DNA of 64,000 bases, taken from contig JAJDUD010000062.1 in assembly GCA_022826825.1 (NCBI GenBank), forward strand, positions 1 to 64,000, given 5' to 3'. A model generated the notes under the pieces. That model had not been told where the DNA came from. It did no database searches and saw only the letters and a program-made list of their open reading frames with translations. A program made the translations under genes and the position numbers. The stretch comes from Acidobacteriota bacterium. Lineage in GTDB: Bacteria; Acidobacteriota; Vicinamibacteria; Marinacidobacterales; Marinacidobacteraceae. How positions within the stretch are numbered: position 1 is the stretch's first letter; each line of letters opens with the position of its first letter. Below, in pieces: positions 1 to 64,000 of this stretch.

Positions 1-8
1 GAATCCTC

Positions 9-836
9 GTGGCGGACCGGGCGGGGCCGCGCCACCGCAGGGTCACGGCGCACCTGATCGGCGTTTTGGGGATGGGCACGCGGGGGGAGCGCCGGTCTTC
101 AGACCGCCACCGCCGCTTGTCGCGCGGCGAAGCACACCACCCGGATCCGTCGCCGGTAGCCATCGTCACCGGCGCCAGTCAGGGCATCGGAGCGGCAACC
201 GCCCTGGCGCTGGGGAAGAAGGGGTTCGGGGTTGCCCTGGCGGCCCGACGGCCCGCGGGCCTCGTCGCGGTCGAGAACCGGATCCGGGAAGCCGGCGGCT
301 TCGCTTTCGTGGCTCCGACGGACGTGACCGAACGGGATCAGGTCACCGAGCTGGTGGCGGAGACCGAGCGGCGCTTCGGTCCCGTCGGACTGCTGGTCAA
401 CGCCGCCGGCGCCGTCCACCGGGCCCCCCTGACTTCGACGTCCGATGCGGACTTCGACAGCGTCGTGGGGGTCAATCTGAAAGGCGCGTTCCTCTGCACC
501 CGCGCCGTGCTCCCCGGCATGATCGAGCGCCGGCACGGCCGCATCGTGAACCTCGCGGCCATGGCCGGAAGGATCGGCGCGCCGCGCCTCGCCGCCTACT
601 GCGCCTCCAAGTGGGGTGTGGTCGGCCTGACCAAGGCGTGCGCGGAGGAACTGCGGCCGGCCGGGATCTCGGTCTTCGCCGTCTGCCCCGGATCGGTGGA
701 TACCGCGTCCTATCGGGCCGCCATCCCGGGGGCCAAGCCCCGGTCCGCGCCCGAAGCGGTCGCCGACGTCATCGCCTGGCTCGGCGCTGCGGCGCCCGCC
801 ACGATGAGCGGATGCGTGGTGGACGCACCCGGATAG
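9..836 (+). CDS. SDR family NAD(P)-dependent oxidoreductase with Ala in place of the catalytic Ser
   Basis: This is a classical short-chain dehydrogenase/reductase with a Rossmann fold. Numbering from the first GTG, the cofactor-binding TGASQGIG begins at residue 54, NAAG is at 131-134, the structural Asn is N156 and YCASK carries Tyr197 and Lys201. The residue 13 before the Tyr, normally the catalytic Ser, is Ala184. The substrate cannot be told from sequence. The start is uncertain. Codon 9 (GTG) is only the first start in the window and the frame is open to the edge; ATG at 72 and TTG at 117 are alternatives. The N-terminal 49 residues precede the usual fold start and overlap a REP-like hairpin, so a shorter protein is likely. 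No operon partner is visible. Confidence 0.8.
   Translation: MADRAGPRHRRVTAHLIGVLGMGTRGERRSSDRHRRLSRGEAHHPDPSPVAIVTGASQGIGAATALALGKKGFGVALAARRPAGLVAVENRIREAGGFAFVAPTDVTERDQVTELVAETERRFGPVGLLVNAAGAVHRAPLTSTSDADFDSVVGVNLKGAFLCTRAVLPGMIERRHGRIVNLAAMAGRIGAPRLAAYCASKWGVVGLTKACAEELRPAGISVFAVCPGSVDTASYRAAIPGAKPRSAPEAVADVIAWLGAAAPATMSGCVVDAPG
90..131 (-). repeat. REP-like palindrome, copy 1
   Basis: Two adjacent hairpins are visible: CGGTCT-TC-AGACCG at 93-106 and CGCCGC/GCGGCG at 111-129. Read on the minus strand the order matches the copies near 10.7-10.8 kb and 23.7 kb (TTCGCC hairpin, then a GCCGGTCTGAAG hairpin). It lies inside the putative 5' end of the SDR frame. Confidence 0.55.
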
Positions 837-923
837 GTTCCGCCGGTCGGTTTCCGGGCGGCATAGACTCGCGGTACCGGCAGTCCAGGGGAGGACGCCC
901 ACCCCAGCCGGTCGGAGGCAGCC

Positions 924-1175
924 ATGGCAACGGAGAACGAACTCCTCAGGCGGATCACCGCTCGACCCGATGTCTTCGGCGGCAAGCCCATCATCCGCGA
1001 CCTGCGAATCTCGGTGGAACTGGTACTGAGCCTGCTCGCGCAGGGAGTCGGCGCCGAGGCCATTCTGGACGACTACCCGGAGTTGGAGCCGGATGACATT
1101 CGGGCCTGCGCCGCCTACGCGCACGCGGTGATCGCCGGCGACACGCTGGCCGCCGTTTCCGTTGCGCGCTCGTGA
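924..1175 (+). CDS. DUF433 domain protein (antitoxin-like)
   Basis: An 83-residue protein with the DUF433 pattern: FGGKPIIRDLRISVE near residues 18-32, followed by a helix-turn-helix-like stretch (LLAQGVGAEAILDDYPEL) and the DDIRACAAYAHAV helix. A GGAGG-type ribosome binding site lies just upstream (ggaggcagcc). DUF433 proteins are commonly antitoxin partners of DUF5615 (Mut7-C/PIN-like) toxins encoded immediately downstream. Here the stop TGA overlaps a GTG by 4 nt (GTGA), but the downstream frame looks like only the first few residues of such a toxin. The antitoxin role is inferred from family habit. Confidence 0.8.
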   Translation: MATENELLRRITARPDVFGGKPIIRDLRISVELVLSLLAQGVGAEAILDDYPELEPDDIRACAAYAHAVIAGDTLAAVSVARS

Positions 1176-1420
1176 GGTTCCTTGCTGACCGATGCATCGG
1201 TCGGCGCCTGATCGGGTGCGGGCGCTCCGGACCCTCCGCCTCCTCAGGGTGGCGGAAACCTGCCTACAGGGAGGGCCGCAGCACCCGGATCTGGCTTGCG
1301 AAGCTGGAGAAATGCCGGTCGTTCCAGGTGAGGAGCGTCGTGGCGCCGCCGCGGAGTGCGCAGCGGGCAATCAGGAGGTCGTGGATCCGGCCGCCCCGGA
1401 TGCCGAGGTGCGGCGCCTGA
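1172..1420 (+). pseudogene. Remnant of a DUF5615-type toxin gene
   Basis: A GTG overlapping the DUF433 stop opens a frame that begins MRFLADRCIGRRL, which resembles the N-terminus of DUF5615 proteins (MRFLADE...). After about 14 residues the sequence turns into Arg/Gly/Ser-rich text with no family pattern and then runs antisense into the vapC-like gene. I read this as a toxin truncated or replaced when the neighbouring vapBC module arrived. The alternative is a chance N-terminal match. Confidence 0.4.
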
Positions 1421-1695
1421 TCCAGCGTGTCCCAAATCTCGCCAACAGCGAGCTGGATCGTCTGGACGCCGTCGAGGTTGGAGTGAATCAGTGTCAAGGC
1501 ATCCTCCGGCGGCATTCGCCACCGAGGAATGCGAGTCAGCACGGAGTACATCTCGATCAGAGAGTGCGCCGCCACCACCAGTTCCGCTTTCCCCGCCCGA
1601 CGCCGGTCGATCTCGCGGCGCGAGGGCTCATGGTGTTCATGCCATGGGCAGTAAGCGGCGATCAGGACATTCGTGTCACAGCAGAACCGGATCAC
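1264..1695 (-). CDS. PIN domain toxin, VapC-like
   Basis: A 143-residue PIN-domain protein, expected to act as a Mg-dependent ribonuclease. The acidic residues line up with the PIN active site: Asp7 in CDTNVLIA, Glu48 in SLIEMY, Asp106 in GGRIHDLLIA and Asp126 in TWNDRHF. It is translationally coupled to the upstream AbrB-type gene by a 4-nt overlap, the usual toxin-antitoxin order. The RNA target cannot be told from sequence. Confidence 0.88.
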   Translation of the reverse strand: MIRFCCDTNVLIAAYCPWHEHHEPSRREIDRRRAGKAELVVAAHSLIEMYSVLTRIPRWRMPPEDALTLIHSNLDGVQTIQLAVGEIWDTLDQAPHLGIRGGRIHDLLIARCALRGGATTLLTWNDRHFSSFASQIRVLRPSL

Positions 1696-1964
1696 GAGTC
1701 CAGCCCGGTGTCCGTGTAGCTCTCGCGGATCTCATCCATGGCCCTGGTGACGTCATCGGATGACATGACCGGGACCGGAGTTCGCGGGACCGCCACCACC
1801 ACCGTGCCGCGACGCTCGAAGGTGACGGAAAGGGGTTCGGGCTCAACCAGAACTCCTGCCGAGTCCAAACGAAAACGGACAGGTGTACCGGGACGGAGCC
1901 GCGCCGCCTCCCGAATCGCCTTGGGGATGACGATTCTTCCGGCAGAATCTATGGTAGAAGTCAT
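1692..1964 (-). CDS. AbrB/MazE-type antitoxin of the VapBC-like pair
   Basis: A 90-residue protein whose first 45 residues form a swapped-hairpin AbrB/SpoVT domain (DSAGRIVIPKAIREAARLRPG). The C-terminal half should wrap the PIN toxin. I chose the ATG at 1964 because the AbrB domain begins there; the open frame extends further upstream but that part has no family character. The start codon sits inside a perfect 6-bp inverted repeat, which suggests autoregulation. The 3' end overlaps the toxin start by 4 nt. Confidence 0.85.
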   Translation of the reverse strand: MTSTIDSAGRIVIPKAIREAARLRPGTPVRFRLDSAGVLVEPEPLSVTFERRGTVVVAVPRTPVPVMSSDDVTRAMDEIRESYTDTGLDS

Positions 1965-1981
1965 GGTATAGAGACTACCAT
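1963..1981. promoter_or_regulatory. Palindromic operator candidate of the VapBC-like operon
   Basis: ATGGTA-N7-TACCAT is a perfect inverted repeat overlapping the antitoxin start codon, with a third ATGGTA at 1951-1956. AbrB-type antitoxins bind palindromes at their own promoter, so this is a plausible autoregulatory site. The assignment is inference from position and symmetry. Confidence 0.5.
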
Positions 1982-2137
1982 GAGCTATGGCACTCCCGTG
2001 GATCGCCACCTGTCGCGGGTCTGCGTCCGACATCGCCGGGAATGGCGCCAAGCGGCCACTGGTGCGGTGTCCCGCGAATCGCATGGCGCCCGACCGCACC
2101 GCGGAGGTGGTTCGGCCAGCAGGCGCCGGCCGCCGCG

Positions 2138-2539
2138 TTACAGCGTCTTTACGGTCTCGGGCTGGATGTAGTAGGCGACCCGCACTTCGCCGGGACGGCG
2201 CCACTCGTAGCGCTCGCCCCCGATGTACTTCCGGGCGAGGCGGTCGATTCCGGCCTCGGCGCCGTCCTCGGTGACCTTCACCACCCGGCCCCGGATCATG
2301 AGCGCCCGGAACGGATCGTCCGGGTGCGTCGCGGAGAGCGCCACCCGGGCGTCGCGCTTGATGTTCTTGTCCTTGACGCGGCCGGCCGCCGAGTTGACCA
2401 CGATGAGGTCCCCGTCGGTTTCGGCCCACACCGGCGAGACCTGCGGACTGCCGTCCGCCATCAGGGTGGCCAGGTGGACGTAGCACCGGGTTGCGAGGAA
2501 GTCCCGGACTTCGGGAGAGAGGGTGCTGGTTCGGGGCAT
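2138..2539 (-). CDS. PPOX-class flavin/F420-dependent oxidoreductase
   Basis: A 133-residue split-barrel protein of the pyridoxamine-5'-phosphate-oxidase-like class. The opening LSPEVRDFLATRCYVHLATLMADGSP and the PVWAETDGDLIVVNS segment are typical of small F420- or FMN-binding members, followed by K-N-I-K-RDARVALS and the RGRVVKVTEDG strand. The ATG at 2539 gives the family's usual length. Cofactor and substrate are not decidable here. It sits 20 nt downstream of the thioredoxin-fold lipoprotein gene on the same strand and may be cotranscribed with it. Confidence 0.82.
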   Translation of the reverse strand: MPRTSTLSPEVRDFLATRCYVHLATLMADGSPQVSPVWAETDGDLIVVNSAAGRVKDKNIKRDARVALSATHPDDPFRALMIRGRVVKVTEDGAEAGIDRLARKYIGGERYEWRRPGEVRVAYYIQPETVKTL

Positions 2540-2559
2540 GTCCTGGTTTCTCCGGAGAG

Positions 2560-3639
2560 TCAGTTCGACGCGGCCAGTTCGCGCTCCACTTCGGCCTTCA
2601 ACTGCTCGAACGACACCGCGCCACCGACGTAGCGGCCGTTCACGAACACGGCCGGAGTCCCCGTCTGTCCGAGCGCCACGGCGGCGTCCAGGTCCGTCTG
2701 CACCCGCTCGTAGCTGCGGCCCGAGTTGAGGCACTGGGCGAACTCCTCCGTGTCCAGGCCGAGCAGCCGCGCGTGCTGTTCCAGGCCGTCGAGCGAGATG
2801 TTGTCGTCCGCCCACAGGGCGTCGTGGTACTCCCAGAACTTCCCCTGGTCCTCGGCGCAGACGGACGCCTCGTGCGCCTTCTGGGCCATCGGGTGCATGT
2901 TGCGCAGCGGGAAGTGCCGGAACACCAGCCGGATCTGGCCGGAAAGGGCCTCGTCGTCACGGAGCCGGTTGATCGCCCCGTCGAAACGCCGGCAGAAAGG
3001 ACACTCGAAGCAGGAAAAGACCACCAGCTCCACCGGTGCGCCGTCGGGGCCGAGGGTGGCGTGACCCGCCGTCTCGATGGCGACCCGGTAGGCGGGCACC
3101 GTCAGGTCCCATTCCGCTTCCCTGAGGAACCGGTTGCCGGTGGCTTCGATCCTCTGCGCCATCTTCTGGTTGGCGATCTGCCGGCGGAGCTGGGTTCCGA
3201 TCTCGTCGAGGGTACGGCCGCCGAACTGTCCACGGTTCTGGTCGTAGATGTACTGGAGTTCCTCGTCGCTGACCTCGGGGATCCCGATCTCGCTCGTGTA
3301 GAACTGGTTCAGGGTCATCCCCTTCTCCGCGGCGGCGGCGAGCAGCAACTGCTCGCGCGCCGCCCGCACCGCGCCCTCCTCGAGCAGGTCGTGGGTCTGG
3401 GTGTAGTAGTCGCTGCGGAGCTGGGCGAGTTGGGAAATGTCCCGGTCCGTCAGGTCGTCGAGCGTGATCTCCTCGCCGTTCAGGACCCCGAGCACCTCGG
3501 AGTCCACGGTGGCGGGGAGCAGCGAGTCGGAACCGCCGGCCTGGCCGCCGGCGCCAACGGCAGCACCGCCGCAGCCGGCAAGAACCAGGAGAGAGGCCGC
3601 GGCCACGGAAGGCGCTACGACTCGAAGCAACATACGCAT
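2560..3639 (-). CDS. Lipoprotein with SurA-like N-terminal region and DsbA-like thioredoxin domain
   Basis: A 359-residue exported protein. A signal peptide ends in a lipobox (LAGC, Cys23), so it should be membrane-anchored and face the periplasm. Residues about 45-175 are helical and resemble the substrate-binding N-domain of SurA/PpiC chaperones (VLGVLNGEEITLDDL). Residues about 180-359 are a DsbA/thioredoxin-fold domain with active-site CPFC at 213-216 and the cis-Pro strand TPAVFVNG. It probably handles disulfides in exported proteins. The start at 3639 was chosen because it opens the signal peptide and has GAGG at a good distance. An extra Cys210 lies close to the active site. Confidence 0.85.
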   Translation of the reverse strand: MRMLLRVVAPSVAAASLLVLAGCGGAAVGAGGQAGGSDSLLPATVDSEVLGVLNGEEITLDDLTDRDISQLAQLRSDYYTQTHDLLEEGAVRAAREQLLLAAAAEKGMTLNQFYTSEIGIPEVSDEELQYIYDQNRGQFGGRTLDEIGTQLRRQIANQKMAQRIEATGNRFLREAEWDLTVPAYRVAIETAGHATLGPDGAPVELVVFSCFECPFCRRFDGAINRLRDDEALSGQIRLVFRHFPLRNMHPMAQKAHEASVCAEDQGKFWEYHDALWADDNISLDGLEQHARLLGLDTEEFAQCLNSGRSYERVQTDLDAAVALGQTGTPAVFVNGRYVGGAVSFEQLKAEVERELAASN

Positions 3640-3706
3640 GGGGAACACCTCGTCGTCAACGGAATGCGGTCCGTCGGAGTCGGCCGGGGCCGGCAATCGG
3701 ACGCCG

Positions 3707-4189
3707 CTATTCGCGTGAACCCGGAAGGATACCCCGCCGCGACGACTGGCTCGGGCTCTCGACCAGCAGGGTGTACGGCCCGTCGTTCAGCAGCGAGACC
3801 TCCATCATTGCCCCGAAGCGCCCGGTCCCGACCGGAACCCCGAGTTCCCGCAGCCGGGCGCAGAAATCCTCGTACAGCGCTTCGGCTTCAGGTCCCGGGG
3901 CGGCGCGGGTGAACGACGGACGGCGCCCCTTGCGGCAGTTCCCGAGCAGGGTGAACTGCGACACCGCGAGCACTTCCCCCCCGATCTCGAGAACGCTCCG
4001 CTCGGGCTCCCCCTCGGGAGCCCGAAACATCCGGAGCCCGGCGATCTTCTTCGCCAGCCACGCGGCGTCTTCACGGGTGTCGGTAGCGGCGACCCCCAGC
4101 AGCACCAGCAGCCCCTCCCCAATTGCGGCAACCAGCGCGCCATCCACCGAAACCGAAGCGCGGGAGACCCGCTGAACGGCCGCGATCAT
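3707..4189 (-). CDS. dtd: D-aminoacyl-tRNA deacylase
   Basis: A 160-residue cytoplasmic protein that hydrolyses D-aminoacyl-tRNA (and Gly-tRNA-Ala) to protect translation. Both family motifs are present: SQFTLLGNCRKGRRPSF near residues 97-113 and NDGPYTLLVESP near the C-terminus (canonical NxGPVT). The length is normal with a short basic tail. The start overlaps the stop of the ClC gene by 4 nt, so it is the last gene of a coupled operon with the transporters. Confidence 0.95.
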   Translation of the reverse strand: MIAAVQRVSRASVSVDGALVAAIGEGLLVLLGVAATDTREDAAWLAKKIAGLRMFRAPEGEPERSVLEIGGEVLAVSQFTLLGNCRKGRRPSFTRAAPGPEAEALYEDFCARLRELGVPVGTGRFGAMMEVSLLNDGPYTLLVESPSQSSRRGILPGSRE

Positions 4190-5934
4190 CCCGGAATCCC
4201 CCGGGGCGGGCCGTTCCCCGCCCCGGGAGCGATCCCATACGCCCGGAGCAGGTCCGAGACCGTAACCACCGCCTCGAGTTGGTGGACGTCCACGCGGCTC
4301 ACCACGGGCAGGGTGTCTATCCGGATCCGGCCCATGGTGGCCAGGACGTGGTCGATGGGCTGGTCGGCGTGCGCGTGCGGGAATTTCCGGCCGCGCACCA
4401 GATCGCCGAGGCGTTCCTGATCCTGTCCCCAGGCGTGGAACCGCTCCAGCTCGGCGAGGGTGATCAGCCCCGAGATCCGGTTGCCTTCCGCCACCGGCCA
4501 GGCGCGCTTGCCGCTCAGCGCCACCCGCTCGATCGCGTCCTCGACAGTGAGACTCGGCGGGAGCAGTTCGCGCGGCGGACGCATGGCCGCGCGTACCACG
4601 GGATGCGGCTCCTCGTCCTCCGTCGAGGGGAGCCGGATCCCGTCCTGCGCCGCGAGCGCCTCGTACACGGACACCCGCTGGAGCCGCCGGGAAACGAAGA
4701 ACGAGGTCAGGTTGGCGATCATCATCGGCACGATGACGGAGTAGCTCTGGGTGATCTCGAAGATCATGAACACCGACGCCATCGGCACCCGCAGGATGCC
4801 GGCAAAGGCGGCCCCCATCCCGACCAGCGAGTACGCCCCCGGGCCGGAGGCAAAGTCGAACCAGAGGTTGGCCAGACTGCCGACGACTCCCCCCAGCATG
4901 GCGCCGAGAAAGATGCTGGGGCCGAAGATCCCGCCGGCGTTTCCGGAGGCGTACGCGAACACGACCAGCGCCAGGTGGAGGGCGAGGAGGACCGCCATCG
5001 TTCCCATCGGCAGTTCGCCGGCGAGCGCCTGGCCCACCGGGCCATAGCCGACTTCGAAGAACCCGGGGAGCAGCACCCAGGCGGCGGCCACCGCCAGACC
5101 GCCGAGGGCCGGCTGAAACCAGCGGCTCGAAACCGGAAGCCGCCGGAACGCGGCGCGCAGCCAGAGGAGGGCGCGCACGAATCCCACCGACATCAGCCCC
5201 CCGAGCACGCCGAGCACGGCATAGATGAGGAGTTCCGCCGGATGGCCGAGTTCGTAGGCGGGAACCGAGAACAGCGGCTCGTCGCCCAGCGAGAGGCGCA
5301 GCACCAGCCAGCTCGCAACGGCGCTCAGGACAACGGAGCCGAGCACGCGGGCGTGCAGGTTGCCGACGATCTCCTCGAGCGAGAACAGGATCGCGGCGAT
5401 CGGGGTGTTGAAGGCGGCCGCGATCGCCGCCGCGGTCCCGACGGGTATCAGTTGCCGGCGCTGCTCGGTATCCAGGTGCAGCGCCTCTCCCACGGAGGAG
5501 GCGATCCCCGCGCCGATCTGGGCGGACGGCCCCTCGCGTCCCAGCGGGATGCCGCTCCCCAGGGTGAGCACCCCGCAGAGGTACTTCCCGAAGGGCACCC
5601 GGAACGGAATACGCCCGTCCTTCGCGACCAGGGCGGCCTTGGTCTGGGGGATGCCGCTACCCCGCGCCCCCTCGAACCAGCGGTGCATCAGGAAGCCGGC
5701 AGCCAGCGCCCCGAGTACCGGGGCGGCGAAGCGGGCCGCGCCGAGCGCCGGGCCGTGAACCACGATGTCGGCGAGCCACTCGGTCACCACGATGAAGGAC
5801 ACGATGACCCCGCCCACCAGCGCTCCGATCCCGAGGTTGAGACCCGTGAAGAATCCGGAGCGCCGCAGGATCTCCCGCGAGGACAGCGCCTCGACGATCC
5901 GGGAGACCGTTCGGGTCCGGATCCGGTTCATCAC
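4186..5934 (-). CDS. ClC family chloride channel/transporter with C-terminal CBS pair
   Basis: A 582-residue polytopic inner-membrane protein. The three ClC signatures are visible: GSGIP near residue 92, GREGP near 132 containing the gating Glu, and GIFGPSIFLG near 335. The gating Glu suits a proton-coupled exchanger or gated channel. Two CBS domains follow the membrane part (about 440-580) and probably bind nucleotides. The gene overlaps the upstream symporter and downstream dtd genes by 4 nt each, indicating tight coupling. Confidence 0.92.
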   Translation of the reverse strand: MMNRIRTRTVSRIVEALSSREILRRSGFFTGLNLGIGALVGGVIVSFIVVTEWLADIVVHGPALGAARFAAPVLGALAAGFLMHRWFEGARGSGIPQTKAALVAKDGRIPFRVPFGKYLCGVLTLGSGIPLGREGPSAQIGAGIASSVGEALHLDTEQRRQLIPVGTAAAIAAAFNTPIAAILFSLEEIVGNLHARVLGSVVLSAVASWLVLRLSLGDEPLFSVPAYELGHPAELLIYAVLGVLGGLMSVGFVRALLWLRAAFRRLPVSSRWFQPALGGLAVAAAWVLLPGFFEVGYGPVGQALAGELPMGTMAVLLALHLALVVFAYASGNAGGIFGPSIFLGAMLGGVVGSLANLWFDFASGPGAYSLVGMGAAFAGILRVPMASVFMIFEITQSYSVIVPMMIANLTSFFVSRRLQRVSVYEALAAQDGIRLPSTEDEEPHPVVRAAMRPPRELLPPSLTVEDAIERVALSGKRAWPVAEGNRISGLITLAELERFHAWGQDQERLGDLVRGRKFPHAHADQPIDHVLATMGRIRIDTLPVVSRVDVHQLEAVVTVSDLLRAYGIAPGAGNGPPRGIPG

Positions 5935-7646
5935 GTTCCTGCCTCTCCTCCGGCGCGGGCCAGCTTCCCGAGCCCGAGGCCGACGAGCACGGTGACCGCC
6001 GTCCCGATCAGGTTGTAGTAGAGGTAGGAAATGCCCTCGATGCCGAGCATCCGGGGGATCAGGTCCGCGGCCCAGACAGCGGCGACGCCCGAGAGCACCG
6101 CCGGGAAGGCGCGGCGGGCGCCCCGGTTCGGGAAGACGGCGGCGAGGACGAACGCTCCCAGGATGGGGCCGTAGAAGAAGGAACCCACCCGGTTCACCGC
6201 TTCCACGGCGGACCCGAGTCGCCCCATGTACAGCGCGGCCCCGGTGGCGACCGCGCCCCAGAACAGGATCCCCACCCGCCCCGCGATCAGGTCATGCCGG
6301 TCGGAAGTCGGACCGCGAAGGAAACGGTTCCGGAACCGCCGGTAGAAGTCCACCACGCTGGCCGTGGAGAGCGCCGCAAGCTCCGACTCCACCGTGGACA
6401 TCGCCGCGGCGAGCACCGCGATGAGGATCAGGCCCACGACGCCGGGGGGGAGCTGCGTGAACACGAAGGTCGGGAACACGTGATTCGTGTCGCTCCAGGG
6501 TTCGCCCTTGACCTCTGCCGCGGTGCGCACCGCCTCGGCGCGGGTTTCCTGAAACGCCAGATCCGCCGCCGCGTAGCGCTCCCGGAGCGCCGCTCCCGAG
6601 GCGTCCCCGTCCGCCTCCGCGAAGTCGAGGGCGGCCGTGCGGCGTTCGGCGAACGCCGTGTCGTAGCGGGCTTCCATGGCCGCCATCGCCTCGGGCTGGG
6701 CCGCGCGCGTCTCCGCGAGGGTCACCGGATCGAACAGCACGGGCGGCTTCTCGAACTGGTAGAAGACGAACAGCAGCGCCCCGGTGAGCAGGATCACGAA
6801 CTGCACCGGCAGCTTGGCGAAGGCGTTGAAGATCAGCGAGAGGCGGCTCTCGCGGAGCGAACGCCCGGTGAGATAGCGCTGGACCTGGCTCTGGTCGCAG
6901 CCGAAGTAGGAGAGCATCAGGAAGAGCCCTCCGAGGAGCCCCGTCCAGACGGTGTAGGTCTGCCGCGGGTCGGGGTCGAAGGACAGGGTCTCCAGGCGGC
7001 CGGTCGAACCGGCGAGCCGCAGCGCCTCCCCGAGGCTCACCTCGTCGGGCAGCCCCACGATGACCGAACCGAGGCAGAACAGGATGCCGAGCAGGATGAT
7101 CAGCATCTGCCAGGTCTCGACCCACATCACCGCGCGCATGCCCCCGAGCGCGGTGTAGATCGTGGCGAACCCGCCGATGATCAGGATGGTGAGCGTCTCG
7201 TCGAGCGAGAAGACCACCGAGAGCACCACGGACGGCGCGTAGATCACCACCGCCCCGGAAAGCGCCCTCCCGAAGAGGAAGAGCAGGCTGGTCAGGGACC
7301 GGGTGTGCGGACCGCAGCGCTGCTCCAGGTACTCGTAGGCGGTGAAGACCCGGGCCCGGTAGAAGAGCGGCACCAGGGTGAAGCACAGGATCACCATGGC
7401 GATGGGCAGACCGAAGTAGATCTGGATGAAACGCATCCCGTCCACGTAGGCCTGGCCGGTCGTTCCCACGAGCGTGATGGCGCTCGCCTGGGTGGCCATC
7501 ACCGAGAGCCCCATGGCGTACCAGGGCATCGAGCGGCGCGCCAGGAAGTAGTCCTCGAGGCCCCGGTTCCCCCGCCCCGTCCAGTAGCCGACGGTGACGA
7601 TCAGACCGAAGTAGGCCGCGACGACGATCCAGTCGAGGAGCTGCAA
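5931..7646 (-). CDS. Sodium:solute symporter (SSS family)
   Basis: A 571-residue membrane protein with about 13 predicted transmembrane segments. It begins with the family opening (IVVAAYFGLIVTVGYWTGRG, FLARRSMPWYAMGLSVMATQASA). A hydrophilic loop of about 100 residues (roughly 295-400), rich in Ala, Glu and Arg, interrupts the middle of the fold. Such a loop occurs in some SSS members with unknown substrates. The solute cannot be named. It is the second gene of the operon, after the 44-residue membrane protein, and overlaps the ClC start. Confidence 0.9.
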   Translation of the reverse strand: MQLLDWIVVAAYFGLIVTVGYWTGRGNRGLEDYFLARRSMPWYAMGLSVMATQASAITLVGTTGQAYVDGMRFIQIYFGLPIAMVILCFTLVPLFYRARVFTAYEYLEQRCGPHTRSLTSLLFLFGRALSGAVVIYAPSVVLSVVFSLDETLTILIIGGFATIYTALGGMRAVMWVETWQMLIILLGILFCLGSVIVGLPDEVSLGEALRLAGSTGRLETLSFDPDPRQTYTVWTGLLGGLFLMLSYFGCDQSQVQRYLTGRSLRESRLSLIFNAFAKLPVQFVILLTGALLFVFYQFEKPPVLFDPVTLAETRAAQPEAMAAMEARYDTAFAERRTAALDFAEADGDASGAALRERYAAADLAFQETRAEAVRTAAEVKGEPWSDTNHVFPTFVFTQLPPGVVGLILIAVLAAAMSTVESELAALSTASVVDFYRRFRNRFLRGPTSDRHDLIAGRVGILFWGAVATGAALYMGRLGSAVEAVNRVGSFFYGPILGAFVLAAVFPNRGARRAFPAVLSGVAAVWAADLIPRMLGIEGISYLYYNLIGTAVTVLVGLGLGKLARAGGEAGT

Positions 7647-7655
7647 GCGACGACC

Positions 7656-7790
7656 TCAGGGCGTGAAGATCCGGGAGAACACGAAGAGGAGGACGTAAAC
7701 GGACAACGCAGTCAGCAGCACCGCCGCGTAGAGCCGCCGCCAGGAGCGGAAGAGTCCCCGCGGAGAAGGGGGTTGGTCGGCGGGGTCCAT
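7656..7790 (-). CDS. 44-residue single-pass membrane protein
   Basis: A short open frame with ATG at 7790 and TGA at 7656. It encodes a Pro-rich cytoplasmic start (MDPADQPPSPRG), an Arg-rich stretch and one strong transmembrane helix (residues about 21-38: YAAVLLTALSVYVLLFVF). It ends 9 nt before the sodium symporter start on the same strand. Small membrane partners next to SSS symporters are known in other lineages (for example YhdT with PanF), so an accessory role is a reasonable inference. Family membership is not recognised. Confidence 0.62.
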   Translation of the reverse strand: MDPADQPPSPRGLFRSWRRLYAAVLLTALSVYVLLFVFSRIFTP

Positions 7791-7815
7791 GGTGGCTCCC
7801 GGCTAGACTCACTGG

Positions 7816-7840
7816 CCGGGCCGGGCGCTTACCGGCCCGG
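7816..7840 (+). promoter_or_regulatory. GC-rich hairpin in the PIG-L leader
   Basis: CCGGGCCGG-N7-CCGGCCCGG is a perfect 9-bp stem between the divergent symporter operon and the deacetylase gene, with a TAGACT -10-like hexamer just upstream (7803-7808) and an AGGAGG stretch just downstream. It could be a leader hairpin or a bidirectional terminator. The function is not established. Confidence 0.3.
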
Positions 7841-7893
7841 GCGCGGAGATTCTAGGAGGACTGGCTCCTCACTCCACCCAGGAGAGCGCTGCA

Positions 7894-10650
7894 ATGACAA
7901 CTCCACGACGGGCGCCGCGGGTCGCGCCACGCACTCTCGGGCTGCTGATGGCGGCGGCGCTGGTCGGGGCGGCGTCCGCGCCGGCCCAGCTCCGCCCGCT
8001 CGCCGAGGACCGGGGCGCCACCGGACTCGGACTCGCGCTCCGCAAGATCGGGAGCGGCGTTTCGGTGCTCACCATCGTGGCGCACCCGGACGACGAGAAC
8101 AACGCCCTGCACGCCCTCCTCAGCCGCGGCCTGGGCGCCCGGGTCGCGCTCGTGAGCCTGACCCGCGGCGGCGGCGGCCAGAACGAAATCGGGCCCGAGC
8201 TCTTCGACGGGCTGCGCATCCTGCGGACCGAAGAGCTCCTCACCTCGCACCGGCTCGATGCGGTGGAGCAGTACTTCGGCATGGTCTCCGACTTCGGGTA
8301 CTCGTTCAGCGTCGAGGAGACCCTCGAGAAATGGGACGAGGAGAAGACGCTCGGCGAGGTGGTGCGGATGATCCGCATGCTCCGTCCGGACGTGGTGTTC
8401 ACCCTGCCTCCTTCCGGGACCGGCGGCGGCCAGCACCACCAGGCGACGGGACGGCTCGTGCACGAGGCCTTCGACGTGGCGGGCGATCCGGACCGCTTCC
8501 CGGAGCATGCCGGCCTGGGCCTCCTGCCGTGGCGGCCGGTGCGCCTGCTGATCGGCGGCGTGGGCGGCAGTCCGGTTTCCGGGGAAACCCGCACCGTCCG
8601 GGTGGATACCGCCGTCTGGGATCCGCTCCTCGGCCGCACGTATGCCGACCTCGGAGCGGAGGCGCGCTCGGCGCACCGCTGCCAGGGGATGGGCCAGGTG
8701 CGCGGCGGGCCGAGCGGGTTTCCCGCGGAGCTGGTCGAGACCCGCGGCGCGGAGGACGGAACCGCGCTCGGACCGGAAGGGACGGACGGTCTCTTCGCCG
8801 GGATTCCGACCGGACTCGAGCGGCTGGAGGCGTTCGTCGCGGGGACGCCGGAGGCCGCCGTGGAAACCCGCCGGCGGCTGATCGCCCTGCGCGAGGCGGT
8901 GGACGATGCCACGAACGCTTTCTCGGCGATCTCCCCCCAGGACTCGCTGCCCGGCCTCCGGAGGGCGCTGGCAGCCGCCAACGGTCTGCGCCGGGACACC
9001 TTGCCGGAGGGACTGACCGATCGGAGCCGCGCGGAGATCGAGCACCGGATGGCACCGCGGGCGGCTCAGATCCAGCAGGCGATCGCGCTCGGCCACGGAC
9101 TCGTGGTAGACGCGGTGGCGGACACCGGAACGGCCGTTCCGGGCGGCCGGTTCGGCGCCCGAGTCTCCGTTCTCGGGGGACCTGCGGAAGCCGCGACCGT
9201 GACCGGCGTCACCATCGAGGTCCCGGAGGGCTGGAGCGTCGATGCGTCGCCGGCCGCCGCGGGAACCCCTTCCCGCCCGGGCCCCCGCCGCCGCGCCCTG
9301 CCCCCCCCGATCGGTCCCGGCGACCTCCCTCTCGAAACGAACTCCAGCCGCCCGCTGCGCGCGGAGTTCGGGGTCTCGGTGGCGGAGGACGCCGCCCTGA
9401 GCCGCCAGCCCTGGCTCGACGATCCCGGTGCGGACCGCTTCGATCCGCTGTCCGAGGAGTTGTTCGCCCTGTCGGCCCGGTCGCCCCAGGTCATGGCGCG
9501 CGTTTCCTTCGAGTCCGCCGGCGTTCCCGTCGAGGTCTCGACGCCGGTCGAGTACCGCTACGAGGGACCCTGGGTGGGAACGGAGAAACAGAAGGAGATC
9601 TCGGTGCTTCCGCTTGCCTCGGTCGCCGTCTCACCGGAGATCGTCGTCTTTCCCCGGGGGCAGAACCCCCGCCGGCTCAGCGTCTCCGTCGTCTACCGCG
9701 GCGACAAAGCGGCGGAGTTCCACGCGGCGCTCGAGGCGCCCGCGGGATGGACCGTCGCCCCGGAGAGCATTCCGGTCGCCTTTTCCGGCCCCGGTGAGAC
9801 CCGCGTCGAGTTCGAAGTGAGCGCTCCGGCCGGAGCGGCCGACGGCGGCTACCGGCTCGCCGCGTCGGCGCAGCCCGCGGACGGCGGTGACCCCTTCACC
9901 GAGACCGTCCAGGAGATCGCCTACCACCACATCGAGACGCGCTACCTGTTCCGTCCGGCGGAAGCCGCGGCGCGCGTGCTGGACGCCACGGTGGCCCCGG
10001 TCCACATCGGCTACGTCGAGGGGGTCGGGGACGAAGTCGCCGAGGCCATCGCGCAGCTCGGAGTGCCCCTGACCTTCCTGGACGAAGCGGCGCTCGCGGA
10101 AGGGGATCTCTCGGTGTTCGACACCATCGTCCTCGGGGTGCGCGCCTATCTGGCCCGCCCCGACCTGAGAACGCACAACCGGCGCCTGCTCGACTACGTC
10201 GCCGGAGGAGGCACGCTGCTCGTCCAGTACAACAAGTTCGAGTTCAACGCCGGCCCCTGGGGGCCGTATCCGATTTCGGTCGGGCGCGGCCGGGTCACCG
10301 ACGAGAACGCCCCGATGCGGGTGCTGATTCCCGATCATCCGGCCTTCACCGGACCGAACCGGATCGACGACGCCGACTGGGCCGGCTGGGTGCAGGAGCG
10401 CGGGCTCTATTTCCTGGCCCCGGGCGGGGACCCCGCCTACCGGGACCTCCTCGCGTCCGAGGACCCGTTCGAATACAACGCCGGGGAGAAGCGCGGCATC
10501 CTGGTGGAAGCCCGCCACGGCGAGGGCCGCTGGCTCTACCTCGGCCTCGGGCTCTGGCGGCAGCTTCCGGCCGGCACGCCGGGGGCCTACCGGCTGCTCG
10601 CGAACCTCCTCAGTCTCGGGTACGAACCGACGGGCACCGACCAGCAATAG
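7894..10650 (+). CDS. Secreted PIG-L (LmbE-like) deacetylase with large C-terminal region
   Basis: A 918-residue exported protein. A signal peptide covers residues 1-31 (APA-Q). The LmbE zinc motif AHPDDE is at 63-68, with the later metal-ligand HH at 181-182 (GQHHQATG). Such enzymes deacetylate N-acetylglucosamine-type groups. The middle (about 370-680) looks like beta-sandwich NEW3/NPCBM-type domains. The end (about 700-915) resembles a ThuA/DUF4350-like amidotransferase fold (FDTIVLGVRAYLA, GGTLLVQYN). The substrate is unknown, perhaps a glycan or glycoconjugate. A run of Arg/Pro at about 445-460 is an interdomain linker. GGAG lies 9 nt before the ATG. Confidence 0.85.
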   Translation: MTTPRRAPRVAPRTLGLLMAAALVGAASAPAQLRPLAEDRGATGLGLALRKIGSGVSVLTIVAHPDDENNALHALLSRGLGARVALVSLTRGGGGQNEIGPELFDGLRILRTEELLTSHRLDAVEQYFGMVSDFGYSFSVEETLEKWDEEKTLGEVVRMIRMLRPDVVFTLPPSGTGGGQHHQATGRLVHEAFDVAGDPDRFPEHAGLGLLPWRPVRLLIGGVGGSPVSGETRTVRVDTAVWDPLLGRTYADLGAEARSAHRCQGMGQVRGGPSGFPAELVETRGAEDGTALGPEGTDGLFAGIPTGLERLEAFVAGTPEAAVETRRRLIALREAVDDATNAFSAISPQDSLPGLRRALAAANGLRRDTLPEGLTDRSRAEIEHRMAPRAAQIQQAIALGHGLVVDAVADTGTAVPGGRFGARVSVLGGPAEAATVTGVTIEVPEGWSVDASPAAAGTPSRPGPRRRALPPPIGPGDLPLETNSSRPLRAEFGVSVAEDAALSRQPWLDDPGADRFDPLSEELFALSARSPQVMARVSFESAGVPVEVSTPVEYRYEGPWVGTEKQKEISVLPLASVAVSPEIVVFPRGQNPRRLSVSVVYRGDKAAEFHAALEAPAGWTVAPESIPVAFSGPGETRVEFEVSAPAGAADGGYRLAASAQPADGGDPFTETVQEIAYHHIETRYLFRPAEAAARVLDATVAPVHIGYVEGVGDEVAEAIAQLGVPLTFLDEAALAEGDLSVFDTIVLGVRAYLARPDLRTHNRRLLDYVAGGGTLLVQYNKFEFNAGPWGPYPISVGRGRVTDENAPMRVLIPDHPAFTGPNRIDDADWAGWVQERGLYFLAPGGDPAYRDLLASEDPFEYNAGEKRGILVEARHGEGRWLYLGLGLWRQLPAGTPGAYRLLANLLSLGYEPTGTDQQ

Positions 10651-10693
10651 GGCAGGAGACCACAACCGGCGGTCGGGTTGGCGCTGCCGGGAA

Positions 10694-10746
10694 GCGATGC
10701 CAGTCTTTGGACTGGCATCGCGGCCGCAGGCCGCGAAACTCTCCCA
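10694..10746 (-). repeat. REP-like palindrome, copy 2
   Basis: A perfect 12-bp stem GCGATGCCAGTC-TTTG-GACTGGCATCGC (10694-10721) is followed by CGCGGCC-GCA-GGCCGCG (10719-10735) and then GAAACTCTCCC, the reverse complement of the GGGAGTTTCGC start of copies 3 and 6. Confidence 0.7.
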
Positions 10747-10802
10747 GCCACGCGCGCCCATGGACGGGACGTGTGCGTCCTGCACCATACGGGGGGAATA
10801 GT

Positions 10803-10852
10803 GGTGGGAGTTTCGCCCGCTGCGCGGGCGATGCCGGTCTGAAGCTCCCACC
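10803..10852 (+). repeat. REP-like palindrome, copy 3
   Basis: An outer stem GGTGGGAG (10803-10810)/CTCCCACC (10845-10852) encloses a perfect hairpin CGCCCGC-TGC-GCGGGCG (10814-10830) and the motif GATGCCGGTCTGAAG. The order GGGAGTTTCGC, hairpin, GATGCCGG matches copies 2 and 6. Confidence 0.7.
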
Positions 10853-10916
10853 GGGAGAAACGCCCATGCGCGCGTCCTCCTACGCACCCCGCCGGGCATG
10901 AAAACGGCTGAAACGG

Positions 10917-10963
10917 CTTGGAACGCCGACCTCCGGTCGGCACCGCGGGCCGAAGGCCCGCGG
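10917..10963 (+). repeat. REP-like palindrome, copy 4 (left half of a mosaic pair)
   Basis: The unit reads CTTGGAAC, then GCCGACC-TCC-GGTCGGC (10925-10941), then a perfect 9-bp hairpin CCGCGGGCC-GAA-GGCCCGCGG (10943-10963). It is the mirror image of copy 5. Confidence 0.65.
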
Positions 10964-11065
10964 ACGACGCGCCGCTATTCGTCTCGGGCGACACAGATCC
11001 GGGAGCGTCCCCTCCGCCCGGTTGCACCACAAGAGAGAACCATCCCGCAGGTCAGTGCCCCGCCG

Positions 11066-11117
11066 TGCGCTGCGCGGACGCGCAGCGCATGCCGACCGGA
11101 GGTCGGCGTTCCAAGCC
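11066..11117 (-). repeat. REP-like palindrome, copy 5 (right half of a mosaic pair)
   Basis: A perfect 10-bp hairpin TGCGCTGCGC-GGAC-GCGCAGCGCA (11066-11089) is followed by GCCGACC-GGA-GGTCGGC (11091-11107) and GTTCCAAGCC, the inverse of the start of copy 4. GCGTTCCAAGCC occurs again alone near 13588. Confidence 0.65.
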
Positions 11118-11222
11118 GGCGGCGCCACCAGGGCGCTTCGGCCGACCCGTCGGACCGCATTTTCACAGCAACTGGCCGGCGCTCCTCGCCGTCGCCGTCA
11201 TCGGGCGGGTTACACATTTTGT

Positions 11223-11255
11223 CAAGTCATGTTTAGACAAGTCATGTTTGGACAA
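11223..11255 (+). repeat. 15-bp tandem direct repeat upstream of the SLC13 gene
   Basis: Two copies of CAAGTCATGTTT(A/G)GA (11223-11237 and 11238-11252) plus a trailing CAA. It is distinctly AT-richer than the surroundings and lies 140 bp before the transporter start, so a regulator-binding site is possible. Confidence 0.5.
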
Positions 11256-11396
11256 CCGGGACGCTCGAGGCGCGCGGCGGCGCCTTCGGTCGCCGGGCGA
11301 CGTGCTCTCCGGTCGCGTACTCTTCGCGTCCGTGACGTCAGACGTTCTCTTGGCGCCGAACGGTCCGCAATACGGCCGGCTGGTGGACGGTCGCCC

Positions 11397-12842
11397 ATGA
11401 AACGCGAGCGGATCGGACTCGTCCTCGGACTGGTCCTGCTGGTGGGCATCGCCGTCGTCCCGATCCCCGGCATTCCCGACGAGGCGCGCCGGATGCTGGC
11501 GGTGGCCGCGATCATGGCCACCTGGTGGGTGACGGAAGCAGCGCCGCTGGCGGTGACCTCGCTGTTGCCGCTGGCGCTCCTGCCGCCCTTCGGGATCACG
11601 AACGCGGCGGGGGCGGCCGCGCCCTACGCCAACCACCTCGTGTACCTGTTCCTCGGCGGGTTCATGATCGCCCAGGCGATGCAGCGCTGGAACCTGCACC
11701 GGCGGATCGCGCTCCGGACGGTGATGGCGATGGGCAGCTCGCCGCCCCGGCTGGTGCTCGGCTTCATGGTGGCGTCCGCGTTCTTGTCCATGTGGGTCTC
11801 CAACACGGCCACCACCGCGATGATGATGCCGATCGGGGTCGCGGTGATCGCGGAGATCTCGAGAGCGGTCCACGGGCCGAAACGTCCCGCCCCGGGCGAT
11901 TTCCCGTTCGCGGTCTGCCTGATGCTCGGCTGCGCCTACGGGGCGTCCATCGGTGGGTTCTCGACCCTCATCGGAACGCCGCCCAACGTGTTCCTCGCCG
12001 GTTTCCTGAGCGAACAACTGGACATCCAGATCACCTTCGTGCGCTGGCTCGCCTTCGCGATGCCGCTGACGGTCCTGTTTCTTCCCCTGACCTGGCTCTG
12101 GCTTACCCGCGTGGCGTTTCCCATCCGGATCAAGGACATTCCCGGCGGCCGGGAGCCGGTGCGCGCCGCCTACCTGGCGCTCGGCCCGCTCTCCACCCCG
12201 GAGAAGCGACTCTCCATCCTGTTCGGAGGCACGGCCCTCGCCTGGATGTTCCGCCCGGTCTGGACCGGGTTCCTGCCGACCGGCGGGCTCATCACGGATT
12301 CCACCATCGCCATGGCGGCAACCGTGCTCTGTTTCCTCGTCCCCGCCGGGAACGGCTCCGGGGAACGCATTCTCAACTGGGAATGGGGGGTGAAGATCCC
12401 GTGGGACGTGCTGATCCTGATCGGCGGCGGGTTCTCGCTCGCGAATGGTCTCGAGGTGAGCGGGCTTTCGCAGTTCCTCGGCGACCGCCTGGCCGGCGCT
12501 TCGGCGCTGCCGCTGCCGCTCTTCGTGATCATGGTGGTGGTCTTCATCATCCTCTTGACCGAGCTCGCTTCGAACCTTGCCTCGACCGCGATGATGGTCC
12601 CCATCCTGGCGGCAGTCGCCACCGGCGCCGGTATTCCGCCGCTCACGGTCCTGATTCCGGTGACGGTCGCCGCCTCCTGCGCGTTCATGCTGCCGGCGGC
12701 CACGCCACCGAACGCGATCGTTTTCGGGACCGGACACTTCACGATCCCCCAGATGGTGCGCGCCGGCATCGGGGTGAACATCATCGGCGCGGTCCTCACC
12801 TGCCTGTTCGCCGTCTTCTGGGTCCCGGTGGTGTTCGGATAG
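11397..12842 (+). CDS. SLC13/DASS family sodium-coupled anion transporter
   Basis: A 481-residue inner-membrane carrier of the divalent anion:Na+ symporter family (dicarboxylate, citrate, sulfate or phosphate). Both internal-repeat signatures are present: SNTATTAMMMPI near residues 138-149 and SNLASTAMMVPI near 389-400, the clamshell motifs that bind Na+ and the carboxylate. About 11-12 hydrophobic segments are visible. I chose ATG 11397 because the preceding in-frame sequence is repeat DNA with no membrane character. The exact anion is undetermined. Confidence 0.9.
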   Translation: MKRERIGLVLGLVLLVGIAVVPIPGIPDEARRMLAVAAIMATWWVTEAAPLAVTSLLPLALLPPFGITNAAGAAAPYANHLVYLFLGGFMIAQAMQRWNLHRRIALRTVMAMGSSPPRLVLGFMVASAFLSMWVSNTATTAMMMPIGVAVIAEISRAVHGPKRPAPGDFPFAVCLMLGCAYGASIGGFSTLIGTPPNVFLAGFLSEQLDIQITFVRWLAFAMPLTVLFLPLTWLWLTRVAFPIRIKDIPGGREPVRAAYLALGPLSTPEKRLSILFGGTALAWMFRPVWTGFLPTGGLITDSTIAMAATVLCFLVPAGNGSGERILNWEWGVKIPWDVLILIGGGFSLANGLEVSGLSQFLGDRLAGASALPLPLFVIMVVVFIILLTELASNLASTAMMVPILAAVATGAGIPPLTVLIPVTVAASCAFMLPAATPPNAIVFGTGHFTIPQMVRAGIGVNIIGAVLTCLFAVFWVPVVFG

Positions 12843-12864
12843 CGACGACTAGCATTTCCCGGTC

Positions 12865-13548
12865 ATGACCGCAGCGCGCGAAGACCCGTTCACCTCCCGG
12901 CTCTGGGCCGGGATCGACTCGATCTACCGGGACATCCTCCGCCATCCCTTCCTCGACGGGCTCGCGGACGGAACCCTCGACCGGCAGGTCTTCCGCTTCT
13001 ACGTGCTCGAGGACGCGCTCTACCTGCACGAGTTCGCGCGGGCGGTAGCCATCCTGGGGGGAAAGGCTCCGCACCCGGACATCACCGAGGCGCTCTGCGG
13101 CGACGCGGTGGAAACCATCCGGGGCGAGCGGGAGCAGCTCGGCCAGTTCATCACCGAACTCGGCGGCTCCCGGGACGAGCTCTTCACCCGCCAGCCGGCG
13201 CCCACCAACCGCGCCTACACGAGCTATTTCCTCTCGCAGGTCCATTCGCAGCCCTTCCACGAAGGACTCGCCGCCGTCCTTCCCTGCTACTGGATCTACG
13301 CGGAAGTCGGCAAGGAACTACTCAAGCGTCCGTCGTCGCCCGATCCGCTATACCGGCGCTGGATCCAGAGCTACGGGAGCGAAGAGTACGACGCGGTGGT
13401 GCAGCGGGTGGTGCAGCTCACCGACGATGTCGCCGAGGGGCTCGGCTCGGACGCCCGCAAGGCGATGGCCCGGCACTTCGTCATGAGTTCCCGTTACGAA
13501 TGGATGTTCTGGGACATGGCCTGGCGCCAGGAGGCCTGGCCCCTGTAG
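12865..13548 (+). CDS. TenA family thiaminase II / aminopyrimidine aminohydrolase
   Basis: A 227-residue all-helical TenA protein. The conserved LPCYWIYAEVG segment places the nucleophilic Cys at 141, and the Asp of FYVLEDALYL (Asp50) fits the substrate-binding carboxylate, so this is the Cys-bearing TenA_C class. These enzymes hydrolyse the amino group of degraded thiamin pyrimidines for salvage. There are no thiamin biosynthesis neighbours in the window. It starts 22 nt after the SLC13 gene on the same strand and may share its transcript, which could hint at pyrimidine uptake, but that is speculative. Confidence 0.9.
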   Translation: MTAAREDPFTSRLWAGIDSIYRDILRHPFLDGLADGTLDRQVFRFYVLEDALYLHEFARAVAILGGKAPHPDITEALCGDAVETIRGEREQLGQFITELGGSRDELFTRQPAPTNRAYTSYFLSQVHSQPFHEGLAAVLPCYWIYAEVGKELLKRPSSPDPLYRRWIQSYGSEEYDAVVQRVVQLTDDVAEGLGSDARKAMARHFVMSSRYEWMFWDMAWRQEAWPL

Positions 13549-13676
13549 CGACCCGGGAACCGCGTGGGGACACCCACCGCCCGCATGGCGTTCCAAGCCG
13601 CCTCCGCCATAGGTCTGACCGGCCCGGTGTGCGAACCCAACCGCCCGTGCCGGTTCCCCCGGCCGGAGCAACCCGG

Positions 13677-15038
13677 TCAGCGGATCCAGACGGTCTTGCG
13701 GTTGGTGAACTCGATGAGGCCGTCGGGGCCCAGTTCGCGGCCGAAGCCGCTGTCCTTGGTCCCGCCGAAAGGCACCCGGGGATCCGACTTGGTGATTCCG
13801 TTCACGAAGACGGCCCCGGATTCGATCTGCGGCACGAGCCGTTCCGCCCGCTGCGGGTCGGAGGTCCAGAACGAGGACCCGAGTCCGTAGTTCGTCCGGT
13901 TGGCGATCTCCACCGCTTCGGCTTCGTCCGCGAACGGGATCACCGTCGCGACCGGCCCGAAGAGTTCCTCCTCGGCGGCCGGTGCTCCCGCGGGCGGCGC
14001 CGCCAGAATCCCGGTCGCGGAGAAGAAACCGCGTTCCGGCGCGGCCCCCCGGTGGATGAGATCCGTGCCGGCGCGGACGGAACGCGCCACCTGCTCCTCG
14101 AGACGGTCCCGGAGGTCCTCCCTGGCCAGCGGTCCGACCGCCGTCTCCGGCGCCAGCGGGTCGCCCACAACCGCTTCCCGGAACTCCGTCTCGAAGACCG
14201 AAAGGAACGAATCCAGCACGGTTCGCTGCACGAGGAAGCGCTTGGCGGCGATGCAGCTCTGGCCCGAGTTGATGAGCCGCGCCCCCGCGCCCGCGGTCGC
14301 CGCCTCCTCCACGTCGCAGTCCTCGAACACGATGAAGGGATCGCTGCCGCCGAGTTCGGCGACCATCGGCTTGAGATGGCGGCCCGCCACCGCGGCGACC
14401 TCGCTGCCGGCGCGGGAACTCCCCGTCAGCGTGACGCCCCGGATCCGGCGGTCCGCGATGCAGGAAGCGGCCTGCCCGTTCGTCAGGAAGAGGCTCTGGA
14501 TGAGCCCCTCCGGAGCCCCCGCCTCCCGGTACAGCTCGACGATCCGGAGCGCGCACTGGGGCACCGAGGGCGCGTGCTTCAGCACCATCGCGTTTCCCGT
14601 GATGAAGTTGGGCGCGGATACCCGGATGACCTGCCAGAGGGGGAAGTTCCACGGCATGACCGCCAGAATCGGCCCGATGGGGTCGTAGCGCACGAAAGCG
14701 TCGCGGCCGTCGGAGGGATAGTGGCGCGGCCGGAGCGACTCCTCCGCGGTCTCCGCGTAGTGCCTCGCGACCCAGGCGCACTTCCGCGCTTCCGCCACCC
14801 CCTGGGCGAGCGGCTTTCCCATCTCGAGCGCCATGAGCGCCGCCAGATCGTCCGCCTGCGCCTCCAGGAGATCGGCCAGGCGCTCGTTGACCGCGCACCG
14901 CTCGGCGAACGGGGACCGCCGCCAGGCACGGAACACGGCGTCGGCGCGGGCAAGCGCGGCGTCCACCGCGCCGTCGGTCGCCGTCGGAAACTCGGCCACC
15001 ACCGCTTCGGTGGCGGGATTCAGGGACCGGTAGAGCAT
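13677..15038 (-). CDS. NAD(P)-dependent aldehyde dehydrogenase (succinate-semialdehyde type)
   Basis: A 453-residue ALDH. The oxyanion and cofactor region has PWNFPLWQ near 129-136, the general base is Glu228 in ELGGSDPF and the nucleophile is Cys262 in NSGQSCIAAKRF. The compact length and the SCIAAKRF form match the YneI/Sad and GabD-like succinate-semialdehyde dehydrogenase group. The substrate is therefore a semialdehyde with moderate confidence. It starts 3 nt after the stop of the P1 peptidase gene on the same strand and converges with tenA. Confidence 0.9.
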   Translation of the reverse strand: MLYRSLNPATEAVVAEFPTATDGAVDAALARADAVFRAWRRSPFAERCAVNERLADLLEAQADDLAALMALEMGKPLAQGVAEARKCAWVARHYAETAEESLRPRHYPSDGRDAFVRYDPIGPILAVMPWNFPLWQVIRVSAPNFITGNAMVLKHAPSVPQCALRIVELYREAGAPEGLIQSLFLTNGQAASCIADRRIRGVTLTGSSRAGSEVAAVAGRHLKPMVAELGGSDPFIVFEDCDVEEAATAGAGARLINSGQSCIAAKRFLVQRTVLDSFLSVFETEFREAVVGDPLAPETAVGPLAREDLRDRLEEQVARSVRAGTDLIHRGAAPERGFFSATGILAAPPAGAPAAEEELFGPVATVIPFADEAEAVEIANRTNYGLGSSFWTSDPQRAERLVPQIESGAVFVNGITKSDPRVPFGGTKDSGFGRELGPDGLIEFTNRKTVWIR

Positions 15039-15041
15039 GGT

Positions 15042-16244
15042 TCAGCGGCTGCCGCCAGGCGGGTGGAGGCGGTTGTACTTCCGACCGACCTCCAGCAGGT
15101 CGTCGATCGAGATCGCTTCCCGGGTGTTCCCGTTCTTGCCGACGACGGTGGTGGCCTTGAGCATCGAGTTGTAGACGGCCTCCTCGGTCGCTTCGATCGC
15201 CGCCTGGAAGAGCGGCGACAACCGGTCGCCGCGGAGGACGGCCCCCTCGTCCACCGGCGAGTCACTCCGGAATCCGGTGCGGAGCGACTCCGCCGAGGAA
15301 AAGGCGATCACGAAGTCGCCGCTCCCGTGGGACGAGGTGGCGCCGGTGCGGGCGAGTCCGAGCATGACCCGCCGCGCCAGCCGCGTGAGACCCAGCGAGC
15401 GGATCGGGGCGTCGGTCGCGACCACCATCATGATGGACCCGTCCGGGTTGTCCAGCGAGTCGCCGCCCCCCGCATTGTCGTTGCCGCGCAACTGGTCCCG
15501 AAGGTAGTAGCGGTCGAGTTCCTCACCGACCGGGATCCCGTCCATGACGAGGACCCCTCCGTAGTTGCTCTGGATCAGGGCCCCGACCGTGTAACCCCCG
15601 AGACTCTCGGGCAACCGCCGCGAGGAGGTGCCGATCCCGCCCTTCCAGCCGAAGGCGGACGTTCCGGTTCCGGCCCCCACCGCTCCCTCCGCCACGGGGC
15701 CCGGGGACGCGGTGCGGATCGCCTCCAGCACGTGACTCTCCTTCACGTGGAGTCCCCGGATGTTGTTGAGGAACCCGTCGTTGGTCTCGCCGACGAGCGG
15801 GTTGACCGAGCGCACGTTCTCGTTGCCGGGGAGACCGAGTGTGTAGGTCACCACCGCGCGCGCCGCGTCCCACACCGACAGCGTGTTGGTCAGCACGACC
15901 GGGGTCTCGATGGTCCCGAGTTCCACTACCTGGGTGGACCCCGCCAGCTTGCCGAAGGCGTTCCCGATGTGGACGGCGCCCGGGACTTTCTCCTGAAAGA
16001 TGTTGCCGGCGTGGGGCAGGATCGCGGTGACCCCGGTGCGGATGTGGTCTCCCTCCATCAGGGTCACCTGCCCGACGAGGACGCCGGGGACATCGGTGAT
16101 GGCGTTATGCGGCCCGGGATCGAGGACTCCCGGCGACAGGCCGATGTCCCGGGCCCGGGGCCGGGAGTCGTCCTGTCCAGGGGTGAGCGGAGCGGCGAGC
16201 AGAGCGACGGCGAGGCACGCCACGATGCGGTGGACTTGTTTCAT
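15042..16244 (-). CDS. Exported P1 family (DmpA-type) aminopeptidase
   Basis: A 400-residue N-terminal-nucleophile hydrolase related to L-aminopeptidase D-Ala-esterase/amidase DmpA. The signal peptide covers residues 1-23. Family stretches include DVPGVLVGQVTL, GAVGAGTGTSAFGWKGGIGTSS and DGSIMMVVATDAPI; the Gly-Ser in the last is where DmpA self-cleaves to expose the Ser nucleophile. ARRVMLGLARTG follows as expected. The start at 16244 is supported by GGAGG 7 nt upstream and by the signal peptide. It probably trims peptides in the periplasm. Confidence 0.9.
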   Translation of the reverse strand: MKQVHRIVACLAVALLAAPLTPGQDDSRPRARDIGLSPGVLDPGPHNAITDVPGVLVGQVTLMEGDHIRTGVTAILPHAGNIFQEKVPGAVHIGNAFGKLAGSTQVVELGTIETPVVLTNTLSVWDAARAVVTYTLGLPGNENVRSVNPLVGETNDGFLNNIRGLHVKESHVLEAIRTASPGPVAEGAVGAGTGTSAFGWKGGIGTSSRRLPESLGGYTVGALIQSNYGGVLVMDGIPVGEELDRYYLRDQLRGNDNAGGGDSLDNPDGSIMMVVATDAPIRSLGLTRLARRVMLGLARTGATSSHGSGDFVIAFSSAESLRTGFRSDSPVDEGAVLRGDRLSPLFQAAIEATEEAVYNSMLKATTVVGKNGNTREAISIDDLLEVGRKYNRLHPPGGSR

Positions 16245-16417
16245 CGGAACCTCCGGAATCGGGAGCCGCGGAAGAGCCCCGGAGGATACGGGAAGCCTGC
16301 GACGGGTTGGCAGCCGCTGGACCGAGTCAACGGCCCCCACGCGCTTGTCACGTCGTGTAATGGCCGCCCGGGGCCAACGGAACATTCCCGCCCCACGATT
16401 CGTAGGCCCCTCCCGTC

Positions 16418-17221
16418 ATGGTTCACGGGAATGCGTGCGGCCGCGGAGTCGGCAGCCTTCCTCTCGCTCTGGTTCTCGGAGCGTCCGCGGTAGCCGCCGC
16501 CGCAAACTGCGCCGTCCCGTTCCAGGCCGAGCCGAACGTCGAGGAAACCGAGACGTTCACCGAGCCGTTCGCGGCGGGAGAGCTTCTCGATCTGAGGAAC
16601 ATCAACGGACGCGTGGCGGTCACCTCATGGGACCGGGACGCGGCGGAGATCGTGGCGCGAAAGGTGGGGCCCAGCAGCACCGCGCTCGACGGCATCCGGG
16701 TGGAAGTCAACCGTTCCTCGCGGGGGATCCAGGTCCGCACGCGGTACCCGAAGAAGCACCGGATGTGGGGGCAGCGGTACGGCAGTGTCCACTACTCCAT
16801 CCGGCTCCCGGAAAGCGCCGACCTCCGGATCTCGACGGTCCACGGACCCGTCGAAGTAGCCGAGATTTCCGGCGCACTCGAAGCGCAGACGGTCAACGGT
16901 TCCCTCCGCCTGACGGGACACCGGGGAAGCGTGAACGCCAAGACGGTCAACGGGCAGATCGAATGCGAACTCGACAGCTTCGGCGAGGGCGAAAGCCACT
17001 CGCTCCGTACCGTGAACGGCCGGGTGCGATTGACCCTCGGCCCCGAGGCCCGAGGTCGGGTCGATGCCCGCGCAATCAACGGCCGCGTGATCATGGAACT
17101 CGCCGACCTGGAGCATCTGGACACCCCCACCCGCCGGCACAAGCGAGTGCAGGTGCGCGACGGTGGCGGCGAGTGCCGGGTGCGCACCGTGAACGGCACC
17201 ATCCACGTCACGGACGATTAG
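16418..17221 (+). CDS. Exported DUF4097 (beta-helical adhesin-like) protein
   Basis: A 267-residue protein with a signal-like N-terminus (residues about 10-31). It has a repeating TVNG/INGR pattern: RNINGRVAV, STVHGPVEV, QTVNGSLRL, KTVNGQIEC, RTVNGRVRL, RAINGRVIM and RTVNGTIHV, spaced 19-31 residues. This is the DUF4097 right-handed parallel beta-helix. The role is unknown in general; members often accompany anti-sigma or envelope genes, which are not seen here. It is divergent from the P1 peptidase gene across 173 bp. Confidence 0.82.
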   Translation: MVHGNACGRGVGSLPLALVLGASAVAAAANCAVPFQAEPNVEETETFTEPFAAGELLDLRNINGRVAVTSWDRDAAEIVARKVGPSSTALDGIRVEVNRSSRGIQVRTRYPKKHRMWGQRYGSVHYSIRLPESADLRISTVHGPVEVAEISGALEAQTVNGSLRLTGHRGSVNAKTVNGQIECELDSFGEGESHSLRTVNGRVRLTLGPEARGRVDARAINGRVIMELADLEHLDTPTRRHKRVQVRDGGGECRVRTVNGTIHVTDD

Positions 17222-17300
17222 CGGCCTGCGAAAAACCTGATCCCGGCCCCGCCGCGGGCGGCTGATTCGGACAGAATCCTTTCCGTCGAAAGGAGAGCCG

Positions 17301-17789
17301 ATGGTTCAACAGCTGACCTACGTCTACGGCTTCAACCTGCGCGTCGCGCGGGCGATGGTGGACGACCTGACTCCGGAGCAGATGGTCGAGCAGCCGCACG
17401 GCGTCGTCAACCATCCCGCGTGGTCTCTCGGACACCTGGTGGTCGTCGCGGACTGGCTCGGCCGTTTGCTCGGCCTCGAGTCCGAAGTCGCGGACGGCTG
17501 GGCGACGGTCTTCGCGACGGGGGGCATTCCTTCGAACGACGCTTCCCGCTACCCGTCGAAAGAAGAACTGCTCGAGGCGCTGGCCGCTCAGCACGCGCGG
17601 AACAGCGCCGCCATCGAGGCCATCGACCCGGCATGGTTCGACACGCCGAATCCGGACGAAAAACGCCGGCAGCGCTTCCCGACCGTGGGCGACCAGGCGG
17701 TCTACCTCATGACCGCCCACGAGATGCTCCATCTCGGCCAGGTGGCGGCCTGGCGGCGGGCCATGGGATTGCCCCCGGCCCGGAGATGA
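17301..17789 (+). CDS. DinB/YfiT-like metal-binding four-helix protein
   Basis: A 162-residue DinB-superfamily protein. The three metal-ligand histidines are in place: His45 in WSLGHLV and His140 plus His144 in TAHEMLHLGQV. Members act as thiol-dependent S-transferases or hydrolases, for example on bacillithiol or mycothiol, but the substrate is not clear. The ribosome binding site AAGGAGAG is well placed before ATG 17301. Confidence 0.88.
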   Translation: MVQQLTYVYGFNLRVARAMVDDLTPEQMVEQPHGVVNHPAWSLGHLVVVADWLGRLLGLESEVADGWATVFATGGIPSNDASRYPSKEELLEALAAQHARNSAAIEAIDPAWFDTPNPDEKRRQRFPTVGDQAVYLMTAHEMLHLGQVAAWRRAMGLPPARR

Positions 17790-17861
17790 CGCCCCCCGGC
17801 GGCGTCAGCGACGGACGGCGCGCCGTCCCCACTTTTGGCAACCCGGTATAAACCCGGTCCC

Positions 17862-18884
17862 ATGGTCCGACTCGCGCGCGCTGGAGCCGCATCTCTCATC
17901 CTCGTGCTTGCTTCGCAGGCGGCGGGACAACCGCTCCCGAAAGTCCACCTCATCGGCACCGGGGGCACGATCTCCGGGGGCGCGGGCGGACCGCTCAACG
18001 CCGGCGATCTCCGCGCCGCCCTTCCCGGCCTGGACTCCGTGGCGTCGGTCACCACCGAGGACTTCGTCCGCATCGGAAGCTCCCGGATGCACCCGGAACT
18101 CCAGTTCCAGCTCGCGGAGCGGATTGCCGCGGTCTTCGCCGAGCGGCCGGAACTGGCCGGGGTCGTGGTGACGCACGGGACGGATTCCCTCGAGGAGACC
18201 GCCTTTCTGCTGGACCTCCTGCTGCCGCCCGGCCGTCCGGTCGTCTTCGCGGCCGCACAGCGCCCGCCCCGCTACGAGGACTCCGACGGGCCGCGCAACC
18301 TGCTCGATGCGATCCGGGTCGCCGGTTCCGCGCGCAGCCGCGACCTGGGCGTGCTCGTCGTCCTGAACGGTCAGATCCACGCCGCGCGCGAGGTGAAGAA
18401 GACCCACTCCATCGCCCTTCATGCTTTCGCGTCGCCGGACACCGGGCCGATCGGCGCGGTGGACGAGGGGACGTTGCTGCTGTTCACGACTCCGGCCCGC
18501 CGCCTCCACCTCCCCGCCGCCAGCGTCGAGCCGGCGGTGGAGCTGGTGCGGCTCACCGCCGGCGGCGGCGCCGGCTCGATTCGCGCGGCAGCCCAGGCCG
18601 GCGTCCGGGGCCTGGTGGTCGAGGTCTTCGGCCGCGGCAACGCACCGCCCCCCGTCGCCGAAGCGGTGGACGCCGCGATTCAGGCCGGCGCGGTGGTGGT
18701 GTTCGTGACCCGCACCGGGGCCGGCCGGGTGGTGCTTTCGGACGCCCAGCGGGAGAGGGGGGTCCTTTCCGGCGGGGACCTCGACGGCCTGAAGGCCCGC
18801 ATCCTGCTCACCGTGGCGCTGGGAGCCGGACGGACCGCCGAGGAGATCGGCGCAGCCTTCCGCCGGCTATCGGGCGCGGAGTAA
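17862..18884 (+). CDS. Exported L-asparaginase (type II-like)
   Basis: A 340-residue asparaginase/glutaminase-family enzyme with a signal peptide (residues 1-22). The catalytic Thr motif TGGTI is at 33-37 and the second motif HGTDSLEET has Thr107-Asp108; the catalytic Lys is in REVKKTHS. It converts Asn to Asp and ammonia, probably in the periplasm. ATG 17862 was preferred over an upstream TTG because it opens directly on the signal peptide. It converges with the pilus-like cluster, leaving 23 nt. Confidence 0.9.
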   Translation: MVRLARAGAASLILVLASQAAGQPLPKVHLIGTGGTISGGAGGPLNAGDLRAALPGLDSVASVTTEDFVRIGSSRMHPELQFQLAERIAAVFAERPELAGVVVTHGTDSLEETAFLLDLLLPPGRPVVFAAAQRPPRYEDSDGPRNLLDAIRVAGSARSRDLGVLVVLNGQIHAAREVKKTHSIALHAFASPDTGPIGAVDEGTLLLFTTPARRLHLPAASVEPAVELVRLTAGGGAGSIRAAAQAGVRGLVVEVFGRGNAPPPVAEAVDAAIQAGAVVVFVTRTGAGRVVLSDAQRERGVLSGGDLDGLKARILLTVALGAGRTAEEIGAAFRRLSGAE

Positions 18885-18907
18885 CCGGGCTACGGGAGAG
18901 AGCGTCG

Positions 18908-19828
18908 TCACCGAAGCACGAGGCGAAGGGGCGCCCCCGCTCCGCGCGAGAGAACGACGGCTTCCGACGGCTCGAGCGTGACAACGGTGTAGTCCCCGAC
19001 CCGGTCGCCAACCCCGACCAGGGTGGTCTCGCCCCGGTAGAAGAGGGCGGCGCGGATGGGAGTGCCGGAGCCGACGTCCACGAAGCCGTGGAGCTCCGGC
19101 GTTTCGGCGCGTGGCTCGGACGGCGTCGTCACCGTGTCCGGAGTGTGGTCGAGCAACTCTTCGGTTCCGGGGCCGGCCGCGGACGCCGGCTCCGCCTCGG
19201 CCGGGTCGGCGCTGGCGAGGGAAACCGCCTCTTCCGGCCCCGGAACGGCTTCCAGCCAGGCGGCCAGCGGCTCCAGCCGCGGATCGTCACCCAGACGGGC
19301 GGCGTCCGCCGCGGTGAAGTCCGCCGCCGGGTCCGGCCACAGGAACAGAACCGAAGCGGTGAGCGTGCCGAGGCCACCCCGGACCCCGAGGGTGGCCCGC
19401 TCGACGCGGAGCGGCCATCCCCTTCCCTCCACCGCGGCCAGGAACCGCGACAGGGAATCGGGGTCGCCCAGCGCCGTGATCCCGGCCTCGGCGCCCAGAG
19501 TCCCCTCCGGAGGGCGAACGAGTGGCTGGAGCCGTAGCTGTGAGAGCTCTACGCCCCCGTCGCCGGCCATCCGCACCAGGAACTCGCGTGTCCCCGCAGC
19601 GCTCGAGGGTGGCGCGGTGCGCTCCGCGAGCCGCTCCGAGACCCGCAGCAGGCGTTCCCGCCGCTCTTGCTCCTGCGCCGTCTGGGCGCTCTCCCGAGCC
19701 GATCGGGTCCGCGTCTCGAACGCCGCGGCAAGCTCGTCCGAGGAGCGCCTCGCCTCACCCCAGACGAGCCAGGCGAGCGACACGGACAACAGGGTGAGCA
19801 GGACCCGGAGCCGGAGGCGTTGGTCCAT
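18908..19828 (-). CDS. PilO/GspM-like protein fused to a PilP/GspC-like domain
   Basis: A 306-residue bitopic membrane protein. One transmembrane helix (residues about 8-23) is followed by a coiled coil (30-70), a ferredoxin-like segment (about 75-170), a Pro/Ala/Glu linker (190-235) and a C-terminal small beta domain. That last part (HGFVDVGSGTPIRAALFYRG, GVGDRVGDYTVVTLEPSEAVVLSR) follows the PilP/GspC homology-region pattern. It therefore looks like PilO and PilP functions in one chain. It is the last of three genes on this strand. Assignment is by architecture, not strong motifs. Confidence 0.55.
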   Translation of the reverse strand: MDQRLRLRVLLTLLSVSLAWLVWGEARRSSDELAAAFETRTRSARESAQTAQEQERRERLLRVSERLAERTAPPSSAAGTREFLVRMAGDGGVELSQLRLQPLVRPPEGTLGAEAGITALGDPDSLSRFLAAVEGRGWPLRVERATLGVRGGLGTLTASVLFLWPDPAADFTAADAARLGDDPRLEPLAAWLEAVPGPEEAVSLASADPAEAEPASAAGPGTEELLDHTPDTVTTPSEPRAETPELHGFVDVGSGTPIRAALFYRGETTLVGVGDRVGDYTVVTLEPSEAVVLSRGAGAPLRLVLR

Positions 19829-19835
19829 CTCTCTG

Positions 19836-20372
19836 CTAACGGCCGGCCGCGAGTTGGGCGGTGATCCGGACCAGCACGGCGCCGTCCGTCTGGCGCGTTT
19901 CGCTGATGACCTCGGTCGAGAGAACCGAGTCGTGGTTCGCCAGCTCGACCAGGAAGCCGGCGACGGCCGCTGCCGAAACGGCGTCGGCCGCGATCACCGT
20001 CTCGACCCGGCCCCGCCCGGCAGCAGGTCGGACTTCGACCCCGGCCACCCGGATGCCGGGAGGAGCGGTTCCCCTCACCGTGTTCAGGGCGGCGCTGATG
20101 GCGGGGGCATCCAGCACTCCGGCGAACAGGAGAGCGGCCGCCTCCCGGGCACGGGCCGGCTCGAATGCCGGCGAAGGGGCCGGGGATACCCGCGCTGAGG
20201 GATCGCTCGGGTCGGAGAGCGCGGCGGCAGCGAGGTCCGCGTGCGTTCTCCAAAGCGACGCGCCGGCCCAGAGGGAAATCAGGAGTCCTCCCAGGATCAT
20301 CGCGTCCAGGGCCCGAAGGAGTCCCGGACGGACGGCCCTTCCGAGCTGGATGCCCGTCGGTATGCGTCCCAT
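19836..20372 (-). CDS. PilN-like bitopic membrane protein
   Basis: A 178-residue protein with a short basic cytoplasmic tail, one transmembrane helix (about 22-40) and a periplasmic alpha/beta domain (about 75-178, AAVAGFLVELANHDSVLSTE) resembling the PilN/GspL C-terminal fold. It starts 2 nt after the PilM-like gene and ends 7 nt before the PilO-like gene. The name rests mainly on position and topology. Confidence 0.5.
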   Translation of the reverse strand: MGRIPTGIQLGRAVRPGLLRALDAMILGGLLISLWAGASLWRTHADLAAAALSDPSDPSARVSPAPSPAFEPARAREAAALLFAGVLDAPAISAALNTVRGTAPPGIRVAGVEVRPAAGRGRVETVIAADAVSAAAVAGFLVELANHDSVLSTEVISETRQTDGAVLVRITAQLAAGR

Positions 20373-20374
20373 GG

Positions 20375-21259
20375 CTACGCGTCGGAAATGGCAACGGGAG
20401 CCGGGTGGAGGGGCGCCGGTCGCTCGCCTGCCCGCCGCAGCAACGCGGCCAGAGCGCCGTCCGTCACCGGAGACACGCCCGGCGTGTCCCCGTCGTCCAC
20501 CGTGTCCCGGGCCTCCACGGGCGCCAGCCCCATCGAGCGCACGAGATCGGCGACCGCCGCCGCCCCATCCCCCAGGATCGAGACGGCGTGTCTCCCGCTC
20601 TCGGTGGCTCGCCGGATGGCAAGCGCCGGGGGATCGGGGTCCAGTGCCGCGCGGAGCTTCATGCGGAAGCCCGTGAGACGTACCGCCGTCGCGGTGACGA
20701 GAACGAAGTGGCGCCGATGGAGCAGCAGGAGAAGACGCCGGTCCGACTTCCCGGTAGCGCGTCCGAGCCACTCCGGTAGCAGGGCCAGACTCGTGGCGTC
20801 CACCCACCGCACCCGAAGCCCTGCCGCCTCGGCGGCCGCCTCGTACTGCCGGGCGACCGGCGAACCCGTCACCGCGCCGAGCACCGACCGGCGCCCGAGA
20901 GAACCGGAGGCCAACGTTCCGAACCGGAATCGCCCGTCGAGTTCGCCCGAAGACGGCGCCGAAGTCGTGGCCAACCCGCGGACGAGGTCCGAGCGGAGTC
21001 TGCGCACGGCTCGGGAACCCGAACCCTCGGAGAGGCCGGCGTGGGCCGCTCGATCCGGCAACGCGATCACCGCGTCCCGGAAACCACCGTTCGGAGCGGC
21101 AAGGGCCCGAAGGGCAGCCTGTACTGCCCGGGCAGCTTCCACCGAAGACGCCAGGTTGGGCTCGGTCGGCGAAGGCGCAACGAAGTCCGCCGGCAGACGC
21201 CACCGGACCCACCGGCCATCGCTCGTGCGAATCATCAGGTGATCTCGCCGGAAGGTCAT
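20375..21259 (-). CDS. PilM/GspL cytoplasmic-domain-like protein
   Basis: A 294-residue soluble protein with features of the actin-like PilM/GspL fold: a first strand pair MTFRRDHLMIRTSDGRWVRW, a VIALPDRAAHAGL segment, LRVRWVDATSLALL (inter-domain helix) and LLLLLHRRHFVLVTATA in place of the phosphate-2 loop region. It would sit at the inner face of a type IV pilus or type II secretion platform. No ATPase, secretin or pilin gene is in the window. Sequence support is weak; the three-gene order is the main argument. Confidence 0.5.
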   Translation of the reverse strand: MTFRRDHLMIRTSDGRWVRWRLPADFVAPSPTEPNLASSVEAARAVQAALRALAAPNGGFRDAVIALPDRAAHAGLSEGSGSRAVRRLRSDLVRGLATTSAPSSGELDGRFRFGTLASGSLGRRSVLGAVTGSPVARQYEAAAEAAGLRVRWVDATSLALLPEWLGRATGKSDRRLLLLLHRRHFVLVTATAVRLTGFRMKLRAALDPDPPALAIRRATESGRHAVSILGDGAAAVADLVRSMGLAPVEARDTVDDGDTPGVSPVTDGALAALLRRAGERPAPLHPAPVAISDA

Positions 21260-21627
21260 CGCCACGGCCCGGTCGCGAGCACCGAGGCGAAGAAGGGGTA
21301 ACGAGGGCAAGACTGCGACCGTGAGGATGGATTTAGCGTAGCAGTCCTGAACGCCGGGACCGGCGGCGCCGGAGACGGTTCTTCGCAGGCGGAGCAGGTA
21401 CCCGAGCGCCCCTGGGAATGGTAGGATCGACGGTCGGGCTGCGGACGATCTCCGCCCGTGCGAACGAGCACAGCGGCCATTCGCCCGCGTGACTAACGGC
21501 CGAACGGGGTCCAGCGTTTCGAGTTGGCGCACGTCGTTCGGCATCCGGTCCGGGCGCCGGGATTCGAACGATTCCCAAAGCGTTCCCGGTTCGGAGCGAA
21601 CCCCTAACGTCCACAATCTGGAGCAGC
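21260..21627. other. Divergent intergenic region without a recognised gene
   Basis: This 368-bp stretch separates the minus-strand pilus-like genes from the plus-strand EF-G paralogue and should carry both promoters. No good -35/-10 pair stands out; GCTAAAT on the minus strand near 21336 is the best -10-like string. Frames that read through it look like extensions of the flanking genes, not proteins. Confidence 0.4.
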
Positions 21628-23694
21628 ATGCGCGACTATCAGACCGCCGAACTTCGAAACCTCGCTGTGGCCGGACATGGAACGTCCGGCAAGACAACAC
21701 TCGTGTCGGCGCTCCTCTATGCCGCCGGCGCCGTGACCCGCCTTGCCCGGGTGGAAGATGGAAACACCACGACGGACTTCGAAGAGGACGAAATCGAACG
21801 CGGCATCAGCCTGAGCGCGGCGCCCACCCACTTCGACTGGGACGGCGTCAAGGTCAATCTGCTGGACACCCCGGGGTACAGCAACTTTCTCACCGAGGCG
21901 AAGCTCGCCATGCCGGTCGCCGACACCGCGCTCATTTCCGTCTGCGCCGTCGATGGCGTGGGGGTCAACACCGAACGGGTCTGGAACTTCGCTGAAGAAA
22001 ACGGCGCGGCCGCCATGTTCGCGGTCACCCGCATGGACCGTGACCGCGCATCCTTCGAACGCACCCTGGGTTCGATTCAGGAGACCTTCGGCCGTACCGC
22101 GATCCCCGTCCAGTTGCCCATCGGGAGCGAGTCCGGGTTCTCCGGGGTCGTGGACCTCATCACGATGAAGGCGATCAGCGGACCCGGGCCGGATGGGAGG
22201 GGAGCGAAGACCGGGGACGTGCCCGCCGAGCTTCAGGACCAGGCCGAAGCGGCGCGCAACGAACTCATGGAAATGATCGCCGAATCGGACGAGGAGCTGC
22301 TGGATCAGTTCTTTTCCGAGGGAGAGTTGACGTCGGAGGAAATGATCCGGGGTCTCAGGACGGCAGTCGCCGCCCGCTCCATCTTTCCCGTGGTGGCGGT
22401 GACGGGGGCGCACAACGTGGGAACCACGGCGCTCCTCGACTTGATCGTCGCGGCCGCCCCCGACCCGACCGGACGCGGGCCCGCGCGCGGGGTCAGCGGT
22501 GATGGCGAGCCGGTTGAGCGGGAGGTGGACGGCGCGGTGCCGGCCAGCGTCTATGTGTACAAGACCATCGCCGACCCCTTCGCCGGGCGCTTGAGCCTCT
22601 TCCGGGTCATGACCGGAACCGTCACTCCCGAGACCCAGCTCCGAAACCTGACGACCAGCGGAACCGGTCGGACCGGTGGCGTGCACGTCGTGAACGGGAA
22701 GGCCATGGAGTCCGTATCGAGACTGTCAGCCGGCGATCTCGGATGTTTCGCCAAGCTGCGGGACACCTTCACGGGAGACACTCTCGGCGCCGACGGCGGG
22801 ATCCGTTTCGTGCGCCCCGAAGTGCCGCACCCGGTCATCAGTTTCGCCATCGAGCCCAAGTCGCGGGGAGACGAGGAGAAGATCTCCCAGGCCCTGCAGC
22901 GGCTTCGCGAAGAAGACCTGACCCTGAAGTTCGACCGGGACCAGGAGCTGCTCCTTTCGGGGACGGGGCAGCTCCACATCGAAGTCGTGGTATCCCGGCT
23001 GAAGCGGAAGTTCGGCGTTGAGGTCGATCTGAAACCGCCGCGGGTGCCGTATCGCGAGACGATCACGGTAACCGCCGAGGCCCACGGGCGGCACAAGAAA
23101 CAGACCGGCGGACACGGCCAGTTCGCCGACTGCCACGTGCGTGTCGAGCCGATCGAGCGCGGCCAGGACTTCGAGTTCGCGAGCGAGGTCGTGGGTGGCT
23201 CGATACCGCGCCAGTTCATCCCGGCTATCGAGAAGGGATTCCAGGAAGCCCGGCAAAAGGGATACCTCGCCGGCTATCCGGTCGTGGACTTCCGGGCGAC
23301 GGTGTTCGACGGGAAGTTCCACACGGTCGATTCGTCAGAGATCGCCTTCAAGATCGCGGCGTCCCTCGCGTTCAAGGACGCGATGTCCAAGTGCCGCCCG
23401 ACGCTGCTCGAACCGATCATGTCCGTCGTCATCACCGTTCCGGACGAGAACACGGGGGACGTCCTGGGTGACCTGAACTCCCGCCGCGGCCGCACCCAGG
23501 GCATGGATCGAAAGGGCTCGCAGACCGCGATCACGGCGCAGGCGCCCATGGCCGAGATGCTCACCTACGAGCCGACGCTCACCTCCCTCACCGGGGGACG
23601 CGGGGGTTTCCACATGGAGTTTTCCCACTACGACCCCGTCCCCGGGAACCTGGCGAAGGCCCTGATCGAGGCGTACCAGACGCGAAACGACTGA
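21628..23694 (+). CDS. Elongation factor G paralogue (EF-G2 type)
   Basis: A 688-residue five-domain translational GTPase, clearly different from the canonical fusA at 39.8-41.9 kb. G1 is AGHGTSGKTT (15-24), G2 RGIS (58-61), G3 DTPGY (80-84) and G4 TRMD (134-137). Canonical EF-G has [17 protein letters not shown] and NKMD, so the catalytic His is Tyr and the guanine-specifying Asn-Lys is Thr-Arg. Domains II-V are complete (TGGHGQFADCHVRVEP, GGFHMEFSHY). Such paralogues occur widely and their role is poorly defined; GTPase activity may be altered. It stands alone, outside the str operon. Confidence 0.9.
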   Translation: MRDYQTAELRNLAVAGHGTSGKTTLVSALLYAAGAVTRLARVEDGNTTTDFEEDEIERGISLSAAPTHFDWDGVKVNLLDTPGYSNFLTEAKLAMPVADTALISVCAVDGVGVNTERVWNFAEENGAAAMFAVTRMDRDRASFERTLGSIQETFGRTAIPVQLPIGSESGFSGVVDLITMKAISGPGPDGRGAKTGDVPAELQDQAEAARNELMEMIAESDEELLDQFFSEGELTSEEMIRGLRTAVAARSIFPVVAVTGAHNVGTTALLDLIVAAAPDPTGRGPARGVSGDGEPVEREVDGAVPASVYVYKTIADPFAGRLSLFRVMTGTVTPETQLRNLTTSGTGRTGGVHVVNGKAMESVSRLSAGDLGCFAKLRDTFTGDTLGADGGIRFVRPEVPHPVISFAIEPKSRGDEEKISQALQRLREEDLTLKFDRDQELLLSGTGQLHIEVVVSRLKRKFGVEVDLKPPRVPYRETITVTAEAHGRHKKQTGGHGQFADCHVRVEPIERGQDFEFASEVVGGSIPRQFIPAIEKGFQEARQKGYLAGYPVVDFRATVFDGKFHTVDSSEIAFKIAASLAFKDAMSKCRPTLLEPIMSVVITVPDENTGDVLGDLNSRRGRTQGMDRKGSQTAITAQAPMAEMLTYEPTLTSLTGGRGGFHMEFSHYDPVPGNLAKALIEAYQTRND

Positions 23695-23696
23695 CC

Positions 23697-23744
23697 GGGA
23701 GTTTCGCCCGCTTCGCGGACGATGCCGGCGTGAACGCCGGCGTA
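23697..23744 (+). repeat. REP-like palindrome, copy 6, between converging genes
   Basis: GGGAGTTTCGCCCGC-TTCG-CGG is followed by a perfect hairpin GCCGGCG-TGAA-CGCCGGC (23724-23741). It fills the 57-bp gap between the EF-G paralogue and the end of rplQ. Lying between convergent genes, it may also serve as a transcript-end hairpin, but there is no T-run. Confidence 0.65.
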
Positions 23745-23751
23745 CCTGGAG

Positions 23752-24105
23752 TCAGTCGACGAACTCGATGCGCGCCATCGGGGCGCCGTCGCCCTGGCGC
23801 GGACCGAGCTTGAGGATCCGCGTATAGCCGCCGGGACGCTCCTGAAACCGCGGCGCCACCTCGCTGAAGAGATGGCGGACCACCTGTTTCCGCGGCAGGA
23901 TCTGGAGCGCGCGGCGACGCGCCGCCAGATCCGACCGGCGCCCGAGAGTAACGAGCCGCTCGACGAACGGGCGCACCTCCTTCGCCTTGGCAAGCGTAGT
24001 GCGCAGGTGTCCGTGCTCGATCAACGTGGCGGCCAGATTCCTCAGCAGGGCGCGCCGGTGCGATGGCCGGCGGCCGAGCTTGCGGTGTGCCATCTGGTGA
24101 CGCAT
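23752..24105 (-). CDS. rplQ: Large ribosomal subunit protein bL17
   Basis: A 117-residue protein with the bL17 opening [24 protein letters not shown] near the start and the LVTLGRR and [25 protein letters not shown] segments typical of the family. It lines the exit of the peptide tunnel. It is the last gene of the alpha cluster, 1 nt after rpoA. Confidence 0.97.
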
Positions 24106-24106
24106 T

Positions 24107-25054
24107 TCAGCTCGGTCCCATGCCCAGCTTCAGGCCGAGACCATCGAGAATCCTCTCCACTTCCTCGATGCTCTTGCGCCCGATGTTCCGCTCCCGCAGC
24201 AACTCCGATTCGCTCTTGACGACGAGGTCGCCGATCGTCGCTATGTCGGCGTTCCGCAGTCCGTTGTACGCGCGAACCGAAAGCTGGTCCGCATAGTCGT
24301 CGATGGAAGTGCTGCGATGCAACTCGAACGCCTTCTGTTCATCGCTGATCACGACATCTTCCGTCGCTTCCCCCTCGCCGCCGACAAAGATCCCCAGCAT
24401 CTCCCGCAGTAGGCGGGCCGCGGTGGTGACCGCCTCCTGGGGCCGGATGGAGCCGTTGGTGTGCACGTCGATCACAAGCTTGTCCAGGTCCGTGTCCTGG
24501 CCTACCCGCGCCGGCTCAACCTTGTAGTTGACCTTGCGGACCGGAGAATGCGTCGAATCGAGAGGGATGTAGCCGACCTCCAGGTCCGTGTCCCGGTTCC
24601 GCTCCGCCTGGATGTAGCCGCGGCCGTTCTTCACCCGCATCTCGATGTCCAGCTCCGCCGGCTGGGTGATGGTCGCGAGGTGCACGTCCGGGTCGAGGAT
24701 CTCGACGTTGGGATCCGTCTCGATGTCGCCCGAGGTCAGGGGACCGGTCTTCCTTCCCTTGAGCCGGATGGTCCTCGGCTGCGTCCCGTGGAGGCGCAGG
24801 GGGATGCGCTTGATGTTCAGGATGATGTCCAGGGTGTCTTCCTTGACTCCGGGAATCGTGGACATCTCGTGCTGTACACCGTCGAACTTCACCGCCGTGA
24901 CAGCCGCACCCTGGATGGAAGAGATCAGCAGTCGCCGAAGGGCGTTGCCGATGGTGACTCCGTAGCCCCGCTCGAAGGGATGAGCGGAAAACCGACCGAA
25001 GTCGTCACTGCTGGTTTCGATGTTGAGGCCGCTGGGCCTCCGAAGTTCAGACAT
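24107..25054 (-). CDS. rpoA: RNA polymerase alpha subunit
   Basis: A 315-residue protein with the N-terminal assembly domain ([20 protein letters not shown] near 27-46) and the C-terminal HhH domain ([34 protein letters not shown]) that contacts UP elements and activators. It initiates RNA polymerase assembly by dimerising. It follows rpsD by 31 nt in the standard alpha-operon order. Confidence 0.98.
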
Positions 25055-25085
25055 AAGCGCCGTCTCTCCTTTTCTTTCTGCCCCG

Positions 25086-25718
25086 CTAGCGCGAGTAGAG
25101 CTCGACGATGAGCTGTTCGCGGATCTTCAGTTGCGGGTCCTCGCCGGAGGGAAGCGTGACCACGCGCCCCGACGCCATGTCATCTTCCTCACGCTGAAGC
25201 CATTCCGGAACGGTGCGGCCTTCGGCGCGCTCCATGATCAGCTTGAAGAAGTCCTTCTTGCGCGTCTTGTCGCAGACGCGGATCACATCTCCCTGATTGA
25301 TGATGTTGGACGGAATGTCCACGCGTTTCCCGTTGACCTCGACGTGTCCGTGCCGGACAAAGAGGCGGGCCGCAGCCCGGGAGGGAGCCAGGCCCAATCG
25401 GTAGACCGCGTTGTCGAGCCGGCGCTCCAGAAGCTGGAGCAGGAACGTGCCGGTGACGGCGCGTTCGCGTTCGGCGCGATCGAAATACAGGCGGAACTGA
25501 CGCTCGAGCAGGCCATAGGCGCGCTTCGCCTTCTGCTTCTCGCGAAGCTGAAGTCCGTAGCCCTGAACGCGGCTGCGACGGGTCTTCCCGTGGGCTCCGG
25601 GTGCGAAGTTGCGCTTGTCGATGGCGCACTTCGGGCTGAGGCAGCGATCGCCCTTCAAGAAGAGCTTGGCCCCTTCCCGGCGGCACAGCCGGCAGACGGG
25701 ACCTCGATATCTCGCCAA
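25086..25718 (-). CDS. rpsD: Small ribosomal subunit protein uS4 (zinc-binding form, TTG start)
   Basis: A 210-residue uS4 with four cysteines near the N-terminus (CRLC at 9-12, CLSPKC at 26-31), the zinc-binding C+ form. The S4 RNA-binding domain is at about 100-160 (RRLDNAVYRLGLAPSRAAARLFVRHGH). The only start that gives the conserved MARYRGP opening is TTG at 25718, preceded by GGAGG at 6 nt. That GGAGG borders the palindromic element upstream. uS4 nucleates 30S assembly and is often the autogenous regulator of its operon. Confidence 0.95.
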   Translation of the reverse strand: MARYRGPVCRLCRREGAKLFLKGDRCLSPKCAIDKRNFAPGAHGKTRRSRVQGYGLQLREKQKAKRAYGLLERQFRLYFDRAERERAVTGTFLLQLLERRLDNAVYRLGLAPSRAAARLFVRHGHVEVNGKRVDIPSNIINQGDVIRVCDKTRKKDFFKLIMERAEGRTVPEWLQREEDDMASGRVVTLPSGEDPQLKIREQLIVELYSR

Positions 25719-25728
25719 GATGTCCTCC

Positions 25729-25957
25729 TAACAGCCTGTGGACAATGCCTGGCTGCGTCCGTTCGCGGCGCAACGCGCCGCGGGGGTCGGGTGTGGGGAG
25801 GGGTTTCCCCTCCCCACGAAAACGTGGGGCGCGAATCGCGGAGCGAGGCGCGCCACCACCCCGTGGGGAAAGCGCCCCGCACGCACGGCGACCACGAGTT
25901 CGGGCGTGCGTGACGTACTGGGTACGGTGCGGGGTGCTTTTTCCACGGGATGCTAAT
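25729..25957. repeat. Palindromic multi-hairpin element C between rpsK and rpsD
   Basis: A 229-bp insertion. Outer arms start TAACAGCCTGTGGA (25729-25742) and end TCCACGGGATGCTA (25942-25955), the latter containing the TAG stop of rpsK. Inside are CGCGGCGC-AAC-GCGCCGCG (25764-25782), a perfect 11-bp hairpin GTGGGGAGGGG-TTT-CCCCTCCCCAC (25793-25817) and CACGCACG/CGTGCGTG (25880-25912). It shares its left end with element B but has a different core. Confidence 0.7.
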
Positions 25958-26354
25958 TCCGGCGTTTTTTTGGTGGCCGGCACCCGTTGTGCGGAATCGG
26001 GGTGACGTCCTTGATCGACTTCACCTCGATTCCGGCAGCCGCCACGGCCCGGATCGCTGCTTCGCGCCCGGCGCCGGGGCCCTTCACCTTGACGTCCACA
26101 TGAGTGCAGCCGAGGGCACGAGCTTCCCGTGAGGCCGCGCCGGCAGCCTGCTGCGCCGCGAACGGCGTCTGCTTCCGGGAACCCCGGAAACCCTGCGATC
26201 CGGCGCTGGCCCAACAGACCACGTTTCCGGCCGGATCCGCGAAGGTGATGATCGTGTTGTGGTACGTCGCCTGGATCGACACGACGCCAGCGGTCAGCGT
26301 GCGCTTCTCGCGCTTCTTTCCCGTCCGGCGGCGAGCTGTCTTCTTCTTTGCCAT
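25953..26354 (-). CDS. rpsK: Small ribosomal subunit protein uS11
   Basis: A 133-residue uS11. A Lys/Arg-rich start ([18 protein letters not shown]) precedes the conserved [17 protein letters not shown], the [14 protein letters not shown] helix and the basic C-terminus [17 protein letters not shown]. It forms part of the 30S platform near the mRNA exit. The stop TAG lies inside the distal arm of palindromic element C. Confidence 0.97.
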
Positions 26355-26365
26355 GTGCTGTTTCC

Positions 26366-26731
26366 CTAGCGCCGGCGCATTCCGACCCGGCGGGGACCGC
26401 GGCGGGTACGGGCGTTGGTCTTGGTGCGCTGGCCCCTGGCCGGGAGGCCCCGGCGATGACGGAGCCCGCGATAGCACCCGATGTCCATAAGGCGCTTCAG
26501 GTCCATCGAGATCCGCTTCCTCAGGTCTCCCTCAACGCCGCCTTCGTCGTCGATGGCCCGGCCGATCCGGCTCACCTCTTCCTCGGTCAGGTCGCTGACT
26601 CGGCGGTGGCGTTCGATACCGACCCTGTCGAGGATGGTCACCGCGCGGTGGGATCCCACGCCGTAGATGTACGTCAGCCCGATATCGATGCGCTTGGCGC
26701 GCGGCAGGTCAACGCCGGCAATTCTGGCCAT
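26366..26731 (-). CDS. rpsM: Small ribosomal subunit protein uS13
   Basis: A 121-residue uS13 with [22 protein letters not shown] at the start and the extended C-tail [24 protein letters not shown] that reaches the P-site tRNA. It is in standard order after rpmJ and 11 nt before rpsK. Confidence 0.97.
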
Positions 26732-26818
26732 CGGTCAGTCTCTCCCTGTTTCCATCGTCCGGCCCGACAAACGATCGAACCGGAACGGAATTCCGCTTGC
26801 TGAGGTCGTCACGCTGTG

Positions 26819-26932
26819 TCACCCCTGCCGCTGCTTGTGCTTCGGGTTTTCGCAGATCACCCGTACGACCCCTCGGCGGCGGACGATCTTGCATTTGGCG
26901 CAGATACGCCGAACGGAGGCGCGAACCTTCAT
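26819..26932 (-). CDS. rpmJ: Large ribosomal subunit protein bL36 (zinc form)
   Basis: A 37-residue protein, [17 protein letters not shown] at the start and ending NPKHKQRQG. The Cys-x2-Cys (11, 14), Cys27 and His32 pattern marks the zinc-binding C+ form. It was found by reading between infA and rpsM, where the alpha operon normally carries rpmJ. Confidence 0.95.
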
Positions 26933-26942
26933 GTTGCCGCTC

Positions 26943-27164
26943 CTACTTGCACCGGTAGACGATCCGGCCGCGGCTCAGGTCGTAGGGGGAAAGCTCTACC
27001 AACACGCGATCCCCCGGCAGTACCTTGATGAAACTCTTCCGCATCTTTCCCGACACGTGGGCGAGCACCTTGTGATCGCCGGTATCGAGCTTCACCCGGA
27101 ACATGGCGTTTGGCAGAGGCTCCATGACGGTCGCCTCCACCGAGATAGCGTCTTCCTTAGACAT
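26943..27164 (-). CDS. infA: Translation initiation factor IF-1
   Basis: A 73-residue OB-fold protein: [24 protein letters not shown] opens it and [16 protein letters not shown] with [14 protein letters not shown] closes the barrel. It binds the 30S A site during initiation. The ATG at 27164 lies inside the map gene (8-nt overlap); an upstream in-frame start would extend into map and is not needed. Confidence 0.97.
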
Positions 27165-27948
27165 GATCTTCCTCTGAACCCGGGTTGTCGGGTTTCTGCT
27201 TTCTGGGCTCCGCCAGAATCCAGGGACCACCCTCCATGACTGCGATGGATCGTTCGAAGTGCGCGGAGGCGCTGCCGTCCACGGTGACGACCGTCCAGCG
27301 ATCCCGCTTCACGCGCACGTCCGGGCTCCCGCGATTCACCATGGGTTCAATCGCGATCACGGCGCCCGGAATCAGGCGAGTCCGCTTGCGCGGATCATAG
27401 AAGTTCGGAATCCAGGGTTCGGCGTGCAGGCTCGTTCCGATCCCGTGCCCGCCGTATTCGCGCACCACGGAATAGCCGTGGCTTTCGGCATGGGCCTGCA
27501 CGGCCTGCCCGATGGCCGAAACGCAGTTTCCGGGACAGGCGGCTCCGATTCCGGCGTAGAGAGCGCCCTCGGTCACCTCCAGCAGACGCGCCACCTCTTG
27601 GTCGATCTGGCCGACGGCGACGGTGGTCGCGTTATCGCCGTAGTAGCCGTCCACGATACAGCCGAAGTCGAGGCTCACGATGTCGCCCTCCCTCAGCTTC
27701 CGCCAGCGGGACGGGATGCCGTGGACGACCTCGTCATTGACGGAAACGCACAGGGTCGCGGGGAATCCGTGATACCCCTTGAAGGCCGGAGTCACCCCGT
27801 GGCGTCTCAGGTTGTCGGCGGCCACGCGGTCAAGGTGCGCGGTGGTCACTCCCGGCTCCACGGTGCGCGCAAGCAGCTCCAGTGTCTCCACGGTAATCGC
27901 GTTGGCCTGGTGGAGCTTGTCCAGCTCGACGTCGGATCGGGAGATCAT
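27157..27948 (-). CDS. map: Type I methionine aminopeptidase
   Basis: A 263-residue metallopeptidase that removes the initiator Met. The ligands are recognisable: [16 protein letters not shown] (two Asp), [15 protein letters not shown] (His), AIEPMVNRG (Glu) and the final Glu in the HFERSIAV segment. The ATG at 27948 gives the family's usual N-terminus. It overlaps adk upstream by 4 nt and infA downstream by 8 nt, as in other spc/alpha junctions. Confidence 0.96.
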
Positions 27949-28541
27949 CTGGTCACCAACTGGGGGGTCGTGAGCGGTGCCGTCGCGAACGGCAGGGCAG
28001 CACACAGATGGCTGAAGACTTCGTCGCGGGACCCGAGTCCCGCGATGTTGACAGCGCGGTCCCCGTAGTGGTCGAGGAGCGGAAACGACTCGGATTCGTA
28101 GACCTCGAGCCGGCGGCGAAACGCTTCCTCGCTGTCGTCCTGCCGGCCGTCGGTTCCCCGCCTGCCGCGGACCCGGGCTGCCAGTTCCTCCGGGGGAACG
28201 GCGATGTTGACAATCCACTCGGCAGCTCCGAGCCTCGAGAGGACCCCGCCCAGCGCCCGGGCCTGCGCCTGATTCCGCGGATACCCGTCGAGAATGAAAC
28301 CCCGGCTGCAATCGGGAGCGGAAATCCTCTCCTCGACAATCCCCAGCACGATCTCGTCGCTCACCAGGCGGCCGGCCGCCATGATGTCGCGGGCCGCCAT
28401 ACCGAGTTCCGTGCCGTCCGCGACTGCCTGGCGGAGAATGGCCCCGGTCGAAATGTGGGGCAAACCCAGCGACTCGGCAAGCCGTGCCGCCTGGGTCCCC
28501 TTACCGGACCCGGGAGCGCCGAGGAGAATGATGGCGTTCAT
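27945..28541 (-). CDS. adk: Adenylate kinase (short LID form)
   Basis: A 198-residue kinase converting ATP + AMP to two ADP. The P-loop GAPGSGKGTQ is at 8-17, the AMP-binding helix HISTGAILRQAV follows, and GFILDGYPRNQAQA is conserved. The LID (RGRRGTDGRQDDSEEAFRRR) is short and lacks the zinc cysteines. It lies between secY and map, the classic spc position. Confidence 0.97.
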   Translation of the reverse strand: MNAIILLGAPGSGKGTQAARLAESLGLPHISTGAILRQAVADGTELGMAARDIMAAGRLVSDEIVLGIVEERISAPDCSRGFILDGYPRNQAQARALGGVLSRLGAAEWIVNIAVPPEELAARVRGRRGTDGRQDDSEEAFRRRLEVYESESFPLLDHYGDRAVNIAGLGSRDEVFSHLCAALPFATAPLTTPQLVTR

Positions 28542-28558
28542 GTCAGCTCCGGCAAACC

Positions 28559-29940
<1,382 letters not shown>

Positions 29941-29944
<4 letters not shown>

Positions 29945-30462
29945 TTCTGGCTATGGGAGTTGCCGGCTGCGCCAATGAGGTCTGCGGTTCCACCGGCGGC
30001 TTCGATCTTCCGGCGGGCGGAAGCGCTGAAGGCGTGGGCGCGGACGGTGAGCCGCCGCCCCAGCTCGCCTCCGCCAAGGACCTTGATGCGGAACGGCCGG
30101 GGGCGGACCAGCAGCGGGGGTCCTTCCGGGTGCGGCCGGTAGATCCGCGCACCCTGAATCAGGCGGGCGGCCACCAATTCGATCGCGCCGACGGTCGCGC
30201 CGTCTTCGAAACGGTTGAGGTCGCCCAGATTGACGACCTCCTGGCGGGTTCTGAAGATGTTCGTGAACCCGCGCTTCGGCACGCGGCGGACGAGAGGCAT
30301 CTGCCCGCCCTCAAAGCCCCGGCGGAGGGAGTACCCGGATCGCGACTTGGCGCCCTTGTGGCCGCGACCGGCGGTCTTGCCGGTTCCTGATCCGGGACCA
30401 CGTCCCACCCGCTTGCGGGGTCGGACGGCGCCCTCGGGCGGCGCCAGTTCATGAAGGCTCAC
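29941..30462 (-). CDS. rplO: Large ribosomal subunit protein uL15
   Basis: A 173-residue uL15 beginning [35 protein letters not shown], with [18 protein letters not shown] following. The C-terminal part ([21 protein letters not shown]) completes the fold; it is longer than the usual 145-150 residues. The start codon is GTG. Confidence 0.97.
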
Positions 30463-30474
30463 TTGCTCTGGTCC

Positions 30475-30729
30475 TCACTCACCATCGGCCGATCCGGCCG
30501 TCTCTGGCACATGTGCGTCTTCGACGATGCGGACGAGGTGCGGAACGCGCCGCACCATCCCGCGGATCATCGGGTTGTCAGGCCGGGAAGCGGTCGCTCC
30601 CAGCCGGCGAAGCCCCAGGCCCTTCACGACTTCGCGCTGATAGCGGGTCGTGCCGGCCAAACCGCGCACGAGTTGCAAAACGAGCCTCGGCTGCGCCGGG
30701 TTGACCGTGGTGTCTTCGGGCTGTGTCAT
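30475..30729 (-). CDS. rpmD: Large ribosomal subunit protein uL30
   Basis: An 84-residue uL30. The core LVLQLVRGLAGTTRYQREVVKGLGLRRLG and the NPMIRGMVRRVPHLVRI segment are typical. Both ends are extended by acidic or polar residues compared with the usual 60 residues. It follows palindromic element A, whose arm ends 4 nt before the ATG, and no clear Shine-Dalgarno is visible there. Confidence 0.93.
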   Translation of the reverse strand: MTQPEDTTVNPAQPRLVLQLVRGLAGTTRYQREVVKGLGLRRLGATASRPDNPMIRGMVRRVPHLVRIVEDAHVPETAGSADGE

Positions 30730-30733
30730 GACG

Positions 30734-30920
30734 CTAGGAGGCGGTGGTGGAACTCGGGTGAGCGCCGAGCCTGGTGAGGCGCCCGGCTGACAAGGCGCGT
30801 GAGGGAGGAATACCGGGTGTATTCCGACCGAAACGCAACGATGACGGCCGCGTAGCGGCCCGGTTCAGCCGGGATGCATCGCCGGGCGAACGCCGCGTGA
30901 GTTTCACCACAGCCTCCTAG
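30734..30920. repeat. Palindromic core-sharing element A between rpsE and rpmD
   Basis: A 187-bp insertion with 22-nt outer arms, 30734-30755 and 30899-30920: 20 Watson-Crick pairs, one G-T and one mismatch. The right arm carries the TAG stop of rpsE. Inside are CCCGGCTG (30782-30789)/CAGCCGGG (30867-30874) with the ATGCATCGCC motif after it, GCGT/ACGC, the apical hairpin GGAATAC/GTATTCC and GGCCGC-GTA-GCGGCC. The core matches elements B, D and E. Confidence 0.75.
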
Positions 30921-31483
30921 GCCCGGATCTCCGCCTCGATGTGGCTCACGTCTTTCCCCCGCAGCTCCGCCACGGCGGCCTTCGAGCGCAGGGAGAGGAG
31001 CGCGACCATCGTCGCTTCCACCACGTTCTTGGGATTCGCGGTGCCGAGCGATTTGGTCAGGATGTCCTTGATTCCGGCCAGCTCGATGACGGCGCGCACC
31101 GGGCCGCCGGCGATCACCCCGGTCCCCTCCGACGCCGGCTTCAGCAGGACCCGGCCCGCTCCGAATACGCCCACGACCTCGTGAGCGATGGTGCTTCCCT
31201 CGCGCGGAACCGTCGTCAGATTCTTCTTGGCGATCTCGATTCCCTTCTTGATCGCCGCCGGCACCTCGCGCGCCTTGCCGAGACCGAAACCCACGCGGCC
31301 GTCCTCGTTTCCAACGACAACCAGCGCGGAGAAGGAGAGGTTCTTTCCGCCCTTGACCACCTTGGTCACCCGGTTGATCGAGACGACCTTGTCCTTGAGA
31401 TCGGGATCGCCGGTGCGCTCCACCTGCGTGTTGCGCGAACCGCTGCGAGGCCTCGATCGGCCACCCGCATCCATGCTCAGCAC
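30917..31483 (-). CDS. rpsE: Small ribosomal subunit protein uS5
   Basis: A 188-residue uS5 with the double-stranded-RNA-binding part ([29 protein letters not shown]) and the second domain ([24 protein letters not shown]). The [21 protein letters not shown] helix is intact. It contributes to decoding fidelity and mRNA unwinding. It overlaps rplR by 7 nt, and its stop lies in the arm of element A. Confidence 0.97.
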
Positions 31484-31830
31484 TGAACCCCTCCATTCCT
31501 CACCGCGTCGGCGAGGGCCTTGATCCGGCCGTGGTACTGGGCCCCGCCGCGATCGAAGACCACCGTCCCGATGCCGGCTGCACGGGCCCGCTCGGCGAGC
31601 TTCTCGCCGACCAGAGCGGCGCCCTTGGCGTTTCCACCATCCTCGATCCCGGTCTCGCGGCTTCCCGCGGCGACCAGGGTCGCGCCGGCAGCGTCATCGA
31701 TCACCTGCGCATAGATGTGCTTCAACGAGCGATAGACCGCGAGCCGCGGGCGCCCGGCGGTGCCGGTGATCTTCCGGCGAATGCGGGCATGGATGCGCCG
31801 CCTTCGCTGGCGACGGGTCGTGATTCGCAT
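31477..31830 (-). CDS. rplR: Large ribosomal subunit protein uL18
   Basis: A 117-residue 5S rRNA-binding protein: [36 protein letters not shown] and the C-terminal [25 protein letters not shown] are canonical. It is in standard spc order between rplF and rpsE. Confidence 0.97.
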
Positions 31831-31863
31831 GGCTCCCTTGTCCTCGAGCTCTTGTCCTCGGGG

Positions 31864-32397
31864 TCAGGCCCCGGTCTTTCCTGCCTTCTTGATGAGACGC
31901 TCGCCGGTGTAGCGAACTCCCTTCTGCTTGTACGGGTCCGGTTTGCGGAGCGCGCGGATGCGCGCCGCCACCTCGCCGACGACCTGCTTGTCGGCGCCCG
32001 AGACGACGACGTGGGTGTTTTTCTCGATCCGCACGTCGATCCCGTCGGGCAATGTGAACTCGATGGGGTGGGAATAGCCGAGCGCGAAGGAGACGTTGCG
32101 TCCCTTCACCTGCGCGCGGTAGCCGACTCCCACGATGTCAAGCTCCTTCTGGAAGCCCTGGGAGACGCCGGTCACCGCGTTCGCGAGGAGCGCCCGGGTG
32201 AGCCCCCAGATCGCCCTGTTCCCCGAAGCCTCCCGAAGGGACACCTGGGCGACACTGCCGTCGAGCTTCACCTGGATGCCCGGGAGGATCGGACTCGTAA
32301 GGACACCCTTGGGGCCCTTCACGCGGATCTCGGAACTCTCGATGGTGATCGAGACCCCGGACGGGACCGGGATCGGCTTGGCGCCTATGCGGGACAT
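31864..32397 (-). CDS. rplF: Large ribosomal subunit protein uL6
   Basis: A 177-residue uL6 with [43 protein letters not shown] and the closing [24 protein letters not shown]. It lies near the sarcin-ricin loop and the factor-binding site. Confidence 0.98.
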
Positions 32398-32401
32398 CGG
32401 C

Positions 32402-32797
32402 CTACCACACCTGGCAAAGGACTTCTCCGCCCACGCCGAGATGGCGCGCCTGCCGGCCCGTCATCACCCCGCGGGAGGTGGAGAGCACGGTGACGCCGAG
32501 CCCTCCCTGCGCCTTGGGAATCTTCTGGTGCGACACATAGACGCGGGTGCCGGGCCTCGAGATCCGCTTGAGCCCGCTCAGCGCGTCCCGATTGCCGGGC
32601 AGGCGCCGCAACTTGATGCGGATGGCGTCCTGTGGCGGAGAGGAGCGGCGCTCCCACCCGTCCACGTACCCCTCCTCGTGAAGGATGCGGGCGATCTCCT
32701 CTTTCAGCTTCGAAGCGGGGATCTCGACGAAGTCGTGCCGCGCCTGAATCGCGTTGCGAAGACGGGTGAGCATGTCGGCCACCGGGTCAGACCACAT
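32402..32797 (-). CDS. rpsH: Small ribosomal subunit protein uS8
   Basis: A 131-residue uS8: [33 protein letters not shown] at the start and [28 protein letters not shown] at the end. I chose the ATG at 32797, 7 nt after GGGAGG; a GTG one codon upstream is an alternative. In many bacteria uS8 represses the spc operon by binding its mRNA. Confidence 0.97.
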
Positions 32798-32809
32798 CAC
32801 AGAGCCTCC

Positions 32810-32995
32810 CTACCAACTCGCCTTGATGACACCGGGGATCTCCCCCGCGAGCGCCAGCTTCCGGAAGCACAGACGGCAGAGCCCGAACTTCCGGAGATAG
32901 GCCCGTGGGCGGCCACAACTCAGGCAGCGGTTGTAGCGCCGCACCTCGAACTTGGGCCGCTTCCTTGCCTTGGCAATGAGTGATTTCTTCGCCAA
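32810..32995 (-). CDS. rpsZ: Small ribosomal subunit protein uS14, zinc-binding short form
   Basis: A 61-residue protein, the short type Z uS14. It has two CxxC pairs (CLSC near 24-27 and CRLC near 40-43) that hold zinc and ends [11 protein letters not shown]. It follows element B and precedes rpsH by 9 nt. Confidence 0.97.
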
Positions 32996-33014
32996 AACCC
33001 TCTCCTCTGCTTCT

Positions 33015-33235
33015 TAACAGCCTGTGGTGGAACTCACGTGAGCACCGACCCCCCACCGGGAGAACTGGTGCCCGCTGGGCCTCGCTGACCAGGCGCGCGA
33101 GGGAGGAATACCTGGCGTATTTCGACCGAAGCGCAACGATGAGCGAGCCAGGGGCGAGCGGCCAGTCCTCCCGGTGGGGGCCAGCGGGGATTCAGCGGGT
33201 GTCGAATGCCGCGTGAGTCTTGTCACAGGCCGTTA
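33015..33235. repeat. Palindromic core-sharing element B between rplE and rpsZ
   Basis: A 221-bp insertion with 24-nt outer arms, 33015-33038 and 33212-33235: 18 Watson-Crick, four G-T and two A-C positions. Inside, CCCGCTGG/CCAGCGGG replaces the CCCGGCTG/CAGCCGGG stem of element A, GCGC pairs with GCGC, and the apical hairpin is GGAATAC/GTATTTC. It is longer than A because of extra CCCCACCGGGAG/CTCCCGGTGGGGG arms (about 33050 and 33168). Confidence 0.72.
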
Positions 33236-33246
33236 TCTCCTGGGTA

Positions 33247-33795
33247 CTACGCTTCCCGGCGGGCGAACGGCATGCCGAAGGCGCGGAGCAGCTCTCGCGC
33301 GTCCTCGTCGCTCGTCGCGGTCGTGCAGATGGTCACGTTCATCCCGCGCGTCTTCTCGATCTTCGAGTAGTCGATCTCGGGGAACACGGATTGGTCCGTC
33401 AGGCCCAGGGTGTAGTTGCCCCGGCCATCGAAGGCGCGGTCCGAGACACCGCGAAAGTCGTGCACCCGAGGCAACGCGATGTTGATCAACCGGTCCATGA
33501 ATTCGTACATCCGGACTCCGCGCAGCGTGACCCGCACGCCTACCGGCATGCCGTCCCGGATCTTGAAATTGGCGATGGACTTCCGGGCCCGCGTCACTAC
33601 CGGCCGTTGCCCGGTAATCGCCGTCAGGTCCGCGACCGCGGCGTCGATGAACTTGTGCTCCCGCGCCCCTTCTCCAACGCCCATGTTGACGACGACCTTG
33701 GTAACTCGAGGTACCGCGTGCACGCTGGCAATCTCCAGCCTGGTGCGCAGATCGGGAGCGATCGTCTCCCGGTACCGGGAACGAAGACGGCTCAC
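33247..33795 (-). CDS. rplE: Large ribosomal subunit protein uL5
   Basis: A 182-residue 5S rRNA-binding protein: [52 protein letters not shown] and [21 protein letters not shown] are diagnostic. A GTG start overlaps the rplX stop by 4 nt. The stop is 12 nt before the arm of element B. Confidence 0.97.
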
Positions 33796-34145
33796 TTGTC
33801 AATCACTCCCTGCGAACGGACGCTCACCCGAACCTTGCGTCCATCGGTCAGCCGGGTCCTCCCGGTTCGGGTCGGGAGATTGGTCTCCGGGTCCACGATC
33901 ATCACGTTGCTGATCGCGATCGAGGCTTCGCGTTCGACGACACCACCCTTGATGTTCTGTCGCGGGTTCGCTTTCGTGTGCCGCTTGATCATGTTGATGC
34001 CCTCGACGAGCACGCGTCCGGTTTCAGGAAAGACCCGGAGGATCCGTCCCCGCTTTCCCAGGTCGCTGCCGGCCATGATCTGGACGAGGTCGTTCTTGCG
34101 AACGTGCAGTCGCCGCGGCGGAGCTGCGCTCTTCTTCCGGGACAT
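33792..34145 (-). CDS. rplX: Large ribosomal subunit protein uL24
   Basis: A 117-residue uL24 with the KOW motif ([26 protein letters not shown]) and [29 protein letters not shown]. The ATG at 34145 sits 10 nt after GGAGG. A GTG two codons upstream overlaps the rplN stop and is an alternative. It initiates 50S assembly. Confidence 0.96.
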
Positions 34146-34147
34146 CG

Positions 34148-34516
34148 TCACAGGACCTCCGGAGCGAGCGAAACGATCTTCATGAACTGACGCTCTCGCA
34201 GTTCGCGGGCGACCGGACCGAATACCCGGGTTCCGGTGGGCTCGCGCTGCTCGTTGATCAGCACTGCGGCGTTGTCACCAAAGCGGATGTAGGACCCGTC
34301 CGCCCGGCGGTGTTCCTTCCGGGTCCTCACGATCACGGCCTTGACGACCGTCCCTTTCTTGACCGCACTCCCCGGGGCGGCTTCACGGACCGAGGCGGTA
34401 ATGACATCCCCGAGCCGGGCAATGCGGCCCACCCCGCCCCCAAGCGGAAGGATGCAGGTGACCCGGCGGGCGCCGGAGTTGTCGGCGACCTGCAGCACCG
34501 ACTGCATCTGGATCAT
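34148..34516 (-). CDS. rplN: Large ribosomal subunit protein uL14
   Basis: A 122-residue uL14, the exact family length, from [19 protein letters not shown] to VSLAPEVL. The [28 protein letters not shown] segment is conserved. It opens the spc cluster. The start lies 4 nt inside the end of rpsQ. Confidence 0.98.
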
Positions 34517-34758
34517 GTGGCGCGCTCCACAACCTTGAGCAGCCGGAAACGTTTCGTCCGGGAAAGCGGACGGCATTCCTCGATCTGGACGCGGTCCCCG
34601 ATGCGGCCCTCGTTCTTCTCGTCGTGAACCGCGAAGCGGGTGGACTTGCGGTACCGGCGCTTGTACAGGCGGTGTTCCACCAGGCGCTCCACGAGCACCG
34701 TGATGGTCTTTTCGGCGCCGCTGGCGACCACGGTTCCGGTCCTGATCAGTCTTGGCAT
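34513..34758 (-). CDS. rpsQ: Small ribosomal subunit protein uS17
   Basis: An 81-residue OB-fold protein: [53 protein letters not shown]. The ATG at 34758 aligns with the usual N-terminus; a GTG at 34779 would add seven residues. It binds 16S rRNA early in assembly. Confidence 0.96.
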
Positions 34759-34785
34759 GACGGTTCTTCTCGTACTCACCGGCCT

Positions 34786-35016
34786 CTAGGAATCGGAGGC
34801 GCTGCTCCCCGGGGCATCGGCCCCGATCTCGAGCTCGCGCTCCCTCATGATCGTCTGGAGCCGGGCGACCTGGCGCCGCAGCACCTTGACCTTGTGCGTG
34901 TGACCGAGCTGACCGGTAGCGGCCTCGAGCCGGGCCTCGAACAGATCCCGCGTCACTTCCTGCTGCTTCCTCACGAGTTCGTCGTGGGTCAGCTCACGAA
35001 CCCGGGCGGCCTTCAC
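34786..35016 (-). CDS. rpmC: Large ribosomal subunit protein uL29
   Basis: A 76-residue two-helix protein with [32 protein letters not shown] and [19 protein letters not shown]. It has a short acidic/Ser tail. It sits at the tunnel exit next to uL23. A GTG start overlaps the rplP stop. Confidence 0.96.
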
Positions 35017-35435
35017 GACGATTCCTCCTCAAAGCGGCCGACGAACTGCGTCTTCACCGGAAGCTTGTGGCTCGCCCGGCGCATCGCCTCGATGGCCTGT
35101 TCCCGGCTGACGCCTTCCATTTCGAAGAGAACCCGCCCCGGACGCACCACGGCGACCCATCCCTCGGGCCCGCCTTTTCCCTTGCCCATCCGGGTCTCCT
35201 GGGGTTTCTTGGTCACTGGTTTGTCGGGGAAGATCCGGATCCAGACCCGCCCGGTCCGCCGGATGAAACGGGTGATGGCCACCCGCGCCGACTCGATCTG
35301 ACGATTGGTGATCCATCCCGGCTCCAGCGTCTTGAGGCCAAAGTCTCCGAACGCCACGGTCTGTCCCGTCCAGGACATGCCGCGCATGCGGCCGCGCTGC
35401 TGTTTCCGGTACCGGGTTTTCTTCGGCATCAGCAT
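35013..35435 (-). CDS. rplP: Large ribosomal subunit protein uL16
   Basis: A 140-residue uL16 beginning [19 protein letters not shown], with [19 protein letters not shown] and [21 protein letters not shown]; the latter carries the Arg reached by the hydroxylase in some bacteria. The extension contacts the A and P sites. Confidence 0.97.
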
Positions 35436-35466
35436 GGCGTTTCTCCTCCCAGATCCTCTTGAGGCC

Positions 35467-36165
35467 TCAACCGGCGCTTGCCTCTTCGGAGCCGGAGGCT
35501 GACGGCTTCAAGGAAATCTCCGGACGCCCGGACCGGTTCACCGCGTCGCTGACGCCCCGGTAGACCCAACACTTGACCCCGATCTGACCGTAGGTCGTGA
35601 AGGCTTCGGCGAGCCCGTACTCGATGTCGGCCCGCAGCGTGTGGAGCGGGAGCTGTCCCTCCAGATACCACTCCGCCCGGGCGATGTCAGCCCCGTTGAG
35701 ACGTCCGGCGCACCGGATGCGGACACCCTTGGCCCCGTTGCGCATGGTGTTCTCGACGGCCTTCCGCATCGCGCGCCGGAATGCGATCCGCTTCTCGAGT
35801 TGGAGGGCGATGGACTCGGCAACCAACTGTGGGTCGAGCTCGGGCTTGATGACCTCGAGAGGCCGAATGTGGACTTCCTTGCCGGTGCGCTTGCGGAGAT
35901 CGCGCGTCAGCTTCTCCACCTCCGTCCCCTTTCGGCCGATGATGATTCCGGGCCTCGAGGTGTGGATGTAGATGTTGAGCTTGTTGCCCGGCCGCTCGAT
36001 CTCCACCCGCGAAATACCCGCGTGGTACAGGCGGCGCTTGAGAAGGCGCCGCAGCTTCAGGTCTTCGTGCAGCGAATCCCGGTAAGCGCTGTCCGCGAAC
36101 CAGCGGGAACGCCAGGTCTTGCTGTATCCAAGCCTGAAGCCGTGCGGGTGTACTTTTTGACCCAT
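35467..36165 (-). CDS. rpsC: Small ribosomal subunit protein uS3
   Basis: A 232-residue uS3 starting [18 protein letters not shown], with the KH domain ([16 protein letters not shown]) and the C-terminal domain ([27 protein letters not shown] region). A short Ser/Ala/Glu tail ends the protein. It forms the mRNA entry site. Confidence 0.98.
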
Positions 36166-36167
36166 TC

Positions 36168-36527
36168 CTATTCCTCTTCGATGGCGGTTACGCGGATCGT
36201 GTAGTGGGTGGTTCGCCGCCGAATGCGACGGATGCGGGCCCGCCGGCCGCTCCGGGCGATCGCCCGGGCCGGTCCCTGGTCGGCAAACGCCTCGGAAACC
36301 ACGAGCTTGTCCTCATCGATCCGCCTCGCTTCGCCGAGGGCCTTCGTCTGGGCATTCGCGATGGCCGACCGCAGCACCTTCTCGATGATGGGCGCCGGCG
36401 CGCGATTCGTGTTCTGCAACACCGAAATGGCATCCGGCGCGGGCTTGTCGCGGATGAGGTCGAGAACAAGCCGGGCCTTCTGAACCGAACCGGGGACGGC
36501 TGTCGCCCGGGCAACCGCTTCGATCAC
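36168..36527 (-). CDS. rplV: Large ribosomal subunit protein uL22
   Basis: A 119-residue uL22 from a GTG start: [31 protein letters not shown] and the beta-hairpin tip region [31 protein letters not shown], which lines the peptide tunnel where macrolides act. It ends 2 nt before the rpsC start. Confidence 0.97.
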
Positions 36528-36555
36528 GGTGTCACCCCCGTTCGCGAGCGCGGTC

Positions 36556-36840
36556 TCATCGGCGCGCCCTCGACTTCTCGGTCTTCACCTTGTGGCCCTT
36601 GAAGGTCCGCGTCGGCGAGAACTCACCGAGTTTGTGACCCACCATGTTGTCGGTCACATAGACGGGAATGAACTTGCGGCCGTTGTGAACGGCGAAGGTC
36701 AGACCCACCATCTGCGGAACGATCGTGGAGCGCCGTGACCAGGTCTTGATGATCGTCTGCCGGCGCGCAAGGTGCGCGTCTTCGACCTTCCGGATCAGGC
36801 TTTCCTCGATGTACGGGCCCTTTTGAATCGAACGCGGCAT
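36556..36840 (-). CDS. rpsS: Small ribosomal subunit protein uS19
   Basis: A 94-residue uS19: [65 protein letters not shown] read in sections along the chain. It binds the 30S head with uS13. Standard S10 cluster position. Confidence 0.98.
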
Positions 36841-36895
36841 TCTCTGGTCCTTTTCTGATCCCTGTTCCGATCCTCGTGTTCCGGGGTTCCCCGCT

Positions 36896-37729
36896 CTACC
36901 TTCTGCGGCGCCGGCGGGACCGGACGATCATCGAGTCGGTCCGCTTGTTGTTGCGGGTCTTGTGTCCCTTGGTCGGTACGCCCCAGGGGCTCACCGGGTG
37001 ACGTCCTCCGGAACTCTTGCCTTCGCCGCCGCCGTGAGGGTGGTCCACCGGATTCATCGTGACTCCCCGGTTGTGCGGCCGGCGGCCAAGCCAGCGCTTG
37101 CGGCCGGCCTTGCCGAGCTTCACGTTCTCGTGGTCCACGTTGGAGACCTGCCCGATCGTGGCGTGACACTCACGCAGCACCTTGCGGACTTCGCCGGAGG
37201 GAAGGCGCACCTGCGCGTAACGCCCCTCCTTGGCGACCAGTTGCACGAACGCACCGGCGCTGCGCGCCATCTTGCCGCCGCCCCCGGGCCGGAGCTCGAC
37301 GTTGTGAATCGTGGCGCCCAGGGGAATGCGGTCGATGCGGAGCATGTTTCCGGGCGCGATTTCGGCGCTGTCGCTCGCCATCACCACGTCGCCGACCTTC
37401 ATCCCGACGGCGTGCAGAACGTACCGCTTGTCTCCGTCCACATAGTGAAGAAGAGCGATCCGGGCCGAGCGATTCGGGTCGTACTCGATGGACGCCACCC
37501 GTCCGGGCACCCCCGGTTTCGCCCGCCGGAAGTCGATTTCCCGGTGGCGCCGCTTGTGGCCGCCCCCGCGGAAACGGACCGTGATGCGGCCGGCGGTGTT
37601 CCGCCCGCCGCGCTGGCTCTTTCCCCGCGTCAGCCGCTTCTCCGGCGTGGTGGTGGTGAGTTCCTCGAACGTCTGGACGGTGTGGAACCGGCGTCCGGGG
37701 GAGGTCGGCCGGGATTTCTTGATAGCCAT
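36896..37729 (-). CDS. rplB: Large ribosomal subunit protein uL2
   Basis: A 277-residue uL2 with the N-terminal OB and SH3-like domains ([15 protein letters not shown]) and the peptidyl-transferase-proximal motif [14 protein letters not shown], whose His is conserved. The ATG at 37729 opens [15 protein letters not shown]; extra upstream in-frame codons are intergenic. Confidence 0.98.
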
Positions 37730-37739
37730 TTCGAGACCC

Positions 37740-38030
37740 CTAAACGCCCTTGAAGAGTTCGATCGCATGGCCCTCTTCGAGGGTCACGTACGCCTTCTTC
37801 CAGTTGGGGCGGCGCCCGACGAAGCGGCCCCATCGCTTGTTCTTGCCGGTGAAGTTGGACGTGCGGACATCCTTGACTTCCACCTCGAAGAGAGTCTCCA
37901 CGGCGCGGCGGATCTGGATCTTGTTGGCCTTCGGGCTCACGCGGAAAGCGACGACGTTCTGGGTTTCCCGAAGGCGTTCCGCTTTTTCGGTGGTGAGCGG
38001 TTCCAGGATGACGCGGTCGGCTTCCATCAT
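37740..38030 (-). CDS. rplW: Large ribosomal subunit protein uL23
   Basis: A 96-residue uL23: [39 protein letters not shown] and [22 protein letters not shown]. It docks trigger factor and SRP at the tunnel exit. Two adjacent ATGs (38030, 38027) overlap the end of rplD. Confidence 0.97.
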
Positions 38031-38743
38031 CGGCTCCTTGCCTGCGGGCTTCCTGCTTCGGACAGCTTTTCGGAGAGTGCGGCGAGCGCGGAACGCCGAA
38101 TGAGCACGGTCTTCGCCTTCAGCACCTCGTAGCAGTGAAGCGCCATCACCGAGACCACTTCGACCGTCGGAAGGTTCCTCGTCGACAGGTAGAGATCGTC
38201 GGACGGGGCCTTCTCCACGATCAGCACGCGTCCGCCCGCCGAGTCCCACTCGCCCAGGCGCCGGAGGACGGCCCGCGTGGAGGGTCCCTCGAGACCGAAG
38301 TCTTCGAAGACGCGCAACCGCCCTTCGCTCGCGCATAGCGAAAGCGCCGAGCGGAGCGCCCCGCGCTGCATGCGGCCGGGCAGCCGGTAGCTGTAGTCGC
38401 GAGGCTGTGGTCCGAACACGGTCCCGCCGCCCCGCCACAACGGGGTGCGGCGGCTTCCGACGCGCGCGTTTCCGGTGCCCTTCTGCCGCCACGGCTTGCG
38501 GCCGCCTCCGGCAACGAGCGCGCGGTTCTTTGTCGCGTGGGTCCCGGCGCGCCGCCCGGCCATGTACTGGCGAACGGCGTCGTAGTGAAGACCCGGCTTG
38601 ACCGGCGCCGCGAAGACGGCCGGATCAAGTTCCACTTCACCGCCTTCGGAACCGGGCGCGACCACGGACACAGCGCGCCCCTGAGAATCTTCGGCCTCGG
38701 GCAAGCCTTCCGCCGGAAGCGCCCTTCCCTCTGCCACGGTCAC
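38027..38743 (-). CDS. rplD: Large ribosomal subunit protein uL4
   Basis: A 238-residue uL4 with the tunnel loop ALVAGGGRKPWRQKGTGNARVG (about 76-97) and the C-terminal Rossmann-like part. The GTG at 38743 is chosen because AGGAAG sits 7 nt upstream and the product starts at the usual place; the frame extends upstream through non-family sequence. uL4 controls the S10 operon in enterics; no such leader can be claimed here. Confidence 0.95.
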   Translation of the reverse strand: MTVAEGRALPAEGLPEAEDSQGRAVSVVAPGSEGGEVELDPAVFAAPVKPGLHYDAVRQYMAGRRAGTHATKNRALVAGGGRKPWRQKGTGNARVGSRRTPLWRGGGTVFGPQPRDYSYRLPGRMQRGALRSALSLCASEGRLRVFEDFGLEGPSTRAVLRRLGEWDSAGGRVLIVEKAPSDDLYLSTRNLPTVEVVSVMALHCYEVLKAKTVLIRRSALAALSEKLSEAGSPQARSR

Positions 38744-38802
38744 TTTCGTTCTTCCTGTTCTGGTTCTGCGGGTCGGTGGTCTTCTCGCGCTGCTCTCGCT
38801 CG

Positions 38803-39432
38803 TCAGGCCTTGCGAATCTCGACGGTCCCGCCGCGCGGGCCGGGGACGGCGCCGCGCACCGCCACCACGTTTTCCTGCGTATCCACCCGAACGATCCGGA
38901 GGTTCCGGACCGTCACGCGTTCCCGGCCGTGCTGACCGGGAAGCCGGGTGCCCGGGAGCACCCGCGAGGGAGTTGCGCACATTCCGATCGCGCCCGGCGC
39001 GCGATGGAACTTGGAGCCGTGCGACTTCGGCCCGCCGTGGAAGCCGTGCCGCTTCATCACTCCGGCAAAGCCCTTGCCCTTGCTGACGCCGGTGATCCGA
39101 ACCACCTCGTCCGGAGAGAAGACCTCGGCGCCGAGCCGGGAACCAACCGCCAGGTCCTCACCCGAGTCCGCCTGGAACTCGCGTAGCACCGAGGCGGAGG
39201 GGGCTCCGGCAACCTGCAGCCGGGTGGCGAGCGCCCGGTTGCGGGCGGGGCGGCTTCCGGGACCGGCGGACCGCTCCAGGCCGACCTGAACGGCTTCGTA
39301 TCCATCGCTCGCCGTCGTCTTCTTCTGTACGACGACGCAGGGACCCACCCGAATCAGGGTGACGGGAATCACCCGGCCGTCGTCCCCGAAATGCTGGGCC
39401 ATCCCCAGCTTCGTGCCCAGCAGTCCGTTCAT
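38803..39432 (-). CDS. rplC: Large ribosomal subunit protein uL3
   Basis: A 209-residue uL3: MNGLLGTKLGMAQHFGDDGRVIPVTLI at the start, GVSKGKGFAGVMKRHGFHGGPKSHGSKFHRAPGAIG around the glutamine-methylated loop region, and LPGQHGRERVTVRNL. It initiates 50S assembly. Confidence 0.98.
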   Translation of the reverse strand: MNGLLGTKLGMAQHFGDDGRVIPVTLIRVGPCVVVQKKTTASDGYEAVQVGLERSAGPGSRPARNRALATRLQVAGAPSASVLREFQADSGEDLAVGSRLGAEVFSPDEVVRITGVSKGKGFAGVMKRHGFHGGPKSHGSKFHRAPGAIGMCATPSRVLPGTRLPGQHGRERVTVRNLRIVRVDTQENVVAVRGAVPGPRGGTVEIRKA

Positions 39433-39480
39433 CGTTCTTTCTCCGCGATTCCCGTCCGTCCGTTCCCTGCCTGGCGCTTC

Positions 39481-39813
39481 CTACTTGACCTGCGGCTCGC
39501 CGGCCACCATCGCCTTGATCTCGACGTGGACGCCGGCCGGAAGATCCAGCCGTGACAACGCATCGACCGTCGTCGGAGTGGACCCCAGGATGTCCAGAAG
39601 CCGCTTGTGCGTGCGGAGTTCGAACTGCTCCCGGGACTTCTTGTCCACGTGCGGGGAGCGAAGAACGGTGTAGCGGTTCTTGACGGTCGGCAACGGGATC
39701 GGGCCGGCTACCGTGGCGCCCGTCCGCTTCGCCGTCTCCACGATCTCACTCGTGGATTGATCCAGCAGGCGGTGGTCGAACGCCTTGAGTCGGATGCGGA
39801 TCTTTTCGTTCAT
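39481..39813 (-). CDS. rpsJ: Small ribosomal subunit protein uS10
   Basis: A 110-residue uS10/Nus[40 protein letters not shown] and [24 protein letters not shown] are canonical. It also acts with NusB and NusG in antitermination. It is 36 nt downstream of fusA, so str and S10 clusters run together here. Confidence 0.98.
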
Positions 39814-39849
39814 CGGTTGAAGTCCTCGTCAGGCGTCCCCGTGTCCCCG

Positions 39850-41922
39850 TCAGGCGCTCGCCATGACCTCCGCCATGACGCTCTCCGGGGCCTCCTCGTA
39901 GGATCCGAAGTGCATCGTGTAGGTCGCCCGGCCCTGGGTAGCGGACCGGATGTCCGTGGCGTAGCCGAACATCCCGGCCAGCGGCACGAGCGCTTCCACG
40001 ACCTGAGCGTTTCCCCGCATCGAAAGGCCGCTGATCCGGGCGCGCCGTGAGTTCAGGTCGCCCATCACCTCTCCGGTGAAGTCATCGGGAGTCACGACCT
40101 CGACCTTCATTACCGGCTCGAGGATGACCGGCGAGCACCGGCGCAGCGCGTCCTTGACCGCCATGGAACCCGCGATGCGAAACGCGAGCTCGGAACTGTC
40201 CACGGTGTGGAAGGTGCCGTCGTAGAGACGCACCGTAACGCCGGTCACCGGGTAGCCGGCGAGCGGCCCTGCGGCGAGGGCGTCGCGAGCTCCCTCTTCC
40301 ACTGCCGGGATGTACTCGCGCGGTACGGATCCGCCCACGATGTCGTTGACGAACTCGAACGGCTCGACCGGATTCGGGAAAACCTCGATCCGGACGTGAC
40401 CGTACTGACCCCGGCCACCGGTCTGCCGCACGTAACGGCCTTCGGTCTTCGTGGAGGAGCGGATGGTCTCGCGGTAAGCCACCCGCGGCTGACCCACCAC
40501 CGCACCCACCTGAAACTCGCGGAGCAACCGGTCCACGATGATCTCGAGGTGCAGCTCTCCCATCCCGCTGATGATGGTCTGCGCCGTTTCCGCGTCGGTC
40601 GTCACCCGGAAGGTCGGGTCCTCGTGGGTCAGTTTCCCGAGCGCGCCGGACAGCCTTTCCTGGTCCGCCTTCGTTGCCGGCTCGATGACCCGGGAGATGA
40701 CCGGCTCGGGGAACTCCATGGCCTCGAGAACGACGGGAGCGGCCGGCGAGCAGATCGTTTCCCCGGTCCTGGCGTTCCGGAGGCCCACCACCGCCGCAAT
40801 GTCCCCGGCGTAGACCTCCTTGATCTCCTCACGCTTGTTGGCGTGGATCTTGAGGAGGCGTCCGACCCGCGACCTGACCGAGCGGGTGGAGTTGAGGACC
40901 GTGTCACCGGTCCGGAGCACCCCCGAGTAGACCCGGAAGAAGGAGAGCTGGCCGACGAAGGGATCGGTCATCACCTTGAAGACCAGGGCGGCGAAGGGAG
41001 CGTCGTCCCGCGCGTCCCGGACGGCCGGGGTCGGATCGGTTACGGACGCGGTGCCCGTGATCGACGGCACGTCCGTCGGCGCGGGCAGCAGGGCGACGAC
41101 GGCGTCCAGCAGGGGCTGGACGCCCTTGTTCCGGAAAGCGGATCCACAGAGGACCGGGACCAGTTGCAGCGCGACCGTCGAACGGCGCAGCGCCGCCTCA
41201 CACTCTTCGGGGGTCAGATCCCCTTTCTCATCCCAGATCCCGAGCGCCCGCAGGTCGCATTCACAGATCTTCTCGATCAGCGACTCCCGGGCGAGGCGGG
41301 CTTCCTCGAGGCGCTCCGGAGCGACCTCGGTCTCCTCGTAGCGGGCGCCGAGAACATCTCCGTGATACCGGATCTCCTTCATCCGCACGAGATCCACAAC
41401 CCCTTCGAAGGCGTCCTCCGCCCCGATCGGGAGCTGAATCGCCGCCGCCCGGGCCCCGAGTCGATCCTCCATCATCTTCACGACGCGCCCGAAGTCAGCG
41501 CCCGCCCGGTCCATCTTGTTCACGAAGGCGATCCGGGGGACGCCGTACTTGTCGGCCTGTCGCCAGACCGTTTCCGACTGGGGCTCCACACCGGCGACCG
41601 CGCAAAACACGGCTACCGCGCCGTCGAGGACCCTGAGAGACCGCTCTACTTCGGCGGTGAAGTCCACGTGTCCCGGCGTATCGATGATGTTGACCCGGTG
41701 GTCCTTCCAGAAACAGGTCGTCGCGGCCGAGGTGATCGTGATCCCGCGCTCCTGCTCCTGTTCCATCCAGTCCATCGTCGCGGTTCCCTCGTGAACCTCG
41801 CCGAGCTTGTAGGTGACGCCGGTGTAGTAGAGGATGCGTTCGGTGGTGGTCGTCTTCCCGGCGTCAATGTGCGCCATGATCCCGATGTTTCGGGTGTCGG
41901 CGAGGGCGACTCTGCGGGACAT
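39850..41922 (-). CDS. fusA: Elongation factor G (canonical)
   Basis: A 690-residue five-domain GTPase that drives translocation. G1 is [15 protein letters not shown] (16-30), G2 RGITI, G3 DTPGHVDF with the catalytic His, and G4 NKMDRAG. The C-terminal domains end SYEEAPESV. It lies in the classic rpsL-rpsG-fusA order; tuf is not here but 14 kb upstream. Contrast with the divergent paralogue at 21.6 kb. Confidence 0.99.
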
Positions 41923-42170
41923 GGGAACTGGAGGGCGATGGGTCTTGGGAGGATGATCCGTTGGGAAACGATGGAAGAAAGTCCGAATTGCCTGCGGTTC
42001 GATTCGCGCGCGATGACGAACGGATCAAGTCCGCCTCACCGGGCCATCGGGGCCCGATTGGGCTGGACTCAACAGTCGATCTCATTTGGCGAAATCGTGC
42101 TTGCTTCCTGAATGGCGGTTCCTCCGATGTGTTGTTTGCCGATGGATGTGGATCGAGTCTGAGGGAGCGG

Positions 42171-42641
42171 CTACCAGCGGTGGTGGGCGAAGGCTTTGTT
42201 CGCCTCCGCCATCTTGTGGGTGTCTTCGCGTTTCTTGATGGCCCCACCCCGATTCTGGGAGGCGTCGAGCAGTTCGCCCGCCAGCTTCTCCGCCATCGTC
42301 TTTTCCGGCCGCTTCCGCGCGTACCCCACGATCCAGCGCAGGGACAGCGAAGTACGCCGCTCGGGACGCACCTCGTAGGGCACCTGGACGTTGGCCCCAC
42401 CCTTCCGGCGGCTCTTCACCTCGAGGGTCGGCTTGACGTTCTGGACGGCCTCGCGAAAGGTCGTGAGCGGCTCGCCGCCCGTCTTGTCCCGGATGCGGTC
42501 GAAGGCGCCGTACACGATCGACTCGGCCGTCGACTTCTTTCCGTCCAGCATCACCTTGTTGATGAACGATGAGACGAGCACGCTCTGGTAGCGCGCGTCC
42601 GGAGCGGGTTGCCGCTTCGGCACGTCACGGCGTCTGGACAT
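42171..42641 (-). CDS. rpsG: Small ribosomal subunit protein uS7
   Basis: A 156-residue uS7: [47 protein letters not shown] in order, then [28 protein letters not shown]. It organises the 30S head and can repress the str operon. A 248-bp spacer separates it from fusA, which is long for this operon; no gene or clear signal is seen in it. Confidence 0.98.
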
Positions 42642-42675
42642 CTCCGAATCTCTCTTGCGCTAGCGGCTCTACCGG

Positions 42676-43050
42676 TCAGCTCTTCGGCCGTTTCGTTCCG
42701 TACTTGGAACGGCCGTTCTTTCGTCCATCCACTCCGGTGGCGTCGAGGGCCCCGCGGATCACGTGGTACCGCACGCCCGGCAGGTCCTTCACCCGGCCGC
42801 CGCGCAGCAGCACGATCGAGTGCTCCTGCAGGGAGTGCCCCACCCCGGGAATGTAGGTCGTGACCTCGATCCCATTGGTGAGCCGCACCCGGGCCACCTT
42901 TCGGAGGGCCGAGTTCGGCTTCTTCGGGTTGATGGTGAAGACCCGCACGCACACTCCCCTCCGCTGCGGACACCGCTGGAGTGCCGGAGAGTCGGTGGCC
43001 GGAGCCATCCGCTTCCGTCCGCGGCGGACAAGCTGATGAATGGTGGGCAT
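42676..43050 (-). CDS. rpsL: Small ribosomal subunit protein uS12
   Basis: A 124-residue uS12 with the accuracy-centre motifs [11 protein letters not shown] (41-51) and [13 protein letters not shown] (84-96). The Lys residues whose changes give streptomycin resistance are wild type. The ATG at 43050 opens [15 protein letters not shown]. It is the first gene after the strong promoter at 43.24 kb. Confidence 0.98.
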
Positions 43051-43168
43051 GGGGAAATCGAATCCGAAGGAAAATGCTGGGCCCCCGCAGGGGAAGGGAA
43101 ACTGGGACGTGCACCGCCCACCCGTCAGGCACTCACCATCGGGGCTCGAAGAAAGGCGATCGGCGGCT

Positions 43169-43184
43169 GTTTCCCGAGGGAAAC
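43169..43184 (-). promoter_or_regulatory. Leader hairpin upstream of rpsL
   Basis: GTTTCCC-GA-GGGAAAC is a perfect 7-bp palindrome about 45 nt into the predicted rpsL leader (about 180 nt long). It might fold in the mRNA or bind a protein. No resemblance to a known uS7 or uS12 site is claimed. Confidence 0.3.
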
Positions 43185-43236
43185 GATGACGTCCACGACG
43201 CTCGAAAATGCGTTTTGGGCGCGTAGCGGACAAAGG

Positions 43237-43266
43237 ATTTTACGCGCTGGCGCGCGTACGTGTCAA
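43237..43266 (-). promoter_or_regulatory. Strong sigma70-type promoter of the str-S10-spc-alpha genes
   Basis: On the minus strand a perfect -35 TTGACA (43261-43266) is separated by 18 bp from TAAAAT (43237-43242). It lies between the end of rpoC and rpsL and points toward rpsL, with a leader of about 180 nt. It is the best promoter between rpoC and rplQ. Confidence 0.8.
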
Positions 43267-43349
43267 ATCCGAATGGCCGGCCGCCGGCGGCGCCGGCCGC
43301 GACCGAAACCCCGAGGCAACCGGGGGCTTCCGGGCGTCGCGGAGAGCCG

Positions 43350-47690
<4,341 letters not shown>

Positions 47691-47710
47691 TTCGTCCCTC
47701 TCGATTGCTA

Positions 47711-47883
47711 GTGTGGTGTCCCGGAAGTAGTGCGAGTTTCCGAGAGCGGTGAGGCGCCCGGCTGGCAAGGCGCGAATCGGGAGGAATACCGGGCGTATTC
47801 CGACTGATTCGGAACGCCGAGCGCAGCGGTCCAGCCGGGATGCATCGCCGCTCGAATACCGTAGTACTTCCGGGACATCACAC
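47711..47883. repeat. Palindromic core-sharing element D between rpoB and rpoC
   Basis: A 173-bp insertion with 21-nt outer arms, 47711-47731 and 47863-47883: 19 Watson-Crick, one G-T and one mismatch. The arm sequence (GTGTGGTGTCCCGGAAGTA) is unrelated to that of A, B or E. Inside are CCCGGCTG/CAGCCGGG, then ATGCATCGCCG and TCGAATACCG, CGAATC (47773-47778)/GATTCG (47806-47811) and the apical hairpin GGAATAC/GTATTCC. Confidence 0.78.
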
Positions 47884-47897
47884 GAACTACTGGCCGA

Positions 47898-50800
47898 TCA
47901 GTTCTTGGCGCGGATCAGCTCGATGTCGAGCCCAAGGCTCTGGATTTCCGCCATCAGCACCTTGAACGATGCCGGCACCTCGGGCGAATAGCTCGTGTCG
48001 CCCTTCACGATCGACTCATAGACCTTCGCGCGTCCCCGAACGTCGTCCGACTTCACGGTCAGGATCTCCTGAAGCGTGTGAGCCGCACCGTAAGCCTCGA
48101 TTGCCCACACCTCCATCTCGCCGAACCGCTGACCGCCGAACTGCGCCTTGCCGCCAAGCGGCTGCTGCGTAATCAGGCTGTAGGGCCCGATGCTGCGAGC
48201 GTGCATCTTGTCGTCCACCAGGTGACCGAGCTTGAGCATGTAGATGTACCCGGAAGTGACGGGCTGATCGAATGGCCTTCCGGTCCGGCCGTCGTAAAGG
48301 ACGGTCTTGCCGTCCTCCAGAACGTTCGCGCGCAGTCCATCCTCCTCCTGGGCCCTGTCGTTGGCCTCGTCGAGGAGTTTGCGGATGTCCGTCTCCCGAG
48401 CTCCGTCGAAGACGGGCGTGGCGAAGTGGCGATCCAGCATGCGCGCCGCCCAACCAAGGTGCGTCTCGAGGACCTGGCCGATGTTCATGCGCGACGGAAC
48501 GCCGAGCGGATTCAGGATGATGTCCACCGGCGTGCCGTCCGGCAGGAACGGCATGTCCTCCACGGGCACGATCTTGGCGATGACGCCCTTGTTGCCGTGC
48601 CGGCCGGCCATCTTGTCGCCCACGCTGAGCTTCCGCTTCATGGCCACGTAGACCTTGACCATCTTGATGACGCCGGGTGGAAGATCGTCTCCCTGGCTCA
48701 CTACGGCCTGCTGCTCGTCGCGGCGGACCGAGAGCAGATCCAGTTGTTCCTCGGTCTTTTCCTGTATCTCCTGGATCTCATCCCTCACGTCGTCGGGAAG
48801 ATCGGTCTCGAACAGGGGAACGAAGTCCAGCCGCTTCAGCAGTTCCTTCCTGGTCAGGCGGGTACCTTTCTTGAGTTCGACTTCTCCGGTGGCCGGATTC
48901 ATGCAGTCCTCAACCAGGTGAGCGCCAACCATTCGGTCCACGATGCGCTTGTCGCACTCCTCGCGCAGGATCCGCTCTTCATCGTGGTAGTCGCGGTCGA
49001 TGGCCTCGATGTCATCCGCCTCGATCGACAACGCTCGCTCATCGCGGTTCGCATCCTTCCGGTGGAATACGCGAACGTCAACGACCACGCCTTCGACTCC
49101 GGACGGGCACTTGAGCGACGAGTTCTTGACGTCTCCGGCCTTGTCTCCAAAGATCGCCCGGAGGAGCTTTTCCTCCGGAGTCAGTTGGGCTTCGGCCTTG
49201 GGGGTAACCCGCCCGACGAGGATGTCGCCGGGACTGACCCGGGCGCCGATGCGCACGATGCCCGATTCGTCGAGGTTCCTGAGGAAGCTCTCGGCAACGC
49301 CGGGCACCTCGCGCGTGATGGACTCCGGACCCAGCTTGGTGTCCCGCGCCTGCACGGTGTGCTCTTCGATGTGGATCGAGGTATAGCTGTCGTCCTGAAC
49401 GAGCCGTTCCGAAACGATGATCGCGTCCTCGAAGTTGTAGCCGCGCCACGGCATGAAGGCGACGAGCACATTGCGGCCCAGCGCCAGTTCGCCGCCGTCG
49501 GTGCACGGGCCGTCGGCAATGATCTGACCCCTCGCGACCCGTTCGCCCACTTCCACGAGGGGCTTCTGGTTGATGGAGGTGTTCTGGTTGGAGCGGCGGA
49601 ATTTCTTCAACCGGTAGATGCTGGCCCCGATCTCGGTCTCCCCGGCTCCGTCGCTCTCCTTGCGAACGATGATCCGGCGCCCGTCGACCCGGTCCACGAC
49701 TCCGTTCTCCCGGCACACGATGACCGACCCGGAATCGCGAGCGGTCACGAATTCCATGCCCGTGCCAACGAGCGGCGCCTCCGCCGTGATCAGGGGGACC
49801 GCCTGGCGCTGCATGTTCGAGCCCATCAGGGCCCGGTTTGCATCGTCGTTCTCGAGGAAGGGCACGAGCGAGGCCGCCACCGAAACGATCTGCTTCGGAG
49901 ACACGTCGATGAAATCGACTTTCTCCCTCGGAGCGGGCACGAACTCGCCCTCGTGACGGCAGTTGACGCGCGGGTCCAGAAGCTCGCCGCGCTCTCCTAC
50001 CCGGGCGTTCGCCTGCGCGATGGTGTGGCGTTCTTCCTCGAGCGCCGAAAGGTAGAAGGCGTGAGGGATGACAGTGGCGGGTTTCCGGCGGCGTCCAATC
50101 TTGGCGTTTGCCGCCTCGGCGTCCTTCCGCGGGACGATGCCGCCGGACTCGAGCTTGGTGTCTCCGGGATCCTCAACGCGCACGTAGTCCACGATCCGGC
50201 CGTCCACGACCTTTCGGTAGGGACTCTGGATGAAACCGTAGTTGTCGATCGTCGCGTAGCAGGAGAGCGAACTGATCAGCCCGATGTTCGGACCTTCCGG
50301 CGTCTCGATGGGACAGATCCGTCCGTAGTGCGTCGCGTGGACATCCCGCACGTCGAACTTGGCACGGTCACGGGAGAGTCCTCCCGGACCCAGTGCCGAA
50401 AGACGGCGCTTGTGCGTCACCTCGGAAAGCGGATTGGTCTGTTCCATGAACTGCGAGAGCTGGGAGGCGCCGAAGAACTCGCGCACCGCGGCGGTCACCG
50501 GCTTCGCGTTGATCAGGTCCCGCGGCATCGCGGTCGTCATTTCCTGATACACGTTCATCTTCTCGCGAATCGCGCGCTCCATCCGGACGAGGCCCAGGCG
50601 GAACTGGTTCTCGAGGAGTTCGCCGACCGACCGCACGCGACGGTTGCCGAGGTGGTCGATGTCGTCCGCCCGGTAGCCGCTCTCGCCTCGGGTGAGGCGA
50701 AGGAGGTAGTCCAGAACCAGGACGAAGTCCTCTTCCGCGAGGATCGTGCGGTTGGGATCCATCTCCCGTTCGAGCTTGGTAGCCAGCTTGCGGCGCCCGA

Positions 50801-52121
50801 CCCGGGAGAAGTCGTACTTCTGTTCATTGAAGAACAGGTTGTGGAGCAGGGTCCGGGAGCTTTCCACCGTGGGCTGATCGCCGGGGCGTTGCCGGCGGTA
50901 GAGCTCGACGAGCGCTCCGTCGACGCTCTCCGCATTCGGCGCATCCGTGCCCCGTTGCCGGGTGAGTGGATCCTTGTCCAGCGTGTCGGCCAGAACCGTG
51001 CCGACCGGATCCGCGCCCGGCAGCACGACCCGGAGCGTGCCCGCTTCACCGAGTTCGTCCACGAGTTCCGGGGTCAAACGCGCGTTGGCCGGAACCTCCT
51101 CACCGGTGTCCGGAATCGTCGCCGCAACGGCCAGCCGGAAACCGCCGAGGGCCTCCAGATGGAAATCCAGTGCTTCCCGTTTCTGCCGGGTCAGTCTCCG
51201 GATGTCCCCGCGGCTGATCCGCTTCCCGCCCTCGATGACGACCTCGCCGTCCGCCTCGATGTCCCGCTCGATGCGCTCGTCGAGGAGCATCTCCTTCAAG
51301 GTTTCGGTGAGCGGCAGCCGGACACGGTCCCCGGTCAGCGTCGCTTCGTGAACGTGATAGAAGCGCGCCAGGATCGACTCCGTCTTCCCGAACCCGAGCG
51401 CCCTCAGGAAGATGCTTGCCGGAAAGCGCTTCTTGCGGTCGATGCGGACCTGCAGGAGCCCTCGCGCGTCCGTCTCGAACTCGAGCCATGAACCCCGATA
51501 GGGCACGACCTGGGCCAGAAAACAACCACGCTCCGCCTCATGGAAGAAGACTCCCGGCGAACGATGCAACTGGGAGACGACGACGCGTTCGGTCCCGTTG
51601 ATGATGAACGTCCCGTTCTCGGTCATCAGCGGGATGTCGCCGAAGAAGACCTCTTCTTCCTTGATGTCGTGGATCGACCGCTGATTGGTTTCCGGATCCC
51701 GGTCCCAGACGGTCAGCCTGATCTTTACCTTCAGGGGTACGGCGTACGTCTTGCCGCGCTGCTGGCACTGCTCCACGTCGTGTTCGACCTTCAGGTGGAC
51801 CCGATCCCCGCAGTAGTTGCAGACCGAACCGTTCCGCGTGTGTTCGATGCCCTCCAACTCGCCGCAACTGCACGCCCACCGGCCTACCGAGTACTCGAGA
51901 AAGTCCAGCTCGCAGTTGTCGCGAAAGTCCTTGATGGGGAAGATCGAACGGAATACGGCCTGGAGGCCGATCTCCTCGCGATCCTGCGGCTGCAGGTCCT
52001 TCTGAAGGAATCGGTCGTAGGACCGATGCTGGACCTCGATCAGCTTGGGCAGAGGAATCGACGCACGGATGCGCGAGAAGTCGTGCCGCGTTTTCTTCGG
52101 AGTGATGTCAGCGGTCAGCAT
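47898..52121 (-). CDS. rpoB: RNA polymerase beta subunit
   Basis: A 1407-residue subunit, a little longer than the 1342 of E. coli. The rifampicin region reads [29 protein letters not shown] in order; the position equivalent to E. coli Asp516 is Glu, while His526 and Ser531 equivalents are kept. The C-terminal clamp/switch region ([24 protein letters not shown]) is intact. It follows rplL after 181 bp and precedes element D and rpoC. Confidence 0.98.
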
Positions 52122-52302
52122 GAGGACGGCCTGTTCGCGTTGCTACGAGACACCCGACGCGGGGCCGCCAGACGGCGCCCCGACGAGTCGGGAGATAGTC
52201 CGGACGGCCGCTGCCGCCGGCTGATGGCGGTCCTCCACCATCAGCGCAGCGCGGGACGCGGCGAAACCGGGGGAAAGAATGGGCAAAGGAGACGCACCCG
52301 AT

Positions 52303-52683
52303 CTACTTGATTTCGATCGTCGCGCCGACCTCCTTGAATCGCTCCTGGATCTGCTTGGCTTCCTCGATGGGAACGCCTTCCTTGACCGCTTTCGGAGCCT
52401 CTTCCACGAGCGTCTTCGCCTCCCGGAGGCCGAGACTCGTCAGTTCGCGAACCGCCTTGATGACCTGAACCCGGTTCGGGCCGGTCTCCGTGAGTACGGC
52501 GTCGAACTCCGTCTGTTCCTCGACCGGCTCGGCCTCACCGCCGCCGGCCGCGACGGCCACCGGCATGGCGGCCGCAGCGGAGACTCCAAGTTCATCCTCG
52601 AGCGCCTTGACGAGTTCGGACAACTCCAACACGGTGAGCTGTTTGATGTGGTTGACAACATCCTGCTGGCTGATTGTCGACAT
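52303..52683 (-). CDS. rplL: Large ribosomal subunit protein bL12 (L7/L12)
   Basis: A 126-residue stalk protein: N-terminal dimerisation helices ([21 protein letters not shown]), an Ala-rich hinge and the C-terminal factor-binding domain ([40 protein letters not shown] in the second half). Standard position between rplJ and rpoB. Confidence 0.98.
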
Positions 52684-52787
52684 GGTGGGCTTCTACTCCT
52701 TACGCCTTGAATCGAAAGTGGGCAAATGGCGTGACAACGAAAGACCGGTGGTGGCGAGCGCCTGGTTCCGATCCCACGGGCTGAGGG

Positions 52788-53324
52788 TCACTGGGCGGCA
52801 CCCCCGCCGGCGGCGGCCTTCTCTTCGGCTGCCTTGAGCACGAGAACGAGCTTCCGGGGAACTCCCTCGAGGACGTTCATCAGGTTCCGGATGGGCGCCG
52901 CGATGACGCCGACGAGCTGACCGCGGAGAGCCTCCTGGCCGGGAAGCTTCGCCAGCGCCTCGAACTGCTGCGGATCGACCTGCTGGTCGGAAACGACGCC
53001 GCCCTTGTACTGGAAAGCGGCGAAGTCCCTGGTCCCCTCGTGGAGAACCTTGGCCAGGGCCACGGGGTCGTCCTCACTCCAGGCGAGGCCGGTCATCCCG
53101 ACGAGCTGGTCGTCCAGTCCGGAAATACCGGCCTCCTCGAAGGCCCATTTCGCCGTGCTGTTCTTTACGACGCGGTACTTGCCGCCGGCTTCGCGGACCC
53201 GGCGGCGCAAATCCGTGACTTCCGCCACGGAAAGGCCCCGGTAATCGAAAGAAAACACCGCTGTCTGCGCCTTGAGTAGCGCGGCGAGCGACGTAGCCGC
53301 TTCCTGCTTCTCCATGCGTTGCAT
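52788..53324 (-). CDS. rplJ: Large ribosomal subunit protein uL10
   Basis: A 178-residue stalk base protein: VFSFDYRGLSVAEVTDLRRRVREAGGKYRVVKNSTAKWA in the first half and the C-terminal helix that binds bL12 dimers (GVPRKLVLVLKAAEEKAA). ATG 53324 and ATG 53315 are both possible starts. uL10 with bL12 often regulates its own mRNA; only 37 nt separate it from rplA here, leaving no room for the long leader seen in E. coli. Confidence 0.97.
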   Translation of the reverse strand: MQRMEKQEAATSLAALLKAQTAVFSFDYRGLSVAEVTDLRRRVREAGGKYRVVKNSTAKWAFEEAGISGLDDQLVGMTGLAWSEDDPVALAKVLHEGTRDFAAFQYKGGVVSDQQVDPQQFEALAKLPGQEALRGQLVGVIAAPIRNLMNVLEGVPRKLVLVLKAAEEKAAAGGGAAQ

Positions 53325-53361
53325 CGTTTCGACCCTTTCCCTGATCTCCGGTGGGCCCGGC

Positions 53362-54051
53362 CTACTTGGCTCCGACCAATGAAGGACTGATACGGAGGCC
53401 GGGACTCATCGTCGAACTGATGGCGACGCTCCGGATGTAACGGCCCTTGGCTGCCGCCGGCTTCGATCGAACTACGGCCGAGACGAAGGCCAGCGTGTTT
53501 TCCACCAGCCGCTCATCGGAAAACGAGAGCTTCCCGACGGGAGCGTGGATGTTTGACGTCTTGTCCACGCGATAGTCGACCTTGCCGGCCTTGATCTCCT
53601 GGACGGCCTTCGCCACGTCGAACGTGACGGTTCCGGACTTGGGATTGGGCATCAGTCCCCTCGGTCCCAGAATCCGCCCGAGCTTCCCGACCGAGCGCAT
53701 CATGTCCGGCGTCGCCACCACGGCTTCGAAATCCAGAAAGCCGCCCTGGATGCGGGCCACCATGTCGTCGCCGCCTACTTCGTCGGCGCCCGCTTCCTCG
53801 GCCTCCTTGGCCTTTTCGCCCGCAGCAATCACCACGACGCGGCGCGAGATTCCAAGTCCGTGCGGGAGAACCACCGAACCGCGCACCATCTGATCGGCGT
53901 GCCGCGGATCCACGCCGAGCCGCATGGCGATTTCGGCAGTTTCGTCAAAGGAAGCGAAGCTCGCGCTCTTGAGCGTCTTGAACACCTCGCCCAGTGTCTC
54001 CGGCTGTGAATCAGCGAGCGCCGTCTTCGCCGCCTGGTACTTCTTTCCCAT
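53362..54051 (-). CDS. rplA: Large ribosomal subunit protein uL1
   Basis: A 229-residue L1-stalk protein: [33 protein letters not shown], the [28 protein letters not shown] core and the closing [14 protein letters not shown]. uL1 moves deacylated tRNA and is the usual repressor of the rplKA mRNA. Confidence 0.98.
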
Positions 54052-54083
54052 GATTCGCGTTCCTGATCTCTGTCTCCGAACCC

Positions 54084-54503
54084 TCAGCCCACTTCGATGC
54101 CCATGCTGCGGGCCGTTCCCTCGACGATGCGCCGCGCGGCGTCGATGTCGGCGGCGTTGAGGTCCTTCATCTTGATCTTGGCGATTTCCTCCACCTGGCT
54201 GACCGATACCTTGCCCACCCGCATCCGGTTCGGCTCACCGGACCCCTTCGCGATTCCCGCCGCACGCTTCAGCAGCACGGCCGCCGGCGGGGTCTTGGTG
54301 ATGAAGCTGAAGGAACGGTCCTGATAGACCGTGACCACGCAGGGAATGATCATGCCCGGGTCGTTCGCGGTCTTCGCGTTGAAGGACTTGCAGAAGTCCA
54401 TGATGTTGATGCCGTGCTGTCCGAGCGCGGGCCCAACGGGCGGCGCCGGGGTCGCTTTGCCGGCGGGCAACTGGATCTTCGCGACCGCGAGCACTTTCTT
54501 CAT
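54084..54503 (-). CDS. rplK: Large ribosomal subunit protein uL11
   Basis: A 139-residue uL11: [45 protein letters not shown] in order, with the thiostrepton-region prolines. The ATG at 54503 has GGAGG 8 nt upstream and is where the family starts. Element E lies directly upstream, between this gene and nusG. Confidence 0.98.
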
Positions 54504-54524
54504 CGCATGTTCCTCCGGCGGGGG

Positions 54525-54700
54525 TAGCGGTCCATGGACATGGTGGGCCGAGCACCGAGAGCGGGGAGGCGCCCGGCTGACAAGGCGCGGCTCGGGAGGC
54601 ATACCGAGCGTGTTCCGACCGAGCCGCAACGCAGAGCGGAGCGGTGCAGCCGGGATGCATCCCCGTTCGAATGCCGGTTTACCTTGTTCATGGGCCGCTA
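54525..54700. repeat. Palindromic core-sharing element E between nusG and rplK
   Basis: A 176-bp insertion with 25-nt outer arms, 54525-54549 and 54676-54700: 19 Watson-Crick, five G-T and one mismatch. The right arm contains the TAG stop of nusG. Inside are CCCGGCTG/CAGCCGGG with ATGCATCCCCG, TCGAATGCCG, a perfect 9-bp stem GCGGCTCGG (54587-54595)/CCGAGCCGC (54619-54627) and an apical hairpin GGCATAC/GTGTTCC. Confidence 0.78.
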
Positions 54701-55225
54701 GACCTTCTCCACCTCGAGGAACTCCAGTTCCACGGGAGTTGAGCGCCCGAAGATCGTGACCATGACCTTCACCTTGTTGCGGTCCGGCTGGACTTCATCC
54801 ACGACCCCCTGAAAGCCGTTGAAGGGGCCGTGAATGATGCGGACCGATTCGCCGGTCTGGAAGGTGTGCCGCAGCTTGGGCGCCTGACTCGCGTCGTCCA
54901 TCTGTTCGCGAATCCGGAGAACCTCGTCCTCCGGCATCGGCTGGGGCTTGTGAGGCGGCACGAACCCCATGACCTTGTCGGTGTTCTTGACGACCTGCCA
55001 GGTATCGGCGTTCATCTCCATGTTGACGAGCACGTAGCCGGGATAGACCTGCTTGGTGGTCACCACACGGCGTCCGCCGCGCATCTCCACGACCTTTTCG
55101 GTGGGGATCAGGATCTCGCCGATCTGCTCCGCGAGTCCGTACGCGTTGGCCCGGTGGCGCAGGGCCTCCTTCACGCTCTCCTCGAACTTGGAGTGCGTCG
55201 AGACGATGAACCACTCTCTGGCCAT
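54698..55225 (-). CDS. nusG: Transcription termination/antitermination factor NusG
   Basis: A 175-residue NusG: N-terminal NGN domain ([32 protein letters not shown]) and C-terminal KOW domain ([21 protein letters not shown]). It couples RNA polymerase with Rho and with uS10. It follows secE by 4 nt; its TAG stop is the end of element E. Confidence 0.98.
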
Positions 55226-55229
55226 GGAA

Positions 55230-55439
55230 CTACCCGATCAGGTTCGTGATGAAGGCCGAGATGTACGACATGACCACATCGAGGCCGTAGAGATAGAACC
55301 CGAAGAAGAAGACCGTGATGAGCACGATGATGGTCGTGCCACGGACTTCGTCCCGGGTCGGCCAGGTGACCTTGTCCAGTTCTCCCCTCACTTCGCCGAG
55401 GAAAGTGCGGGCCGAGCCGATTCTTTCGAGCACGCTCAC
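55230..55439 (-). CDS. secE: Protein translocase subunit SecE
   Basis: A 69-residue single-pass SecE: a short amphipathic helix with the conserved GELDKVTWPTRDEV and one transmembrane segment (TIIVLITVFFFGFYLYGL). I chose GTG 55439, 8 nt after GAGG. The longer frame start overlaps tRNA-Trp and cannot be right. It partners SecY. Confidence 0.95.
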   Translation of the reverse strand: MSVLERIGSARTFLGEVRGELDKVTWPTRDEVRGTTIIVLITVFFFGFYLYGLDVVMSYISAFITNLIG

Positions 55440-55481
55440 GATGAGAACCTCATTCCGCGATGTCTCGAAGGAACGTGGGGA

Positions 55482-55557
55482 TGGCAGGCCAGGAGGGGAT
55501 CGAACCCCCAACCCCCGGTTTTGGAGACCGGTGCTCTGCCAATTGAGCTACTGGCCT
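55482..55557 (-). tRNA. trnW: tRNA-Trp (CCA)
   Basis: A 76-nt cloverleaf on the minus strand. Acceptor AGGCCAG/CTGGCCT, D-arm GTAGCTCAATTGGCAGAGC, anticodon stem CCGGT/ACCGG around CTCCAAA (anticodon CCA), T-arm GGGGG-TTCGATC-CCCTC and an encoded 3' CCA. It lies between rpmG and secE. Confidence 0.97.
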
Positions 55558-55575
55558 TCGCACCCCTCACAGTAG

Positions 55576-55740
55576 TCAACGCGTCTCCCGATGCATTACG
55601 TGCGTCCGGCAGAAACGGCAGAACTTGCGCAACTCCATCCGGCCGGGATGGGTTGCCCGGTTCTTGGTGGTCGAATACGTGCGCCGCTTGCAGTCCGTGC
55701 ATGCCAGCGTGACGATCTGCCGCTTCTTTTCGCGCGCCAT
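55576..55740 (-). CDS. rpmG: Large ribosomal subunit protein bL33 (zinc form)
   Basis: A 54-residue bL33: [20 protein letters not shown] with CTDC at 14-17 and CRFC at 41-44, the zinc-binding form, ending THVMHRETR. It lies between tuf and tRNA-Trp, a common place for this gene. Confidence 0.96.
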
Positions 55741-55841
55741 GCCGTTTTCCCGTCGGTTCTACTCCAGTCGGATAAATCAAGGATGGCCCCCCGCGAGCGA
55801 CTCAGGTCGTCCGCGAGAGGACCGGTTCCCGCCTTCGCCGT

Positions 55842-57029
55842 CTATTCCAGGATTTCGGTGGTCATCCCGGAGGCGACCGTCCTGCCACCTTCGCGGATCG
55901 CGAAGCGGAGTCCACGGTCCATGGCGATCGGGGTGATCAGTTCCACCTCGAGCTGGATGTTGTCTCCCGGCATGGCCACCACCTGATCTCCCAGGAGAGT
56001 GGCGGTGCCGGTCACATCCGTGGTCCGGAAATAGAACTGCGGGCGGTAGCCGCTCTTGAACGGCTTTTCGCGGCCCCCCTCCTCCTTGGAGAGGACATAG
56101 ACCTCGGAACGGAACCTGGTGTGAGGCGTGATGGAACCGGGCTTGGCGAGCACCATCCCGCGTTCCACTTCCCGGCGATCGGTTCCCCGCAGCAGGATTC
56201 CGACGTTGTCACCGGCCTCGCCCTCGTCGAGGAGCTTCTTGAACATCTCGACGCCGGTCACCACCCGCTTCCGGGTCTCCCGGATCCCGACGATTTCGAC
56301 CTCGTCCTGGACGCAGACCTTGCCCTGCTCGATGCGGCCGGTCACCACGGTGCCGCGGCCGGAGATCGAGAAGACGTCCTCGATCGGCATCAGGTAGTCC
56401 TTGTCGATGGCCCGCTCCGGCACCGGCACGTACTCGTCAAGAGCCTTGGTCAGCTCCCGAACGGATTCCCAGTCCGCCGGATCGTCCGACTCGAGCGCCT
56501 TGAGCGCGCTGCCCCGGATGACCGGGATGTCGTCGCCGGGGAAGTCGTAGTAGGAAAGCAGTTCCCGGACTTCGAGTTCCACGAGTTCCAGCAGCTCCTC
56601 GTCGTCGAGCATGTCCACCTTGTTGAGGTACACGACGATGCGGGGCACGCCGACCTGCCGGGCCAGCAGGATGTGCTCGCGCGTCTGCGCCTGGGGGCCG
56701 TCCGGGGCGGAAATCAGCAGCACCGCGCCGTCCATCTGGGCGGCGCCGGTGATCATGTTCTTGATGTAGTCGGCGTGGCCGGGGCAGTCCACGTGCGCGT
56801 AGTGGCGCGCCGCGGTCTCGTACTCAACGTGGGCGGTGGCGATCGTGATGCCCCGCTCGCGCTCTTCCGGAGCGTTGTCGATCGAGTCGAAACTCCTGAA
56901 ATTTCCACCTTCTTCGGCGGCGAGGACCTTCGTAATCGCGGCGGTCAGGGTCGTCTTGCCGTGATCCACGTGACCGATGGTCCCCACGTTGACGTGAGGT
57001 TTGGTGCGTTCGAACTTCTCCTTGGCCAT
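55842..57029 (-). CDS. tuf: Elongation factor Tu
   Basis: A 395-residue GTPase that brings aminoacyl-tRNA to the ribosome. G1 is [10 protein letters not shown], the switch has [14 protein letters not shown]3 DCPGHADY, and NKVDM is conserved. The C-terminal tRNA-binding barrel ends [14 protein letters not shown]. It is downstream of four tRNA genes, the same arrangement as E. coli tufB. Only this tuf is in the window; a second copy elsewhere cannot be excluded. Confidence 0.99.
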
Positions 57030-57109
57030 CTGGTCTTCTCCTTGTGTGCTGCGAGACTGGCTGTGAGACCTGGGAAATCAGATCGTCCCCTGCGAAGAGG
57101 GGGCAAGAG

Positions 57110-57184
<75 letters not shown>

Positions 57185-57277
57185 GGAGACGGGGGCGGGG
57201 GCCGATAGCGCGGCTCCGGACCGCGCCGGCGGATCGGCCGCGGTCCCGGGACGACACGAACCGCGCCGCTTTCAGCA

Positions 57278-57353
57278 TGGAGCGGGAGACGGGATTCGGA
57301 CCCGCGACCCTCAGCTTGGAAGGCTGATGCTCTGCCAACTGAGCTACTCCCGC
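57278..57353 (-). tRNA. trnG: tRNA-Gly (TCC)
   Basis: A 76-nt cloverleaf: acceptor GCGGGAG/CTCCCGC, anticodon stem TCAGC/GCTGA around CTTCCAA (anticodon TCC), T-arm GCGGG-TCCGAAT-CCCGT and an encoded CCA. Confidence 0.97.
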
Positions 57354-57530
57354 GTTATGGAATGAAGGGACCGCCGACCGTGGACGAACCGGGCAGGGGG
57401 CCGCCACGTCCCCGTCCGCCGGGACGGGTACGCCGTGGCTTGCGCGTGAGCGCGTCGTAGCGAGCCGGAGGTTGCCGTTGTCGGTGGTCAAAGCAGTGGG
57501 TGGGTTCGGTCGAGGAAACTCCGCAAGTGG

Positions 57531-57617
57531 TGGTGGAGCGGGGAGGATTCGAACCTCCGAAGGCGTAAAGCCGGCAGGTTTACAGCCTGCTGCGTTTGGC
57601 CGCTTCGCTACCACTCC
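57531..57617 (-). tRNA. trnY: tRNA-Tyr (GTA)
   Basis: An 87-nt class II tRNA: acceptor GGAGTGG/CCGCTCC, anticodon stem GCAGG/CCTGC around CTGTAAA (anticodon GTA), a long variable arm (CGGCTTTACGCC), T-arm GGAGG-TTCGAAT-CCTCC and an encoded CCA. Confidence 0.97.
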
Positions 57618-57753
57618 GCCCGGGAAACTCCGCCGCTCACGAGACGGGAAAGCAGCCTCCCTGATAATCAGCCGGCCGATCCGGATCGGGTTGTCCAGAT
57701 CAGTCCCTCCGGATCCAGCGCGATCCGGTCCGATGCGGTCTGGCCCGATCCGG

Positions 57754-57826
57754 AGCTGGCGAAGGGACTTGAACCCTTGACCGGCTGATTACAAATCAGC
57801 TGCTCTGCCTCCTGAGCTACGCCAGC
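57754..57826 (-). tRNA. trnT: tRNA-Thr (TGT), 3' end CCG instead of CCA
   Basis: A 73-nt body: acceptor GCTGGCG/CGCCAGC, anticodon stem GCTGA/TCAGC around TTTGTAA (anticodon TGT), T-arm AAGGG-TTCAAGT-CCCTT. The following bases read CCG, so the CCA end must be completed by the CCA-adding enzyme, unlike the other four tRNAs here. It is first in the tRNA-tuf transcript. Confidence 0.96.
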
Positions 57827-57845
57827 GTGCACCGGCGAACGGTTG

Positions 57846-57875
57846 AGTATAGGTTGGCGCTCTCACGAGTGTCAA
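57846..57875 (-). promoter_or_regulatory. Strong sigma70-type promoter of the tRNA-tuf-rpo transcript
   Basis: Minus-strand TTGACA (57870-57875), an 18-bp spacer and TATACT (57846-57851). It overlaps the rlmB stop codon and points to tRNA-Thr(TGT), whose 5' end is 20 nt downstream. Near-consensus hexamers fit a highly expressed stable-RNA and tuf operon. Confidence 0.85.
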
Positions 57876-58714
57876 CTGCGAACCGGAAGTCGTGTCGCCG
57901 GTCCCGACGCGGAGGCCCCCACCGCCTCTTGGCGCACCCTCTCGTAGAGCACGATCCCGGCGGCCACGGAGACGTTCAGGGACCGGACCGAACCCAACTG
58001 CGGCAGAGAAACCAGGACCTCGCACTCCTTTGACACCCCGGCGGCGAGGCCCCGGCCCTCGGACCCCACGACGAGGACGGTCGGCTGGGTCCAGTCGAAC
58101 TCGTACCAGCGGACCTTCGCCCGCGGCGTGAGGCCGACGGTCCAGTACCCGTGAGCCCTGAGCGCCCGCAGAGCACTCGCGGCGCCCGGGATCCGTACCA
58201 GCCGGGCGCGGGCGATGGCCCCCGCCGAGGCCGCCATGGCAACGGGCGAGGGAGGAGCCGCGCCGCGCCGCGGAACGAGCACCGCATCCACTCCGGCGCC
58301 GTCCGCCGCGCGAACCAGCGCGCCGAAGTTCCGGGGGTCTTCGATGCGATCGAGCAACAGCAGTCGACTCGGCTTCGGGTCCATCGACAGCACCTGACCG
58401 AGCGCCAGCCACTCGACCGGCGACACCTCGCAGGCCGCCCCCTGATGGCGCGCTCCCTCCGAGATCCGGTCCAGGTACCGATTCGGAACCCGTTGCAGCG
58501 GAGCGCCGCGCGCCCGCGCGATCTTGAGCAGGGCCTGATGGCGGCTCTGCAGCGGTCCCGTCCGAACCAGCACGCGCCGGACCTGGTTCGGGATGCCCTG
58601 CAGCGTTTCCTCCACCCGGGCGGGGCCGAAGACCCAGGTCGTGGCCTGGTCCTCGCGAGTCTCGTCCGCGGGACGGCCCGACCTCGCCGGACGGCGCTTC
58701 TCGTGGCGGGTCAT
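57872..58714 (-). CDS. rlmB: 23S rRNA (guanosine-2'-O-)methyltransferase RlmB (SpoU family)
   Basis: A 280-residue SPOUT methyltransferase with an N-terminal L30e-like substrate domain (WVFGPARVEETLQG). The trefoil-knot motifs are LLLLDRIEDPRNFGALVRAADGAGVDAV, PTVLVVGSEGRGL and SVRSLNVSVAAGIVLYE. It probably methylates G2251 of 23S rRNA in the P loop; other TrmH-type targets are possible. Its start overlaps the ispDF stop by 4 nt and its end holds the tuf promoter. Confidence 0.9.
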   Translation of the reverse strand: MTRHEKRRPARSGRPADETREDQATTWVFGPARVEETLQGIPNQVRRVLVRTGPLQSRHQALLKIARARGAPLQRVPNRYLDRISEGARHQGAACEVSPVEWLALGQVLSMDPKPSRLLLLDRIEDPRNFGALVRAADGAGVDAVLVPRRGAAPPSPVAMAASAGAIARARLVRIPGAASALRALRAHGYWTVGLTPRAKVRWYEFDWTQPTVLVVGSEGRGLAAGVSKECEVLVSLPQLGSVRSLNVSVAAGIVLYERVRQEAVGASASGPATRLPVRS

Positions 58715-59940
58715 CCTGGAGGCGATGCCGGTTCCAGGATTCGTGACTGCGGATCGAGGCGGACCAGGGCCTTCGCCACGAGCCCCTCACCCCGTCCCGT
58801 AAAGCCCATGCCGTCGGTGGTGGTGGCCTTGAGACCCACCGCGTCCGGCGCGACCCCGAGCATGCCGCCGAGCCGCTGCCGCATCTCCTCGATCCGGGGA
58901 GCGAGCCGGGGACGCTCGGCGATGATGGTGAGGTCCACCTGACCCGGTCCATGACCTGCGCGGGCGGCGACTTCGAGGGCCCGCCGCACGAACCGTTCGC
59001 TCGCCGCGCCCCGAAGCTCCGGATCGGACGACGGGAACAGGGCCCCGATGTCGGGTCCGGCAACCGCGCCGAGGATTGCGTCGGTGAGGGCATGCAGGAC
59101 AGCGTCCCCATCGGAGTGTCCTTCCAGCGCGGGAACTCCCGGAAACGCGATTCCCCCCAGTTGCAGGGTTCCGGTCGTCCCGAAACGGTGAGCGTCGAAG
59201 CCGAAACCGATGCGGGGCATCGCGGTGACCCCGCCCAGCAAGGTACGCGCGACCTCCAGGTCGGTCGGGCGGGTCACCTTCAGGTTCCGCGGACTCCCTT
59301 CGACCACCCGCACCGGATGTCCCGCGGCCCGCACCAGCGATGCCTCGTCGGTCCCTCTCAGTCCGGCTTCCTCCGCCCGGGCAAGCGACTCCTTGAGCAC
59401 GCTCCGCCGGAAACACTGCGGTGTCTGGACGGCGACGGTGTGGTCCCGATCCACCAGGTTCTCCACCTTGCCGTCACCGGTCACCCGCCAGAGGGTGTCC
59501 GGCGGGCGGCACCCGGGGATCGCCGCACCGTGGCGACGGGCCGCCTCGATGACCTCTTCAACAAGCGACAGCGGCGGCGCCGGCCTCGCCCCGTCGTGGA
59601 CGGCCACGAGGTCGGCGACCGCACCCTCTGCTTCCTCGAAACGCGCGTCGAGCGCCGCCAGTCCGCGCGCAGTCGATTCCTGGCGGGATACCCCTCCGGG
59701 ACAGCAGGAAACCCGGCCCCCTTCCGGGCCCAGATGCGGACCGAGGTCCGCTTGCCACGATTCGAATCCCCTCTCGGGCAGGACCACCACCAGCCGCGCG
59801 ACCTTCCGCGAGGCAAGTACCGCGCGGACGGAATGAACGACGAGCGGCAGGCCGAGAATCGGCTGGAACTGCTTGGGGGCGGCGCCGGCGCCGAACCGGA
59901 TGCCGGACCCGGCTGCTACGACGACCGCGCCAACCCGCAT
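58711..59940 (-). CDS. ispDF: Bifunctional IspD-IspF isoprenoid synthesis enzyme
   Basis: A 409-residue fusion. IspD covers residues about 1-225 with VVVAAGSGIRFGAGAAPKQF and HDGARP; it makes CDP-methylerythritol. IspF covers about 232-400 with GFGFDAHRFG (zinc Asp, His), LEGHSDGDAVLHALTDAILGA and KATTTDGMGFTGRGEG; it makes the cyclodiphosphate. The ATG at 59940 opens MRVGAVVVAAGSG. These steps of the MEP pathway are separated by IspE, which is not in the window. It follows radA by 25 nt. Confidence 0.96.
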   Translation of the reverse strand: MRVGAVVVAAGSGIRFGAGAAPKQFQPILGLPLVVHSVRAVLASRKVARLVVVLPERGFESWQADLGPHLGPEGGRVSCCPGGVSRQESTARGLAALDARFEEAEGAVADLVAVHDGARPAPPLSLVEEVIEAARRHGAAIPGCRPPDTLWRVTGDGKVENLVDRDHTVAVQTPQCFRRSVLKESLARAEEAGLRGTDEASLVRAAGHPVRVVEGSPRNLKVTRPTDLEVARTLLGGVTAMPRIGFGFDAHRFGTTGTLQLGGIAFPGVPALEGHSDGDAVLHALTDAILGAVAGPDIGALFPSSDPELRGAASERFVRRALEVAARAGHGPGQVDLTIIAERPRLAPRIEEMRQRLGGMLGVAPDAVGLKATTTDGMGFTGRGEGLVAKALVRLDPQSRILEPASPPG

Positions 59941-59965
59941 GGTGATCCGTTCCTCTACCGGCTCG

Positions 59966-61351
59966 TCAAGCCTGACCCATTGCGGCCAGGGCCGCATCCA
60001 GCGTTTCGACCGCGACCAGATCGATTGCCGCCGGCCGCTCGGCGGCGTCGGCCTTCCCCGGGTGCATCACCGCGCGGCGGTACCCCAGACGCGCCGCCTC
60101 CCGCAGGCGCACCCCCGCCTGATGGACGGGCCGCACCTCTCCCGAGAGTCCGACCTCACCGAGGAAGACGGTTCCCGGCGGCACCGGAGCTCCCCGTCGC
60201 CGGGAGACCACGGCCGCGAGGAGGCCCAGGTCGGCGGCCGGTTCGTTCACGGTGAGCCCGCCGGTCACCGACACGTAGACGTCGCTGCGAACAAGTCCTC
60301 CCCCGCCTCCCGTCTCGAGGACCGCCAGCAGCACCGCCAGCCGGCCGCTGTCGAACCCCACCGGAACCCGCCGGGGATAAGCGAGCGGGCTCTCGGCGAG
60401 CAGCACCTGGATCTCGGCAAGGAGGGGCCTCGTTCCCTCGAGAGTACAGACGACGGCCGATCCGGGCTTCGGGGGCCCCCCGGTGAGGAAGAGTTCGGAC
60501 GGATTCCGAACCGGGACGAGTCCCCGCCCGGTCATGTCGAACACGCCGAGCTCGCCGGCGGCGCCGAACCGGTTCTTGACGGCGCGGAGCAGCCGGTGCG
60601 ACTGCCTCCGGTCCCCTTCGAAGTGCAGCACGGTATCCACCATGTGCTCGAGGGTGCGGGGACCGGCGATGGCGCCGTCCTTGTTGACATGACCGATGAT
60701 GAAAACGGGCACGCGGGTCGACTTGGCGAACAGCACGAGCGCGGCGGCCGACTCCCGAACCTGGGTGACGGTCCCCGGGGCGCCGCTGATGTCCGGGGAG
60801 TGGACGCACTGTACGGAGTCGAGCACCAGGAGCCGCGGTTCCACGGACTGCGCTGCGTCGAGGATGCGGGGCATGCTCGTCTCCGAGAAAAGGAGGAGCG
60901 AGTCCGGCTGAAGCCCCAGCCGCTCGCCGCGCAGCTTGAGCTGGTGCTCGGATTCCTCCCCGCTGACGTAGAGCACGGGTTCTTCGGAAGCGGCAGCCGC
61001 GGCGGCCAACTGAAGGAGCAGGGTGCTCTTTCCCGCGCCCGGCTCTCCCGCGACCAGGACGGCGGAGCCGGGTACCACCCCGCCACCCAGGACGCGGTCG
61101 AGTTCCGGGATGCCAAGCGGACGGCGCGGCGCCGTCCGGGTATCTACCTCGTTCCAGGCGACCGGCGCCGCGGCTCCGGCGCCCGCCGCCGCGGCGAACC
61201 CGCGCCAGCGCCCGCCGGCAGCGCCCTCCGGCGGCGCCTCGTGCTCGACGAGCGGCGTCTGGGAAGAACAGGACGGGCAATATCCCATCCAGCGGGAGTA
61301 GTCCTGCCCACACTCCACGCAGGCGAAGCGAACGGTGGAGCGCTTGGGCAC
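59966..61351 (-). CDS. radA: DNA repair protein RadA/Sms
   Basis: A 461-residue RecA-like helicase for branch migration. The N-terminal zinc finger has Cys11, 14, 25 and 28 (CVEC, CPSC). Walker A is GEPGAGKST, the family-specific KNRFG motif is in VKNRFGAAGELGVF, and a Lon-protease-like C-domain ends the protein (VSVTGGLTVNEPAADLGLLAAV). The GTG at 61351 gives the family's N-terminus and overlaps the dnaB region by a few nt of spacing; upstream codons are inside dnaB. Confidence 0.95.
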   Translation of the reverse strand: MPKRSTVRFACVECGQDYSRWMGYCPSCSSQTPLVEHEAPPEGAAGGRWRGFAAAAGAGAAAPVAWNEVDTRTAPRRPLGIPELDRVLGGGVVPGSAVLVAGEPGAGKSTLLLQLAAAAAASEEPVLYVSGEESEHQLKLRGERLGLQPDSLLLFSETSMPRILDAAQSVEPRLLVLDSVQCVHSPDISGAPGTVTQVRESAAALVLFAKSTRVPVFIIGHVNKDGAIAGPRTLEHMVDTVLHFEGDRRQSHRLLRAVKNRFGAAGELGVFDMTGRGLVPVRNPSELFLTGGPPKPGSAVVCTLEGTRPLLAEIQVLLAESPLAYPRRVPVGFDSGRLAVLLAVLETGGGGGLVRSDVYVSVTGGLTVNEPAADLGLLAAVVSRRRGAPVPPGTVFLGEVGLSGEVRPVHQAGVRLREAARLGYRRAVMHPGKADAAERPAAIDLVAVETLDAALAAMGQA

Positions 61352-61355
61352 CGGC

Positions 61356-62756
61356 TCACCAACCGGTTTCCTCGTCCGGGTCGGGGTAGTCGGCGTCCCG
61401 GCCCACCGCCTCGTCCTCCAGGGTCTGGAACTTCGTGTACCGATCGAGCCAGGCCAGCCTGATGTCTCCGACCGGACCGTTGCGGTTCTTGGCAATCATC
61501 ACCCGGCGGACGGGAAGCGACGGCGCTTCGACCCCTCCGGTTCCATCCTGTTTCTTCTTCCACTCCCGGTGAATGAAGATCACGATGTCCGCGTCCTGCT
61601 CGAGCGCGCCGGATTCGCGCAGATCGGACAGACGCGGCGCCGTCGACGCCCCGGTCCGCTGTTCCGGCGCACGGCTGAGCTGGGACAACGCCAGGACCGG
61701 CACATCGAGCTCCTTGGCCAGCAGCTTGAAGGACCGGCTGATCTCGGCAATCTCCAGATTGCGGTTTTCGAAGCGCCGGGATCCGGGCTCCGACGCCCGC
61801 ATCAATTGCAGGTAGTCGATCACGATCAGGTCGAGTCCGTGTTCCCGGCTCAGTTGGCGCGCCTTGGATCGCAGTTCGACCGGGGTGACGTTCGAATCGT
61901 CCACGTAGATCGGCATGCCCGCGACCACCGGAAGCGTGTTCTGGATGAGCCGGCGATCCCGCTCGCTGAGCAATCCGGGACGCGAGAGCTGCCGCGCATC
62001 GACCTCTGCCTGGGAAAAGAGCAAGCGGGTGGCGATCTGCCGGCGGGGCATCTCCAGGCTGAAAATCAGCACGCGCTTGCCCGTGCGCCCGGCGGCAAGG
62101 GCAATGTTGAGCGCCAGACTGGTCTTGCCTTCCCCGGGCCGGGCCCCGACCAGGATCAGATCCGCCTTGCGGAGGCCCCCCATCAGGTTGTCGAGGTCCT
62201 GGAATCCGGTGCGAATCCCCGAAAAACCCTCCCGCTGGCGGGTGGACTCCTCGGCGAGACGGCCCAGGTCCTCGGTGAGGCGCACCGGACCGGAGGCGAA
62301 CGTCCCCTCCGCAATGGCGTACAGGTCCTCCTGGGCCGCGGAGAGGATTTCCCGCGGGGAGTCTTGCATCGCGTCACTCGCGATGCGGCTCCCGAAACGG
62401 TGGAGTTCACGACTGAGCGCCCGTTCGCGAACGAGCTTCGCGTAGTCCGCGGCGTTCGAAGAACGCGCCACCCCATCCGACAGCTCACTCAGATAGCCGG
62501 CGCCGCCGGCGGCGTCCAGCTTTCCGGTCCGCTCGAGTTCCGCGCGAACGGTCAGCAGATCGATCTTGCGTAGTTCGGGAGCGTCGTCGAGTTCACAGAA
62601 GGCGTCGAAGATCCGCTGATGCCGTACATCGAGGAAATCCCGGGTCTTCAGAACCTCCCGGACCGAATCGAGCTGACTCCGATCCACGAGGACCGCGGCG
62701 AGGACGGCTCGTTCGGCTGCCAGGTCGTGCGGGAGGCGGACGGCTTCGTCCGGCAC
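61356..62756 (-). CDS. dnaB: Replicative DNA helicase DnaB
   Basis: A 466-residue hexameric helicase. The N-terminal primase-binding domain (LPHDLAAERAVLAAVLVD) is followed by a RecA-like domain with Walker A ARPGEGKTSLALN, Walker B LIVIDYLQLM and the Arg-finger region. It opens with GTG at 62756. It lies between rplI and radA, a frequent rpsF-rpsR-rplI-dnaB arrangement. No intein is seen. Confidence 0.97.
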   Translation of the reverse strand: MPDEAVRLPHDLAAERAVLAAVLVDRSQLDSVREVLKTRDFLDVRHQRIFDAFCELDDAPELRKIDLLTVRAELERTGKLDAAGGAGYLSELSDGVARSSNAADYAKLVRERALSRELHRFGSRIASDAMQDSPREILSAAQEDLYAIAEGTFASGPVRLTEDLGRLAEESTRQREGFSGIRTGFQDLDNLMGGLRKADLILVGARPGEGKTSLALNIALAAGRTGKRVLIFSLEMPRRQIATRLLFSQAEVDARQLSRPGLLSERDRRLIQNTLPVVAGMPIYVDDSNVTPVELRSKARQLSREHGLDLIVIDYLQLMRASEPGSRRFENRNLEIAEISRSFKLLAKELDVPVLALSQLSRAPEQRTGASTAPRLSDLRESGALEQDADIVIFIHREWKKKQDGTGGVEAPSLPVRRVMIAKNRNGPVGDIRLAWLDRYTKFQTLEDEAVGRDADYPDPDEETGW

Positions 62757-62789
62757 GGACAGACGCCTCGCTATGGCTCTTGGCTTGAG

Positions 62790-62860
62790 GGAACGGAGCG
62801 GCTCAGCCGGGATCCGTCGGGAGAACCGGGCCGCGTGACGTCTTCCACGGGCTGCTCCGG
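62790..62860. repeat. Partial copy (element F) of the palindromic family, between rplI and dnaB
   Basis: GAACGGAGCGGCTCAGCCGGGATCC and then CCGCGTGACGTCTTCCACGGGCTG resemble the right half of elements A and B (CAGCCGGGAT, then CCGCGTGAGT...CACAGGCC). The left half, with the GGCGCCCGG arm, is absent, so this looks like a decayed or truncated copy. Confidence 0.4.
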
Positions 62861-62866
62861 GCGGGG

Positions 62867-63445
62867 TCAGTCCTCCGAGTCGTCCGTTTCCTCGGAGGAG
62901 GCTCGGGGGACAGCCTCATCGTCATCGGTCTCGGCGACCCGCTTGGCCGACACCTCCGTCGGGATGTCCGGCAGCGGCTCCACTCCGAGAGACCCGGCTG
63001 CGACCGGGGAAACCTCGATCGGGAGATCGACCTCGATATCGCTGTGCAGCCGAACCACGGCCGATGCCTGGCCGGCTACCTTGATCGGACCACCGAGAAT
63101 GATGCGGTTACGGGCAATTTCGAATCCGCCCTCGGCGAGCTGCCTGGCAATGTCCTGGACCGACACCGAACCGTAGAGCTCGTTGGAATCGGTCTTGACC
63201 CGGCGCTCGAAACGGAGCGTCTGGCCCTCGAGGGAACGGGCGAGAGCCTCCGCCGCCTCCCGTTCCTTGATCCTCTCTACCGCCCAGACTTTTCTCGCTT
63301 CGGCTACCTCCCGGCGGTTCTCGTCCGTGATCGGAACCGCAATCCGACGGGGGAGCAGGTAGTTGCGGGCGTAACCCGGACGGACGTTGACTTCGTCGCC
63401 CGGTTCACCCAAGGCATCCACGGGCTGTTTCAGCAGCAGGCGCAT
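62867..63445 (-). CDS. rplI: Large ribosomal subunit protein bL9 with acidic tail
   Basis: A 192-residue bL9: MRLLLKQPVDALGEPGDEVNVRPGYARNYLLPRRIA opens the N-domain, a long helix links to the C-domain (about 75-150), and a Glu/Asp/Ser-rich tail (DDDEAVPRASSEETDDSED) makes it longer than the usual 150 residues. It follows rpsR by 20 nt. Confidence 0.96.
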   Translation of the reverse strand: MRLLLKQPVDALGEPGDEVNVRPGYARNYLLPRRIAVPITDENRREVAEARKVWAVERIKEREAAEALARSLEGQTLRFERRVKTDSNELYGSVSVQDIARQLAEGGFEIARNRIILGGPIKVAGQASAVVRLHSDIEVDLPIEVSPVAAGSLGVEPLPDIPTEVSAKRVAETDDDEAVPRASSEETDDSED

Positions 63446-63465
63446 GGCTCTTTCCCCCGCCAGTC

Positions 63466-63711
63466 CTATTCGTAGGGCAGGAGCGCCATCTGCCGGGCGC
63501 GCTTGATGGCGATCCGGATCTGACGCTGGGCTCGGGCACTGGCGCGCGATACCCGCCGCGGGGCGATCTTGGCGCGGTCACCGAGGAACTCGCGCAAGAA
63601 ATCCACGTCCTTCCAGTCCACCCGGTCCACGCCATTCAGCAGCGGATTGACTCGCACCCGCCGGGTGCTCTGCCGGCGGCGGCGGCGAGGGGTCGCGGCC
63701 CTGTCGCTCAT
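63466..63711 (-). CDS. rpsR: Small ribosomal subunit protein bS18
   Basis: An 81-residue bS18 with a basic Arg-rich start, [35 protein letters not shown] and the end [13 protein letters not shown]. It pairs with bS6 on the platform. The ATG overlaps the rpsF stop by 4 nt. Confidence 0.97.
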
Positions 63712-64000
63712 GATGTTTCCTCCTCATTCTGAGTGGACGCGTCCGCTGGCGCCGTCTCTCCGGCTCGGTCGGCCTCCCCGGCACCGGCTTCCTCCTTGGC
63801 GCCAGCCGCCTCGGGCGCTTCTTCGGCCGCCTTGGCGGCAGTCCCGCCGGCCCCTTCGGGCGCTTCTCCGGCCGTTTTGGCGGCCGTCCCGCCAGCCTCT
63901 CCGGCCGCTTCTTCCGCCGCCCTGGCGGCTGCCTCGGCAGCCTCGGCAGCGGCGGCCGCCGCGCGGGCGGCTCGTTCCTCCCGCCGGCGGAGGTCCGCGG
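63708..64000 (-). CDS. rpsF: Small ribosomal subunit protein bS6, partial, with long Ala/Glu-rich tail
   Basis: Only the last 96 codons and the stop are in the window. Reading upstream from TGA at 63708, the chain runs [11 protein letters not shown], matching the usual bS6 end, and then about 85 residues of Ala, Glu, Gly and Pro ending STQNEEETS. Family members normally stop near the RRRE segment, so this is a large low-complexity extension. The identification rests on that segment and on overlap with rpsR. Confidence 0.8.

What the first reader, a model, noticed from the sequence alone, without database searches (positions are those of the whole stretch)
30734..54700. Family of palindromic elements with a shared core and covarying outer stems inside ribosomal and RNA polymerase operons
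Elements A (30734-30920), B (33015-33235), D (47711-47883) and E (54525-54700) share GAGGCGCCCGG-like arms, an apical GGAATACCGGGCGTATTCC-type hairpin, CAGCCGGGATGCATC and TCGAATGCCG. Outer stems of 21-25 nt are complementary within each copy (18-20 Watson-Crick pairs each), yet D and E have arm sequences unrelated to each other and to A/B. Internal stems also change in pairs: GCGT/ACGC, GCGC/GCGC, CGAATC/GATTCG, GCGGCTCGG/CCGAGCCGC; and CCCGGCTG/CAGCCGGG versus CCCGCTGG/CCAGCGGG. This is strong covariation from four copies. Either a structured RNA class or a mobile hairpin element is implied. I do not recognise it.
Basis: seen in the sequence. Interest (0 to 1): 0.88.

Follow-up and report, generated by a model that had tools for sequence, protein, structure and literature searches.

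The report
Mobile hairpin elements with conserved core
The four repeats are copies of a small jumping DNA element that folds into one long hairpin; its middle is kept across very distant bacteria while its ends change in matched pairs, and it may be related to the Correia elements of Neisseria.

Summary
A, B, D and E are four of about 49 copies in this genome of a 170-220 bp non-autonomous mobile element (MITE). All four are absent from the matching sites in the seven same-genus genomes compared. Most copies end in TA plus a purine. The "unrelated" arms of D and E are terminal inverted repeats shared with sister copies, so the arm covariation among the four is mostly a class difference. The unusual part is the interior. 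It is conserved in 25 of 247 Acidobacteriota genomes (own included) and on a Desulfosarcina plasmid. A model built without them also finds it in Cupriavidus and Eleftheria MITEs, whose interior matches the Neisseria Correia element. In 29 dissimilar copies arms are 16.6/20 alike within and 5.7/20 between elements, and one strand folds better in all 29. Interior pairs covary. Common pair variants are G-U, almost never A-C (31:2); rare ones are 40:39. I read this as an IS630-type (TA-target) MITE superfamily whose folded interior matters for amplification, not a host RNA gene. The Correia link is indirect, and no transposase was shown to move these copies.

The parts
30737..30917 (+). Element A, arm class GCAGCC/GGAGGC, beside the S5 gene (genes on -)
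30735..30736 (.). A: left TA of the target duplication
   Evidence: CTAG at the empty site of relatives
30918..30919 (.). A: right TA; with the element's last base it forms the TAG stop of the S5 gene
30776..30881 (+). A: conserved core (model R1 match, 98.2 bits; not in the training set)
33017..33233 (+). Element B, arm class GCAGCC (begins ACAGCC), with an extra CCCCCACCGGGAGAAC/CTCCCGGTGGGGG stem inside
33074..33197 (+). B: conserved core (R1 match, 68.2 bits; not in the training set)
47711..47883 (+). Element D, arm class GTGTGGTGTCCCGGAAA (resembles IS630-type ends); left TA at 47709-47710, GA instead of TA on the right
47751..47847 (+). D: conserved core (R1 match, 94.5 bits; this copy was in the R1 training set)
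54527..54698 (+). Element E, arm class GCGGTCCATGG, between NusG and L11 genes; its last base completes the TAG stop of NusG
54566..54662 (+). E: conserved core (R1 match, 84.5 bits; this copy was in the R1 training set)

Best explanation
These are copies of a small non-autonomous transposable element (MITE) of the TA-target, IS630/Tc1-mariner type. It is made of (i) two terminal inverted repeats of about 20-40 bp that begin with a purine after the duplicated TA and differ between classes, and (ii) a conserved interior of about 84-106 nt that folds into one long hairpin with the fixed motif AAGGCGCG...GCAACG. Most likely steps: an IS630-family transposase acting in trans recognises class-specific ends and inserts the unit at TA. 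TA often lies in a stop codon, and TA plus the element's purine re-forms TAA or TAG, so operons survive insertion. The interior is kept because lineages whose + strand (RNA or single-stranded DNA) folds properly amplify better. Once inserted, copies drift. Shown: copy number, TA ends, empty sites, arm classes, conserved covarying interior, strand asymmetry in Acidobacteriota. Inferred: the transposase, the need for the fold in amplification, and whether RNA or ssDNA is the folded form.
For: Empty sites: all four elements are absent from 7 of 7 same-genus genomes; site A is a single CTAG in six of them. Genus set: of 128 copies with paired arms, the terminal pair is G-C in 82 and A-T in 41, and the adjacent base pair of the two TAs is A-T in 105. 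Arms of one copy match 19.4 of 25 versus 14.6 with another copy's arm. In 29 dissimilar copies from other genera, arms match 16.6 of 20 within a copy and 5.7 of 20 between copies. Core: 25 of 247 genomes, 19 of 141 genera; 20 of the 25 gave no training sequence. Covariation on 33 cores: 94.6% of cells paired, 15 of 24 pairs with double changes against 8.8 shuffled, score 0.358 against 0.137, 0 of 500 shuffles (the structure was derived from the same alignment). Interior is less variable than arms: entropy 0.47/0.42 versus 0.89. + strand folds better in 29 of 29 dissimilar copies and 28 of 30 own-genome copies. Common GU:AC variants 31:2, rare 40:39, Fisher 8.5e-6. The own genome has one IS630 transposase locus whose ends are TA|GTGTCATGTCAC and TA|GTGTCTCGTCAC; D-type arms begin TA|GTGT. 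31 of 81 copies in co-directional gaps lie within 3 nt of the upstream stop.
Against: No autonomous element with the GCAGCCTGTGG or GTGTGGTGTCCC ends was identified. The IS630 ends agree with D-type arms only in the first bases; 3 of 9 IS630 loci examined had TA|GTGT ends. 18 of the 25 genomes, several with many copies, have no PF13358 match. At sites B and D, and at E in six of seven relatives, the empty site itself shows no TA at the exact place, so the duplication is best seen at A. A conserved interior with changing ends is the reverse of the usual MITE. Many common GU variants may descend from few events, so the Fisher value is optimistic. In dissimilar copies the outer-arm GU:AC bias is weaker: 56:32, p 0.014, 14 copies against 8. 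The strand asymmetry is not seen in the betaproteobacterial and Correia elements: differences of 0.6 to 2.6 kcal/mol, one of five reversed.
Confidence: 0.68

Rival explanations
1. A host-serving structured RNA class (cis-regulatory or mRNA-processing element) kept in ribosomal and RNA-polymerase operons.
For: Strong covariation and strand asymmetry; insertion inside essential operons; Correia elements inside mRNAs are RNase III substrates (PMC2649163, passages).
Against: None of the four operon copies exists in 7 same-genus genomes; only 25 of 247 genomes of the phylum gave a match; pair changes seen once are GU 22: AC 19, i.e. no sign of selection on single copies; in co-directional gaps the better-folding strand is usually antisense, 57 against 24 (own genome alone 11:6, not significant).
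Confidence: 0.08
2. REP/BIME-like element moved by a RAYT (Y1) transposase on single-stranded DNA.
For: Palindromic, intergenic, single-strand fold asymmetry; two Y1_Tnp genes in this genome.
Against: On reading, both RAYT loci are flanked by a different repeat, and model R1 finds no core there; TA is duplicated relative to the empty site at A; TA plus purine at both ends of most copies.
Confidence: 0.08
3. An ordinary inert MITE: the matched arms and stems arise only from transposase matching and hairpin-mediated correction (one arm copied onto the other), with no selection on folding.
For: Gene-conversion-like correction would also give double changes; new arm classes appear whole; no strand asymmetry in the betaproteobacterial elements.
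Against: Does not explain why interior loops (AAGG, GCAAC) are fixed across families and in Desulfosarcina, nor why common variants are G-U and not A-C on one strand only.
Confidence: 0.16

Closest known systems
Correia element / CREE (NEMIS), Neisseria
   Same: 105-157 bp, TA target, inverted-repeat ends, conserved oriented core, long hairpin, found beside genes (PMC2649163, 12 of 16 passages; PMC2229807, part 1 of 3). A real copy (L221) contains ACAAGGCG-A-CGA...GGCAACGCC at the matching place of the core.
   Different: Ends unrelated to ours; core shorter; no strand asymmetry. Direct model scores: none with R1, 11.1 bits, E 0.16 with R2, below the best background score of 21.3. The link runs through Cupriavidus/Eleftheria elements: blastn E 3e-6 and 2e-3 to CREE (reverse 3e-6) and R2 33.7/29.3 bits.
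RUP of Streptococcus pneumoniae (IS630-Spn1-mobilised MITE)
   Same: TA ends, IS630-type mobilisation proposed (PMC2229807).
   Different: Sequence and structure not compared here.
Chunjie MITE of Geobacter uraniireducens
   Same: 178-235 bp, dozens of copies, one in a phosphate-uptake operon (review PMC10969869, passages, which says it disrupts that operon; I recall the original title as saying it does not).
   Different: Sequence not available here; whether it shares the core is untested.
REP/BIME with RAYT
   Same: Intergenic palindromes in high copy.
   Different: No association with the two RAYT loci found.

Membership tests
Bacterial MITE (TA-target, IS630-type) | Short, multicopy, no transposase of its own | tested here: met
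   172-217 bp in the window; 49 model matches in the genome
Bacterial MITE (TA-target, IS630-type) | Terminal inverted repeats next to a TA target duplication, shown by an empty site | tested here: met
   Met at A: single CTAG in six of seven relatives, TA on both sides here. B and E have TA on both sides, but relatives show TA at E in one of seven and not at B; D has GA on the right
Bacterial MITE (TA-target, IS630-type) | Ends shared with an autonomous IS630 in the same genome | tested here: inconclusive
   One IS630 with TA|GTGTCTCGTCAC ends; D arms agree in GTGT and partly after; A and E arms do not
Correia/CREE | 26-bp Correia ends | tested here: not met
   Arms differ (against 102)
Correia/CREE | Correia core | tested here: inconclusive
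   R1 no match, R2 11.1 bits, E 0.16; indirect link through Cupriavidus and Eleftheria
REP/RAYT | Palindrome flanks a cognate RAYT gene | tested here: not met
   Two RAYT loci read; a different repeat flanks them, no R1 match
Known Rfam family | Match at the gathering score | tested here: not met
   Only tRNAs in the window and in six loci; nothing credible at E<=10 in 30600-33400
Structured RNA class serving the host | Conserved genomic position across species | tested here: not met
   0 of 7 same-genus genomes have A, B, D or E; other positions not compared

The most novel reading that the evidence does not exclude
A cross-phylum superfamily of bacterial MITEs is defined by its folded interior rather than its ends: a single-strand hairpin module (RNA or ssDNA) that works in cis for mobilisation and is carried under many transposase-specific ends. 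The Correia elements of Neisseria, whose mobilising mechanism was undetermined as of 2009 (PMC2649163), would be one branch.
Probability: 0.33. Interest if true: 0.85.

Novelty: new variant of a known kind. Interest (0 to 1): 0.62.

Why it matters
MITEs are usually recognised by their ends. Here the ends are replaceable and the inside is conserved, so end-based catalogues would miss the relationship. If the interior hairpin is needed for movement, that is a new requirement for IS630-type non-autonomous elements and gives a handle on the mobilisation of Correia elements. The contrast between rare and common G-U/A-C variants also offers a general test of whether a repeat's fold matters for amplification or for the host.

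Tried and rejected
Rejected: a 4-bp YTAR duplication (first idea). The terminal purine is the same at both ends even when the flanking base differs, and B (TTAA left, TTAT right) fits a 2-bp TA duplication better. Rejected: unique arms in D and E. Rejected: REP/RAYT.

Autonomous partner: pairs of like ends 0.35-3.9 kb apart exist in the 1.39 Mb examined. Several are neighbouring copies or chance; I did not examine each for genes, but tblastn with the L216 transposase over 276 loci found it only in loci fetched as IS630. PF13358 matched in 3 of 10 genomes (own included) and 7 of 25 chosen genomes; none of the 9 loci examined had A-type ends.

Other scans: viral contigs with GACAAGGCGCGA..GAGCAACGC 0; phages 0 at E<=1. 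Model R1 alone could not separate Cupriavidus (26.6 bits) cleanly from a match in L042:351-419 that I take as false (23.3 bits). R2 did: 33.7 against 21.3 for the best other match in 267 kb. Three of four Paraburkholderia loci (L224, L225, L227) gave no R2 match and the fourth (L226) 19.3 bits, under that background.

Literature: searches listed no paper that I recognised as describing this core outside Neisseria. Only three papers were opened, in part. The library lacks most subscription papers, and the original Chunjie paper was not in the listing, so this is weak evidence of absence.

Dropped rows: 223 nhmmer hits reduced to 191 distinct; 128 of 191 with both arms paired used; 29 of 41 candidate dissimilar copies used, the rest failing the motif/arm score or being over 80% alike (an earlier count, with looser grouping gave GU 70: AC 28 in 25 copies, core included). 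In one search a crude test saw TA at 16 (left) and 15 (right) of 29 ends, and the between-copy arm figure is not corrected for differing arm starts.
Full report
OBSERVATION. The window holds four copies of one element in ribosomal/RNA-polymerase gene clusters whose genes lie on the minus strand. Boundaries without the flanking TA are A 30737-30917, B 33017-33233, D 47711-47883 and E 54527-54698. Pfam identifies L15, S5, S8, L5, RpoC, L7/L12, L11 and NusG around them. blastn of the whole genome with A gives 42 matches, and covariance model R1 gives 49 at E<=0.01, 8 of them training sequences. Rfam 15 has no family for it. The source is an Acidobacteriota MAG: contigs of the same-genus genomes agree in length with records titled Acidobacteria(ota) bacterium.

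ARMS. The D and E arms, unrelated to those of A and B, are not private. D has five near-full-length sisters at 86-94% and two at 74-76%; E has one at 77%. In the genus-level set, 128 of 191 distinct copies have both arms; these match their own partner at 19.4 of 25 positions and another copy's partner at 14.6. The terminal pair is G-C in 82 copies and A-T in 41 of 128, and the adjacent base pair of the two TAs is A-T in 105. Arms are therefore terminal inverted repeats that occur in classes.

MOBILITY. At each of the four sites, all seven same-genus genomes G001-G007 lack the element while flanks align at 87-97%. At A six of the seven have a single CTAG, and here CTA-element-TAG; G001 holds nine extra bases. 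At E only G005 of the seven shows TA, and at B and D the relatives show none at the exact place, so the duplication is best seen at A. A and E sit exactly at the stop codons of S5 and NusG, and the element's last base completes the TAG. By a simple codon-usage gene finder, 31 of 81 copies in co-directional gaps lie within 3 nt of the upstream gene's stop. None of the 117 copies with a called gene on both sides was placed inside a gene, although short or unusual genes could be missed. In co-directional gaps the + strand is antisense in 57 and sense in 24 (p 0.0003), but in the own genome alone 11:6.

TRANSPOSASE. TA target, purine ends and GTGT-type arms suggest the IS630/Tc1 family. The own genome has one IS630 locus with ends TA|GTGTCATGTCAC and TA|GTGTCTCGTCAC. 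Of 9 IS630 loci examined, 3 have TA|GTGT ends (own, G030, G270); a MITE of G031 has ends GTGTTTCGTTAC and GTGTCTCGTTAC. No autonomous element with A- or D-type ends was identified, and 18 of 25 genomes had no PF13358 match. The transposase step is inference.

INTERIOR. Copies in other genera and families share the core but not the arms. R1 finds the core in 25 of 247 genomes of the phylum, 19 of 141 genera, at E<=1e-4. Five of the 25, the own genome included, had supplied training sequences. The search scored 17 candidates per genome with stricter filters, so copy numbers and genome counts are lower bounds. blastn finds the core on a Desulfosarcina plasmid (E 8e-6, 76.7% over the whole core query). 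In 29 dissimilar copies, arms are 16.6 of 20 alike within and 5.7 of 20 between copies, not corrected for register. On 33 cores, 94.6% of cells pair, 15 of 24 pairs have double changes (shuffles 8.8), the score is 0.358 (shuffles 0.137) with 0 of 500 shuffles as high, and slid structures reach at most 0.066. The structure tested came from the same alignment, which favours it. AAGGC...G.AACG is invariant or nearly so. In the genus set the interior is less variable than the arms (entropy 0.47 paired and 0.42 unpaired versus 0.89).

WHICH STRAND AND WHEN. The + strand folds better in 29 of 29 dissimilar copies with RNA parameters and 28 of 29 with DNA parameters, and in 28 of 30 own-genome copies. 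In the betaproteobacterial and Correia elements the strands are nearly equal, one of five reversed. A transition in a Watson-Crick stem pair gives A-C or G-U with equal chance if folding does not matter. In the genus set, pair variants seen in at most 3 copies are 40 G-U and 39 A-C; those in 4 or more copies are 31 and 2 (Fisher 8.5e-6). Using only pairs predicted on both strands they are 39:32 and 25:2, and using the minus-strand fold 39:37 and 27:6. So single inserted copies seem to drift freely, while lineages that multiplied kept the + strand fold. Relatedness among copies makes the p-value optimistic. In dissimilar copies the outer arms show 56:32 (p 0.014; 14 copies against 8) and the core flank 21:0, the latter probably one ancestral pair.

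RELATION TO CORREIA ELEMENTS. Its interior matches Cupriavidus metallidurans and Eleftheria terrae elements that have different ends (blastn E 3e-6 and 2e-3; reverse search 86.8% over 52 nt, E 3e-6). Model R2, trained only on Acidobacteriota and Desulfosarcina, finds Cupriavidus at 33.7 and Eleftheria at 29.3 and 27 bits, against 21.3 for the best other match in 267 kb. Three of four Paraburkholderia loci are missed and one scores 19.3. Correia itself scores 11.1 bits at the expected place, which is not significant. [quoted passage not shown] A link between Correia and our family is plausible through an intermediate, not shown directly.

VERDICT. An ordinary kind (TA-target MITE) with an unusual property (conserved folded interior under changing ends). 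Most likely mechanism: trans-mobilisation by IS630-type transposases, with the folded + strand favouring amplification. The fold's role and the molecule that folds are open.

Noticed in passing
window 33050-33068 and 33162-33180; L015, L017, L022, L023, L025, L029, L030: A second repeat (GGAGGACGCG..ATGGGCGTTTCTCCCGGTGGGGG) replaces one end of several copies (read), and a CCCCCACCGGGAG/CTCCCGGTGGGGG hairpin forms an extra stem inside B: elements are mosaics.
   Followed up: partly
L013, L058, L116, L143, L145, L160, L173, L182: Copies whose right end is replaced by another repeat (GTTCGCTTCCGGAGCGGGGCGCGAGC..CTTGAGCACGAGG), so they have one original end only.
   Followed up: no
L068 1567-1610: A roughly 43-bp hairpin of two A-class arms without any core.
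   Followed up: no
G001 site orthologous to A (L209/L191): The empty site has nine extra bases (CTGTGGCGGCTAG), possibly an excision footprint.
   Followed up: no
L080, L081: Two RAYT (Y1 transposase) genes beside clusters of a different GC-rich palindromic repeat.
   Followed up: no
L216 1-1224: IS630 element at a contig end, in two overlapping frames that meet near an A-run, as if by frameshifting.
   Followed up: no
L048 1605-1684: A second, shorter core-bearing repeat (28.4 bits) lies beside a full one in family f9.
   Followed up: no
L119: A contig titled Gemmatimonadetes carries two core matches; another phylum or a mis-binned contig.
   Followed up: no
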